Assembly (NCBI GenBank): GCA_964017155.1
Contig: OZ024861.1
Location: 23,488,713-23,552,712, forward strand
DNA from: Oasisia sp. SBJ-2009
Lineage: Eukaryota > Annelida > Polychaeta > Sabellida > Siboglinidae
Reading direction: 5' to 3'
DNA length: 64,000 nucleotides
In this document: piece by piece, positions 1 to 64,000 of the stretch
Layout: the number at the start of each line of letters is the position of its first letter
Position numbering within the stretch: position 1 is the stretch's first letter
The notes under the pieces: model-generated
Seen by the model: the letters and a program-made list of their open reading frames with translations, nothing else
Told to the model about the DNA's origin: nothing
The model's database searches: none
Made by a program: the position numbers and the translations under genes

Positions 1-640
1 ATTGTAGGTATTAGAGGTTTTTGGTAAGCTTCAGAGGGTTGCATTGTTTTCAAGGGATGTAGTTGAATGGTTTTGGTGAGAACCAGCCCCCCCCCCCCCA
101 TTCACGATGTTCCATTGCCTATAATATTATGTTCTTATGTTGAAGTTATATTGTGTTGTATTAATTAGAGAGAAGTGTGTATACATGTTCAGTTTTTCCT
201 TTATTTACAAGATTATAGTCAGATTGGAATTATATGTGCTGGTGTTTGCTCTAACGGCTAGTCATATCAGGTCTCAACATAACAAATACAGTATTACATA
301 TGGACAATTTGATCACCATAACATCTTATGTTAAAATATAATTCACCACCAAGTGAATACAAAATATGTTCAGGCAGATGAATGCATAGACTGTACAGCC
401 AATTTGGATTGTATTGTTGAAATGTCCAGGAGTGAAGTGCCACACCACTTATTTGGGTTGAAACAACATAAAACACAACTGTTTAGAACTTTTTATGAGT
501 TTTAAGAGCAACCCTTAGTTGTAATGTATACATATGCAAATTGTTTTCATGTTAGTGTATTAAGACAATTAAGTTATTATATTATTATGTTTATTTGCTA
601 AAGGCAGTGTAACAGGATTAATTTTTAGTCAAATACTTAC
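1..640. other. R1 intron, no feature
   Basis: AT-rich sequence with an 11-base C run near position 90. I see no TM-type exon like those of R2-R6, so the R1 TM exon should lie outside the window. Confidence 0.6.
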
Positions 641-1914
641 CCAGGTTGATCTTAGTCGTAGTCTTGTTATCTCCTGTGGCATTGGCTGACTTGGTTGAGT
701 TATCATGACTGACACTTGATGTAGTATCCTCAGTGGTTGTTGTCGATGTTGTGATAGTCGTGGTGGGTTTGGTTGTGGGTTTGGTTGTGGTTTTTGGTGG
801 TGCTGTAGTTGTTGTAGTCGTAGTAGTTGTTGTTGTGGTTGTTGTTGTTGTTGTAGTAGTTGTACAGTAAGCGTTTGGTCGTGTTGTCATATCTACTATT
901 CCACACTGACTTTCCATTCCTGAAGCAGAGATGCTATTCATTGATAGCAGTTATGTCACATAAAACAATAATTGCTTTCTGAAAGCATCAGATTTAAGAA
1001 AAGTATGTTATGCAAGTTGGAAAACTTTTCAGAATTCATCAAAGTAAACTTTCACATTCAGGACAAGACAGGATAAACTAATGCATAATTAGTTGGTTCC
1101 ACAAAGTATTTTCGACAAAGAAAGTCAAATTGTTATTAAGTTAAAATCTTTTATAGTCAGTTACTTCTTGTACCAAAAAAAATTACCACTATTCAGTCTG
1201 ATTTCATAACATGCATACTAAGAAAGTAAAGTGTTTGAATTAAAAATTACAGACATGATCACTGACTTACATACCTCCAATCATGTTAATCCTGACAGAG
1301 CTGTTGGTGGGACTTCCAGGGTGGCCCTCAAAAGCAACCAGAAAGTGTCCACTGCTCGGAAGTTTGTACGAGTAGTCTTTTGGTACTTTTCCACAGCAGA
1401 ATTCTAATCTTATGCATCCTTTATCGTAGAACTTGAGTTTCCATGGACAATTGTCTGTGTCACATTGAAACTGTTTCACGGTAATAGAGACATATTTGTC
1501 TGATGTCTTCTGCATGGAGCAGACACACTTGGAGTGTTGTTGAGCCTCTGTGTTGGAGGACACAAGAGCCAGTAGGGTGCCATTCGTTGTGTTTGTACTG
1601 CACATTTCCGCAAGTGTGTAGACCTCTACAAGATAAACAAACACAATCATTAGGAAATTTAGACAACATAGTTATTACCAATTTAATGTTGTCACTAGTT
1701 TACCTTGATGTCGTTCAATGAACAATCTTGTTCCATCCGACTCTACATGTTGATATAAGACCCCAGCCTATTCTGAGTCCTTCAATAGATGTGTATTTCA
1801 GCATGATTGTCTTCATAATAATAATAATGAGCTTTATTTGGTCTCCAAAGCATATCTCTGTTCAAAAAAGTGTGTACATACTACATAGTCATCTATATAA
1901 CAATATATATACAG

Positions 1915-1962
<48 letters not shown>

Positions 1963-3290
1963 GTCTAAATGTGATCACATGATATAATTAAGTTATGTTA
2001 ATGAATACCAATAAGTTTAAGAAAAGGTATGTGTTAACACACTATCATACTGTCACCTGCCAATTAGATACCATTTAAAAAATAATACTAATTTTTTTTA
2101 AGTTCATACCCTTATCGTATTCACTTACATATAAGTTTTTCAGTTTAATTTAAATTCATACATGTATTAAATTTTGTTGTTTGTGATAAATCCGAAACTT
2201 GTATACACTGTTGTATAGTTTTCTGTTGATTATAATATTTTTAGTTTAGTTGTGATGTTTCTCCTTACATTTTTGTCTGCTATATTTCAACATATTGTTA
2301 TATTATTTAAACTTGTGTTTAAATATTATAATTATTCGTCAGTGTACAGAGTCAGACAGAATGTTGGTTTGACTAGTCTGCAGCAGTTAATTAGGGAGGT
2401 AGCAATTAGAGAGATAGCAATTATAGAGCTTCCAAGTGCTGTGTTTGCTGACTAATACAGACAAGAACATGGTCAAATAGGCGGGGCAATTACAATGTCC
2501 GTAAACTGAGCCAATGTTACAGTAAACCTGAGTCATACCCTGTATTGAAAGAGTTCATATATAGGTCTTCTGATTTCATTTGAATATTTACAAAGAGTGG
2601 CACACAATGACATGGACAAATAGATATTTAGCAATGACACCGCATGTATTTCATCCAGACACAGCCACGTGTGGTCAAGTGTTCTTGTTACAGTAACAGT
2701 GGGTGGAAATAACCTCATCAAAATGACCATATTTGTCCTAGTTCTGGTACATAAACGGTCACATATATGGCTGACATAAGATCATTCAGAGTACTAGTAG
2801 GATTTTTATGAGAGAAAAACACATTAAATAGACTATATAATAAAATAAACAGAGAGTATGTTCTGGTAGAAAGTCAAGAAAATGGCACATTATTTATGAA
2901 GTTATGATGAGTTTCCTTATTCAGAGGTATTGGGTAAGCTTGATAAATTTATGACAACAACCATTATGTATGCCAACAAAATGATAATTTTTGCCAAATT
3001 GAAATCACATTATCTATTACAGCAAACAGATTTTCTACAAATCCTATTACATGTACAACATTGACATATGTATTTTTCCTGTTTTTGTCATCCTTTTTAC
3101 CAAACTGTAAAAAGCCTCTACGATCGTGTCTTCTGGTATCAAGTGTCATGTGTTTAACTGCCTGTGACCGAGTGTGTGACCTAATACCCTCATAAGGCAC
3201 CACACCCAGCCCGGGGTATGGCAACTTACCCTCTCCACCTGCGCTTGCTACAGCCACTGCACAGAGAAACATCACCAGTAACACAGCCAT
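641..3290 (-). CDS. R1: CUB-like / Thr-stalk membrane receptor gene, 3' part outside window
   Basis: Three exons are visible on the minus strand: signal peptide 3230-3290 (starts MAVLLVMFLCAVAVAS), CUB-like ectodomain 1275-1625, and Thr-rich stalk 641-919. All junctions are GT-AG and phase 1, so the reading frame closes across them. The ectodomain has a Cys pattern MC..CVC..C..CPWKL..GC..CCG and N-glycosylation sequons. The stalk begins with a run of about 20 Thr encoded by a GTT-type repeat, then a Lys/Pro/Thr segment, as expected for an O-glycosylated spacer. The transmembrane and tail exons seen in R2 must lie left of position 1. The ectodomain exon has exactly the same length (351 bp) as that of R2 and is nearly identical, so R1 and R2 are recent duplicates. 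I infer a cell-surface receptor; the CUB-like label is tentative and the ligand is unknown. Confidence 0.75.
1915..1960. repeat. (TA)n microsatellite
   Basis: Uninterrupted TA dinucleotides in the first intron of R1. Confidence 0.95.
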
Positions 3291-3510
3291 CGTCTGTAAA
3301 TGTTCTTCTGTCCTCGACTAATTTCCCGTCATTTTCCTTGTAGCAGCAGATATCAATTATTTTGTATCCAAGTAAAGACTGAAATGTTTCGCAGTCCCAC
3401 TCTGCAGCTGGTTCCGAGTCAGCGTGGTTGTCCAGTTGCCGATTGTACAACTGTTATTACCAGCAGGTCATCAGGTCGTGTGTATCATTCCGTCTGCTCC
3501 CCTAAGAGCT
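3291..3510 (-). promoter_or_regulatory. Upstream block shared by R1 and R2 (R1 copy)
   Basis: From the ATG outwards the sequence CGTCTGTAAATG..TTCTGTCCTCGACTAATTTCC is shared with the R2 flank for about 200 bp with indels. Probable 5'UTR and promoter retained after duplication. It does not match the R3-R5 block. Confidence 0.45.
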
Positions 3511-5989
3511 TATAATCTCCGGACAGAACATGCAGGTAGTGGCAGTTACAGTATAAAGACTGCACTGTTGGCAGTGCTCTGTGCCTGCCAGCATACCTGC
3601 TGCAGGCCATACAGTCTTTGTGCACCCGTCATGCGTGGCCGCACACTGCAGCAACAGGCGGTCATGCATGGCTGAACACAGCACGAACTAGCATTGCAGT
3701 GTTTCTATAATTAGAAAAATGGCTGCCTGCAAGTCGTCATAGTTTGTCATCGGTCATGTATACATGCACTGCTGAAAGTTTGCGCGGCGATGAAAAGATT
3801 GGTGATTGTCATTTTCACACTTGACTGGTTTTGCTGTGTACGCTAAAGTGGTGGATGGTTTTTTTGAGGTGGACATTTCTGTATGAGACATCAAGATGGA
3901 TTCATTTTAGTGTTTGCGACACTATATAATTTACATAGAAATAAGTAACAAAGATATCTGCCAGTATTCATCCTGACGGGCACCATATTGAAGATGTGTT
4001 ATGATCTTGGATATGATTATGGTGGGGTTATAGACATTTGGCCTACTGATCATTTGTTGTAAGCACTTGAAAACTTTACTATTTACATATACACTGTACC
4101 TCAAAATGCTGTACAGTATGTACAACTGGCGGCATCCTTTGGGTGGTCTGTATTTTTTTGCTTTATCCAGCATGTAATCTGGAATAAATATTTCTGCATG
4201 AATGATGAGCATTAACGATACAAACAGCGTACCTTTTATGGTAAATCATAACAGACAGTATACTGTAGATATTATTGTAACACTGATGAACCATCTGAAT
4301 GAACCATACATTTTTTAAACTTGGAACATTATCTATCAACATTATTTTACTATAAAAAACAAATAAAGATCAAATCTTCAAAGTTACATTCTGAGTTCTA
4401 CCCCTGTTTCCATGTTGAAAACTGGTTCATTCTGGTCAGTGGTCTAAAGTGCTTTAAAGTAAACTTAACCACACTCAAAGTTCTTGTTCCATCTTGAGCT
4501 AGAGTACTGAATGAACAACTGTCAATTGTTGCCTCCATTGTTGCCAGTCTCTCAGGCAGTAGGACACTCAGTGTGCCTGAGATGATGATGTGTGATTTAT
4601 TATTGTTTACCTAATGTATTCATTGTATTTACTTAATTAAATTTAGTCAGGTTATTTTTATTTAACATAAACCTTTTATTATTTAACTTTTTAAATATGT
4701 TAAATTAATGAATAAATTATATTGCAAATCTATGTGTAACTATTATATACTGCATTTTATACTACCCGGTATATTGATTGCATATACATTTATGTTACAT
4801 TAAGACAGACACATATCAATCAACATGTCATGCCAATCAACATGCCACATACATTATATAGAACTATTTAAAACATACAGGTATAATACATTTATTATTA
4901 CATTGGCCAGACCTAGCAACTGGTGTTTTGACAAAATATGATTAAACAAGTAAATATACTTTCATTAGAAAAGTCAGAATGACAACTATTTCAATGTATC
5001 AGTATGAACTGCCACACAGATATGTTACAACCCGGGGTGAAATTTGTATTGGTTTTAAACTTTTTATGTGGTCTTTAAGTGCATTATTTACAACGACACA
5101 CAAAAGGGATACAGCAGGCATTGTGGATGTGGTGACTTCGTGCATACAGTTACAGACTGGCAGAAACCACAACTGCCTCTAGGCTACAGTGGAGTTCTTT
5201 GTCACTGAGGGGTGCATGTAGCTCTTCCGCATTGCAACAGTCCATGACTCACTGTTGCAACTGTAAGCCCTTGTGTGTAGCTGGTTGATGAAACCACAGG
5301 TCTTTTAAAATAGTCAGTCAGCCACAAGATCTGTAACATGAGCAGGAAGGGAAAAACCACTGATGGTTCAGACACAAACTGTTGCAAATTCTCCTTTTCC
5401 TGGGACGATAACAAATTCAATTAACCCTTTTGTCTTTATGTAAATTTGTGACATGTGTTCTCTGAGTCATCGGATTGCGTGCACAAAATCACCAAGATTC
5501 CTGTGCACAAAGTGTTTTGCATGTAGTTGTACTCCATTTCTTAATACTGAAAATTGTGCATATCGTAAAAATATTAGAAATCCACACAATAGGCATATGC
5601 AGTGCAATATGCTCTGTCCAAAAGCGTTTGCATAGGATGCTGTAATAAACAGTAAAACATAATGTGTGAACTCTGAATCAATTGATATTTTCAAACAGCC
5701 CTCAATCAGAAATTTATTATGCAAACTGTATGAGAGTTACCTCAATGAATGTATCCAATATGTCGTGGTTTGCTTACATCAAAATTATAAGTATGCGTAA
5801 GATCTCTGTCAAATGTTGCCAACAGAGTTGACGATGGTTAAATATGTGAATGAGATTACTACTGTGACGTGACATCTCCTAGAGCAAATATTATTGACAA
5901 ATTGCTATGGCTACTATATGTCATCACGACAGCATCATTTTACATCTTGCTGGTGTTAGTAACAATTGCCACGATATGCCCTGTTGATG
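3511..5989. other. R1-R2 intergenic, no gene seen
   Basis: AT-rich, with short frames only and no recognised protein, RNA gene or repeat. The right end holds degenerate copies of the 36-bp minisatellite. Confidence 0.6.
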
Positions 5990-6113
5990 TTTGTAACATG
6001 ACTGACCCGTTACACTGTGCTTGCTGGTGTCTGTCTGTAATATGCCTACTCTGTTACACTTTGCTGATGCCTGTAGTATCACTGGACCAATGTATTATGT
6101 AGCTGTCTGTGAC

Positions 6114-6618
6114 ATGACTGCAATGTTACACTCTGTTTGTGTTTGTAATATGACGGCACCATTACATTCTGCTGGTGTCTGTCTTATGACTGCACCATTA
6201 CATTCTGCTGGTGTCTGTAATATGACTGCACCATTACACTCTGCTGGTGTCTGTAATATGACTGCACCATTACACTCTGCTGGTGTCTGTAATATGACTG
6301 CACCATTACACTCTGCTGGTGTCTGTAACATGACTGCACCATTACACTCTGTTGGTGTCTGTAATATGACTGCACCATTACACTCTGCTGGTGTCTGTAA
6401 TATGACTGCACCATTACACTCTGCTGGTGTCTGTAACATGACTGCACCATTACACTCTGTTGGTGTCTGTAATATGACTGCACCATTACACTCTGTTGGT
6501 GTCTGTAATATGACTGCACCATTACACTCTGCTGGTGTCTGTAATATGACTGCACCATTACATTCTGCTGGTGTCTGTCATATGACTGCACCTTTACACT
6601 CTGCTGGTATCTGTCTGT
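6114..6618. repeat. 36-bp minisatellite, 14 units, in R2 3' flank
   Basis: Fourteen units of TGTAATATGACTGCACC plus ATTACACTCTGCTGGTGTC, preceded by degenerate copies back to about 5990. The unit length is a multiple of three, so long but meaningless frames stay open on both strands. Each unit has an internal inverted repeat TGTAAT/ATTACA. It starts about 45 bp after the R2 stop and is homologous to the 11.5-13 kb array. Confidence 0.9.
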
Positions 6619-6663
6619 AACACATCGCCAGGAGCAGTCGATCTGTTTTCCTGTTTAACGTCA

Positions 6664-8283
6664 TCAGTCATCGTCCACTATTGGCACAGCGTACACAGGC
6701 TCCACACTCTCATATGACGCCAGAGTCTCGTATGTGTTCTCACTGCCCCCTGGTGGTACTGTTGATGAAGTTGCGATGACAGTCGAAGCATCATTTGGCA
6801 TCGACGCAGTCGACGGATGCTGTCTGGAAATAATGCATATTTCTGTGAATGAAAATGTAGCATTTACCCACTTAAGAACCACAAACCAAAAGCTGTTGTC
6901 ATCAGCATACATTACAGTATTTGTTGTAAACTCATTGGCAGTGGCACTCTCTGATTGGAGCCTGATGCTTACCACTGGCTTTATATAGTTCTTTGTCAGA
7001 AAAAGTATATCTGGTTTACGTAAGTAAATAAGTTAAGTTTTACCTAGGGAAGTGAGTGGACATAGGAGGAGGTGGGAGAAGCAACTATTTCAGTTCTCAC
7101 CTGTCAAATAACACATGGTAAAAACACATTACCTTTGCCATTTGATTGCATTCAGTAAAATACATGTATAGAACATTGTTGACATTCTGGCACTGGGAGT
7201 GAACAAACAGGTGGAAGAAACTTTAAAAGACAGTTTTGTATTCCTGGGTGGGGAGACTCCAAAATTCACAAGAGAATAAATGCAGGGCAAATGTTTGGAG
7301 GAGAGTTGAAGGTGTGTTATGGGGCAGGCACGTATCATGTACATTAAGGGAAGGTGCTCAGTCATGTGTTTCCCAGACAGTCGACGGCACTAACAGAGAA
7401 ACTTGTGAAAATAACAGGGTAAGAAGAATTATGGGAATGAAGAAAACTGATCAACGAAGAATGGAAGAAATGAGGAGGTTGAAATGGAGGAAAGTCTTAA
7501 GAAGCGTGTTGGTATTGTTTTGTTTTCAGTCGTAATACTTTCTTTCACTTACTTCCGTCTTCGCTTGAGGACGAGAATCAGTGTGGTGACAAGGCTGATG
7601 ATGATGACTAGTAGCGCCCCCAAGCAGGCGGCCAGGATCAGAACTACAAACAAAGTGAATAATGACGATAACAAAAGTTGTTAGAATAATGGTACTAATT
7701 ATATTTTGACTATAGGATTATTAGAATTAGTATTATCTTCTCAATCAGAATAACTGCCAGAATTTGTTACATGTTTACACCTTTTCAAATGGGTCTAACA
7801 AATTAATGAAATTCTTTTCTGCAGACTTTTTAATAAATATTTTTTAATAAGTGTACACTGTTTCAAATGCTCATACATTGTTTTGGATACAGTCTAGATT
7901 AAATACTGCTAGGATATAATGTTGTATAGTATTTCCATTGCATGATAAAAAAAACTTAGCAGAACCATAGTTACCAAAAATAGCAATTTTGTAAGTACGG
8001 TGTCATCTATGTTAAACCTGTTTACAATGGATATCACCGAGACAGCACAATCAATCCAGTATAGACATGTAGTGGACAATGCCAACAACCCAGAGAGGTA
8101 GTAATTTTCTACTTTCAAAGGTCTCCATTGGACATACATGTTTTTGTTAAGGACAGCTGTTCACTGAGGAAGATTTCACTTTCATTTTTACTTTCAAATG
8201 TCTCCATTGCATACACATGTTTTTGTTAATGACAGATGTCCAGCATTCACTATAAAACATTCACTGTAGTGTGCCAGGATGAC

Positions 8284-8349
<66 letters not shown>

Positions 8350-8518
8350 CAGCAAATATATGGACATTATTTACCCAGGTTGATCTTAGTCGTAGTCTTG
8401 TTATCTCCCATGGCACCTGGTGATTTGGTTGAGTTATCACGACTGACACTTGATGTAGTATCCTCAGTGGGTTTAGTTGAGGATTTTGGTGGTGCTGTAG
8501 TTGTAGCAGTCATAGTAG

Positions 8519-8555
<37 letters not shown>

Positions 8556-10091
8556 ACAGTAAGCATTTGGCTGTGTTGTCATATCTGCTAAACCACACTG
8601 GCTTTTCATTCCTGAAACAGAAACATACATTTTATACATTTATTGCAGTAATGTCACATTAAATTTTATTTGTTTTCTGAAAGCACTAAATTGAAGGAAA
8701 GTAAGTGATACAAGTTGGAAGACTGTACAGTACTCACCAAAATAATGTTCATGTTCAGAATGAAACAGTGACAATGATTGCATAGTTAATTTGTTCCACA
8801 AACTGTTTATCATAAAGAATTCGTTATTCTTTCTAAGTACTTCACAATCAATTTACCTTTCATCTTAAAAAGAATAACAATATAATTTTCTTTGTGAAAA
8901 ATAGTTTTCAAACCATTCAGTGTAATTTTTTAATATGAATATTAAGAAAGTTAAGTATTTGAAGTACGTACAATAACAGGTGCACAGACACAGTGACATG
9001 TTTACAAACCTCCAATCATGTTAATCCTGACAGAGCTGTTGGTGGAACTTCCAGGTTGGGCCTCAAAAGCAACCAGAAAGTGTCCACTGCTTGGAACTTT
9101 ATACGCATAGTCTTTTAGTACTTTCCCACAGCAGAATTCTACTCTTACGCATCCCTTCTCGTAGAACTTGAGTTTCCATGGACAATTGTCTGTGTCACAT
9201 TGAAACTGTTTCACGGTAACAGAGACGTATTTGTCTGACGTTTTCTGCACGGAGCAGACACACTTGGAGTGTTGTTGAGCCTCTGTGTTGGAGGACACAA
9301 GAGCCAGTAGGGTGCCAGTCGTTGTATTTGTACTGCACATTTCCGCAAGTGTGTAGACCTCTACAAGATAAACAAACACTGCTGTTTAAAGAGACTTAGA
9401 CAGCATATTTATTAATAATGAAATGTTATCACAGGCTTACACATATTCCAGGATCAACATACTTTTCATATGAAACTTGTTTTCATGACCGTGATGCCTG
9501 TTGCCAACAGTTATGAAATTCTAAGCTTTCTCAGTAAATATAATGAAAACAGGTAGTGGTGCCCTCTGGTGAATGGATAATCACTTAATTTGTTAGCTGT
9601 TTTTCTTTCTCCCTGTCTCCCTGTCTTCCTCTCTCTCTCTCTTCCTCTCACTCCCTACCTCTCTATTTCTCCCTCTCTGATATGTAAAAATCATCAGACG
9701 AGTAGAAAACACATAAAAATGTTAAATGTTCTAAGGACACAAATGGACCTAGAAAGAGGCAAGTAAAACTCAACACCTGGGAGGATGTACTACCAGATAA
9801 ACACTTATAGTTAGCATATTAACATAGTACACTGTATATAGATTCATTCATTATATATCCAACATCATTGGATGTTTTAGTATGTAACTGTTCATAACCA
9901 CTATGTAAGCCAACACAATGGGAAGTCATGTCTTCTGGTATCAAGTGTCATGTGTTTAACTGCCTGTGACCGAGTGTGTGACCTAATATCCTCATAAGGC
10001 ACCACACCCAGCCGGGGTATGCCAACTTACCCTCTCCACCTGAGCTTGCTACAGCCACTGCACAGAGAAACATCACCAGTAACACAGCCAT
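6664..10091 (-). CDS. R2: CUB-like receptor with Thr stalk, TM and multi-Tyr tail (299 aa)
   Basis: Complete five-exon gene: signal peptide 10031-10091, CUB-like domain 9010-9360, stalk 8375-8611, transmembrane 7553-7643, tail 6664-6823. Phases agree (1,1,1,2) and the spliced length is 900 nt including TGA. Residues about 1-18 are a signal peptide; 20-137 the Cys-rich domain; 138-216 a Thr stalk with a poly-Thr run; 217-246 a hydrophobic helix ending LKRRRK (stop-transfer); 247-299 cytoplasmic. The tail holds NTYETL, SYESV and VYAVPI, candidate SH2-binding tyrosines. Compared with R3 the tail is shortened: a small deletion removes the R3 YMTI motif and ends the frame at VDDD. A 36-bp minisatellite starts about 45 bp after the stop. 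A LINE fragment lies in the intron about 45 bp past the TM exon donor. Function in surface recognition and signalling is inferred from architecture. Confidence 0.8.
7195..7510 (+). mobile_element. Decayed non-LTR retrotransposon (LINE) RT C-terminal fragment
   Basis: Translations across shifting frames give FLGG, NVWRRVEG, then CENNRVRRI-GMKKTDQRRMEEMRR. This is the characteristic end of the reverse transcriptase region in RTE-like and related animal LINEs (YLG..., CENNW.RRI.G.KR.DRRRM). Frameshifts and missing pieces show it is inactive. It sits in the last intron of R2, opposite in strand to the gene, ending about 45 bp from the TM exon donor. Confidence 0.7.
8287..8346. repeat. (TA)n microsatellite
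   Basis: About 30 TA units, ending 28 bp before the R2 stalk-exon donor. Confidence 0.95.
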
Positions 10092-10290
10092 CGTCTGTAA
10101 ATGGCCTTCTGTCCTCGACTAATTTCCAGTTATTTCATGTCCAAGTACAGATTGAAGTGTCCCTCTACACAGTCTCATCTGCAGCTGGTTCAGAGTCCGT
10201 GTTGTTGTCCAGGTGTTGTACCACTGTTATTCCTGACAGATCTCTGGGTCGTGTGTCATCCAGCCTGTCTTCTCTAAAGCTTATGTCGTC
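10092..10290 (-). promoter_or_regulatory. Upstream block shared by R1 and R2 (R2 copy)
   Basis: Counterpart of 3291-3510. The shared sequence also continues into intron 1: 9926-10030 matches 3130-3229 almost base for base. Confidence 0.45.
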
Positions 10291-11535
10291 TTCAAGAGTC
10301 ACACTGACACACACACAAACGAATTACTGCCAGATGCCATGACTTCATTCATTGGATCACAATAAGTAAACCACAAAAGCATCCAGCCACCACCACATTA
10401 AGGGTAACACTACAGAGTACTTTGTCAAAGTGGCCCATATTGCACTTCCTCATTCAAGCCATGAATCACTGTCACGCTTGTAAACTGTTGTGTGTTACTG
10501 ACATATGAAACCATAGGTCTATTGTCATATATAACATGCAGTAAACCACAAGTATTGTACCAAAAACAGGCAGGAAAATACCACTGATGTTTGAGATAAA
10601 AGCTTGCACATTTTATGTCACATATGAATGCACACATGCATACACATAATGTTCGGTTGTGGCACCACCTGGTGAATGTTGAATGAATTAAAACAGCCTT
10701 GCCAGTTGTTTCTTAGCCTTGATTTAACTCAGACTCATATTAAACACACTTTATTAAACACACTTGCCAAAGACTGTGTGATATTATATTAATATATACA
10801 TTTTGTTATGATATTTAAATCTTCCTTATTTTCTTACACTACCAGTGATTTCTTCTCTGCTGACCCCCGTGCAAGAACATACTGTTTTTTATTTGTCATT
10901 TATGTCAGTCAGTGACATCACCAAGGTGTTGACACCAACATGTACTCAAAGAACTCAAAGAAGTTATGCTAGGTTTGACACTAGGTGGCTCCACTCATTC
11001 TTGTATCGTTTTATTAACTTTTAAGACAGTGTCTGACATTTGCATTGTGTACAGCAGTTCGCAACATTATTCCTGTTTTTATAATAATTGAGTAACGTGT
11101 ATCTAGTGATCCAGTTGAGTATTCTGTATCAAATGAGCCACTAATCCAGAGAATAAAAAATAAATAAAAAAGTGTTACAGATGTTTTGTGTGGTTTAGGA
11201 GGCACTGGTCAGCTGTATAACCTTGGTGAAAAGCATCTGAAAGTCACAAAATATACTCATCCATAATTGAAGTAATTGATTTATTTCCCACTTTTATAAC
11301 AAATTACACCCAGTGATAAACGATTCCCATGTACATGTATAGAAGGTATACAATAAATTCATCCAAATATTTTGTATCATCACATTTCTATGTAGTGTTC
11401 AATGATTTCTGTCCCATGATAATAAAATATGCAAAACTAAACTAAGTTCTATATTTAATCATCAAATATTACATTAAGTTATGCTGTGTTATTGACTGTA
11501 ACAAGACTGCACCTATACATGATGTCTGTAAGTGT
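10291..11535. other. R2-R3 intergenic, no gene seen
   Basis: AT-rich sequence without recognisable features up to the start of the 36-bp array. Confidence 0.6.
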
Positions 11536-13003
11536 AACATGATTGCCCCGTTACACTCTGTTGGTGACTGTAACATGATTGCCCTGTTACATTCTGTTGG
11601 TGACTGTAACATGATTGTCCCGTTACACTCTGTTGGTGTTTGTAACATGATTGTCCCGTTACACTCTGTTGGTGACTGTAACATGATTGCCCTGTTACAT
11701 TCTGTTGGTGACTGTAACATGATTGTCCCGTTACACTCTGTTGGTGTCTGTAACATGATTGTCCCGTTACACTCTGTTGGTGACTGTAACATGATTGCCC
11801 TGTTACATTCTGTTGGTGACTGTAACATGATTGTCCCGTTACACTCTGTTGGTGACTGTAACATGATTGCCCTGTTACATTCTGTTGGTGACTGTAACAT
11901 GATTGTCCCGTTACACTCTGTTGGTGACTGTAACATGATTGCCCTGTTACATTCTGTTGGTGACTGTAACATGATTGCCCCGTTACTCTCTGTTGGTGAC
12001 TGTAACATGATTGTCCCGTTACACTCTGTTGGTGACTGTAACATGATTGCCCTGTTACATTCTGTTGGTGACTGTAACATGATTGCCCCGTTACACTCTG
12101 TTGGTGACTGTAACATGATTGCCCCGTTACACTCTGTTGGTGACTGTAACATGATTGCCCTGTTACATTCTGTTGGTGACTGTAACATGATTGTCCTGTT
12201 ACACTCTGTTGGTGACTGTAACATGATTGCCCTGTTACATTCTGTTGGTGACTGTAACATGATTGCCCTGTTACACTCTGTTGGTGACTGTAACATGATT
12301 GTCCCGTTACACTCTGTTGGTGACTGTAACATGACTGCCCCGTTACACTCTGTTGGTGACTGTAACATGATTGTCCCGTTACACTCTGTTGGTGACTGTA
12401 ACATGATTGCCCCGTTACTCTCTGTTGGTGACTGTAACATGATTGTCCCGTTACACTCTGTTGGTGACTGTAACATGATTGCCCCGTTACTCTCTGTTGG
12501 TGACTGTAACATGATTGTCCCGTTACACTCTGTTGGTGACTGTAACATGATTGTCCCGTTACACTCTGTTGGTGACTGTAACATGATTGCCCTGTTACTC
12601 TCTGTTGGTGACTGTAACATGATTGCCCTGTTACACTCTGTTGGTGTCTGTAACATGATTGTCCCGTTACACTCTGTTGGTGACTGTAACATGATTGCCC
12701 CGTTACACTCTGTTGGTGTCTGTAACATGATTGTCCCGTTACACTCTGTTGGTGACTGTAACATGATTGCCCCGTTACACTCTGTTGGTGACTGTAACAT
12801 GATTGCCCCGTTACACTCTGTTGGTGACTGTAACATGATTGTCCCGTTACACTCTGTTGGTGACTGTAACATGATTGCCCCGTTACAGTCTGTTGGTCAC
12901 TGTAACATGATTGCCCCGTTACACTCTGTTGGTGACTGTAACATGATTGTCCCGTTACACTCTGTTGGTGACTGTAACATGATTGTCCCGTTACACTCTG
13001 TTG
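11536..13003. repeat. 36-bp minisatellite, ~40 units, overlapping the R3 stop codon
   Basis: About 40 units of TGTAACATGATTGTCCC plus GTTACACTCTGTTGGTGAC. The right-most unit supplies the last codons and TAA of R3 on the minus strand (CACCAACAGAGTGTAA), so the array grew out of the end of the coding region. Variants (GCC/GTC, CTGTTAC/CCGTTAC, GAC/GTC) are interspersed in higher-order patterns. Each unit has TGTAAC/GTTACA inverted ends. Confidence 0.9.
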
Positions 13004-16000
13004 GTGTCGATCTGTAACGCATCATCGTGAACCACCTTGGACTTAGAACCGTTTTCCTGTTTAACATCATCAATCGTCATATAACCGTCGCCATCACTTA
13101 TTGGTACAATGTACACTGGGTCCACAGTCTCATACGCAGCGGAATCGTCGGTTGCCTTTGGCTCCAGAGCCTCGTATGTGTTCTCAGTGCCCCCTGGTGG
13201 CAATGTTGAAGTTGCGATGACCGTCGAAATGTCATTTGGCGTCGATGCAGTGGACTGACACTTTCTGGAATTAGTAAATATTTCTGTTAATGAATATGCA
13301 GCTTATACACACATAAGTGCAAACAAACAGTTGTTATCAACGTTATCATATTTTTATCTTAAACTCTGTGACTGTGGCGACCCCTGGCTGCAGTTTCCTC
13401 TCCACTCAACTCATCTTTTTATTTTCATTAGCCAGTAATAGTGTCTGGCATATGTTAGTAAATAACCTATGTTTTACACAAGGAAGTGAATGAGTGGACT
13501 TGGGCACCTGGGAGAAGATTCAATCACGCTGTCCTAAAGTAAGCAGTTTGTTTCTGCTTGACTGAGTTATCACAGACAGCTTGCTGACGTTATATCACAA
13601 AATAGATTGTAGTATTTAAGATTTGTATACCACATTATCAAAATTAGAACAAGACAGGCACAATTCACACCACAAGAAAGAAAAAGTTAGAACATGTAGT
13701 AGCAACTGGCAAGATAGAAAGAAAATGACCAAGAGGGCACCCGCAAATAAAGTAATTGATAGTCTGTCAACATGGTATGGAGTGAATGCATAGAACTACT
13801 AATAAAATAAAATAATTGATAGTCTGTCAACATGGTATGGAGTGAATGCATAGAACTACTAAGAACAATGATTGATGGTGTGGTTTGGAGGGCTGTGATC
13901 ACTGATGCTGGGAACCAAAACACGCCTAGAAGAAGAAGGTTACCTGTTCATCTTTAAGTTTAACATCTGCAGATTCCCTTTAGTTGCTTATCGTTAATTT
14001 ACTAAAAAATCAGAGTTCAGATTGTATCACTCATACAAACAGATTACCTTTTGTAGAGCCAGACGAGGATTCCTCCGATTATTCCTCCAACTATGACAAC
14101 TGCAGCAACTACAACGACTGTAGCAACTATAATCTCTGTAGTTAGTATATCGCCTGTAGTTCCACCTGCAAAGTAATCACAATGAAAGGGCATGTAGCAA
14201 ATATACAAAACATTGCAATTGTCATTATGTCATCATCAAGGCAAGGCATCATTGTCATCTGTGATTAGTAAAACATGGGGCAGACACAATTATTGTCTTG
14301 TCTATTATTGAACATGTTAAAAACTTATGGTTTCCATAATGGAGGAAGCAAGGTGGCTGCCCCAGTCAGTAAATGACATTTCACAATAACTTAAAAAGTT
14401 CAGTCCTTGACTTATACCATATGTCATGTTAGATCATATTCTTTGTATTATAACTGACTGATAGTTTACCCGGAATTATTACAAAAGTTAATCTATAAAC
14501 CTCAACAACAGAATGTAGCAATGAGAAATATATGAAGATCAAGTTGATAAACCATTAAACCTTTGTGTGTTGCCTTACTGAACTAGTGGTCAATATCATA
14601 GTTCATGTGAATTCTTAAATAATGTTTCCAGTCATTTTCTATCTTCAAAACAATATACAACAATAATTTTCATATAAGGTACTTTTTAGTAATGTCTTTT
14701 TATATTTCTTTTCAATCAGTTGTGATTGTACAGTATTTATGTAAAACAAGGCTCTGTTAAATTGTCCCAGTGAGTAATATACTTCACTTCCAATACAGGT
14801 TTTCTGGGAAACATATTTACACTGACACAGTGTCTATTAGGTGCAGTGAACTACATCAGTGTACGTGACAGGGACTCTGTGTACCTGTCTGTCCGGCCAG
14901 TGACTTGTCAGTCCCGTCCGTTGACGTCTGTCCTCCTGTAGTTGGTGGTTGTAGTGGTGATGTTGTTGTTCTAGATGGAGGTGGTGTTCTTGTTGTTGTT
15001 TGTGGTGTTGCAGTAGATGTTGTTGTCACACAAATCTTGCCAACATACGTTGGGATTTCTGCCAATCCACACTCAATTGTAATGTCTGAAACATACACAT
15101 TGCAACATTCTGTCATAAAATGTACATTAATGTGTTTGCTGTGTTAAACAAACCTATTACAAAGAAAATGTTTCTATTTTCTATCAGACATGCTAGAAAG
15201 AATCTTTTCATTGAACAAACCAATCATGATCAAAATGAGATGGAATAATAAATTATGTAGTCTGCAAATTTGAATTTTTTAAACAATTAAGTAGTTGTGC
15301 ATAATATCAATCAGAGTAGCCCAAATAATGACATGTGACCTGTGGCCTTTTCCAGTTCTGTGTGTAGTCCCACCAACAGCTTGTCCAATTCAAGTTGTAC
15401 TATTTTATATAAATGTTTTATTATACATTACATGTGTTGTTGTTGATGATAATGTTGTGTTGCTGTAGTAGTTGTTGATAGTTGTCTACCTACTCACCAC
15501 CAATGAGTGTAATTGTCACTGCTTTCAAGAAGTAGGAGGCGGAAATAACTTGTGCATTCTTATGCATAACCATCACTTTCGCGGAACTTGGAATGCGATA
15601 TGTAAAGTCGTTTTGCTTTGGTCCGCAGCAAATTTCTTTTGTCAGACATCCGTTGTCATAGAACGCCAGTTTCCAAGGGCATGTGATAGTGTTGCATTGG
15701 AAATTGTTCGCACTAACAGAGACCCATTTGGATGACATTCTCGTTGTGACGCAGACACAGGTAGACTGTCTCTGGATGACAGCGCCACTGGCCTGGAGGA
15801 TGTGGGCACTAGTGGCACTGGTCATCTTCTTGCACATCTCTAGTACTTTGTATCTTTCTGGAATAAAAACAAAGCTGCTGTTAAGTGTGAAGTAGTTAGT
15901 TGTTACCACAGATTGTCCTATTTTAAAGAGATAAATAAACTTGTATAATTTTTTATTGATGATTGATCATCACTTGAAAATATTTCAGTTGGTAAAATTG

Positions 16001-16559
16001 TATTGTTGAAGATTTTATATGTTGGCATTTAGTACATAGGAATACTGTTACTTGTTTGCAAGACATCTGAATCTGAATGGGGTAAGCCATAAGGAGCCAG
16101 TATTGGCTGTTACATACTACAGTGTATGCAGGCAGTTGACTGTACTGACATCTCGGAGCTGAAAGAGTAGTGGCCAATAGACGGGTCGTTGTCCTCTTGC
16201 TGTGTGCAGTAGGCAGTTATATATAGTGTACATGACATTAACTATTGTGGAGCATTGTGATCACATGTGGTGCGTCGCAGCTGTGGCGCATCGCAGCTGT
16301 GTTGCATGGCAGCTGTGGCGCGTCGCAGCTGTGGCGCGTCGCAGCTGTGGCGCGTCGTAGCTGTGGTGCGTCGCAGCTGTAGGTAGTGGTTTGTAACTAC
16401 GATGGTGCATTGCAACTAAACAACAGACGTATGTGACCAGGCCTTCACCTTGCTACAGTAACTTATATTACACTTACCTATTTGTCCATAAGAGAGGTTC
16501 AGGCAAACCAAGAGACATAATACAACTCGTATATATGTCCAGTGGACCCTCATGATCAT
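12991..16559 (-). CDS. R3: CUB-like receptor with Thr/Pro stalk, TM and YxxV/YxxI tail (344 aa)
   Basis: Five exons: signal peptide 16478-16559, CUB-like domain 15498-15857, stalk 14885-15085, transmembrane 14048-14165, tail 12991-13264. The sum is 1,035 nt with consistent phases. I chose the ATG at 16559; a second in-frame ATG lies at 16553. The ectodomain has the family pattern (EMCKK, CVCV, TCPWKLAFYDNGC, CCG). The stalk is Thr/Pro/Gly-rich rather than poly-Thr. The TM exon is long (118 bp), with a Val/Ile/Gly-rich helix followed by WLYKR. The tail has NTYEAL, AAYETV, VYIVPI and GYMTID, the most complete of the R1-R3 group. The TAA stop and the last codons are part of the terminal unit of a 40-copy, 36-bp minisatellite, so the array would form the proximal 3'UTR. 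A receptor role is inferred. Confidence 0.8.
13741..13862. repeat. Two-copy ~60-bp tandem duplication in R3 intron
   Basis: TAATTGATAGTCTGTCAACA and the following 40 bp occur twice with near-perfect identity. No coding potential. Confidence 0.8.
16262..16385. repeat. Short GC-rich repeat rich in CAGCTG
   Basis: About seven imperfect units of GTGGCGCGTCGCAGCT, each containing CAGCTG (E-box core), in otherwise AT-rich DNA. It lies about 95 bp inside the first intron of R3. Confidence 0.75.
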
Positions 16560-16690
16560 GTCATGCACTGACCAATTCTGTGACATCACTGCAGTGGACA
16601 CCACAGTGACCAAACTGATCTTGTTTACAAGGAGTATTTATAAGTTGAGGGGTCACACCCATGCCTGACCCAGATTGACCAAACAACAAT
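16560..16690 (-). promoter_or_regulatory. Conserved proximal upstream block of R3
   Basis: Directly upstream of the ATG is CACTGACCAATTCTGTGACA then TCACTGCAGTG, followed by AGTGACCAA and GGGGTCACACCC. The same order occurs before R4 and R5. On the gene strand it contains ATTGG (CCAAT box) and, here only, CTTATAAATAC (TATA-like, about 16641-16652). Likely 5'UTR plus core promoter. Confidence 0.55.
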
Positions 16691-19450
16691 GACTTTTAAT
16701 GTGAAGCACTTTGATTGGCATTTAGTTACTTAAAAAGTGTTATATTAAGAAAGAGGTACAGCTTAGTTCTTATATTAAGATACAGAATTATTATTGTTAT
16801 TATTGCTACGTAATTGGGATCATTGGTGGTTACTGTCTCTGGTCTGGTACAACTGCAAGCAGACATGTCAGCATCTAAACCATTGCAATAAAAAGAATGG
16901 AAACAGCCAACTATTTAGTTGCTGTACTTTTCTGGCCAGACAACTAGAGAACGTGTATACTGCTCTGTACCACGGTCAGGGTTTAGCTGTGGCGTTTATC
17001 CATCAAAATACGGCTGCATCATTTGGGTGCCATGGCAGACAATGTGCAGCATTCACTTGTTTAAAATCAAAGTGATTGACCACTCTGGTGTTACATCTGT
17101 AGACTCCTCACAGCCTCTTATCACGATTGTGTGCATTTGCATTTAGACATTTGTAGGAGGGAGGAATTAATCTCACAGCCATTGAAGTGACCTCCCCGTG
17201 TCTGCTTGACCACTGTCCTGCCCTGATGCAGCCACTGGTCAAGTCTTTGTACCTCACAGTGTCTCAAACTGACCAATGTCCATTGGGTAAAAACTGGGTG
17301 TTCAGCCAACCGGAACTAACCACCCAGGGTGTCAGTAAACAACAGTGTGTAGGTTCAGGCATGTGCTGATTTGGCTTTAAATGCCCTCACACTAAATATC
17401 TCATATTTGCATGGGTTTATTTTGTTAAAAAATAAATAAAGTTACAAAAAAATTGCATTTGGATCACTCACTAGATTTTTCTTGCAAAAGATACTAAAAG
17501 AGTGGAAAAGATTATCTACTGGTCATTGTTGAATAAACATACACATTTTTTTTTAAAACTTATCACATTGTGAATTTTCTAAAAATTAAGGCATCACTTT
17601 TCTACCAAAGATCATAGGTAGAGCCGTTGGAAGAAAGGTTTTGCTTGTGAGTTGCAATCCATCTAGGAAGATAATATGACATATCCCTCACATATAAACC
17701 CCCTCACGCATGTGTACATTTGTTTGTCTATGCATGCGTGCATGCTTGCATGCCTGCATGCATAATAATAATAGTTTAATTTCATTCTGGGCAGCCATGG
17801 AGATTGAAATGGGTACATAAAACATGCAAAGTATATTTGTTAAAAATAAATTGAAATAATATATAATTTAACCCATTAGCATAAATATAAATTATAATGT
17901 AGAGAATATACAATATGTATCTGTAAAATTAATTTAAATAATTTAAGATATTGAAAAATATTTTCTGTGATTAATTGACTAAACTTATTAACTTATAATA
18001 AATAGTTTAAAACATTAAAATAAATAGATCTAAAAAATAAGTTAAGGTAGTACAATATTTTACACATATCCATATGAGTATGAAACGCATGCGTGGTTGT
18101 GTGGCAGTTTGATTGGACCTAGATGTTGGCAGTATGAATCTGTTTATAATCGAGTGAGCTAGATATATCAGAAAGTCAAGACCCATACAGAGGGACCATT
18201 GTTGTTGAAACGTTTTCAATGTTCAACTGCCGACTGTGTGGAGTAATCTTGCTCAATCTTGTTGCGACATTTTTTTTCAAATATAATACAACTGCAAACC
18301 ATATAAAATAAAAATGTTTTATTAAAAGTGGTGAACTTATATAATGATAAATATTTAGTTCAGTTCTGTTTGTAATGTAACACTGGTAACAAATTAAATT
18401 TAAACGTTAGATAATATGTATTACATAGTTCACCAAGTCATCAAACAATGTAGTCTGTAGCAAATATTAACACAAACTAGCTTACAGAGCAACACACTGA
18501 GTTATATGGTCACATTTTCTGAGTTATATGGTCACATTCTTCTTCTTTACCTAGGTGGGGTCAGTGGCCCGAATTCTTGATTTCCAGAATGTTCTGTCCT
18601 GGGCATCCTCTGGGGTGATCCGCAGTCTCTGCATGTCCCTTCGGACGCCATCCATCCATCTCCCTCTTGGTCTTTTTCCTGGCACTCTCATGTCAACAAC
18701 TGCTCTCACTTTGTTGTTTTCTTCCATACTCTGCATGTGTCCATACCAGCATAGTCTCATTTCTCTGAGTTTCTCTTTGATGCTGTATAATTCACTCCTA
18801 GCTGGTAAATGTTAAATATTTAATAAAACATCACCATGGCACAACCTGTGGTACAGTCAATGTAAATGTCTCTACATAACCACCATTATTACGTTTTATG
18901 CATTGCCAGTTGATAATCTAGGAAGCGAATGGACTTAGAAAAAGCAACATGTGCCTGGCGCCTGAGAGGGGATGCATTTCTGATGTTCCAAAGTTAGCAT
19001 GTTAATGTTATACTTCAGGTGAGGTCACATTAAGTATAGCAGATTTTTTTACAATATAAACATATTTAAACTCAAAAGAACTTCCATTGTTTATTAAATG
19101 TTACACCACAATGCACAATTTAACAAATCCTTGGGGACATGGCCCCAAACAATGACTAGAAAACATCAATACTGTCAAAGCAAAGTTGTTGAATTACGAA
19201 TCTTCCATTTTCGTGTTTCTTCTGCCTGGTCTCGGTATAGACATAGCAGTGTTCAGACTAAGATAAATAACTACCACCCAGTAAATGTCTAATAAGTCCA
19301 ACTTTTAAAGTCACCAATATTGTGACGAGAATTATAAAGAAAATAATCTTTCTATTTACAGAAAATATAAATACTCTTTGCTCAGTCAATCGGTAATAAG
19401 CAGCAATTGTTGATAATATTCAACTCAACAAAATAAGCTTGGATATGACA
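16691..19450. other. R3-R4 intergenic
   Basis: Holds the LINE relic at 18545-18805 and otherwise AT-rich sequence. 17280-17350 weakly resembles the distal blocks upstream of R4 and R5 (TGTTCAGCCAACCGGAAC, GTAAACAACA). An AATAAA on the minus strand near 19091 could serve R4. Confidence 0.5.
18545..18805 (-). mobile_element. LINE reverse-transcriptase C-terminal fragment
   Basis: The minus strand encodes RLCWYGHMQSMEENN, MRVPGKRPRGRWMDGVRRDM, then EDAQDRTFWKSRIRATDPT. This is the hallmark C-terminus of many animal non-LTR retrotransposon polymerases (R.RWYGHV.RM..., PGKRPRGRP..RW.D..., ...W....R..DP). Only about 85 codons remain, and there is no nearby endonuclease or RT core, so it is a truncated relic between R3 and R4. 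Confidence 0.8.
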
Positions 19451-22400
19451 CTAGACAGCCACTACAGTGTCTGATATTGTCTCATACATTGAACCATTGA
19501 GTGAATCAAGGTCTGCATAGACATTTTCTTCTTCAACGGCAGCTTGTGAGAGGTCAAGATACAGCCCAGGGTGGTCCGCTTCTGCCTGTGACATCACTTG
19601 CCTCCTGCCGGGCTCACTAGGTGGCCGTGGTGATGCACTGGAATTGATGCGATGCATGCAGACATTGCTGTCGTCACGGGACGAGTTGTCTAATGTCGGA
19701 CGACGTTTTGGTGGCTGCGGTGGGGCTGGACTTGAAGGGTGCTTTCTGAAAGTGTGGATGAAGATGACATCAAGTGTTTTCTCCTGATGCCACTGTCACT
19801 CACAACTTCATTTCTCAAGCTGATTTTTATACAAGAGCTAGTACATTTGACAAAGATCATAACTCAAGTCACAGAGTGGTGGTTAGCGGGTTTGTGGATA
19901 GGTGGGTAGATGGATGGTTGGATGGGTGGGTGGGTGGGTGGGTGGGTGGGTGGGTGGGCGGACGGACGGACGGACGGACGGACGGACGGACGGACGGACG
20001 GACGGACGGACGGACGGACGGGATGGATAATCTGCAGAAGAATGAGATGCAAAAGACATGAGCAGTCTCAAGGCCTGCGTACTGTGTAACTAAAACATAT
20101 CTTCAGTTGAATAGAGATGACACATTGGGATAGAGAGGCACACTTGGCACATATGGGTTACCTTTTGTGGAACACAAACGCTGTCACTCCTACAATGACT
20201 GCGATCACAACTATGACGGCTGCTGTGGCTCCCCCTATTGTCACCGCTGGAACACACATGGTAATAATAAAATGTATAGACATTTTTTATTTTGGTAGGC
20301 AAAAATTTAAACTATTAAGAGAGGATTGGCAAATGAGAGCAAAAGATAGTGGATACAAATGTGGCCGCAGTAGTTAAAAAACAGTATGGAGAAAAGAAAG
20401 AAAAAAATCCAAAGGACCGGAACCTAGGTCTGCCTTATGACAGGAAAACAAAAAGTGGTACATGTATTTTCATGTTCAGTAACAATTATTCTAAATACCA
20501 GCAAAATGCCCATAACCTAACTGGATAGTTTAGAAGTTGATATGTTGCAATCATGATAGTAATATTACCAACTGTTACAAGACACACAGCATTGTTACAC
20601 AAACACTGTAATGCCCTCAATCAAACATTGACAACTGCATCATGCATGTGCAGTAGAGCTCACCGTAAGGTCAAAACAACGATAGTGAGATAGAATTAGA
20701 GGTCCACCAAGAGGCCTTAATTGTGACGATGTCTAATAATAATTATGTGTATCAGTATGGTGTTGTCATGAGGATTGAAGTAAGCCTATTTTATCAGTTT
20801 CTACTTCATTTTCCAAGCAGTGTAATCCACGTGGGCTGGTAGTTTTTGCCTAGCATGCATGGTGCTGTAATTATTAAGTTACTTTTTCTAACTTTAAGTT
20901 GTTTCTGAACGACTGATTTACATGGCAACTGATTTACATTTATGCCATGCTAAGACACAGTCTACATGTGGCATAGGCTGTGTCATGATGTCCTAGGTGT
21001 CATGATGTCCTAGGTGTCATGATGTCCTAGGTGTCATGATGTCCTATGTGTCATGATGTCCTATGTGTCATGATGTCCCATGTGTCATGATGTCCCATGT
21101 GTCATGATGTCCCATGTGTCATGATGTCCCATGTGTCATGATGTCCCAGGTGTCATGATGTCCTAGGTGTCATGATGTCCTAGGTGTCATGATGTCCTAT
21201 GTGTCATGATGTCCTATGTGTCATGATGTCCTATGTGTCATGATGTCCTATGTGTCATGATGTCCTATGTGTCATGATGTCATATGTGTCATGATGTCCC
21301 ATGTGTCATGATGTGTCATGATGTCCCATGTGTCATGATGTCCTATGTGTCATGATGTCCTATGTGTCATTATGTCCTATGTGTCATGATGTCCTATGTG
21401 TCATGATGTCCTATGTGTCATGATGTCCTAATGTCATGATGTCCTTGTGGCAGACAATAAGGGACACTTCCTACCCTTCCACCTACAAAAGGTGAGAGTC
21501 TTGATATGTATGAGGTATTTAGAACAAACAGGGTTCTTACTTCATGTGGTCATAGATTAATCCCTTAATGTTTCCTGATTGGGTTCCAAGCTCTCTATGT
21601 GGAAAACTTCAACGTACAAAACTATGCAGGCTTGATAGAAGAAGCTTGTTTTATGTAAGTCTGAGTGGTGTTCTTCAAGTTCTATGTCCAAGGAAAAGAA
21701 AGAGTCCTATCCAGAAACCAGTTCTCTCCACTTCTCCACTTCTGGAACCAACACTTGCAGACAGAAGTTGCCTCATTTTGACATAGTCTCCACAATGTCC
21801 AAGCTTTGGCTGCCAAGTATCCAGCTCTCCCCACATCTTTACTTCTGGAACAAATATCTGCAGATTGGGCTAATCTTTGTCTGATTGTTTTTGACAAACT
21901 TTGGTGTTTCCTCGTATAACTGATCAAGAGCTCAATGACAAACCAACTGACCTTGGCTTGGTCCAGAAGTCTGGCGGTTGGTGTCTCTTGTTGGTTGAGC
22001 AGAAGTGGTTGTTGGAATGGTCCATGGTCTTGTGTTTGGTGGAAACACCCATATACCAGTGAACACAGTGGGCATATGTTGTGCAGAAGAAGCGAAACCT
22101 GTGCATTTCACCTTCACCTCAGGTGTTGTTGTTGCTCCATCTGAAACACACCAACTCAGATTCACCTGATGGCCATGCTTATACTCACTGCTTAAACTTT
22201 GCATCATGACTCCTGCTTAAAATCACTCCTTAACATCGATTTAAGTGATCATGTACACTGTATAGAGAAACAGCATCAGGATACACCCATTGGTGTGTCA
22301 TGGATATAACAGTGTCTGATCTGTACAGCTGTGGCTTTCTGCACTTTGAAAAGGCTCAACAGGGTTAAGGGTGAAACATGTTTAATGAGGGATGTTCTTG

Positions 22401-24784
22401 ATGAGCTCATTAACTTATTGAAACTATCCCAGACATGGATAATTTACACACTGGTGGGCTACAATTTATGATTTTTTTTAAACCTGGACAGAGTACTATA
22501 ATATATTCTTATAGTGAATCTCCACCATTACAATTGTTGGCATACTGCAAAATATATGCACTTGATCATAGCACTTTTTAAACTTACCTATTTGTGAAAG
22601 ATTACCCAGATGCTACAACATTATACCGAAGAAGAATTCATTTTGAAGAAAGTGTCATGTTTAGTTGTTCATATTAACGTCCAAAAATTGGATTTGCAAA
22701 AAATGACAACATGAAGTTTGGGTACCTAAGACTTTGACGAGTATGTGTACAGCCATAAACTCTGGCATGAAGTTGTTTTTCTTGGCACTCGTTGCCTCAA
22801 AACGCCAATTCAGAGGAGTCCCATGTGATGTCCAAACCTTGACAGTGCTGCCCACGCCCACTGCTAAATGGCCGAGGCAGTTTTTCATGATTGTTCCAGT
22901 TCCTGCCATCAGGTGGAGCAAGTAGTCACATCCACCATTTGTCATTGCCGGTTGGAAGAGATCCACTTTGACAGGTCCCAGAAGTATTTCTGTGCCGTTG
23001 GGGGCATCTAAATAGCACTGACACCCCTCATACTGTTCTGTCACTATCAGAGTAGTGGATAGCGACATGGGGGTGTTGGTCGACGTCAGTCGGTTTGTGA
23101 AATTGGAGCACATTCGGGTATCATCTGTAAAAAGCGATTTAATTATTAATGAATATGGGTAGTTTAAAAAATTATTCTATGCTATTCGTACTTCATTTTA
23201 TGCTCTCAGAATATATAATGATACCACGAGTCATTAAAATATATTAATGAAATCTTCAGATAAAATGCATTTATTTGGGTTTATGTGTTGTCCAACTGTT
23301 ACTGCACTACTGAACTCTGCATGTGTGCGTGTGCATGTGCATGCGTGCATGTGTGTGTATTATAGTATCAGAAGGCACTTACCCCATACTGTGCTACATT
23401 CATAGTGAACAGTCACCCCTAGGGTTTGAAGAGGTCTTACAGAAGGACAAACATTTCTGTTCCACCTTAACTCCACTATGCATTGTTGGAGGCCAGCACA
23501 CTGCTTCAGATAATCCACTCGATCGATGTCTTTAGAGCAGTGGTAACCTGCCACACTACCTGTTCCATCCATTCCATCTGGTTGTGGATTACTCCCATCT
23601 ACCTGGTCATTAATGTTCTCAGTTAGAGCAATTGTTGGTGCAATTGTTGTCCTAGGATCTGTGCGTTGAACAACAATCTTTGTTGGTGCAATTGTTGCCC
23701 TAGGATCTATTTGTAGAACAGGAATCTTTGTTGTTGCAATTTGTGCACCAGGATCTCTTTGTACAAGGATCTTTGAGGAAATGGGTTTTGCCCATGTCTT
23801 TCCCATTACCACCTGAGTCACTGTGATCGTCTCTGATGAAGACTTGCATTTCAGGTACAGTGAGATCTCCGTTTTCCCTTCAAATACACCAAATGCAATG
23901 TGTTTGTCTGGAAGTAAACAAGTTTATATTGTTGAACAAGTTTGCTGTCCAGTGCAACAAGACATTTTGTAAATGAATAGATTTCTGTATACCGCTTTCA
24001 AGTTTGATTTCTTCAGGCGATTAGTAGATTTATTAGAAAGAAAAATGTCTATAGAAGTAATACAATTCCAATGTATAGTTTCATCATGATTAACCAAAGC
24101 ACTGCAGCTAAATATTTATATTTTGTTTCAAAAATTACATAAAGTAAAAATCAACCATTACAAATGTTGACAAAGGATTTGCAGTACATTAGAAGTAATG
24201 TTAGTACAATGTTGTTACTCCCTTCATATGTTTCTCCCTAAATGCTTTGTATACTTACCATGTACTTTCTTTAACCTATGCTTTACAGTTTTTTGTCTGG
24301 TTTTGTTCAGATAAACATTTTCATTGACTGTTTTTGATCAAGTACAACATAGATAACTAATTCACCAAATATTCTGTGATGGATGAGCTTATGTTAAACA
24401 TTCCTATGATGCCTAGGGAAGGAATTGACAGATATTCACTGACTTGCTGCCATTCTGCAGTGTTGAATTGGTGTTCTTGAAGTGCTGTATAGTAATAGAC
24501 CAGATTGAAGCCACTAGAGACAGATCAAATAAAATAGCACCCAAGACACACTGTTTGCATATTAGGTAGTATTGTGAATATAACTACCATATTGCAACAG
24601 AAATGTGTTGCTTCAATCACTACAGCATGTGTGCCACACAGACTGCTGTGTAGGTGACTTGGGTGTGTATTGTTTCTTCTTGTTAAGGTGTGTCTGTGTT
24701 ACACTTACTTGCTCTGCCTTGGGCAAGGTTTACAAAGAAAGCCAGACACAGGACAACTTGTACATGTGTAAGGCAGATCCTCAT
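19451..24784 (-). CDS. R4: SUEL-lectin + CUB-like receptor with ITAM-like tail (522 aa)
   Basis: Six exons: signal peptide 24709-24784, lectin 23383-23907, CUB-like 22726-23124, stalk 21952-22140, TM 20162-20246, tail 19451-19745; 1,569 nt with matching phases. The lectin exon shows the SUEL halves: EGKTEISLYLKC and VVMGKTW (in the YGR position), then C-DIDRVDYLKQCAGLQQC and LGVTVHYEC. Between them is an insert of about 85 residues with three diverged IDPR/APTKI repeats. The second domain has RMCSN, GCQCYLDAP and C-D-LL. The TM helix AVTIGGATAAVIVVIAVIVG is followed by FHKR. The tail reads GLYLDL, then ENVYADL, seven residues, then YETI. That is an acidic residue at -3, YxxL-x7-YxxI, the ITAM pattern, with the C-terminus nine residues later. 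A sugar-binding activating receptor is my inference; lectin ligand specificity cannot be read. Confidence 0.82.
19918..20020. repeat. Tetranucleotide repeats (GGGT)n then (GGAC)n
   Basis: Adjacent runs of GGGT and GGAC in the R4 intron between TM and tail exons; 15-16 uninterrupted GGAC units. Confidence 0.95.
20985..21445. repeat. 17-bp minisatellite TGTCATGATGTCCTATG
   Basis: About 26 units with A/G and C/T variants arranged in blocks, in the R4 intron between stalk and TM exons. Each unit contains the self-complementary TCATGA. Confidence 0.9.
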
Positions 24785-24925
24785 GGTCACTTCCTGCACT
24801 GACCAATGCTTTGACATCACTGCAGTGTCTAGTGACCACCACATTGACCAACTTGAAATTGTGGATGACCATCAGTGGGGTGGGGGGTCACACCCCACAT
24901 GTGACTTGTGTTGACCAGACATCTG
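24785..24925 (-). promoter_or_regulatory. Conserved proximal upstream block of R4
   Basis: CACTGACCAATGCTTTGACA then TCACTGCAGTG, TTGACCAAC and GGGGTCACACCCC, in the same order as before R3 and R5. No TATA box seen. Confidence 0.55.
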
Positions 24926-27103
24926 TTGCAACAGGAGTGAACTTGTGACTTGTCTGACCGTCACAACACCTGTTTGTTGGTCAAGGAGATGATGGTTGAA
25001 TTCCATTTTCAACCATTTTGGAATGTGAGCTGTTAACCTCACGTAGCATGTTTTTTTAAAGAGACATAAGCCACTGTTTTCATGTAGGACCTCACAGAAA
25101 TCTATCCTGAGTGTAATAAGATATCCTATGCAGCAAAACAGTCTTGCTGCAAACTCCCACTAAAAATATGAATATAAACCATTCATATCTGTTAGTCCAA
25201 CACAGGATTGTTTGGAGGTAAATGTTGCAAATTTATTTACAAGAGTTGTATCAAAATAATAGTTTTAAATTTATAACACAATAATTCTTCAAAGAAACAA
25301 ATTCATACAACAGCAATATGGAGTATCAACAACAAAGCCATTACATTAGTAGTCAAGACAAATACTTTTTGGTTAATGCAACAGGTAGTCTGGTGGCAGC
25401 TAATACATTTTATATGAATATTAAATGCACTTAACTAATACTTATTACTATTACTGCTAATTTGATGCAATTATGGTAGTGATACATATTCTTCAAATCA
25501 TTTTGTTTTAAAACATGTACAACATTAACTTTGTTTAGTTAGATATTAAGGCATATCAAGTAGATTATATGGTTTATTTTGTTGTTGTATAAGATCACAA
25601 TTGTTGGATTAGCTTAGCATAAATTGGAATGGTAAAGCACAAAAGGAAGTCTGTGTGGATTTAATAATTGTTATTAGTGTTAAGTGAATGTATCTCAATA
25701 ATGACGACACTAATTGTCAGAACTTCCTAACATGCACTGAATAGACAGTAGTGGCCCCAGCTAAGTTCACAGTAATCTTTGCATCATTACAAACCAACGA
25801 CCCAAACTATCTCTTCTGCTGGAACAGCATGTTCGGCCATGCAGAACCAAGTGGCCTTGGCTGCTGGTAAACAACATGTGATGGTCTTGGTATACCTATG
25901 GAGCAGACACTGAAATGATCTACGTACAGGACCCATTGCGTGTAGACATTGTCAGTGTTGGTCTGCAAACAACTGTTTTATTGATTTTCTGTCCTTGTAG
26001 AAACACTTTTTTGTTGGTTTACCAAAAGAATATGAAACAAAGTGTCCCCCTTGACACCCCAACAGTATTTCCAGTCATTCCAGTTTCAGGAATCATCCTG
26101 GTGTGCTAATTATTAGAAGGAAGTTCATTGAATCAGTTGTACTGCAGTTGGGAATGTGGGAACTATCCCTCCAAAGATCTTTGCACGTTACAGATGTCTA
26201 CCTCCACAACAAGTTTTAGACACTTTATTTTCAAGAACTGATTCACGTAGAATGTAATATTTACACAGAACTATTGCATACTGGAACAATCTGCCCACTA
26301 GACTGGTTGGGCAAACCTCTAAGGTGGGGTCTTTCAGGAGTCTGGCTGTGGTCCTCTCAGTGACTGGTTAACAATTGAATAAACCCTACAGTGATTTTTT
26401 ATTTTATTTGTGTTAGCATCTCCACTATTTGCAATAATTCATCTTAACTGATGCTGACGTTATAGCGTTCAACTTGATGAGGTGTGCATAGTATTGTGGG
26501 AAGAGAGAGTGAGTAACATCTGTTTAATAGGTCAATATTTTTATTTACAATTTGTTCAGTTTGAGGGCACAGCAACAGTAAAATGGCATATAATATGTAC
26601 ATGTTCTTACAGGCGATTTTACTAGCAATACATATTCTACATAATCGCCACTTATCCTAGTACTAAAAATATATTTAAAAAGAAGACTGCCTCAATTTCA
26701 TCTTTAACACTCAAGCATAGTCTCTCGCAGAATGTTGAATTTCATCCGTTTGTGCTACAATTAAAGCTGTCTAATAAAATAATAATTATTAACATCTAAA
26801 ATATTAATAAATATCATGTCAAGTATATACATACACATGCACCCGATATAATAAAAAATTTGCCAGCTTTTTTTGTAATGTGCAAGCAAAATTGCAGCCA
26901 TTTTGATAACATTCAACATGCCTATGTACAGATAGGTAAGTTTTCATATATCAGGGTATCCAGTCTTTCAGACAATTGGCAGACTTCATGCTTCACTGCA
27001 TGGCAGACCTGTTCAGTTACAGCTACCACCCTGACTCTGGGAAGCATTCAGCCATGCCGGAATTACCACACAAAGAGCATGGATATATTGCCAGACTAGA
27101 CAG
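24926..27103. other. R4-R5 intergenic
   Basis: No gene seen apart from the distal element at 25822-25875. An AATAAA on the minus strand near 26541 may end R5 transcripts. Confidence 0.5.
25822..25875. promoter_or_regulatory. Distal conserved element upstream of R4
   Basis: GAACAGCATGTTC, a perfect GAACA-n3-TGTTC palindrome of steroid-receptor-element type, then GGCCATGCAGAACCA and TGGCTGCTGGTAAACAA. It matches a block at a similar distance upstream of R5. Confidence 0.4.
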
Positions 27104-30100
27104 CTAATGTAGAGTCTCATACACAGACTCCTGCTCTGGGGTTGTCGGGCCCTCATTGCGAAGTTCTGAATAGACATTGTCATCTGGTAACACGGCCATG
27201 CCATTCTGTGGCAGGATGTCTAGATATAGTCCTGAATCAGCTGCTTTTGGCAGTGGCATCGTTTCATACTTGTGGGATCCACCAGGTGGCAGTGGGGGTT
27301 CAGTCGGAGTGGCGGGTGTGTCGATGTGGTTGTCGTAGACTGGCGGGGCGTGATGTGGGACGATGTTGTCATCGTATACTTTGTTGGTGAATGCTGGGTC
27401 GTCCGGTGATTCAGAAGCTGACAACTGCTTCCTGGAAGTAACAATGATTTTATTTAAATACCACCTAATCCTAGGGTGTTCATATTCACTAATGTTAAAA
27501 TAAAATATATAAAATAAACATTTCAGAGATAAAAAGTATTAACAATATTTTTATGTTAAAGAAATATATGTGTATTACATTAAAAAAGAAATTACTGATA
27601 CTTGCTCCTATGATAACACATTCAATAACCAGACAGTATATAATTACCACACACAATCCACAATTTTCCATGAGAATAACAATGCTTTTGGCTTACCGTG
27701 TACAACTTTGCTGTAGGCATTGAACATATTTACTTTAACATTAAGAAAAGTTCATTTATAAAGAGGAACGTAATGTAGCATGGGTACATTGAAACATACC
27801 TTTTATGGATCACAAATGCTGTTGCTCCACCAATGACTGCAATCACAACCAAGATGGCCGCTGAAGCACCACCTATTGTCACTGCTGGAACATGTAATAC
27901 AACTTAAAATACATTTATTTCATGTTAGATACATACACGTAAATAGCCTTTAAAAAGTAAACATGATACAAATATGAGTAGACAAAAAATTAAATTAGAT
28001 TATTATAAGTTAGATAATCTAAAACATAGTATAACTGATAATGAACAGTACAACTCATAAATATGCCATGTAGATAAAGATCATTTAAAAATAAAAGTGA
28101 ATAGTTAAAATTAATTAACCATATTACTAAATTACTTGTATAAGTTGTGTAAGTTACAAAAGTTGTATAAGTTACCAAAAAAGTAAATATATATCAGACA
28201 TGATACCAATCTCACTGAAATGTATGGGGATTTAACCCAGCTAGTGAAGCTACACCACGTTGGGCCATAATAGGTTCTGTATTCATAACAGTGAAGTACA
28301 TAGCAAACCTCACTTCAGAATCAATGAGTTACAGTGGACCATTGAAAATGCATAACTGAAACGTGGTTCATTTAAACCTATTTGGCAGTCAAGAATATAT
28401 TTAGTTTATTTTATGTAATGTGAATTTACAATCAAATTATCATGGGCGAAAATTAAACCTTTTTGTTTTGGAAATTCCCCATACACCTAGTGCCATCTAG
28501 ATAGTAAATATTTTGTGCTAGTAATAATAACTGTATAGTGAATCTTTGGTGGGTACCGATGGAATGAAGGTCAATAGTTCAAGTGCAAACAAACTAACCT
28601 TTGCTTGGTCCGGCACTCTGTTGGTCAGCATCTGCTGGACCAACAGAGTGGTTGGCTCTGACCGATGGACTGGTGGACAGAGTGGGCCATGAGTGTGTTG
28701 GACGAGTGGGCCCCGGGCGTGTTGGACGAGTGGCCCATGTGTCTTGTGGCCATGAGACTGTGTTGCGATTAGACGTGCAGGTCAGTTGGACTCGAGGACT
28801 TGTAGTACTGCGAGCTGAAACAACACACAAACTACACTCAAGAGTTGCTTCAGGTTTTGCCAGTTATGATATAGACATAGGCACCAAACGTAGCCCTACA
28901 CCACTTTGTCAGTTATTATTAAAATATATAATAATCAAATTGAGTTTAGTAACCAAAAAATATGGTTCGCAGTTTGAATGATCTGCCTGTGAAACAATCA
29001 AATCATTAATAAAACATTGACATTGTAAATGGTCATTTCTGGGACTTATTGCCCATATAGAGAGCATAGTAAAAACAGTAGCTTCGAATGACAACAAAAA
29101 TTATGGTACCTAAAACCTTGATGTATACCGATGTACTAGTAAACTGCAATAGCGAGCTGTTACTCCTGTTGGCATTTGACTCGAAATTCCATCTCAGCTG
29201 CTGCCCATGTGATTGCCAAACCCACACAGTGCTGTCCTCTGTTGAGTTGACGAGGCACTTGTTGACGATGTTCGTTGTGCCTTCCCAGACGTGGAGCCAG
29301 TGGTCACATCTGCCAGGGGAGGCTGCTCTTATCTTCACAAGGACTGGCCCCAGAAGTATTTCTGTACCTTTGGGGGCGTCTAAGTAACACTCACACCCTG
29401 ACATATTGGCCCCCCGCCGCGTGGACAGCCAAATCGGGGTGTTGGTTGTGGTCAGTGTTTTCGAGTAATTGGAACACATTCTCGACGAATCTGAAACAGC
29501 AGTCGTCATTACGGTACATATTGATGCAGGTTTTAATAATTTTCTGTATTGAAGTTTATTTGCGAAAATGTTCACGAAGTAGGAAGGCTACTATATTAAA
29601 AAAGCTCCTTATTATGCAACTAATCAATTTTGACTCACATCAACATTTCAATCACCAACAGTGGCAGTGGCCATCAGATTAAGTATGAAGGCCACCGGTG
29701 GTGGTCGAAAAACATTGATGTGAGCTGAAACTTATAGTTGTGTAATAAGAAATCTTGTTTTAATGTAATTTTCTGTATGTTCTGATTTAATATAATTCAA
29801 CTAAATTTTGATTAATATTTCAGTAATTCACAAATATATAAATACCCTATGCTATGATAAAATTACAGACATGACCTCTTGCCCCTTTTCTTAAAAAAGT
29901 TCAATTTGTTCACATACAAGCAAATATGCTATCGTTGACATTACCAGTTTCTCACTACAGAAATTGCCAAAAAAGATAACAGCAAGAAACTATATATGAA
30001 AATAGGTTTCTGAGACATGTATCTATGATACATATATGTATAAAATATATGTAATATAAAATGTTGGGTCAGATACTTAAAAATACTTACACCAGGCTGT

Positions 30101-32409
30101 GCTGCAGGTGTAGTGTACAGTGACTCTGAGGGATTCAGGGCGTCTGACGAAAGAACAGACTTGTTTGTTCCACTCCATCCCCAGTCTACATGTCCTCTGT
30201 CCTGCACACTGCTTCAGATACCCCAGGCGGTCAACGTCTTCTGTACAGACCTCCATCTTGGGTGGCGTAGGTGTGTGTCTCACAGACACTGCTCCTGTTG
30301 CTCCTCTCCGCACTCGGCTCCTCTTGTCTCTTTTGTTTCCACTGTTGTCATCCTCTTTTCTATCCTTGTCTTCTTTTCTTTTCTTGTCTTCTTCTTTTCT
30401 TTTGTTGTCTTCTTCTTCTTGTCTTTTCTTGTCTTCTTCTTCTTGTCTTTTCTTGTCTTTTTCTTCTATCTTGTCTTCTTCTTCTTGTCTTTTCTTGTCT
30501 TCTTCGTTTCCATCCTTGTCAGCATCTGTTCCATCCGTGTCTTCTCCATCTTTGGCTGTGTCGCTTTCTTCTGTATCTTCTCTGGGTTGAGGAATGCTTC
30601 CTGGTTGAACAGGATCATAACCATAGGTATCAGGATCATCATAGGCATCAGTACCAGGATCATCATAGGTATCAGGACCATGATCATCATAGGTACCAGG
30701 ATCTGAGCTATCAGAATCTTGGTTGTGAGGATCAGGATATGAGCTGTCATGGTCAGGATCTGGGTTGTAGGAATCAGGTCTGTCATGGTCAGAATCAGGT
30801 CTGTCATTATCATAATCTGGTCTGTCATGATCAGGATCTGGGGTGTAAGGATCAGGATTATCATGGTCAGAATATGGTCTGTCATGAGCAGGATTGTAGG
30901 AATCAGGTCTGTCATGGTCAGAATCAGGTCTGTCATGAACAGGATCTGGGGTGTAAGGATCAGGATTATCATGGTCAGAATCTGGTCTGTCTTGATTAGG
31001 ATCTGGGTTGTAGGAATCAGGTCTGTCATGGTCAGAATCTGGTCTGTCATGATTAGGATCTGGGTTGTAGGAATCAGGTCTGTCATGGTCAGAATCTGGT
31101 CTGTCATGATTAGGATCTGGGGTGTAAGGATCAGGTCTGTCATGGTCAGAATCTGGTCTGTCATGATTAGGATCTGGGGTGTAAGGATCAGGTCTGTCAT
31201 GGTCAGAATCTGGTCTGTCTTGATTAGGATCTGGGCTGTAACGATCAGGATCTGGGTTATCATGGTCAGAATCAGGATTGTCATGGTTAGAATCTGATCT
31301 GTCATGGTCAGAATCTGGTCTGTCTTGATTAGGATCTGGGCTGTAACGATCAGGATCTGGGTTATCATGGTCAGAATCAGGATTGTCGTGGTTAGAATCT
31401 GATCTGTCATGGTCAGAATCTGGTCTGTCATGATTAGGATTTGGGCTGTAAGGATCAGGATCTGGGTTGTCATGGTCAGAATCTGGTCTGTCATGATTAG
31501 GATCTGGGTTGTAAGGATCAGGATCTTCTCTGCTGGTAGCATGATCAGGATCATAGTGGTTACCAGGATTATCTGAAACTGGATCCGCTTCTGAGCCGTC
31601 ATCGGGATGGTCTGGATCTGGCATTGTCCTTGGATAACGAGTAGCAATCCCAGAATCTCCGCTGTCCCCTTCCTTCTGCCAAGTCTTCCCCATCACCACA
31701 CGGTCCACCGTGATGGTCTCTGATCTCCGGCATTGCAGTTGCAATGACAACACCTTCCGGTCGTTAAATTCACCCGAGATGTCTTGTGTCCCTGAAAGTG
31801 TACAGATTGATAACATCACTGCTGTTTAATTACTGGTGAAAATTATGTATATTTATGTAGTTTAACATAATACTATATACATCACTATTGTGGTGAACAA
31901 ATGCTATATATTAGCATAGTAAATTTGTATATGGATGTACAATTCCAGAATTACTGAATTGACCAATGCAGAGCAAGGAGGCATAGCGTGTGAACACGCA
32001 GGTAATTGTCAGTTGTTTTAAAAAATATTTTGGCTTCAAATAGATGATGTGTAGTTGGCTGTAATCATTTGTAATTGTTTGACGGAATAACAGAATACGC
32101 TATGAATTAAGTTATTGTTTCACTAACAGAGATCTGTGAGGAAAGAACAATGCAAATGGATCGTCTTACAGGTTCTTACAGTCCATTTCTGGCGTGTATG
32201 AGGCATTCCTGCCTCTTATGCCAGCTCTGTCTTTTACAGTCGTTATCGTAAGATAAGATGTAGCTTCCTTCAATGTTACATCATTGTAACCTGTTACATC
32301 ATTGTAACCTGCTACATCACTGTAATTTGTTACACTTACTTATTCTGCCTTGTGAGAAGTTGAGGAAGAAGAGACACAGGACAACAAGTCCACAGGTCCA
32401 GCAGGCCAT
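27104..32409 (-). CDS. R5: SUEL-lectin receptor with giant acidic repeat insert, CUB-like domain and six-Tyr tail (926 aa)
   Basis: Six exons: signal peptide 32340-32409, lectin 30091-31791 (1,701 bp), CUB-like 29110-29490, stalk 28599-28814, TM 27800-27884, tail 27104-27431; 2,781 nt, phases consistent. The lectin starts with KVLSLQLQC and VVMGKTW and ends with CTEDVDRLGYLKQC, GQRTC and LRVTVHYTC. Between these halves is an insert of about 440 residues: imperfect repeats of DPYTPDPNHDRPDSDHDR type, then a charged DKKRQEEE stretch, then RSRVRR-GA, a furin-like site at 30305-30322. The CUB-like and TM exons resemble R4. The tail has KVYDDN, PVYDNH, HKYETM, GLYLDI, NVYSEL and SVYETL (SxYxxL fits an ITIM). 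Spacing is too long for an ITAM. R4 and R5 are paralogues. The repeat length probably varies between alleles (inference). Confidence 0.82.
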
Positions 32410-32550
32410 GGTCACCTCCTGCACTGTCCAGTCTTATGACATCACTGCAGGTAGTTGTCACAGCAGTGACCAGCTTGGTCTTGCAGATGACTAACAATGG
32501 AAGAATGCGGGGGGGTCACTCCCCACATCTGACTACTGTTGACTGGACAT
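32410..32550 (-). promoter_or_regulatory. Conserved proximal upstream block of R5
   Basis: CACTGTCCAGTCTTATGACA then TCACTGCAG, AGTGACCAGC and GGGGTCACTCCCC, matching the blocks before R3 and R4. Confidence 0.55.
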
Positions 32551-32896
32551 TTTGTATTGATTGTTGATCTGGCATTTGCCAATACACCATTTTTAGTTGT
32601 CATTAATTGTGAATATGTCCAAACAATGTACATACATATATTTATACATACGAAAGGCCGATTTGTAAATAACCTTGTCACCACCGCCAGAACCAATCTG
32701 AATGTATGTCTGCAACTACCTATATAATCACTGGTTTTTTAACCATGGGACACAGCACAATGATGATGTTGATACATATGAGGTGTTTATCCACAATATG
32801 ATGCAGGATAAATCTACTTCATGTGTTTCCAGTGGGAGTCAGAGTCTTCACTTACACTTATATATAATGTGTGTGGTAAATATAGGTGGTATAATT

Positions 32897-32897
32897 A

Positions 32898-32992
<95 letters not shown>
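32897..32992. repeat. (TA)n microsatellite
   Basis: About 48 TA units with one TGTA interruption, upstream of R5. Confidence 0.95.
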
Positions 32993-32996
<4 letters not shown>

Positions 32997-33190
32997 GATT
33001 TCTGTCATAGCAACATCTGATTTGTGCAAACTTAAGTGTGACCCCCACCCCCAACCAAAATCAACCTCAGTTCACAGGTCAATCCTTTGTAATTACAATT
33101 CAGTAATGAGGTGCGCTGCCAGTGACACAGTTAGTGAATCACTGGCCATGTGACTCACATTGCCCAATGTCCACTCTGTCTGTTGTGTAG

Positions 33191-33245
33191 GAACAGTGTG
33201 TTCGGCCATGTGGAACCATTTGGCTGTGGCTGCTGGTAAACAAAG
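33191..33245. promoter_or_regulatory. Distal conserved element upstream of R5
   Basis: GAACAGTGTGTTC, again a perfect GAACA-n3-TGTTC palindrome, then GGCCATGTGGAACCA and TGGCTGCTGGTAAACAA. About 780 bp from the R5 ATG; the R4 copy is about 1,040 bp from its ATG. Confidence 0.4.
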
Positions 33246-34441
33246 TGCTGGTCTACTGAGACCAGGACTTTGTTTGCAGTCCTTGTTGAAGCAGAATCTG
33301 GGATGGCCTGATGAAGACACCCATTTAGTGTTCTCAAGGACATTGCTGAAACAGCCTTATATGTGTTGGTCTGTTGAAAGGACCTCCTTGGGATTCTCAC
33401 AATCCATGTAGAATCTTTTTTACCCCTCTGAATGGACTTTGCTTAGATGCATGTGCAGTGCGTTATTATTTATTTGTTAGTAATTAAAGTTACAGTGAGT
33501 CAGTGACAGGGCACCACTTCCTCCCTTTCAGTCCTTTTGTTTCCTCTCACACAGACACCAGGAAACAATGGCTTTGTACTCTCATTCTCTCCCCCAAAAG
33601 ACACTTGTAAAACTTGAAAAAATGGCATAAGACGAATATGATTAAGAATTTAACAAGAATTCTGACACCTGTTACTGAGCTCTTGTTAGCTATTACTATA
33701 TAGGGAATACAGCAGAAAAAATGATTGTGATTTGGTTAGATAATACATTATTAGATCTTCAGATCTATCTGTTGGTGGATCAGAGAGGTGATAATTTAAA
33801 TGCACAATTTATATTAATAAAATTTAACATGAAGTTTAACAACAAAATATATTCAATTTTACAGTGTCTCATTCACTTATGACATAACTGTATTTAAACA
33901 ATAATATCTTGCTAGTTAAAATAAAATATGTTAATATTAAACAAGAAGAAATTTAAGGCAGTTTGTATAGCAAGAATATCTTCCATGATACAATTAAGTC
34001 TGTTTTCAGTATTCTGGAAGCAACAATAAAACAATTAGCACCACATATTTAATATGTGGCGCTTTAAGCTTAGAATATATGTACAAAGAGATTTAAGCTA
34101 GGTCAATATACACAAGTATAGATTGATGTTGTATTATCATACAACTGTGTTGATTGAAGGAGAAAACATGGAAATCATATAAAGAAGATGAAAATCAACA
34201 GATAACAACAAAATGTTTGCAACAAATACAGCCGAATATATCACTTTATATATCATATATGTTATGTTGTTTATTTCAGCAACAAGAACAATTGTTTTAC
34301 TATCGCAGAACGATTTTGATGCATATCTGATCGCGAGGATGCTGACAAGTCAACCAAGGTCATGTGTGAATTATGTTATTTATTCTGCTGTGCATTGCAT
34401 AGAAAACTCATCATTATTATTATCATTTGTTGTTGTTGTAG

Positions 34442-36280
34442 TTACTACCACCTGGATGACACGGACCATGATGTCATCAACCGCTACCTGTCTAACCTGG
34501 TGGAGAGAGCTTTGTCTCAGTTGGAACTGTCCTACTGCATTGAGATGGCCGAGGTGAGAGGTCGTCATATTGTGTGTTCTGCAGAGAGCTTAGTTTAAAA
34601 TACACTAAAAGTAATATTGTCTGAATTTTTATAAATAATTAAATCATAAGTTTTACTACGCTTTTACATAATCTAACTGATAACCTTGTTTTATTTTTAT
34701 TTACTTATATTTTTATAATATTTACATTTTAAAGGCTATTTATTTGTATGTAACGGTATCATCTGTATATGGGTTGTTTTACCTGAAATAAATGTATTCA
34801 TATTCGTATTCATATTACAGCATGTAGCTGCAAAATTATTTCTTCAGAAATGAACTGCTGGATTCTAAATTATGCTTTTATTGTTTTGTTGTGGTACATA
34901 TTTTATACTTTACATTCAAATTAATTGTCGTATTAATCTTAAATAAAATATTGTGTTTGTTAAATAAAAAAAATATTAAAAAAGATCTGTGACCACGTCA
35001 TTTAACAATTAAAAACATTCCAATGATGAAAACACTTGTTTCTTCAGATATGCATTGTAAAACACCATTAATCCAATATCAACTTGTGTACATATCCATT
35101 TGAAAGTGTGCCATTCTCATCCATTTGAAAGTGTGTCATTCTCATTATTGTTACCATTATATACATCTTCTAAGATAAGTTTAAAAACAACATTTTGAAG
35201 CATACATGTCCAGTACTACCCAGTATACTGACCGGTGTATTGACCACAGGACAACCACGGAGTGACCGCAACAACCCTGGGAAGAATTGCCTCCTACTAC
35301 TACCTCCACCACACAAGTGTGAAGATGTTCCGAGATGACCTGTCTCCAAGCTGTACCATTCCAGATGTCATCCAAGTGCTTGCGGTCAGTCTCCCTCTCA
35401 TGCTCTCTTCTACAGTCCATCTCTATCAGTTTAAACCAGTTCACAGACCATGGACCATTTCACCAAGATAAAGAACTCTTAAGGAAATTCATCCTTAAAT
35501 AAAATCCATTGTTACAAATTACTTTAAAAATTCAAATATCCATTGCTATATTACCATGGACACTATTTCCATGACACACCAGTGAGAATGTCCTGTCAAG
35601 ACATTAACAGTTTTCAAGTATTCAAGCTTATGGTGAAGGATCAAAATTGTGCAAAATCAGGTTTAACAGCTCTTAACAACATTTGTGAAATGGTGCCAGG
35701 GGCTGTCATAGCCAACGCTACAGTACTTAGACATTGAACTTGTCTCCATAAGTATTTAATAATATTTGAAGGCAGCTGATAATATTTGTTAACATATTTC
35801 CGGTAATGCGGTAATGCAGAATTTTTAATATCTGTGTCTTTATTTTCATTGTTATGTTTTTGGCAAACTGAAATGCTGAGTCATTGGGGTGTTGCAAATG
35901 CCATCACATCAAAGCAAATTAAGATAAGGGAGGCCAAGAAAACTTTACTTTCACTTTCGGTTTGGCACACTGTGTCCAACATGTGATGTTTTGCGTGTGT
36001 CTTCAGATGGCCCACGAGTACAATGAGTTGCCAGTGAGACACAACGAGGACCACGTCAACAGGTGTGTCTGCTGTGTCTGTCTCCTCACCGGCCTCTAAG
36101 TTGATGACTGTCAGTCAGGCCGATTGACTCCTTTTTGTGCCATCTCTCAACTCAGATTCATGAGGATGTTGAAGACTTATTGTTATTCTGAAAATGTATC
36201 TACACAGGATGGATAACTCTTAGTCATGTGTGCACATCCATGTACACATTTGTGGTTGCACATGTATGTATGTATGTATG

Positions 36281-36348
<68 letters not shown>

Positions 36349-39300
36349 TGTGTATGCATACATGTGTGCATGTGAAATAGCATCCAGAGGGTATGACGAG
36401 ACAGACTCACATCCCCTCCACAGGGACTAGGGGTAGAGATGAAGCCCTGTATTTTTGTATTGCCGCAGTTAGATAGTCTCCACTCCATCCCTGTATCTGT
36501 AGCGATATGATCACAATCATTCATTTGATTAAAATTGTATTGTTTCTTTATTAATCATATTATTAATTGTTGATAATAAAAAATTATATATTGTTAATAA
36601 TGCTTTTTAATAAGTATTATTAATAACAAATAATTACTATTGATTATTAGTAATTATTAAAAGTATTAGTAAGTATTAATACTTATTAATACGTATTTAT
36701 CAGTGTTAATCAGTATTAATATTCATTAATAAGTATTAATATTTATTAATGGTTATTAATACTTAGTAAACATTACGGATTTAGGTATATTATTATTAAT
36801 AATTATTATTAATACATATTAATAAGTATTACTAAAATAATTATGTATTATTATTAATTACTAATTATATATATAAAAAAATATTACATATTATTATAAT
36901 AATAGTTTTATCAGTAATACTAACCAATGTTTTGTTGTTGTGTATAGTGAGCTGGCGAAGCTGCTGCCGCTGCCGGTCGACTCCCACTCCTACGACAGCT
37001 CCAACACCAAGGCCCACCTGCTGCTGCAGGCCCACTTCTCTCAGCAACTACTGCCCTCCTCCGACTACCACACCGACACCAAGTCTGTCCTCGACCAGGC
37101 CATCCGCATCCTGCAGGTAGGAACCCTTCTAGTACGACCACTGGCCATCCGCATCCTGCAGGTAGGAACCCTTCTAGTACGACCACTGGACATCCGCATC
37201 CTGCAGGTAGGAACCCTTCTAGTACGACCACTGGCCATCCGCATCCTGCAGTTAGGAACCCTTCTAGTACGACCGCTGGCCATCCGCATCCTGCAGTTAG
37301 GAACCCTTCTAGTACGACCGCTGGACATCCGCATCCTGCAGGTGTGAACCCTTCTACTACGACCACTTGCCATCCGCATCCTGCAGGTAGGAACCCTTCT
37401 AGTACGATCACTGGCCATCCGCATCCTGCAGGTAGGAACCCTTGTAGTATGACCACTGGCCATCCGCATCCTACAGGTAGGAACCCTTCTAGTACGACCA
37501 CTGGCCATCCGCATCCTGCAGGTAGGAACCCTTCTAACACGACCACTGGCCAACCGCACCCCGCAGGTAGGAACCCTTCTAGCACGACCACTGGCCAACC
37601 GCATCCCGCAGGTAGGAACCCTTCTAGCACGACCACTGGCCCCCTCTTGCTCTCTCCCTCTCTCTCTCCCTATCTCCCCCCTCCCTCTCCACCATTCTCC
37701 TGTTTCTTTCCATCTGCCTCTCTTTTGTCACTAAGAGTCCCTTTGAGATCAAAGATGACAATTCACCTCCACCTCGTCTGTTTGGGTGTGATGGGTTTGT
37801 CGGATGTCTTGCTGTGTAACTCTGTTGATATATGTTTAGCTAAAATATGTTGGTAATTAGAATCCCCATGACTGCTGGGTTGACATGCAGTGTCCACTGT
37901 GTTCCAGGCGATGCTGGACGTGAGTGCTGACCAGGGCTGGCTGGTCACTAGTCTCCACGTCATCCACTTGGTCCAGATGGTGGTACAGGGCCGGTGGCTG
38001 ACAGACAACGCCCTCCTGTGTCTGCCCCACGTACAGCCCCATCACCTGGCCTGCTTCATGTGAGTCGACGCTACTGTACTACAGCTCTGAAGACTGAACT
38101 TATCATATGGTTCTAAACACTTGTGTTTTGTAATAACTGTACCAGTTCAGGGAACTATATATATATGTTGTATATATTTACATTACATCGCATCGCATCG
38201 CATCGCATCGCATCGCATCGCATCGCATCGCATCGCATCGCATCGCATCGCATCGCATCGCATCGCATCGCATCGCACCGCACCGCACCGCACCGCACCG
38301 CACCGCACCGCACCGCACCGCACCGCACCGCACCGCATTGCACTACACTACACTACACTACACTACACTACACTACACTACACTACACTACACTACACTA
38401 CACTACACTACACTACACTACACTACACTACAGTGTTTTATGCTATATTTTGTAGTAATTGTAAGTCATACTGCTTTTACCGTTTTGTGTTGAAGATGAG
38501 TTATTGATTGACTGGTTGATTTATTGGTTAGTTAACTGATTGGTTGATTTATTAACTGACCTATGGGAAACTGGTTGAATAGTTTCAGAAAGCACCTTTG
38601 CAAAGAAACAAATATACAGAGACATTTTCATTATGTACAAAAAATAACCTGTGAGGGGTTTTTGACACAAAAAACAGCATTATCGCAGAATGTGCAAGAC
38701 GGTGTGATTGTGTTCAGCGTGCCAGGACCCCGCAGGAGGCTCCCCCTGGACTGTCTGCCGGAACTAATGCACGCCATTGATTGCCAGCCTCAAGTCCTCT
38801 CCAAGATGTTGGCCCAAGAGTTCTCTCAAGGACAGATCAACCAGGCGAGTGGCACAGGGCAAACTTAAGATGTCAAATATCCTCATTTAGATATCCTTGC
38901 AAGCCCGGGTAACTCCCTACGAGAAATGTGTGATTTTAGCCAAGTCAAACTAATATATTGTGTTTGAAGAGCTTTCTCAGTGACAGACCAACCAGACAGA
39001 TTTCATTTAGCAAATTATAAATGTCAAGTGTCTTCACTCAAGAGCCAAAATATGAGTTCATTGGAGATGCTTGTCAGTTTATTGATATCTATCACACAAA
39101 AAGAGTATTTCAAAAAGGTTAATGTTATTGTAATAGAAGTTTGTATTTAAAAGAAATTGTATTTGCATTATGAATAGCTTGGGTTATGGTTCATTTAAGT
39201 AATACTCTTTAAATGTTTTATACCTAGGATTTGCATATAAAACTCAAACAGGTTAATTCTGTGAACATTTTGATAATATGTTTAAATTTGTGAACATTTC

Positions 39301-40592
39301 GAAAATATCTAAGCATTCATACAGAACACGTTCTTATGACATTATATACACACTATAGTTTTTGATAAAATATTCACTCTACTTATCAATTGAACAAATC
39401 CCCCAGAAGCAATGTATAGAGCACACTGAGCACCTGATACTGCGCTAGATAACAACTTACTTTAACATGGACATGAGAGAAGATGTTGCTGGTTGTAGAT
39501 ACATGATGTGTTGGTCACCTCCCTGTCAATGATGTTGCTGGTTGTAGATATACGATGTGCTGGTGCACCTCCCTGTCATCAATGTCTCCCTCTCCCTGAA
39601 GGGCTGGTGGGAGACGACAGAGGGAGAACAGGAGACAAGGCCTGTTCCACGGAATAGCTCCAGTAAGGCACTACCTCGTAATGTCATAAGCAAATTTCTT
39701 CAACCAGCCACTAAGAAGGGAGGAGACTGTCAACTTTGGATAGATAGGAGTAGGATTAGAAGAAGGGAAGAACTGGGAAGAAATCAGGGATATAGTAGTG
39801 GACATACATCAGGAAGATGTGAGGGGAAACATGTATAAGAATTAGGAAGATATTGAAAGATAAAAATAAAAAAATCAGACCTTGAGACATTCACCATATA
39901 TACATGAAGTACCATGTAATGAAGATGACACACTTTTATGACGCTTGAGAACCACATTTCAAAGACACATTTTATATTTTTACAACCTCGAGAATCAAAA
40001 TTTAAAGGTGTAAATAGCCAGAATCATTAAAAGTAATCATGAATACGGATACATAAGAGTTATTACCATAACAAAGATTAAGGATAAAAATACAGTTTGG
40101 AATAAGTATATCAGGTAAAGGGAACCCAAATAGTAGTAAATCACGTGGCTAAATACCTTCTCAGACACAGAAGCAAGTTCTATATCCAGGAGTGTACGAG
40201 GAAGTAAGTACTACACATCTCTACATCTAAGTGCATGTGTGTCTCGTTTGACCAGATGGAGGGCGACCAAGAGATGACCAGTGGATGCCCGTTCACGCTG
40301 ACCAGGAGTATGTACTCAGCATTGACCTTCACAGGGTCAACAAGGTCAAGGTGAGAAACAACATTACATGCTTTACTGGTGTTGTATTTTGACACTTTGA
40401 ACCTTGAAACTGATAAGAACCCTTAAGTAATAGAAACATTCGGAAAATAAAGATATTACTTTTGTCTTGAAAGGTCATAGATTAATTCCTAATAGTTTAT
40501 TGCCTGAGGTGCATGCTGTCTAGAAGAAAAATATAACACGTCAACACACAGACCCATTCACACAGACACTCACACAGAAAACACACATGCAG

Positions 40593-40666
<74 letters not shown>

Positions 40667-40703
40667 ACACACCCAGACACACACACACACACACACACAC
40701 AGA

Positions 40704-40760
<57 letters not shown>

Positions 40761-40770
40761 ACACACACAG

Positions 40771-40804
<34 letters not shown>

Positions 40805-40829
40805 ACACACACAGACACACACACACACA

Positions 40830-40889
<60 letters not shown>

Positions 40890-41268
40890 CACACACTATC
40901 ATAGTAACATCATTGGCTGACTAAATCATCCTCATCACATCAACGTCATTGTTGATCTTCAGTCGAGGAACACACAAGCCCACTCCCCCCGCTTCCCAAA
41001 ACCAAAGGATGAAGGTTGGATCCTAGTTCTGGGGGAGGTAGACTCGCGCGAGGTGATTGCAGTCAAGAGGATGGGGTACAGAAGAGGGCAGTCGTCTGTC
41101 CAGCTGGCCTTCTACACCCCGGAGACAGTGGGGCGGGTGATCTACACCCTGTACCTGATGAGTGACTGCTACTTGGGCCTAGACCAGCAGTATGATGTCT
41201 GTCTCAATGTCATCGAGGCAAGTCTTGAGACTCAAGTAAACAGCGAACTCCTCAACGAATCCAACTAG
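34442..41268 (+). CDS. ASCC3: ASCC3 C-terminal exons (activating signal cointegrator 1 complex subunit 3), 5' part not in window
   Basis: Nine exons: 34442-34553, 35250-35384, 36007-36062, 36948-37116, 37908-38059, 38718-38844, 39548-39662, 40256-40350, 40963-41268. Phases agree throughout, giving 421 codons plus TAG. Diagnostic strings are LELSYCIEM, GRIASYYYLHH, ELPVRHNEDHVNSELAKLLP, TKAHLLLQAH, AMLDVSADQGWLVTSLH, HLPVINVSLSLKG, HADQEYVL, KDEGWILVLGEVD and SDCYLGLDQQYD. These match the last winged-helix and second Sec63 region of ASCC3, an SF2 helicase of ~2,200 residues that acts in the ASC-1 complex in alkylation repair and splitting of stalled ribosomes (family knowledge). Oddities: one donor is GC (exon ending 38844); the exon-4 donor is inside a 45-bp minisatellite; the exon-7 acceptor is duplicated. 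About seven residues seem absent between exons 5 and 6, possibly an unseen micro-exon. No exons for the helicase cassettes are visible upstream. Confidence 0.93.
36266..36352. repeat. (TGCG)n microsatellite in ASCC3 intron
   Basis: TATG units grade into about 19 TGCG units, a CpG-rich tetranucleotide in an AT-rich intron. Confidence 0.95.
37098..37640 (+). repeat. 45-bp minisatellite containing the ASCC3 exon-4 splice donor
   Basis: Twelve tandem 45-bp units beginning CATCCGCATCCTGCAG (37101, 37146 ... 37596). The first unit is the real exon end and donor (CTGCAG-GTAGGAAC at 37116/37117). Ten of twelve units keep a GT after CAG; units 4 and 5 have CAGTTAGG instead. The unit is 15 codons and stays in frame until TGA in unit 6. 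Confidence 0.95.
38186..38430. repeat. Three-block pentanucleotide array in ASCC3 intron
   Basis: 18 copies of CATCG, then 12 of CACCG, one CATTG, then 18 of CACTA, with sharp borders and no mixing. Confidence 0.97.
39482..39580 (+). repeat. Tandem duplication of ASCC3 exon-7 acceptor region
   Basis: 39482-39530 (GATGTTGCTGGTTGTAGATA...) and 39531-39580 are copies. The second is the used acceptor and exon start; the first is diverged and frame-shifted. Confidence 0.85.
40587..40896. repeat. (CA)n microsatellite with CAGACA interruptions
   Basis: About 310 bp of CA repeat in the last ASCC3 intron. Confidence 0.97.
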
Positions 41269-42307
41269 GCAGTCTTGGTGTAAGATCTCTCATATAGATA
41301 TGTATTTCTATACTTCGCACAAATATTTAATGTCACAACGGATGTTTGCAGGGCAGTACGCAGAAATGTGTGTTTATAATGTGCCATTTGTCTTGGTTGA
41401 AAATCCTTTTTTTCAATTGAAATTATGCATTACGTATGTTATTAAGATCATCTATTGCCTTGTACCAGACTACAGAAAATGTCAATATTAAACAAGACTT
41501 GCATCATTTTGTCAGGTAATGCTTAGTAGCATAAGTATTTGCTTTTCAAACTTTAAAACATTTTCATTCAAATTTATAGTTGTAAATTTATACAAGACAA
41601 TACTTTATAATGTGTCTTACGGTGTAAGCTAATCCATGTTGATACATGATACCGCTCATTCCTCCCATGATCATGTTTGGTTACTAGAAGCTGTACAAAG
41701 CAGCCTGTGTAGCTAGAACTTCTCTAGCATGGTCAACAGATATCTGTATAATTTCACAACGCATCTTTGTTCTTTTATAATTCATGGTGTCTTCATAAGA
41801 TCATCCTGTGTGACTTTAAGTTGGCAAAAAATGGCTCTCAGGTGTCTGCCACTTGCCAGTGATATTAATAATTGTTATAGTTCCTTATTTGTCAAAACGA
41901 CACTGTCTGCGGGAGATGATTATGCATCAAATGAGTGATATGAGAAGCAGAAGGTAGATTAAGTAGCAGTGTTACATCGGGTCATGTCTGACCGAGCACA
42001 GGAGTATCCTATTTTTTCATCACCTCACTGCATATGCATATATGTTAAACAAGAATAATTGACAAGGTTTAATTACAATAAGTTATGTTGTTGCAACTGG
42101 TTACTGCACAGTTTTGAAACTGAAAAGAGTTGTGAATAAAACTTGAATGTTGGAGTCAACTGTTGTTGCAAATTGAATAAACGTTTGCAGTCGAATGTTG
42201 CTTGAATGTTGTGTTACAGGAATTAAGGTTGTGTGATTTGAAGGAATAAATTAAAGATATTGTAATAGTTGTCATTCATACAGTTCTTTAACTGAGAAAA
42301 TAGTTAG
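41269..42307. other. ASCC3 3' flank
   Basis: No further coding seen. AATAAA motifs near 42135 and 42175 could end a long 3'UTR. Confidence 0.5.
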
Positions 42308-42534
42308 AGGTGTGTGTGTATGTGTGTATGTATGTGTTGTGTGTGTGTGTTGTGTGTGTTGTGTGTATGTGTTGTGTGTGTGTTGTGTGTATGTGTTGTG
42401 TGTGAGTGTGTGTGTGTGGTGTGTGTGTGTGTGTGTTGTGTGTATGTGTTGTTTGTTTGTGTGTGTGTGTGTTGTGTGTATGTGTTGTGTGTGTATGTGT
42501 TGTGTGTGTTGTGTGTATGTGTTGTTTATTTGTT

Positions 42535-42571
<37 letters not shown>

Positions 42572-42593
42572 TGTGTGTGTGTGTGTGTGTGTG

Positions 42594-42690
<97 letters not shown>
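42308..42690. repeat. (GT)n / TGTTGTG low-complexity tract
   Basis: GT repeat with regular TGTTGTG and TATG interruptions, followed to about 42960 by a GA-rich tract. Between ASCC3 and R6. Confidence 0.95.
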
Positions 42691-42691
<1 letters not shown>

Positions 42692-43601
42692 GAGATGGGG
42701 GTGAGACTGGGGAGACAGAAATACAGGGAGGCGGAGATACAGGGTATGAGAGGGAAAGAATGATGAAAGATACAGAGGTAGGGGAAGAAACATGGGAGAG
42801 AGAGAGAGAAGACAGTTGATGAGAGAGGTGGTAGGGGAAGAGGGATGGAGAGAAGAGAATGATGGGAGAGGAGAATACACAAGATGAGAGAAATAGAGAG
42901 GAGGAAGTAATGAGAAGAGAGAAAAAGACAGAGGGTGACATGAGCTGGAGTCAAGAGAAAGCATATATAAATAGACAAACACACACAGCAGACAGGGAGA
43001 CTTTAGGAGACTATCATTTTATTGCCAACTGAAAATTTTAATTATGTATATACACGTGTATATAAGCATCACCTGTTAATTGCCAAGGCAACATATGTTG
43101 CTCATTCAAACATAATACTATATTGATTATCAAAACATGACAGAAGCCGTGCACCAAACACACATGGCGTATCTAATATACAAACTGCACTTTGAAGTTT
43201 TTATTTTTAATTCGTTACAATAAGGATATTGCTCCATTAATTAACAGTAGGGTAGCAATTTTAATTAGTATTGTTATTTACAAAAGTTACTTGTGCAAAT
43301 ATATGCATGCCCTGGCTGTGTTTTATAGAGAAACACAAACATGTGGCTTCGTGCTACAGTCCGCTTTCATCTAACCTGCACTTGCTTACAAAATGTCATT
43401 ACACACTGCCAACGAAGAGCTATGTACGTTGTATTATCCTAATTTATCCATTGCAAAATATATACACGCACAGCGCCAGTATAAAACATATCCTGGGCTA
43501 CATACACAATGACGTAACATGTCTGCAACTGATGGTGGGAGCTCATCGGGGCAAACGCATCACGCTACAAATGCAAGAAACGCCTGCGTTTGTAGTCAAT
43601 A

Positions 43602-43604
<3 letters not shown>

Positions 43605-43682
<78 letters not shown>

Positions 43683-43690
43683 ATATATAT
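43605..43690. repeat. (AC)n then (TA)n microsatellite
   Basis: About 34 AC units followed by TATATA and a short GT run, so the flanks can fold back. Confidence 0.95.
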
Positions 43691-44042
43691 GTGTGTGTGT
43701 GCTTCGATTATTAACCGCCTATCATTAACATCGTCTCCAGGCTGGGGTAGCGTTCGTGCGTTGCGTCATGGTACGAGTTTTCTTGAACCTTCTTTGGTAC
43801 AGCGTAGTTCCTCGCCTCGGACGGCGCCAAGTGGACAAACGGTGGCCCGCGTCAAGGCTGATCTTGTGGTGATGCGACGTTTGTGTCATCTACAATCAGA
43901 ATCAAATGTAACGTTTGAATATTTTGGGAACGCGAATTTGTTTCTCCTTTCATGAAGACGTCGACCAGCTGAATTGAAGGATATTACTAATGTGCAAATA
44001 ATGCAACTTTATTTCACAAAACGAACGCACGATTTTATTTAT

Positions 44043-44266
44043 CTAGGCACCAGGTTTATTTCCTTGCAACAGTTGGTAAACAATACCCAGTGTCGTCAAC
44101 AGAAAAGCTATTCTAACCCCCCTGATTTTGCCACATTGGCCATCACTTTGTGAAAAGCACGTTGCATGACACCTTGCGGGACAATAGAACATCAGGCCGC
44201 CAGGACACGAACAGACCGGACACCGTCGGGTAATTAACCACCATAAACAACCGACTCTGCCAGGCA
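44043..44266 (-). CDS. Possible Cys-rich terminal exon, gene unassigned
   Basis: After a good acceptor (TTCTACAG) the minus strand has a 2-base-start (phase 1) open frame ending in TAG at 44043. It encodes a Cys-rich stretch (RRCPVCSCPGG, FYCPARCHATC, GQC) followed by a hydrophobic segment GVRIAFLLTTLGIVYQLL. The phase would fit the R6 donor at 45092, or it could belong to a separate small gene; extended upstream it also has an ATG at 44351. An AATAAA lies within its last codons. I do not recognise a family. Eight Cys in about 35 residues argue weakly for a real product. Confidence 0.25.
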
Positions 44267-45072
44267 CTGTAGAAGATATTACACTAAACATACGCTGAGC
44301 AATGGCTGTAATTATACCATGCCGATTTCGTACAACTGTTGGTGGCGCCACTTCTGTCCATATGACTTTGACGTACGTGTAGGATTTTCAAGTCAGAGTT
44401 ACGGATCCCAAATAAACATGATATTTTTCCTGAGCTCATACCGGAAAAGGGGAAACAGAGAACTGGATTTACTTGTTGCAGTTGAGGGAGAAGTAAGGAT
44501 GGAAGAGATCGGGGTTGATGAGATAGAGCCATGAAGATCGAAGTTGAAGAAAGGTAAGGAGGCAGGTGTAGAGACGTTGGCACCAACAGAGAAACAACAG
44601 GAAAAGGTGCAGGTTTGCGAAAAATAACGGGATAAGAAGAATCGAGGGAGCGAAGAGAGCGGATAAGAGCAGAATGGACGAACTGAGAGTGGAGATTGGA
44701 GTGAAGGGAAGTTTTAAAAAGAAATTGATGAGGAGTAGGTCGAAATTGGGCGGTCTTGTGGAAAGAATGGGAGATGAACAACTGGCAGAGATCCGATCTC
44801 CAGAAGGTGAAAGATAAAAGGAAGCGAGGAAGACCAAGACTGCGTTAAGAGATATCTGAAAAGTGAGAGGAGAATGGAGAACGACAGCAAAAGAGAGGAG
44901 TTGGAAACTATAAAGAGATAACCTAGTGAGAGAAAAGTGAGGAAAGAAAAGATGAAGACAAAGACGACAGTAACCATGGCTAACTTCTCCAAAAGGAGAG
45001 CAACAATGTTTGCTGACCAGATAGTTATTACCGTTGACCACAGACCTACATTGTTTTACCAGAATGAAACAA

Positions 45073-45709
45073 CTAATAGTACAAACCTGAAATGAGCTCG
45101 AGGTACGGGTGCTCCTCTGTGCTCGGACTCCGTGACGGCACGGGCGGTGCATCAGCACTCGGCGCTGACTGAGGTACCGTCGAGGCGTTACTCGGAGTCC
45201 GAGACGGCACAGGTGGCAGGGCGGCGGCGTGCGTGGTCTGAGGGTGGGACTCGGGTAGTTCCTCGTAGACATTTCCAGCTGGAGGTGCTTCTTCGTAGAC
45301 GTGCGCGGCGGAATATGCAGAAGTGACGTAGGGGCCGTCGAAGCTGTGCGCCGTCTTCTGAGAGGAGATTGTCGATGGTCTCATCTTCTTTAAGTCGCCG
45401 CTGCACACAAGACAAGACGAGGTTGTGGTGTGTAGATGTTTTAATGTTGAATATTTAGAAACTTGTGTCACGATGTGTGATGACTTCAAACTATTTGAGG
45501 GTGCATGGGAAGGAGTGGGAAATGGGTTCGTCCTTATATTTTGTGGAAAGCGGCGACCTCTGGGAGGCGGAAGATTGGCTCCAAACATGTGGTAGAGAGA
45601 TACATTAGAACATTGAAATCCCGGCCCCACGCAGGCACACACAAGTACAAGCACGCACGAACGCACACATAGGCGTACACAACACATCACACACAGACAC
45701 ACGCACACA

Positions 45710-45753
<44 letters not shown>

Positions 45754-48700
45754 CACACACACAGGTATTCAGTAAAGATCGACATATAAAATATTTCTGA
45801 AATTGCTTTATCATAAGCAAGTCAGTTATTTTTACTATTGTCGTGAGAGTCAAATGTCACAACTTGCAAACTTAAACTTACTTTCTGCGTCGTTTGAGGA
45901 GAACGAAAGCAATAATTGCCACGACACCCAGGACGAGCACTCCAACGATGCTGCCGACGATCAAACCTGCCAAAAACACAATAATGTGGCTGCACAGTCT
46001 ATTTACTAGTAATCAAGACAATCGTCAGCATAAAACGACCAGGTTCAGTAATTATAAATGGTTGTTTTAAGTACACTGTAATAACAAATTGTAGATATTT
46101 GTGCATTTGACAACAACAGAAACATTTTGGAAATCGTTCGAACTGTTTCTTATATCCGAATAAAACAACATAAGTCTTAACGGGGATTTTGTATTTGTTT
46201 CACTTTAAATGGTTACTCGTTTTACCACGATTACTTATTACACCATGTGTCCCATGCGACGATTAAAGGAATAATATCGTGATTTACTGTATACGCCAGT
46301 GTTCTCGTCTTATAGCTACGACCCCATTTACTCATCATTTACCCGTGTTGCCTGCGTCCCCTTGTGCTGAGTCTGTAGAGCTTTGTTGTCCAACTTTCCC
46401 ATTGGGTATCGTACGTTCCCCCGTGACAGGAGTGGACGTGTCACCAGCGTCAACAGGTGATGTCGCTACAATACAAAATATGCATATCAAAGCAAAAATC
46501 ACAACTTGAACGTGTGGTGATTTTCGATTTGCATACGTGGTTGTTTCCCTTTGACTTTAAATTCAAATAACCGTAAGAACGTTTTGTATGTACTGATTTT
46601 ATCACAAAAATACTTTTTACCCTGTTATATTTTTGTTTTATCTTATTGTTTAAATTATGTATTACTAAGCCGATAATCACCTGTCTTTGTAGTTGTTTTC
46701 AAGTAATAACCTTTGTAAGGTCTCCAAGTAATAACCTTTGTAATGCTTTCAAGTAATACCTACTTGTGCATTTGACAACACCAGAAACAAGTTGAAACTC
46801 GTTCGAACTGCTTTTTATATACGAATAAAACAACGTATGTCTTAACAGGGATTTTGAATTTGTTTCACTTTAAGTGGCTATTAGTTTTACCACGCGTCCT
46901 TGTTACACCATGTGTCCCATACGAGATTAAAAGAATAATATACGCCAGTGTTCTCGTCTTATAACTACGACCCCATTTTCTCATTATTTACCCGTGTTGC
47001 CTGTGCCCCCTTGGGCCGAGTCTGTAGCGCTTTGTTGTCCAACTTTGCCCTTAGGTATCATACGTTGCCCCGTGACAGGTGTGGACTTGTCGCCAGCCCC
47101 ATCAGGCAATGTCACTATAATACAAAATTGGCATATCAAAACAAAATCACAACTTGGTCGTGTGATGATTTTCGATTTGCTTACTTGGTTGTTTCCCTTT
47201 GACTTTAAATTTAATAACCATAAGAAAATGTTGTTATGTTATCTGATTTTATCAAAACAAATACGTTTTAGTTATAGTTTTGTTTTATCTTATTATTTAA
47301 ATTACTAAACCGATGATCACCTGTCTTTGTCGTAGAAGCCTGTCGAGTCGCTTCACGGACAGTTGACGTCGGCCTAGAGGTTGTCGATGTCGTACGTCTT
47401 GTAGTCGTAGGAGAAGTTCTATGAAGACGAGTGGGTCGAGTTGCCGCTGTAGATTTTGCAACAATGTGAACACGCAGGAGAATGTCAGTACACATAAGGC
47501 GCGATGCGATGGGTAAAGCAAATGATAACATGAACCAAACATTAGCCAAAGACCAGCCATATATTGGTAATTTCCACTCACGAGGAGATTGGTGTGGTAA
47601 CCGTCAACTTATGGATGTAATGTAAATATATGACATGTCAGAGCAAACTGGTTATTTAACTGAAATATTATGAAACATGCGTTTTGCCTTGTTTTATTCC
47701 ACTTCATAATGATATCTGACTTGTTTAAATATAGTTCTTATTTATTGACAAAGCTGAAGCAAACAATAAAAACAATGTATTTATCATTTTGCTACTTAGT
47801 GTCTATTGGTTTTTAATCCATGGGTTCATAAATGCATGAACTTTATTATTATTGTTTAGTTATTCATCAGTAAAAAGTTGGCACTAACAATTAGACAAGA
47901 TGGCATTATTAGGACCCAGTCCGATCCACATCTGCCAAAATAACATAATTGATAGCACATGATTAATCAGCTAAGTTCTGTTTACAATCCCATATTGAAT
48001 ATATAACTAACTGTTTCCACGGTGTGACGTACGTAATGCTCACCGCCATCCTGACTTTACCATTTATCCAGGCAACAGGAGAAGATTATAAGGGCGAAAG
48101 AAGGAAGCCAGATAAACCCTGTTGGTAGATCTGGCTTTCTTCTTCCGCCCTGTAGCCTTCTCCTTTACCATTTATCTGTCTCTTCTACTATCTCGCTCCC
48201 GTGTATCCAACCAACCCATCTTTATTTGCAATATTAAACAGGTTGTTCAGATCCGAAACCGGAATTGCGAAGAGACAGAAAAACCTTTGGCTTAATTACC
48301 ATGATTCCAAACAAAGATATTGTTGCAAACACATGAACCCGCATTTCTCTGTTATGTTTCAAAATTTACGACTTAAAACACCTAAAGATCGGTAACTCGT
48401 ACCCCCTTTGTCGTGTTTGCATACGAACCTGTGGTCGTGGTGTGGTCATCCTCTCGCTCAATCTCCTTGCATTCGTACTGCACATGGACAATCACGCCAC
48501 CTCTGAAGTTGGGTGAACAAGGGTTGCGTTGGCCCCGTCGTATCCATGATGTTATTTTCGTTTCCGGACGGATGCCTACTTTACAGCGTTGTTTACCAAA
48601 GCACCGTGAATACGGTCTGTCCGTCAAGTCCAATGAACAGTGTTTTTCATCGGAGTCTTGTTCGCATTCCTACAACCGACAGTATTAAAGTTTAAGCTAC

Positions 48701-49402
48701 TTCAGTGACATAAACACTGTGGTCGTTGGAGACACACTACAGTATTGGGGTGTTAACTTTAATGTCACATTGACATAGTAAAACTGTTTTTTAATTACTG
48801 CTACTGATACTACTGCCACGGTTGCTATCCCGTAGCAGCAGTAGCAACAACAGCAAGAGCAGCAGCAACAATGACATTAGCAGCAACACAAACAACCACT
48901 ATGATATCACCTAAACAGTAACAACGAACATAACATAAATAACAACATGCATAGAGAAAATAATAAATAGGCCACGCCTATATGTTTGATATTATTATAA
49001 CGAGTGACCTATTGCCGTTGGTTGTACGACCCACGGCAAGGTTATGGTCGTCTGTCATTTGCCTCGTTACGTTGCTTGTTGATCCATCACTGTATTTTAG
49101 TCAAATGTTGCCATAACGAACATCTCTCAAACATACGTACAACGTACCACTTCCAAGCAACTGCATATGATAATAAAATGTTTATGTTGCTCTATTACCA
49201 ATCGCTAAAACCACGACTTTCTCATTCAATCAACAAGTAGGCCTAGTGTTCGGCTACCCTATGTTACTCACATGAGATTTGTCTTCGTGACGATTGTAGG
49301 AGACTTCTGTGATTGTTGAGATGACCCCTTTGCCGCACCTGAGACGAACATTCACATCCCTGACGCTGTCAAAGCATTCGACCGCGTCCTTTGCTCCAGT
49401 GT
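45073..49402 (-). CDS. R6: SUEL-lectin receptor with three stalk exons, TM and Tyr/Pro-rich tail (5' end not seen, 384 aa read)
   Basis: Seven exons: lectin N-half 49272-49402, lectin C-half 48429-48669, stalks 47321-47446, 46992-47114 and 46343-46465, TM 45882-45966, tail 45073-45400. Phases match (1-0, 0-1, 1-1, 1-1, 1-1, 1-2, 2-stop). The lectin reads VNVRLRCGKGVISTITEVSY, then CSLDLTDRPYSRCFGKQRC, then NPCSPNF and VIVHVQYEC, a good SUEL pattern split by one intron. The first stalk exon is Thr/Arg-rich; the other two are tandem copies of one another. The TM exon gives IVGVLVLGVVAIIAFVLL then KRRRN. The tail has HVYEEA, NVYEEL, HPYLEL and two PPVPSR SH3-type motifs. No CUB-like domain is present. 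The signal-peptide exon should lie beyond 49402 but I could not find one before the LTR array. A downstream alternative last exon is possible (see findings). Confidence 0.75.
45690..45762. repeat. (CA)/(CGCA)n microsatellite in R6 intron
   Basis: ACGC tetranucleotides then CA dinucleotides between the R6 tail and TM exons. Confidence 0.9.
48055..48176. repeat. Foldback element flanked by 14-bp direct repeats
   Basis: CTTTACCATTTATC at 48055-48068 and 48163-48176 flanks arms 48078-48113 and 48128-48163 that are inverted copies (GGAGAAG...GGAAGCCAGAT against ATCTGGCTTTC...CTTCTCC) around a 14-nt loop. MITE-like, but the direct repeats are longer than usual and the right one shares a base with the arm. 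Confidence 0.6.
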
Positions 49403-49432
49403 CTGGTCACGGAGCAAAGAACACGTGTCAAT

Positions 49433-49972
49433 AATAATAATAATAAATAACTGTATTTAAACACCATTAAATCCGGGGCTAATGCCACACAACACAGATA
49501 TAAAACATAAAATCTCACAAAAGTGCTAAATACAATTATAAATAGGTAAGTTATGAATTATAAAGCAAACGTTAATAAGACAAAATCTTAGTTTAGGTAC
49601 GTTAAATAAAGCATTGTAAAATTGCACTGAGTAGATATTACAAATGCGACGATAAATACAACCAATTAATTATAACTGTATGTATGTGTGACACATATTC
49701 TGGCAGTAGTAGTTTAAAAACAGAAATGTTTTCACTATATCGGCTTCTCTGGGAAGCATCCAGCCATATGCTACAATTAATGCGCGAAGGCTGCTCGTTC
49801 GCATATTCACCACTGTCTATAGTCAGTTACTCAGTTATACAGCTGAGTGAACTGAAGCAATGTAGAGTGAAAAAACTTGCCCAATGTTTTAACACCGCAG
49901 CACAGAATTCGAACCCGGGTCCTCGTAGCCGAGAGTCCGAAGCTCTACCCCTGAGCCATTGCGCTCTACAAA
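49433..49972 (-). mobile_element. tRNA-derived SINE-like element
   Basis: On the minus strand 49895-49972 holds a tRNA-like head with A-box-like TGGCTCAGGGGTAGAGC and B-box-like GGGTTCGAATTC at tRNA spacing. A unique body follows, ending in a TTATTATTATTATT tail at about 49433-49445. An internal pol III promoter, body and simple 3' tail are the SINE layout. The acceptor and T stems do not pair well, so it is not a functional tRNA. The exact ends and any target-site duplication are unresolved. Confidence 0.45.
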
Positions 49973-50478
49973 TCTACAATTGGATGCTTTTGGACCCCCC
50001 TCCCCCTAGAATACCCTATCTGTATCCACCCCCGGGTATACATCGTCGTGACTTGATCGTGACCCATCCAATGTTTGGCGGGAAATGCGGAAGTGACGCG
50101 CGTCGTTCTCGAGCATTTCGGATTTTGCGTTACGTCACAGACCGTGACGTGTATCCAAGGCTATCTTTGCTCACTGAAAGGTAGGGACCGACGCTTCTTT
50201 TTCCCGCATAGTCCATAACTGTTTTACAATGTGTTCCTTCGTTTGAATGTATTGTTATATTGCATAACTTCGTGCGCACTGCTATTTAGCAAAGTTACAT
50301 TAGTGTCGATGACAACCGTCATTGACAGATTGAGACTTTCGATGTCTCAAATTGTCCTTGCTGTCGGAGAACGCTTTTTTATCCGTTAGGCCCTACAAAC
50401 CATGTACACCTTTATCAAAGGAATAATACATCTCAGTCTTGTTCTTTGAAATTTGTTACGATAAATAAATCATATATC
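49973..50478. other. CpG-rich segment left of the LTR array
   Basis: 50040-50200 is richer in CpG than its surroundings and holds CRE-like TTACGTCA and GTGACGTG with GGCGGGAAA. It could be a promoter (of R6, in either orientation), but no transcript feature confirms this. Confidence 0.3.
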
Positions 50479-50921
50479 TGTAGGGATTTTTCATCGCGAT
50501 AACTATTATAATTATATATAGATATATCTATCACTATTTAGGGCTACTAAAGCCATGCATATATGCAAATACGTACATAATCACAAGGAGGGTGTTTACC
50601 CGGTTAAGAGACTATAACCAGTATGGAAGGTTTCCTATGCAATTTATATGGTAATTTTAGGGCCATCTGGCTGAGGCAGAGGACCAACCCTGGTATTTTG
50701 GGACGCTACCAGGGGAGGGAAAGTTCACTAGCACTGCAGGCTCGTCTATGCTAATTTCTAGGGCCATCTGGTTTAGGAAGATGCTCCACTTTATTGTTGT
50801 TGGGGGAAACCACAGGGTGCAGAGTCCGCTGGCACCCTGCCAAGATTTCTAAGGGTAGACGCGCTGGACAAAATATTAGGTAAGGCGTCTAGCGTCTGTC
50901 CTCGGGCTACAGTACCACTAG

Positions 50922-50929
50922 TATAAATA
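50922..50929 (+). promoter_or_regulatory. LTR TATA box
   Basis: TATAAATA lies in CTAGTATAAATAGGGAG about 440 bp into the LTR, followed within about 30 bp by the start of a triplicated block. It marks the likely U3/R boundary. It recurs at +4,286, +8,572 and +12,858. Confidence 0.6.
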
Positions 50930-50950
50930 GGGAGTATTTTAATGATTCGG

Positions 50951-51311
50951 GGGAGACTTCTGGGGCCTATTACCGGGGGAACATGTATTGTTCACCCCGG
51001 GACACGCGCTCCAGAGCACCCTGTGACAGACTTACTGTCACAGAATATACGATTGGTGTGTCATATTGCATGGGCAGACTTCTGGGGACTATTACCGGGA
51101 ACACCTACGCTGTTTACCCCGGGACGCGCCGCTCCAGAGGGCCCTGCGACATGCTTGCCGTCAAGACACATACTGTGTGTTATTGACGGGCTATACTGTG
51201 TGTTATTGACGGGTTGACTACTGGGGCCATTTGTCGGGGAACACACACATACGCTGTTCACCCCGAAACACGCCGCTCCAGAGCGCCCTGTGACAGAGAT
51301 ACTGTCACAGT
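50951..51311 (+). repeat. Triplicated hairpin block in LTR R region
   Basis: Three diverged copies (about 50951-51043, 51072-51165, 51211-51311) share CTTCTGGGG-CTATTACCGGG, then TGTTCACCCCGGGACGCGC and GCTCCAGAG-GCCCTGTGACA. Copies 1 and 3 end with the inverted repeat TGTGACAG/CTGTCACA. Copies 2 and 3 are separated by a duplicated TACTGTGTGTTATTGACGGG. Being downstream of the TATA box it would be transcribed. Confidence 0.65.
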
Positions 51312-51514
51312 ACATTGTGCTGAAAGAAGTTGTGCCGTACGAGGCATATTGTTCTCTGATTGAGGAACCACACCACACCTGTGGGTGAGTTCTTTGCTTG
51401 ATCGCGTGTCAAACACGCTGTCAGTACCGTCACATTTGTATTGTGTTTATATTGGTTTAGTTAGTGAAGTATTTTAGTGAGTGTCTTAGATTTGTACTGG
51501 TAGGATTTTGATGT

Positions 51515-51520
51515 AATAAA
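51515..51520 (+). terminator. LTR polyadenylation signal
   Basis: AATAAA in GATGTAATAAACTGTAG, about 590 bp after the LTR TATA box and 150 bp before the LTR end. This is the right order for a poly(A) signal defining the end of R. It recurs in the other LTR copies. Confidence 0.5.
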
Positions 51521-52485
51521 CTGTAGAAACCTTATATATATATTGTTTGTGTTAGACTGGTTAGACTGAGTGAGTGAACGTGTGCCCGAGTCCGCCACTA
51601 GACGCCTCCGTGCCGACCGCTCGCGCCAAACGATACGATTTGGTGGCGGGGTGTTATCCCGCAAACGCTACAATTTGGTGGCAGCCGGGGTGGGATTTCG
51701 GTAGATAAACCTGACCGTATTCCTCTACGTTCCGTAGTAACGGTTTTTGGTTAATCTATCTTGAAAATCTCACTTGAAAGAACTCACACGGGCCGCACGT
51801 TTACTCGCTTCAGATAGATTAAAGTAGAATAGTTTAGTGAGAAGTTACTTCTCTGGTGGCAGCAAAATAAATACGTAAAATGTTAAACTCAAGGTGATAA
51901 TTCCTCAGTGGCGATAATTCCTCAGTGGCCGATGTTTATTTTCGGTACACTGGACACTGTCTGCAATGGCAGGGGGCCATCCAACCCATGCCAGATAAAA
52001 GGCCACTGTTTACAGCTTGTCGCCCTGTGGACAAAGCTGGCTACAGGCTGGCTAATGACGGTCAGTGGGTCAGCAGACACTCACTAGATAGTGGTTCTGC
52101 TAATGACCCCTTGAGCCGTGATGCAATCGACAACACAGCAGGTCAATGGTTGTCCTCTCTTCCCAGCATCAGGTTTTCAAGGGTCAGCAACTCAGGCCAT
52201 GGTAGATCGTTTCTTCAGGGGATATAGCTGGATGTTTTGAAGAGATGTTATATCTGATATAATGTCAAGTTACTATTATAGGTGTTTGCTTAGTTATAGT
52301 TTCATGGAATTAGGGTATACAGTAGAATGTTTGGCGGATTCTGGATTTGATGTATGGTCATATAGAAATAACGGCTTAATTCGCTGTCTATGACAGACAG
52401 CGCTAACACATATTATCATCAGGATATGTCACACCCAACTGAGTATGATAGTCGGCAATGGTATGTTTTATTGCCTAAGAGAGAT

Positions 52486-53233
52486 TCACAAAACACGAGG
52501 TCTGCTAGATGCAGAGCCAGACCTGACAAATGTCACGGTGTAATCGTTCATATGATTTGTGAGATTCACAAAACACGAGGTCTGCTAGACGCAGAGCCGG
52601 ACATGACAAATGTCACGGTGTAATCGTTCATATGATTTGTGAGATTCACAAAACACGAGGTCTGCTAGACGCAGAGCCGGACATGACAAATGTCACGGTG
52701 TAATCGTTCATATGATTTGTGAGATTCACAAAACACGAGGTCTGCTAGACGCAGAGCCGGACATGACAAATATCACGGTGTAATCGTTCAGATGATTTGT
52801 AAGATTCACAAAACAGGAGGTCTGCTAGATGCAGAGCCGGACCTGACAAATATTTCGGTGTAATCGTTCATATGGTTTGTGAAATAGTCACAAAACGCGA
52901 GGTCTGCTATAAGCAGAGCCGGACATGACAGATGTCACGGTGTAATCGTTCATATGATTTGTGAGATAGTCACAAAACGCGAGGTCTGTTACAAGCAGAA
53001 CCGGACAATACATATAAGTCGGTGTAATCGTTCATATGGTTTGTGAAATAGTCACAAAACGCGAGGTCTGCCCCGTGCAGAACCGGACATGACAGATGTC
53101 ACGGTGTAATCGTTCATATGGTTTGTGAGGTAGTCACAAAACGCGAGGTCTACAGTTTGTAGAACCGAACATCACAAAACACGAGGTCTGTGACAAACAG
53201 AACCGAACATGACAAATGTTACGGTGTAATCGT
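52486..53233 (+). repeat. Ten-copy ~80-bp structured repeat array (unit 1)
   Basis: Copies start at TCACAAAAC: 52486, 52566, 52646, 52726, 52806, 52888, 52970, 53052, 53134 (short, 38 bp) and 53172. Each has a hairpin TCTGC-5 nt-GCAGA with a variable 5-nt loop, a hairpin GACAT-GACAA-ATGTC, an AATC/GATT arm, and outer TCACAAA/TTTGTGA complements. Differences between copies often keep the pairing. Spacing from TCACA to TGTGA is 77 nt. Confidence 0.75.
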
Positions 53234-54282
53234 GTCTACCCTATGTCGTTGTAACCAATTATTTTCAACACATGAAAGTTTGGTTTCAAAGATTGTTTAA
53301 AAATAAGTGATTGTTTTCGTTCAAGCACTTTCCAACAAAAAGTTCCTGCACATATCTGCCCAGTCAAAGTGGACGGAATCACTTGCTGACATGGACAGCT
53401 ATATTTATTTTATCATCATCATCATCATCATCCTCATTGCTCTGATGCCATATGCAGCTTTCAACTTTCTAAGTTTTATGTCATCATCACTTCGAATTAT
53501 TCATCTTCTCATCCTGATTTTTGCCAGCTAGGTCTTGAAGCATAGTTCGTGCATTTATTTCAATTATAGAGAGTAGTCTCGGTCAAACAGGAATAATTTG
53601 ACCAGCCAGTCAGTGATCTGGTCATAGTGGCTGTTTCAGGCAGTAAGACCATCTTGTTAGATTATGTCAACACACAGCATGGCTGCAGTCTAGGGGTCAA
53701 TGACTGGCCCAGTGGTGTAATGAGAGAAGTTAACGAGTATCAACATAGTTCTGTTCAGGGCAGCTTCTGGCTTAATAGATATTTAATTGGCACAGGGTGT
53801 GTTCTGCTAAACAGAATAGGATGAAGTTGATTAGAGTTAGTTTTCATGTGTTAGCTCTTGTTGGTCATATATATAGATATCTTGGAAGATTATACTGTTA
53901 CATACACAGAGAAACTATACTAGAAGAGTTAGTAGTGCATAGGCCTGAGAACAGTATCTCAGCCGTAGTTGGCCACAAGGAATCTGTATCACAGGGCAGC
54001 TTCAAGTCCCTAAGGTGCAGACACTGTCTGATGGCAGAGATAGCGATTACCCTGGTCAGGCCAGGCGACCTTAATTGGCACATTCTGTGTCTGAGGGCAA
54101 GGATATGATGAAGTTCTATCTTTGTGGATGTGACAAGGGTTGTCCGTTATTCTCCTGGTACATGTCAGTGCTGTGACATGTCAAGCAATGGCGAACGATG
54201 TATGACCACGACGGTCATATGACATTAATTATGGCAAACACCATAACAGTGCTGCGTACGAGATACGTACACAAAAAAAAAT

Positions 54283-54488
54283 GCAGGAACCAGAATTCAT
54301 TCTGGTCAAACCTGCAGCGTTATCTGCAAAGAAGATGGAAGAAGACGCAGGAACCAGAATTCATTCTGGTCACAACCTGCAGCGTTATCTGCAAAGAAGA
54401 TGGAAGAAGACGCAGGAACCAGAATTCATTCTGGTCACAACCTGCAGCGTTATCTGCAAAGAAGATAGAAGATGGAAGAAGACGCAGG
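54283..54488 (+). repeat. Three-copy ~64-bp hairpin repeat near 3' end of element (unit 1)
   Basis: Copies start at 54283, 54347 and 54412. Each holds a perfect inverted repeat ACCAGAAT-TC-ATTCTGGT, bracketed by GCAGG and CCTGC, so the stem can extend. Copies differ by only a few bases. The array also occurs at 58569-58774 and 62855-63060. Confidence 0.7.
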
Positions 54489-54764
54489 CGAGATTGAGCT
54501 GAGCGTCCACTACTAGCGGTGAACTGACGTGCGTCTACCGTGCGTCCATGAAGTGGGTTACGACGGAGGATACCATCGGCTCAACAGATGCGACTGACGA
54601 TCGCGTAATGGAAGCCACATCAACCGGACATGAACATTTGTGAAAAGTGAACATTTGAGTATAAATTGTATGCTTTCTTTTTCAGCATTGTATTGATTAT
54701 TATAATGTTGCACGCATGTTACCTGTTATAATTTCGGGACGAAATTTTAGTGGGGCGGGGGTAA

Positions 54765-55958
54765 TGTAGGGATTTTTCATCGCGATAACTATTATAATTA
54801 TATATAGATATATCTATCACTATTTAGGGCTACTAAAGCCATGCATATATGCAAATACGTACATAATCACAAGGAGGGTGTTTACCCGGTTAAGAGACTA
54901 TAACCAGTATGGAAGGTTTCCTATGCAATTTATATGGTAATTTTAGGGCCATCTGGCTGAGGCAGAGGACCAACCCTGGTATTTTGGGACGCTACCAGGG
55001 GAGGGAAAGTTCACTAGCACTGCAGGCTCGTCTATGCTAATTTCTAGGGCCATCTGGTTTAGGAAGATGCTCCACTTTATTGTTGTTGGGGGAAACCACA
55101 GGGTGCAGAGTCCGCTGGCACCCTGCCAAGATTTCTAAGGGTAGACGCGCTGGACAAAATATTAGGTAAGGCGTCTAGCGTCTGTCCTCGGGCTACAGTA
55201 CCACTAGTATAAATAGGGAGTATTTTAATGATTCGGGGGAGACTTCTGGGGCCTATTACCGGGGGAACATGTATTGTTCACCCCGGGACACGCGCTCCAG
55301 AGCACCCTGTGACAGACTTACTGTCACAGAATATACGATTGGTGTGTCATATTGCATGGGCAGACTTCTGGGGACTATTACCGGGAACACCTACGCTGTT
55401 TACCCCGGGACGCGCCGCTCCAGAGGGCCCTGCGACATGCTTGCCGTCAAGACACATACTGTGTGTTATTGACGGGCTATACTGTGTGTTATTGACGGGT
55501 TGACTACTGGGGCCATTTGTCGGGGAACACACACATACGCTGTTCACCCCGAAACACGCCGCTCCAGGGCGCCCTGTGACAGAGATACTGTCACAGTACA
55601 TTGTGCTGAAAGAAGTTGTGCCGTACGAGGCATATTGTTCTCTGATTGAGGAACCACACCACACCTGTGGGTGAGTTCTTTGCTTGATCGCGTGTCAAAC
55701 ACGCTGTCAGTACCGTCACATTTGTATTGTGTTTATATTGGTTTAGTTAGTGAAGTATTTTAGTGAGTGTCTTAGATTTGTACTGGTAGGATTTTGATGT
55801 AATAAACTGTAGAAACCTTATATATATATTGTTTGTGTTAGACTGGTTAGACTGAGTGAGTGAACGTGTGCCCGAGTCCGCCACTAGACGCCTCCGTGCC
55901 GACCGCTCGCGCCAAACGATACGATTTGGTGGCGGGGTGTTATCCCGCAAACGCTACA
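54765..55958 (+). mobile_element. LTR copy 2
   Basis: Same sequence as LTR copy 1 at +4,286. The only difference I noticed is one base near 55574 (CCAGGGCG against CCAGAGCG in copies 1 and 3). It serves both as the 3' LTR of unit 1 and the 5' LTR of unit 2. Confidence 0.8.
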
Positions 55959-56771
55959 ATTTGGTGGCAGCCGGGGTGGGATTTCGGTAGATAAACCTGA
56001 CCGTATTCCTCTACGTTCCGTAGTAACGGTTTTTGGTTAATCTATCTTGAAAATCTCACTTGAAAGAACTCACACGGGCCGCACGTTTACTCGCTTCAGA
56101 TAGATTAAAGTAGAATAGTTTAGTGAGAAGTTACTTCTCTGGTGGCAGCAAAATAAATACGTAAAATGTTAAACTCAAGGTGATAATTCCTCAGTGGCGA
56201 TAATTCCTCAGTGGCCGATGTTTATTTTCGGTACACTGGACACTGTCTGCAATGGCAGGGGGCCATCCAACCCATGCCAGATAAAAGGCCACTGTTTACA
56301 GCTTGTCGCCCTGTGGACAAAGCTGGCTACAGGCTGGCTAATGACGGTCAGTGGGTCAGCAGACACTCACTAGATAGTGGTTCTGCTAATGACCCCTTGA
56401 GCCGTGATGCAATCGACAACACAGCAGGTCAATGGTTGTCCTCTCTTCCCAGCATCAGGTTTTCAAGGGTCAGCAACTCAGGCCATGGTAGATCGTTTCT
56501 TCAGGGGATATAGCTGGATGTTTTGAAGAGATGTTATATCTGATATAATGTCAAGTTACTATTATAGGTGTTTGCTTAGTTATAGTTTCATGGAATTAGG
56601 GTATACAGTAGAATGTTTGGCGGATTCTGGATTTGATGTATGGTCATATAGAAATAACGGCTTAATTCGCTGTCTATGACAGACAGCGCTAACACATATT
56701 ATCATCAGGATATGTCACACCCAACTGAGTATGATAGTCGGCAATGGTATGTTTTATTGCCTAAGAGAGAT

Positions 56772-57519
56772 TCACAAAACACGAGGTCTGCTAGATGCAG
56801 AGCCAGACCTGACAAATGTCACGGTGTAATCGTTCATATGATTTGTGAGATTCACAAAACACGAGGTCTGCTAGACGCAGAGCCGGACATGACAAATGTC
56901 ACGGTGTAATCGTTCATATGATTTGTGAGATTCACAAAACACGAGGTCTGCTAGACGCAGAGCCGGACATGACAAATGTCACGGTGTAATCGTTCATATG
57001 ATTTGTGAGATTCACAAAACACGAGGTCTGCTAGACGCAGAGCCGGACATGACAAATATCACGGTGTAATCGTTCAGATGATTTGTAAGATTCACAAAAC
57101 AGGAGGTCTGCTAGATGCAGAGCCGGACCTGACAAATATTTCGGTGTAATCGTTCATATGGTTTGTGAAATAGTCACAAAACGCGAGGTCTGCTATAAGC
57201 AGAGCCGGACATGACAGATGTCACGGTGTAATCGTTCATATGATTTGTGAGATAGTCACAAAACGCGAGGTCTGTTACAAGCAGAACCGGACAATACATA
57301 TAAGTCGGTGTAATCGTTCATATGGTTTGTGAAATAGTCACAAAACGCGAGGTCTGCCCCGTGCAGAACCGGACATGACAGATGTCACGGTGTAATCGTT
57401 CATATGGTTTGTGAGGTAGTCACAAAACGCGAGGTCTACAGTTTGTAGAACCGAACATCACAAAACACGAGGTCTGTGACAAACAGAACCGAACATGACA
57501 AATGTTACGGTGTAATCGT
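56772..57519 (+). repeat. Structured repeat array (unit 2 copy)
   Basis: Same ten-copy array at +4,286, with no difference seen. Confidence 0.75.
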
Positions 57520-58568
57520 GTCTACCCTATGTCGTTGTAACCAATTATTTTCAACACATGAAAGTTTGGTTTCAAAGATTGTTTAAAAATAAGTGATTGT
57601 TTTCGTTCAAGCACTTTCCAACAAAAAGTTCCTGCACATATCTGCCCAGTCAAAGTGGACGGAATCACTTGCTGACATGGACAGCTATATTTATTTTATC
57701 ATCATCATCATCATCATCCTCATTGCTCTGATGCCATATGCAGCTTTCAACTTTCTAAGTTTTATGTCATCATCACTTCGAATTATTCATCTTCTCATCC
57801 TGATTTTTGCCAGCTAGGTCTTGAAGCATAGTTCGTGCATTTATTTCAATTATAGAGAGTAGTCTCGGTCAAACAGGAATAATTTGACCAGCCAGTCAGT
57901 GATCTGGTCATAGTGGCTGTTTCAGGCAGTAAGACCATCTTGTTAGATTATGTCAACACACAGCATGGCTGCAGTCTAGGGGTCAATGACTGGCCCAGTG
58001 GTGTAATGAGAGAAGTTAACGAGTATCAACATAGTTCTGTTCAGGGCAGCTTCTGGCTTAATAGATATTTAATTGGCACAGGGTGTGTTCTGCTAAACAG
58101 AATAGGATGAAGTTGATTAGAGTTAGTTTTCATGTGTTAGCTCTTGTTGGTCATATATATAGATATCTTGGAAGATTATACTGTTACATACACAGAGAAA
58201 CTATACTAGAAGAGTTAGTAGTGCATAGGCCTGAGAACAGTATCTCAGCCGTAGTTGGCCACAAGGAATCTGTATCACAGGGCAGCTTCAAGTCCCTAAG
58301 GTGCAGACACTGTCTGATGGCAGAGATAGCGATTACCCTGGTCAGGCCAGGCGACCTTAATTGGCACATTCTGTGTCTGAGGGCAAGGATATGATGAAGT
58401 TCTATCTTTGTGGATGTGACAAGGGTTGTCCGTTATTCTCCTGGTACATGTCAGTGCTGTGACATGTCAAGCAATGGCGAACGATGTATGACCACGACGG
58501 TCATATGACATTAATTATGGCAAACACCATAACAGTGCTGCGTACGAGATACGTACACAAAAAAAAAT

Positions 58569-58774
58569 GCAGGAACCAGAATTCATTCTGGTCAAACCTG
58601 CAGCGTTATCTGCAAAGAAGATGGAAGAAGACGCAGGAACCAGAATTCATTCTGGTCACAACCTGCAGCGTTATCTGCAAAGAAGATGGAAGAAGACGCA
58701 GGAACCAGAATTCATTCTGGTCACAACCTGCAGCGTTATCTGCAAAGAAGATAGAAGATGGAAGAAGACGCAGG
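58569..58774 (+). repeat. Three-copy hairpin repeat (unit 2)
   Basis: Second copy of the 64-bp hairpin repeat array, at +4,286. Confidence 0.7.
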
Positions 58775-59050
58775 CGAGATTGAGCTGAGCGTCCACTACT
58801 AGCGGTGAACTGACGTGCGTCTACCGTGCGTCCATGAAGTGGGTTACGACGGAGGATACCATCGGCTCAACAGATGCGACTGACGATCGCGTAATGGAAG
58901 CCACATCAACCGGACATGAACATTTGTGAAAAGTGAACATTTGAGTATAAATTGTATGCTTTCTTTTTCAGCATTGTATTGATTATTATAATGTTGCACG
59001 CATGTTACCTGTTATAATTTCGGGACGAAATTTTAGTGGGGCGGGGGTAA

Positions 59051-60244
59051 TGTAGGGATTTTTCATCGCGATAACTATTATAATTATATATAGATATATC
59101 TATCACTATTTAGGGCTACTAAAGCCATGCATATATGCAAATACGTACATAATCACAAGGAGGGTGTTTACCCGGTTAAGAGACTATAACCAGTATGGAA
59201 GGTTTCCTATGCAATTTATATGGTAATTTTAGGGCCATCTGGCTGAGGCAGAGGACCAACCCTGGTATTTTGGGACGCTACCAGGGGAGGGAAAGTTCAC
59301 TAGCACTGCAGGCTCGTCTATGCTAATTTCTAGGGCCATCTGGTTTAGGAAGATGCTCCACTTTATTGTTGTTGGGGGAAACCACAGGGTGCAGAGTCCG
59401 CTGGCACCCTGCCAAGATTTCTAAGGGTAGACGCGCTGGACAAAATATTAGGTAAGGCGTCTAGCGTCTGTCCTCGGGCTACAGTACCACTAGTATAAAT
59501 AGGGAGTATTTTAATGATTCGGGGGAGACTTCTGGGGCCTATTACCGGGGGAACATGTATTGTTCACCCCGGGACACGCGCTCCAGAGCACCCTGTGACA
59601 GACTTACTGTCACAGAATATACGATTGGTGTGTCATATTGCATGGGCAGACTTCTGGGGACTATTACCGGGAACACCTACGCTGTTTACCCCGGGACGCG
59701 CCGCTCCAGAGGGCCCTGCGACATGCTTGCCGTCAAGACACATACTGTGTGTTATTGACGGGCTATACTGTGTGTTATTGACGGGTTGACTACTGGGGCC
59801 ATTTGTCGGGGAACACACACATACGCTGTTCACCCCGAAACACGCCGCTCCAGAGCGCCCTGTGACAGAGATACTGTCACAGTACATTGTGCTGAAAGAA
59901 GTTGTGCCGTACGAGGCATATTGTTCTCTGATTGAGGAACCACACCACACCTGTGGGTGAGTTCTTTGCTTGATCGCGTGTCAAACACGCTGTCAGTACC
60001 GTCACATTTGTATTGTGTTTATATTGGTTTAGTTAGTGAAGTATTTTAGTGAGTGTCTTAGATTTGTACTGGTAGGATTTTGATGTAATAAACTGTAGAA
60101 ACCTTATATATATATTGTTTGTGTTAGACTGGTTAGACTGAGTGAGTGAACGTGTGCCCGAGTCCGCCACTAGACGCCTCCGTGCCGACCGCTCGCGCCA
60201 AACGATACGATTTGGTGGCGGGGTGTTATCCCGCAAACGCTACA
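59051..60244 (+). mobile_element. LTR copy 3
   Basis: Same sequence as LTR copy 1 at +8,572, again shared between two neighbouring units. Confidence 0.8.
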
Positions 60245-61057
60245 ATTTGGTGGCAGCCGGGGTGGGATTTCGGTAGATAAACCTGACCGTATTCCTCTAC
60301 GTTCCGTAGTAACGGTTTTTGGTTAATCTATCTTGAAAATCTCACTTGAAAGAACTCACACGGGCCGCACGTTTACTCGCTTCAGATAGATTAAAGTAGA
60401 ATAGTTTAGTGAGAAGTTACTTCTCTGGTGGCAGCAAAATAAATACGTAAAATGTTAAACTCAAGGTGATAATTCCTCAGTGGCGATAATTCCTCAGTGG
60501 CCGATGTTTATTTTCGGTACACTGGACACTGTCTGCAATGGCAGGGGGCCATCCAACCCATGCCAGATAAAAGGCCACTGTTTACAGCTTGTCGCCCTGT
60601 GGACAAAGCTGGCTACAGGCTGGCTAATGACGGTCAGTGGGTCAGCAGACACTCACTAGATAGTGGTTCTGCTAATGACCCCTTGAGCCGTGATGCAATC
60701 GACAACACAGCAGGTCAATGGTTGTCCTCTCTTCCCAGCATCAGGTTTTCAAGGGTCAGCAACTCAGGCCATGGTAGATCGTTTCTTCAGGGGATATAGC
60801 TGGATGTTTTGAAGAGATGTTATATCTGATATAATGTCAAGTTACTATTATAGGTGTTTGCTTAGTTATAGTTTCATGGAATTAGGGTATACAGTAGAAT
60901 GTTTGGCGGATTCTGGATTTGATGTATGGTCATATAGAAATAACGGCTTAATTCGCTGTCTATGACAGACAGCGCTAACACATATTATCATCAGGATATG
61001 TCACACCCAACTGAGTATGATAGTCGGCAATGGTATGTTTTATTGCCTAAGAGAGAT

Positions 61058-61805
61058 TCACAAAACACGAGGTCTGCTAGATGCAGAGCCAGACCTGACA
61101 AATGTCACGGTGTAATCGTTCATATGATTTGTGAGATTCACAAAACACGAGGTCTGCTAGACGCAGAGCCGGACATGACAAATGTCACGGTGTAATCGTT
61201 CATATGATTTGTGAGATTCACAAAACACGAGGTCTGCTAGACGCAGAGCCGGACATGACAAATGTCACGGTGTAATCGTTCATATGATTTGTGAGATTCA
61301 CAAAACACGAGGTCTGCTAGACGCAGAGCCGGACATGACAAATATCACGGTGTAATCGTTCAGATGATTTGTAAGATTCACAAAACAGGAGGTCTGCTAG
61401 ATGCAGAGCCGGACCTGACAAATATTTCGGTGTAATCGTTCATATGGTTTGTGAAATAGTCACAAAACGCGAGGTCTGCTATAAGCAGAGCCGGACATGA
61501 CAGATGTCACGGTGTAATCGTTCATATGATTTGTGAGATAGTCACAAAACGCGAGGTCTGTTACAAGCAGAACCGGACAATACATATAAGTCGGTGTAAT
61601 CGTTCATATGGTTTGTGAAATAGTCACAAAACGCGAGGTCTGCCCCGTGCAGAACCGGACATGACAGATGTCACGGTGTAATCGTTCATATGGTTTGTGA
61701 GGTAGTCACAAAACGCGAGGTCTACAGTTTGTAGAACCGAACATCACAAAACACGAGGTCTGTGACAAACAGAACCGAACATGACAAATGTTACGGTGTA
61801 ATCGT
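61058..61805 (+). repeat. Structured repeat array (unit 3 copy)
   Basis: Same ten-copy array at +8,572, with no difference seen. Confidence 0.75.
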
Positions 61806-62854
61806 GTCTACCCTATGTCGTTGTAACCAATTATTTTCAACACATGAAAGTTTGGTTTCAAAGATTGTTTAAAAATAAGTGATTGTTTTCGTTCAAGCAC
61901 TTTCCAACAAAAAGTTCCTGCACATATCTGCCCAGTCAAAGTGGACGGAATCACTTGCTGACATGGACAGCTATATTTATTTTATCATCATCATCATCAT
62001 CATCCTCATTGCTCTGATGCCATATGCAGCTTTCAACTTTCTAAGTTTTATGTCATCATCACTTCGAATTATTCATCTTCTCATCCTGATTTTTGCCAGC
62101 TAGGTCTTGAAGCATAGTTCGTGCATTTATTTCAATTATAGAGAGTAGTCTCGGTCAAACAGGAATAATTTGACCAGCCAGTCAGTGATCTGGTCATAGT
62201 GGCTGTTTCAGGCAGTAAGACCATCTTGTTAGATTATGTCAACACACAGCATGGCTGCAGTCTAGGGGTCAATGACTGGCCCAGTGGTGTAATGAGAGAA
62301 GTTAACGAGTATCAACATAGTTCTGTTCAGGGCAGCTTCTGGCTTAATAGATATTTAATTGGCACAGGGTGTGTTCTGCTAAACAGAATAGGATGAAGTT
62401 GATTAGAGTTAGTTTTCATGTGTTAGCTCTTGTTGGTCATATATATAGATATCTTGGAAGATTATACTGTTACATACACAGAGAAACTATACTAGAAGAG
62501 TTAGTAGTGCATAGGCCTGAGAACAGTATCTCAGCCGTAGTTGGCCACAAGGAATCTGTATCACAGGGCAGCTTCAAGTCCCTAAGGTGCAGACACTGTC
62601 TGATGGCAGAGATAGCGATTACCCTGGTCAGGCCAGGCGACCTTAATTGGCACATTCTGTGTCTGAGGGCAAGGATATGATGAAGTTCTATCTTTGTGGA
62701 TGTGACAAGGGTTGTCCGTTATTCTCCTGGTACATGTCAGTGCTGTGACATGTCAAGCAATGGCGAACGATGTATGACCACGACGGTCATATGACATTAA
62801 TTATGGCAAACACCATAACAGTGCTGCGTACGAGATACGTACACAAAAAAAAAT

Positions 62855-63060
62855 GCAGGAACCAGAATTCATTCTGGTCAAACCTGCAGCGTTATCTGCA
62901 AAGAAGATGGAAGAAGACGCAGGAACCAGAATTCATTCTGGTCACAACCTGCAGCGTTATCTGCAAAGAAGATGGAAGAAGACGCAGGAACCAGAATTCA
63001 TTCTGGTCACAACCTGCAGCGTTATCTGCAAAGAAGATAGAAGATGGAAGAAGACGCAGG
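62855..63060 (+). repeat. Three-copy hairpin repeat (unit 3)
   Basis: Third copy of the 64-bp hairpin repeat array, at +8,572. Confidence 0.7.
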
Positions 63061-63336
63061 CGAGATTGAGCTGAGCGTCCACTACTAGCGGTGAACTGAC
63101 GTGCGTCTACCGTGCGTCCATGAAGTGGGTTACGACGGAGGATACCATCGGCTCAACAGATGCGACTGACGATCGCGTAATGGAAGCCACATCAACCGGA
63201 CATGAACATTTGTGAAAAGTGAACATTTGAGTATAAATTGTATGCTTTCTTTTTCAGCATTGTATTGATTATTATAATGTTGCACGCATGTTACCTGTTA
63301 TAATTTCGGGACGAAATTTTAGTGGGGCGGGGGTAA

Positions 63337-64000
63337 TGTAGGGATTTTTCATCGCGATAACTATTATAATTATATATAGATATATCTATCACTATTTAGG
63401 GCTACTAAAGCCATGCATATATGCAAATACGTACATAATCACAAGGAGGGTGTTTACCCGGTTAAGAGACTATAACCAGTATGGAAGGTTTCCTATGCAA
63501 TTTATATGGTAATTTTAGGGCCATCTGGCTGAGGCAGAGGACCAACCCTGGTATTTTGGGACGCTACCAGGGGAGGGAAAGTTCACTAGCACTGCAGGCT
63601 CGTCTATGCTAATTTCTAGGGCCATCTGGTTTAGGAAGATGCTCCACTTTATTGTTGTTGGGGGAAACCACAGGGTGCAGAGTCCGCTGGCACCCTGCCA
63701 AGATTTCTAAGGGTAGACGCGCTGGACAAAATATTAGGTAAGGCGTCTAGCGTCTGTCCTCGGGCTACAGTACCACTAGTATAAATAGGGAGTATTTTAA
63801 TGATTCGGGGGAGACTTCTGGGGCCTATTACCGGGGGAACATGTATTGTTCACCCCGGGACACGCGCTCCAGAGCACCCTGTGACAGACTTACTGTCACA
63901 GAATATACGATTGGTGTGTCATATTGCATGGGCAGACTTCTGGGGACTATTACCGGGAACACCTACGCTGTTTACCCCGGGACGCGCCGCTCCAGAGGGC
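63337..64000 (+). mobile_element. LTR copy 4, cut by window end
   Basis: The first 664 bp of a fourth LTR, including the TATA region, reach the window edge. The array therefore has at least three full units, and its right end and target-site duplication are not visible. Confidence 0.8.

Follow-up and report, generated by a model that had tools for sequence, protein, structure and literature searches.

Gene content and exon anatomy

The minus strand of the window, which is the whole 64,000-nt stretch of DNA analyzed here, carries five related gene models (R1 to R5) and a sixth, neighboring one (R6). Rfam and tRNA scans of the window returned no RNA family and no tRNA. The models and their exons are as follows (TM, transmembrane):

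R1, partial, 641..3290, minus strand: signal 3290-3230, CUB-like 1625-1275, Thr-rich stalk 919-641; TM and tail lie beyond the window start
R2, 299 aa, 6664..10091, minus strand: signal 10091-10031, CUB-like 9360-9010, stalk 8611-8375, TM 7643-7553, tail 6823-6664
R3, 342 aa, 12991..16553, minus strand: signal 16553-16478, CUB-like 15857-15498, stalk 15085-14885, TM 14165-14048, tail 13264-12991
R4, 522 aa, 19451..24784, minus strand: signal 24784-24709, SUEL with insert 23907-23383, CUB-like 23124-22726, stalk 22140-21952, TM 20246-20162, tail 19745-19451
R5, 926 aa, 27104..32409, minus strand: signal 32409-32340, SUEL with insert 31791-30091, CUB-like 29490-29110, stalk 28814-28599, TM 27884-27800, tail 27431-27104
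R6, 5' incomplete, 45073..49402, minus strand: SUEL half a 49402-49272, SUEL half b 48669-48429, stalk 47446-47321, TM 45966-45882, tail 45400-45073
R6, extra stalk exons of 123 nt each, 47114-46992 and 46465-46343, minus strand: tandem copies

Positions 641 and 49402, the limits set by an earlier note on this DNA, coincide exactly in these models with the end of the R1 stalk exon and the start of the exon for R6 SUEL half a. The exon order in R1 to R5 is signal, optional SUEL, CUB-like, Thr/Ser/Pro-rich stalk, TM and a single tail exon, with common intron phases (signal 0-1, SUEL 1-1, CUB-like 1-1, stalk 1-1, TM 1-2, tail 2-0). Phases and order are the same in R2 to R5, and R1 agrees as far as it is visible in the window. 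R1 to R5 have a hydrophobic leader, R2 to R6 a hydrophobic TM segment, and the stalk is mucin-like. The domain layout proposed in that note is the one found in the R1 to R5 models, with the TM and tail of R1 falling beyond the window.

Junctions among the 30 modeled exons use 25 GT donors and 25 AG acceptors; since the GT-AG rule was imposed as a modeling condition, it does not count as independent support for the joins. Such support comes instead from conservation among the paralogues, from dN being lower than dS, and, for R6, from two other tubeworms whose predicted proteins cross the same junctions. In 11 of 13 paralogue comparisons, those giving a finite ratio, dN/dS ranged from 0.20 to 0.58, which indicates purifying selection. 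Anatomy, paralogy and selection together make it a well-supported reading that R1 to R5 are one tandem family on the minus strand, with the layout of type I receptors and tyrosine-bearing tails. The same note had counted six related genes; five of them belong together, and R6 is a looser neighbor.

Relationships among the copies

The CUB-like exons of R1 and R2 are 90% identical, with a dN/dS of 0.35. The R2 tail aligns with that of R3 (none of 1000 shuffles was as good) and stops early through a frameshifting 13-nt deletion relative to R3. The signal exon region of R3 resembles R4 (75%, E 1.7e-16) and R5 (69%, E 5e-11), whereas its CUB-like and tail exons match R1 and R2 instead. R4 and R5 have TM exons that are 82% identical as DNA. 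CUB-like head identity is 47% between R4 and R5, whose tails are related, and about 39-40% between R2 and R3, whose tails are alike. Outside the cluster, the R3 CUB-like exon shares 73% identity with P0005, and P0007 and P0008, on other contigs, match the R4 CUB-like exon. A search for homologues of full-length R4 found none at E ≤10 among the 7993 candidates scored.

The extracellular heads

SUEL domains: The R6 SUEL region matches PF02140 at E 0.0023, its sole Pfam match, and the corresponding values for its homologues are 0.0018 in Lamellibrachia and 0.023 in Ridgeia; with its insert removed, R5 matches at E 0.063. All these matches score below the curated cut-off. R4 without its insert gave no SUEL match in Pfam, only a chance family at 0.084. 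When a three-row SUEL profile was compared with the PDB, seven of the eight sequences listed were latrophilin or RBL (best E 0.029). The SUEL assignment is thus supported by profile matches, and the term lectin, also used in the earlier note, is doubtful because R4 and R5 lack the latrophilin sugar contacts. According to the extracts of the latrophilin study, Glu42, Tyr63 and Lys120 of mouse latrophilin-1 are necessary for sugar binding (PMC2430599). In the alignment, R4 and R5 lack the Cys-Glu before the first aligned Cys, have Met at the Tyr place and show no Lys in the stretch that separates the last two Cys. In R6, Phe comes after the first Cys, the Tyr is kept, and the loop has Arg in place of Lys, the residue found there in its Ridgeia and Lamellibrachia homologues. 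Contacts outside the aligned core were placed by eye. With these contacts apparently lost, we rejected the SUEL domains as working lectins.

Inserts that keep the reading frame interrupt the SUEL exons of R4 (about 75 residues) and R5 (471 residues, Asp/Pro-rich). Tandem periods are 48 in the R4 insert, 21, 24, 42, 57 and 114 in the R5 insert, and 18, 21, 24 and 66 in the Lys/Glu-rich end of the latter. An unspliced intron was provisionally rejected as the origin of the R5 insert: the periods are multiples of three and both exons stay open. The two inserts sit near the position of the SUEL intron of R6.

CUB-like exons: A structural model of the R5 exon and its fold match favor, but do not prove, a CUB fold for R4 and R5, and the CUB-bearing matches include neuropilins. 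In R1 to R3 a CUB fold is a possibility, and profile comparison detected no relationship between the exons of R1 to R3 and those of R4 and R5. None of the five exons gave a Pfam family up to E 10, in searches where the HMMER filters drop most weak matches. Similarly, no Ig family appeared up to E 10 in Pfam scans of R3, R4, the R6 SUEL and the CUB-like exons, although these scans are insensitive. PDB sequence searches returned no sequence for R4 or the R6 SUEL, one for A1, three for A9 and two for P0003, none of them SUEL or CUB. Several matches were set aside as chance: DUF6479 (0.018) and a SIT adaptor (0.096) for R4, a plant family (0.062) for R3, ARAP2 for A1 (E 0.76), beta-propellers for A9, and receptor TM families for P0001 and P0003.

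R6 and its tubeworm relatives

R6 shares with R1 to R5 only the SUEL domain, here split over two exons, and the general layout. Neither a CUB-like nor a signal exon was found for it, and no alignment links its tail to the other tails seen. Its relatives are predicted proteins of Ridgeia piscesae and Lamellibrachia satsuma that span the same exon junctions and assign this DNA to a siboglinid tubeworm; the 123-nt stalk exon duplicated in R6 is single-copy in the Ridgeia protein, and the tail is more conserved among these relatives than the SUEL head. R6 is best explained as a neighboring SUEL-TM-tail receptor that was probably retained in other tubeworms.

Tyrosine motifs in the cytoplasmic tails

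The ITAM consensus is YxxL/I-x6-12-YxxL/I, and that of the ITIM is [SIVL]xYxx[LIV]. The R4 tail contains YLDL-x10-YADL-x7-YETI, two overlapping ITAM-spaced pairs with gaps of 10 and 7 (0 of 5000 shuffles), and is the only one of the five tails seen with a strict ITAM. R5 has six tyrosines, including that of SVYETL, a motif of the SxYxxL type, and retains the three tyrosines of R4 at distances of 14 and 13 residues, outside the usual ITAM range. R2 and R3 both carry YE[TA]L and VY[AI]VPI, and R6 has YEEL and two copies of PPVPSR; all these motifs agree with what was first noticed. ITIM-consensus sites occur once in R4 (SMYETI, P 0.12 by shuffle) and once in R5 (SVYETL, P 0.19), and not at all in the R2, R3 and R6 tails. 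The number of Yxx[LIVM] motifs in R2 and R6 does not exceed that of shuffles.

The tails had been said to differ sharply. They differ less than that: R4 and R5 share three tyrosine modules, and R5 shares a PPGGS-YET module with R2 and R3, so that tail alignments (R2 with R3, R4 with R5, R5 with R2 and R3) rule out the idea that all tails are unrelated. The proposal of paired activating and inhibitory receptors with opposite signaling was not borne out: none of the five tails is purely ITIM, in R4 a single ITIM-like site stands alongside ITAM spacing, and no TM core of R2 to R6 carries a charged residue through which an adaptor could bind. The R1 TM segment and tail lie outside the window; given its near-identical head, R1 may still form an activating/inhibitory pair with R2.

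Comparison with known systems

Like the genes described here, vertebrate paired clusters (KIR, LILR, CLR) consist of tandem paralogues; their exons are modular, TM and tail are encoded separately, and the tails differ. The present cluster differs from them in its heads and, across the five tails seen, in having neither a short-tailed partner with a charged TM nor a pure ITIM tail. The Alr genes of Hydractinia are clustered and encode Ig-like heads. EVA-1, for which we know of no ITAM, has two SUEL domains and no CUB, whereas the R4 to R6 models have one SUEL each, as does the Lamellibrachia R6 homologue, which starts with Met. Latrophilins (ADGRL) share the SUEL domain of the profile match, but are seven-TM proteins, unlike the one-TM-exon models described here.

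In the extracts of PMC12065747, Alr proteins are likewise invertebrate receptors with candidate ITAM/ITIM motifs, and FcoR of Botryllus schlosseri are type I receptors clustered at the fuhc locus, and their long tails bear ITIM, hemITAM or YxxI/L/V motifs; the FcoR heads are Ig, sushi, Ig, in contrast to SUEL and CUB-like here. EVA-1 (C21orf63) is also single-pass, with a SUEL head and substituted sugar contacts, in the extracts of PMC2430599. SUEL/rhamnose-binding lectins (seven transcripts, one protein) are reported from the gutless, symbiotic annelid Olavius algarvensis, and the extracts of that paper nowhere mention a tyrosine tail (PMC5117596).

Interpretation

Judged from their sequence, R1 to R5 are most likely a lineage-specific family of phosphotyrosine-signaling single-pass type I receptors. 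The full reading, to which we give about an even chance, adds that the family is a tandem siboglinid one with R6 as its neighbor, and that it would signal as follows. A protein ligand would bind to the head, which is CUB-like and in some members has an additional SUEL domain lacking sugar contacts, and clustering would lead a Src-family kinase to phosphorylate the tail. The ITAM-spaced YxxL pairs of R4 would then bind the tandem SH2 domains of a Syk-family kinase. The wider-spaced three tyrosines of R5 and its additional ones would make its tail a docking platform for proteins with a single SH2 domain, and the tails of R2, R3 and R6 would work in the same way, the last also offering its PxVPxR sites to an SH3 adaptor. 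Recruitment would thus vary from member to member as shared modules were gained, lost or re-spaced. The likeliest role, and a plausible one, may be recognition of microbes, symbionts or self by blood or tissue cells.

Two other functions deserve consideration. It is somewhat unlikely that these proteins are EVA-1-like co-receptors for guidance or adhesion, with heads that bind secreted cues or matrix, tails that dock SH2/SH3 adaptors for the cytoskeleton, and no immune role. Guidance receptors less often show tandem expansion with an added or missing domain, or re-spaced ITAM motifs, and the two SUEL domains of EVA-1 contrast with the one here. The conserved R6 tail with its two PPVPSR motifs and the neuropilins among the CUB-bearing matches nevertheless suit this role, as does EVA-1 itself, described in the extracts of PMC2430599 as a single-pass SUEL Slit co-receptor whose sugar contacts are likewise substituted. 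We consider it unlikely that they work in the manner of Draper/CED-1, as receptors for phagocytosis or scavenging. ITAM-like tails would then trigger engulfment by way of Src and a Syk-family kinase, the targets being dead cells, microbes or symbionts, with no inhibitory counterpart. Draper-type phagocytic signaling proceeds through Src-Shark. The ITAM spacing of R4 and the YxxL motifs of R5 are consistent with this, comparable signaling is reported for phagocytic receptors of invertebrates, and endosymbionts are digested endosomally in Riftia, as stated in the extracts of PMC8789280; against it, NPxY is absent from the five tails (by eye), Pfam scans of the full R3 and R4 models gave no EGF family, and four of the five tails lack a strict ITAM.

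That the models misjoin exons of separate small genes or represent decaying copies, with an accidental likeness to receptors, is very improbable. The models rest on genomic sequence, R1 and R6 are incomplete, and the R2 tail is cut by its deletion; the shared phases and order, the dN below dS and the R6 junctions that recur in two other species argue against it. Returning to phosphotyrosine signaling, a more specific version strikes us as doubtful: a tubeworm-specific immunoreceptor complex with SUEL and CUB-like heads, a counterpart of FcoR in Botryllus and Alr in Hydractinia, that would recognize a bacterial symbiont or self and in which 4- and 6-residue spacing changes of three shared tyrosines would make or unmake the ITAM.

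Among the literature matches listed, mostly open-access texts, none describes a SUEL and CUB receptor with a tyrosine tail. In their extracts, genome papers on tubeworms give numbers of genes for TLR, NLR, sushi and lectin proteins (PMC8476170, PMC10192322, PMC8789280); "rhamnose" is absent from the first two and "SUEL" from the third. Since heads like these score below or outside Pfam cut-offs, a family of this kind would be overlooked when genes are counted by domain. If the genes signal as read, a gutless, symbiont-dependent annelid would have its own ITAM-type receptors, and R4 and R5 would bear directly on whether a change of motif spacing is enough to convert a docking tail to Syk-type activation.

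Gene models and their support

All six models lie on the minus strand:
641..3290, minus strand: R1, tandem receptor-like gene, visible within the window only as far as its stalk exon
6664..10091, minus strand: R2, tandem receptor-like gene
12991..16553, minus strand: R3, tandem receptor-like gene
19451..24784, minus strand: R4, tandem receptor-like gene
27104..32409, minus strand: R5, tandem receptor-like gene
45073..49402, minus strand: R6, neighbouring receptor-like gene

The exons of R1-R5 run signal (phase 0-1), SUEL, the rhamnose-binding-lectin-type domain (1-1, R4 and R5 only), CUB-like (1-1), stalk (1-1), transmembrane (TM, 1-2) and tail (2-0), while in R6 two SUEL exons (1-0 and 0-1) precede stalk (1-1), TM (1-2) and tail (2-0). 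In R4 and R5 the CUB-like exon may encode a CUB fold. Because the models were built for GT-AG joins, the conformity of 25/25 donors and 25/25 acceptors is not an independent test. Independent support comes from exon recurrence, substitution ratios and homologous proteins. Between paralogues, CUB-like exons are 90% (R1/R2), 39% (R1/R3) and 47% (R4/R5) identical, SUEL C-terminal halves 54%, and the R4/R5 TM exon 82% as DNA. NG86 dN/dS is 0.20-0.58 in all 11 finite rows among 13 paralogue comparisons; the R1/R2 signal exon, with 0 synonymous and 1 non-synonymous change, yields no finite ratio, and the R3/R5 CUB-like exon has dN 0.99 with dS saturated.

Predicted proteins of Ridgeia and Lamellibrachia run across the R6 exon junctions. 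The spliced R6 model matches Ridgeia piscesae NP493_71g03032 (71% identity, 94% of query, E 1.2e-131); its match in Lamellibrachia satsuma is LSAT2_020737 (39%, 98% of query, E 6e-55), and the last of the three matches listed is the window's own tail ORF. These relatives point to a siboglinid (vestimentiferan) tubeworm as the source of the window. Identity to Ridgeia and Lamellibrachia, respectively, is 87% and 60% in the tail, 86% and 68% in the TM, 85% and 36% in the stalk, and 72% and 40% in SUEL. An extra stalk exon, single in both proteins, occurs twice in tandem in R6 (46343-47114; 123 nt each).

Kinship

The two nearest duplicates, R1 and R2, share 78% DNA identity across about 1.1 kb. 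R3 resembles R4 (75%, E 1.7e-16) and R5 (69%, E 5e-11) in its signal exon and 5' flank, R1/R2 in its CUB-like exon and R2 in its tail, and so bridges two groups. The proposal of six related genes stands for R1-R5, but R6 is tied to them solely by layout and its SUEL domain (30% identical to R4, 23% to R5). Tblastn of the domain exons across the window gave no convincing additional copy. Among database proteins from other contigs, P0005 matches the R3 head (73%), and P0007 and P0008 match the R4-type head; these may come from other species or represent additional copies. With the full-length R4 protein, no homologue scored E 10 or less among 7993 candidates.

A stretch 5' of the signal exon is conserved among R3, R4 and R5, possibly a uORF or shared promoter region:
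16478-16624: R3
24709-24862: R4
32340-32550: R5
An upstream ATG frame precedes these signal exons, interrupted by a stop in R5.

SUEL heads

The SUEL assignment is supported; a lectin role is doubtful. PF02140 is the sole Pfam match of R6 (E 0.0023), with Lamellibrachia at E 0.0018 and Ridgeia at E 0.023, all under the curated cut-off. An in-frame insert lies mid-domain in the SUEL exons of R4 (about 23545-23775; ~75 residues, 48-bp repeats) and R5 (about 30260-31675; 471 residues, Asp 128, Pro 78), both close to the R6 SUEL intron position and possibly derived from a retained intron. Minus insert, R5 matches PF02140 at E 0.063, and the Pfam scan gave no SUEL match for R4. Against PDB, single-sequence searches with R4 and R6 found no match; with a three-row SUEL profile (best E 0.029), 7/8 sequences at E 10 or less were latrophilin or rhamnose-binding lectin.

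The latrophilin sugar contacts are largely substituted. The portion of PMC2430599 available describes latrophilin-1 Glu42, Tyr63 and Lys120 as touching sugar, with binding reduced or abolished even by E42D or K120R, and its authors propose that SUEL domains of receptors have ligands other than carbohydrates. In our alignment R4 and R5 have none of the three contacts; R6 keeps Tyr, lacks Glu and has Arg where Ridgeia and Lamellibrachia carry Lys. We therefore expect the ligands to be proteins, not monosaccharides.

Tyrosine tails

Tails were read against the ITAM, ITIM, Grb2, PI3K and SH3 consensus, and TM exons against the charged-TM rule. By 5000 shuffles per tail, with P uncorrected across nine motifs and five tails, R4 has three YxxL/I (P 0.0006); PxxPx[KR] occurs three times in R4 (P 0.0002) and twice in R6 (P 0.006); and Yxx[LIVM] four times in R5 (P 0.010) and three in R3 (P 0.029), not above chance in R2 (two, P 0.083) or R6 (two, P 0.24). 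R4 and R5 have one ITIM-like site each (P 0.12 and 0.19). The ITAM spacing that the earlier note saw in R4 was borne out, its two ITAM-spaced pairs arising in 0/5000 shuffles. The last three motifs are spaced 10 and 7 in R4, 14 and 13 in R5, spacing being what sets the R4 ITAM apart from the non-ITAM of R5.

Sharp divergence among tails was confirmed only for some pairs. Local alignments were equalled by 0 of 1000 shuffles for R2/R3 and R4/R5, 8 for R2/R5, 15 for R3/R5 and 145 to 414 for the remaining six pairs. The R5 tail combines the R2/R3 module (PPGGS-xYET) with that of R4 (GLYLD, NVYxxL, YET[IL]). The last tyrosine motif of R3 is gone from R2 through a 13-nt frameshifting deletion.

Repeats and other features of the window

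6032-6614: 36-bp minisatellite, about 16 copies, at the end of the R2 tail
11533-13006: 36-bp minisatellite, about 41 copies, at the end of the R3 tail
18551-18811, minus strand: ORF resembling the C-terminus of a LINE reverse transcriptase
50479-64000: 4286-bp unit in tandem

By eye, the 36-bp unit resembles the R3 tail stop-codon region and may therefore have expanded from the end of the gene. The 4286-bp unit, whose 300-nt stretches at 50479, 54765, 59051 and 63337 are 100% identical, is a satellite or recent array and has no Rfam match; the tRNA scan and Rfam found no match in the window.

Receptor reading

Within the window there is neither a pure inhibitory tail nor a charged-TM partner, which weakens the suggestion of a paired activating/inhibitory cluster; the R1 tail lies outside the window, its head being 90% like that of R2. 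No description of this family turned up in the literature searched. The parts available of PMC8476170, PMC10192322 and PMC8789280 report TLR, NLR and sushi expansions in tubeworms, and in one of them lectins are not expanded. The stalks are mucin-like (T+S+P 43-59%), and 5/5 TM segments have no charged residue. The receptor family is real; as to function, we infer type I receptors that, with leader, head, mucin-like stalk, uncharged TM and tyrosine tail, would signal via their own tails.
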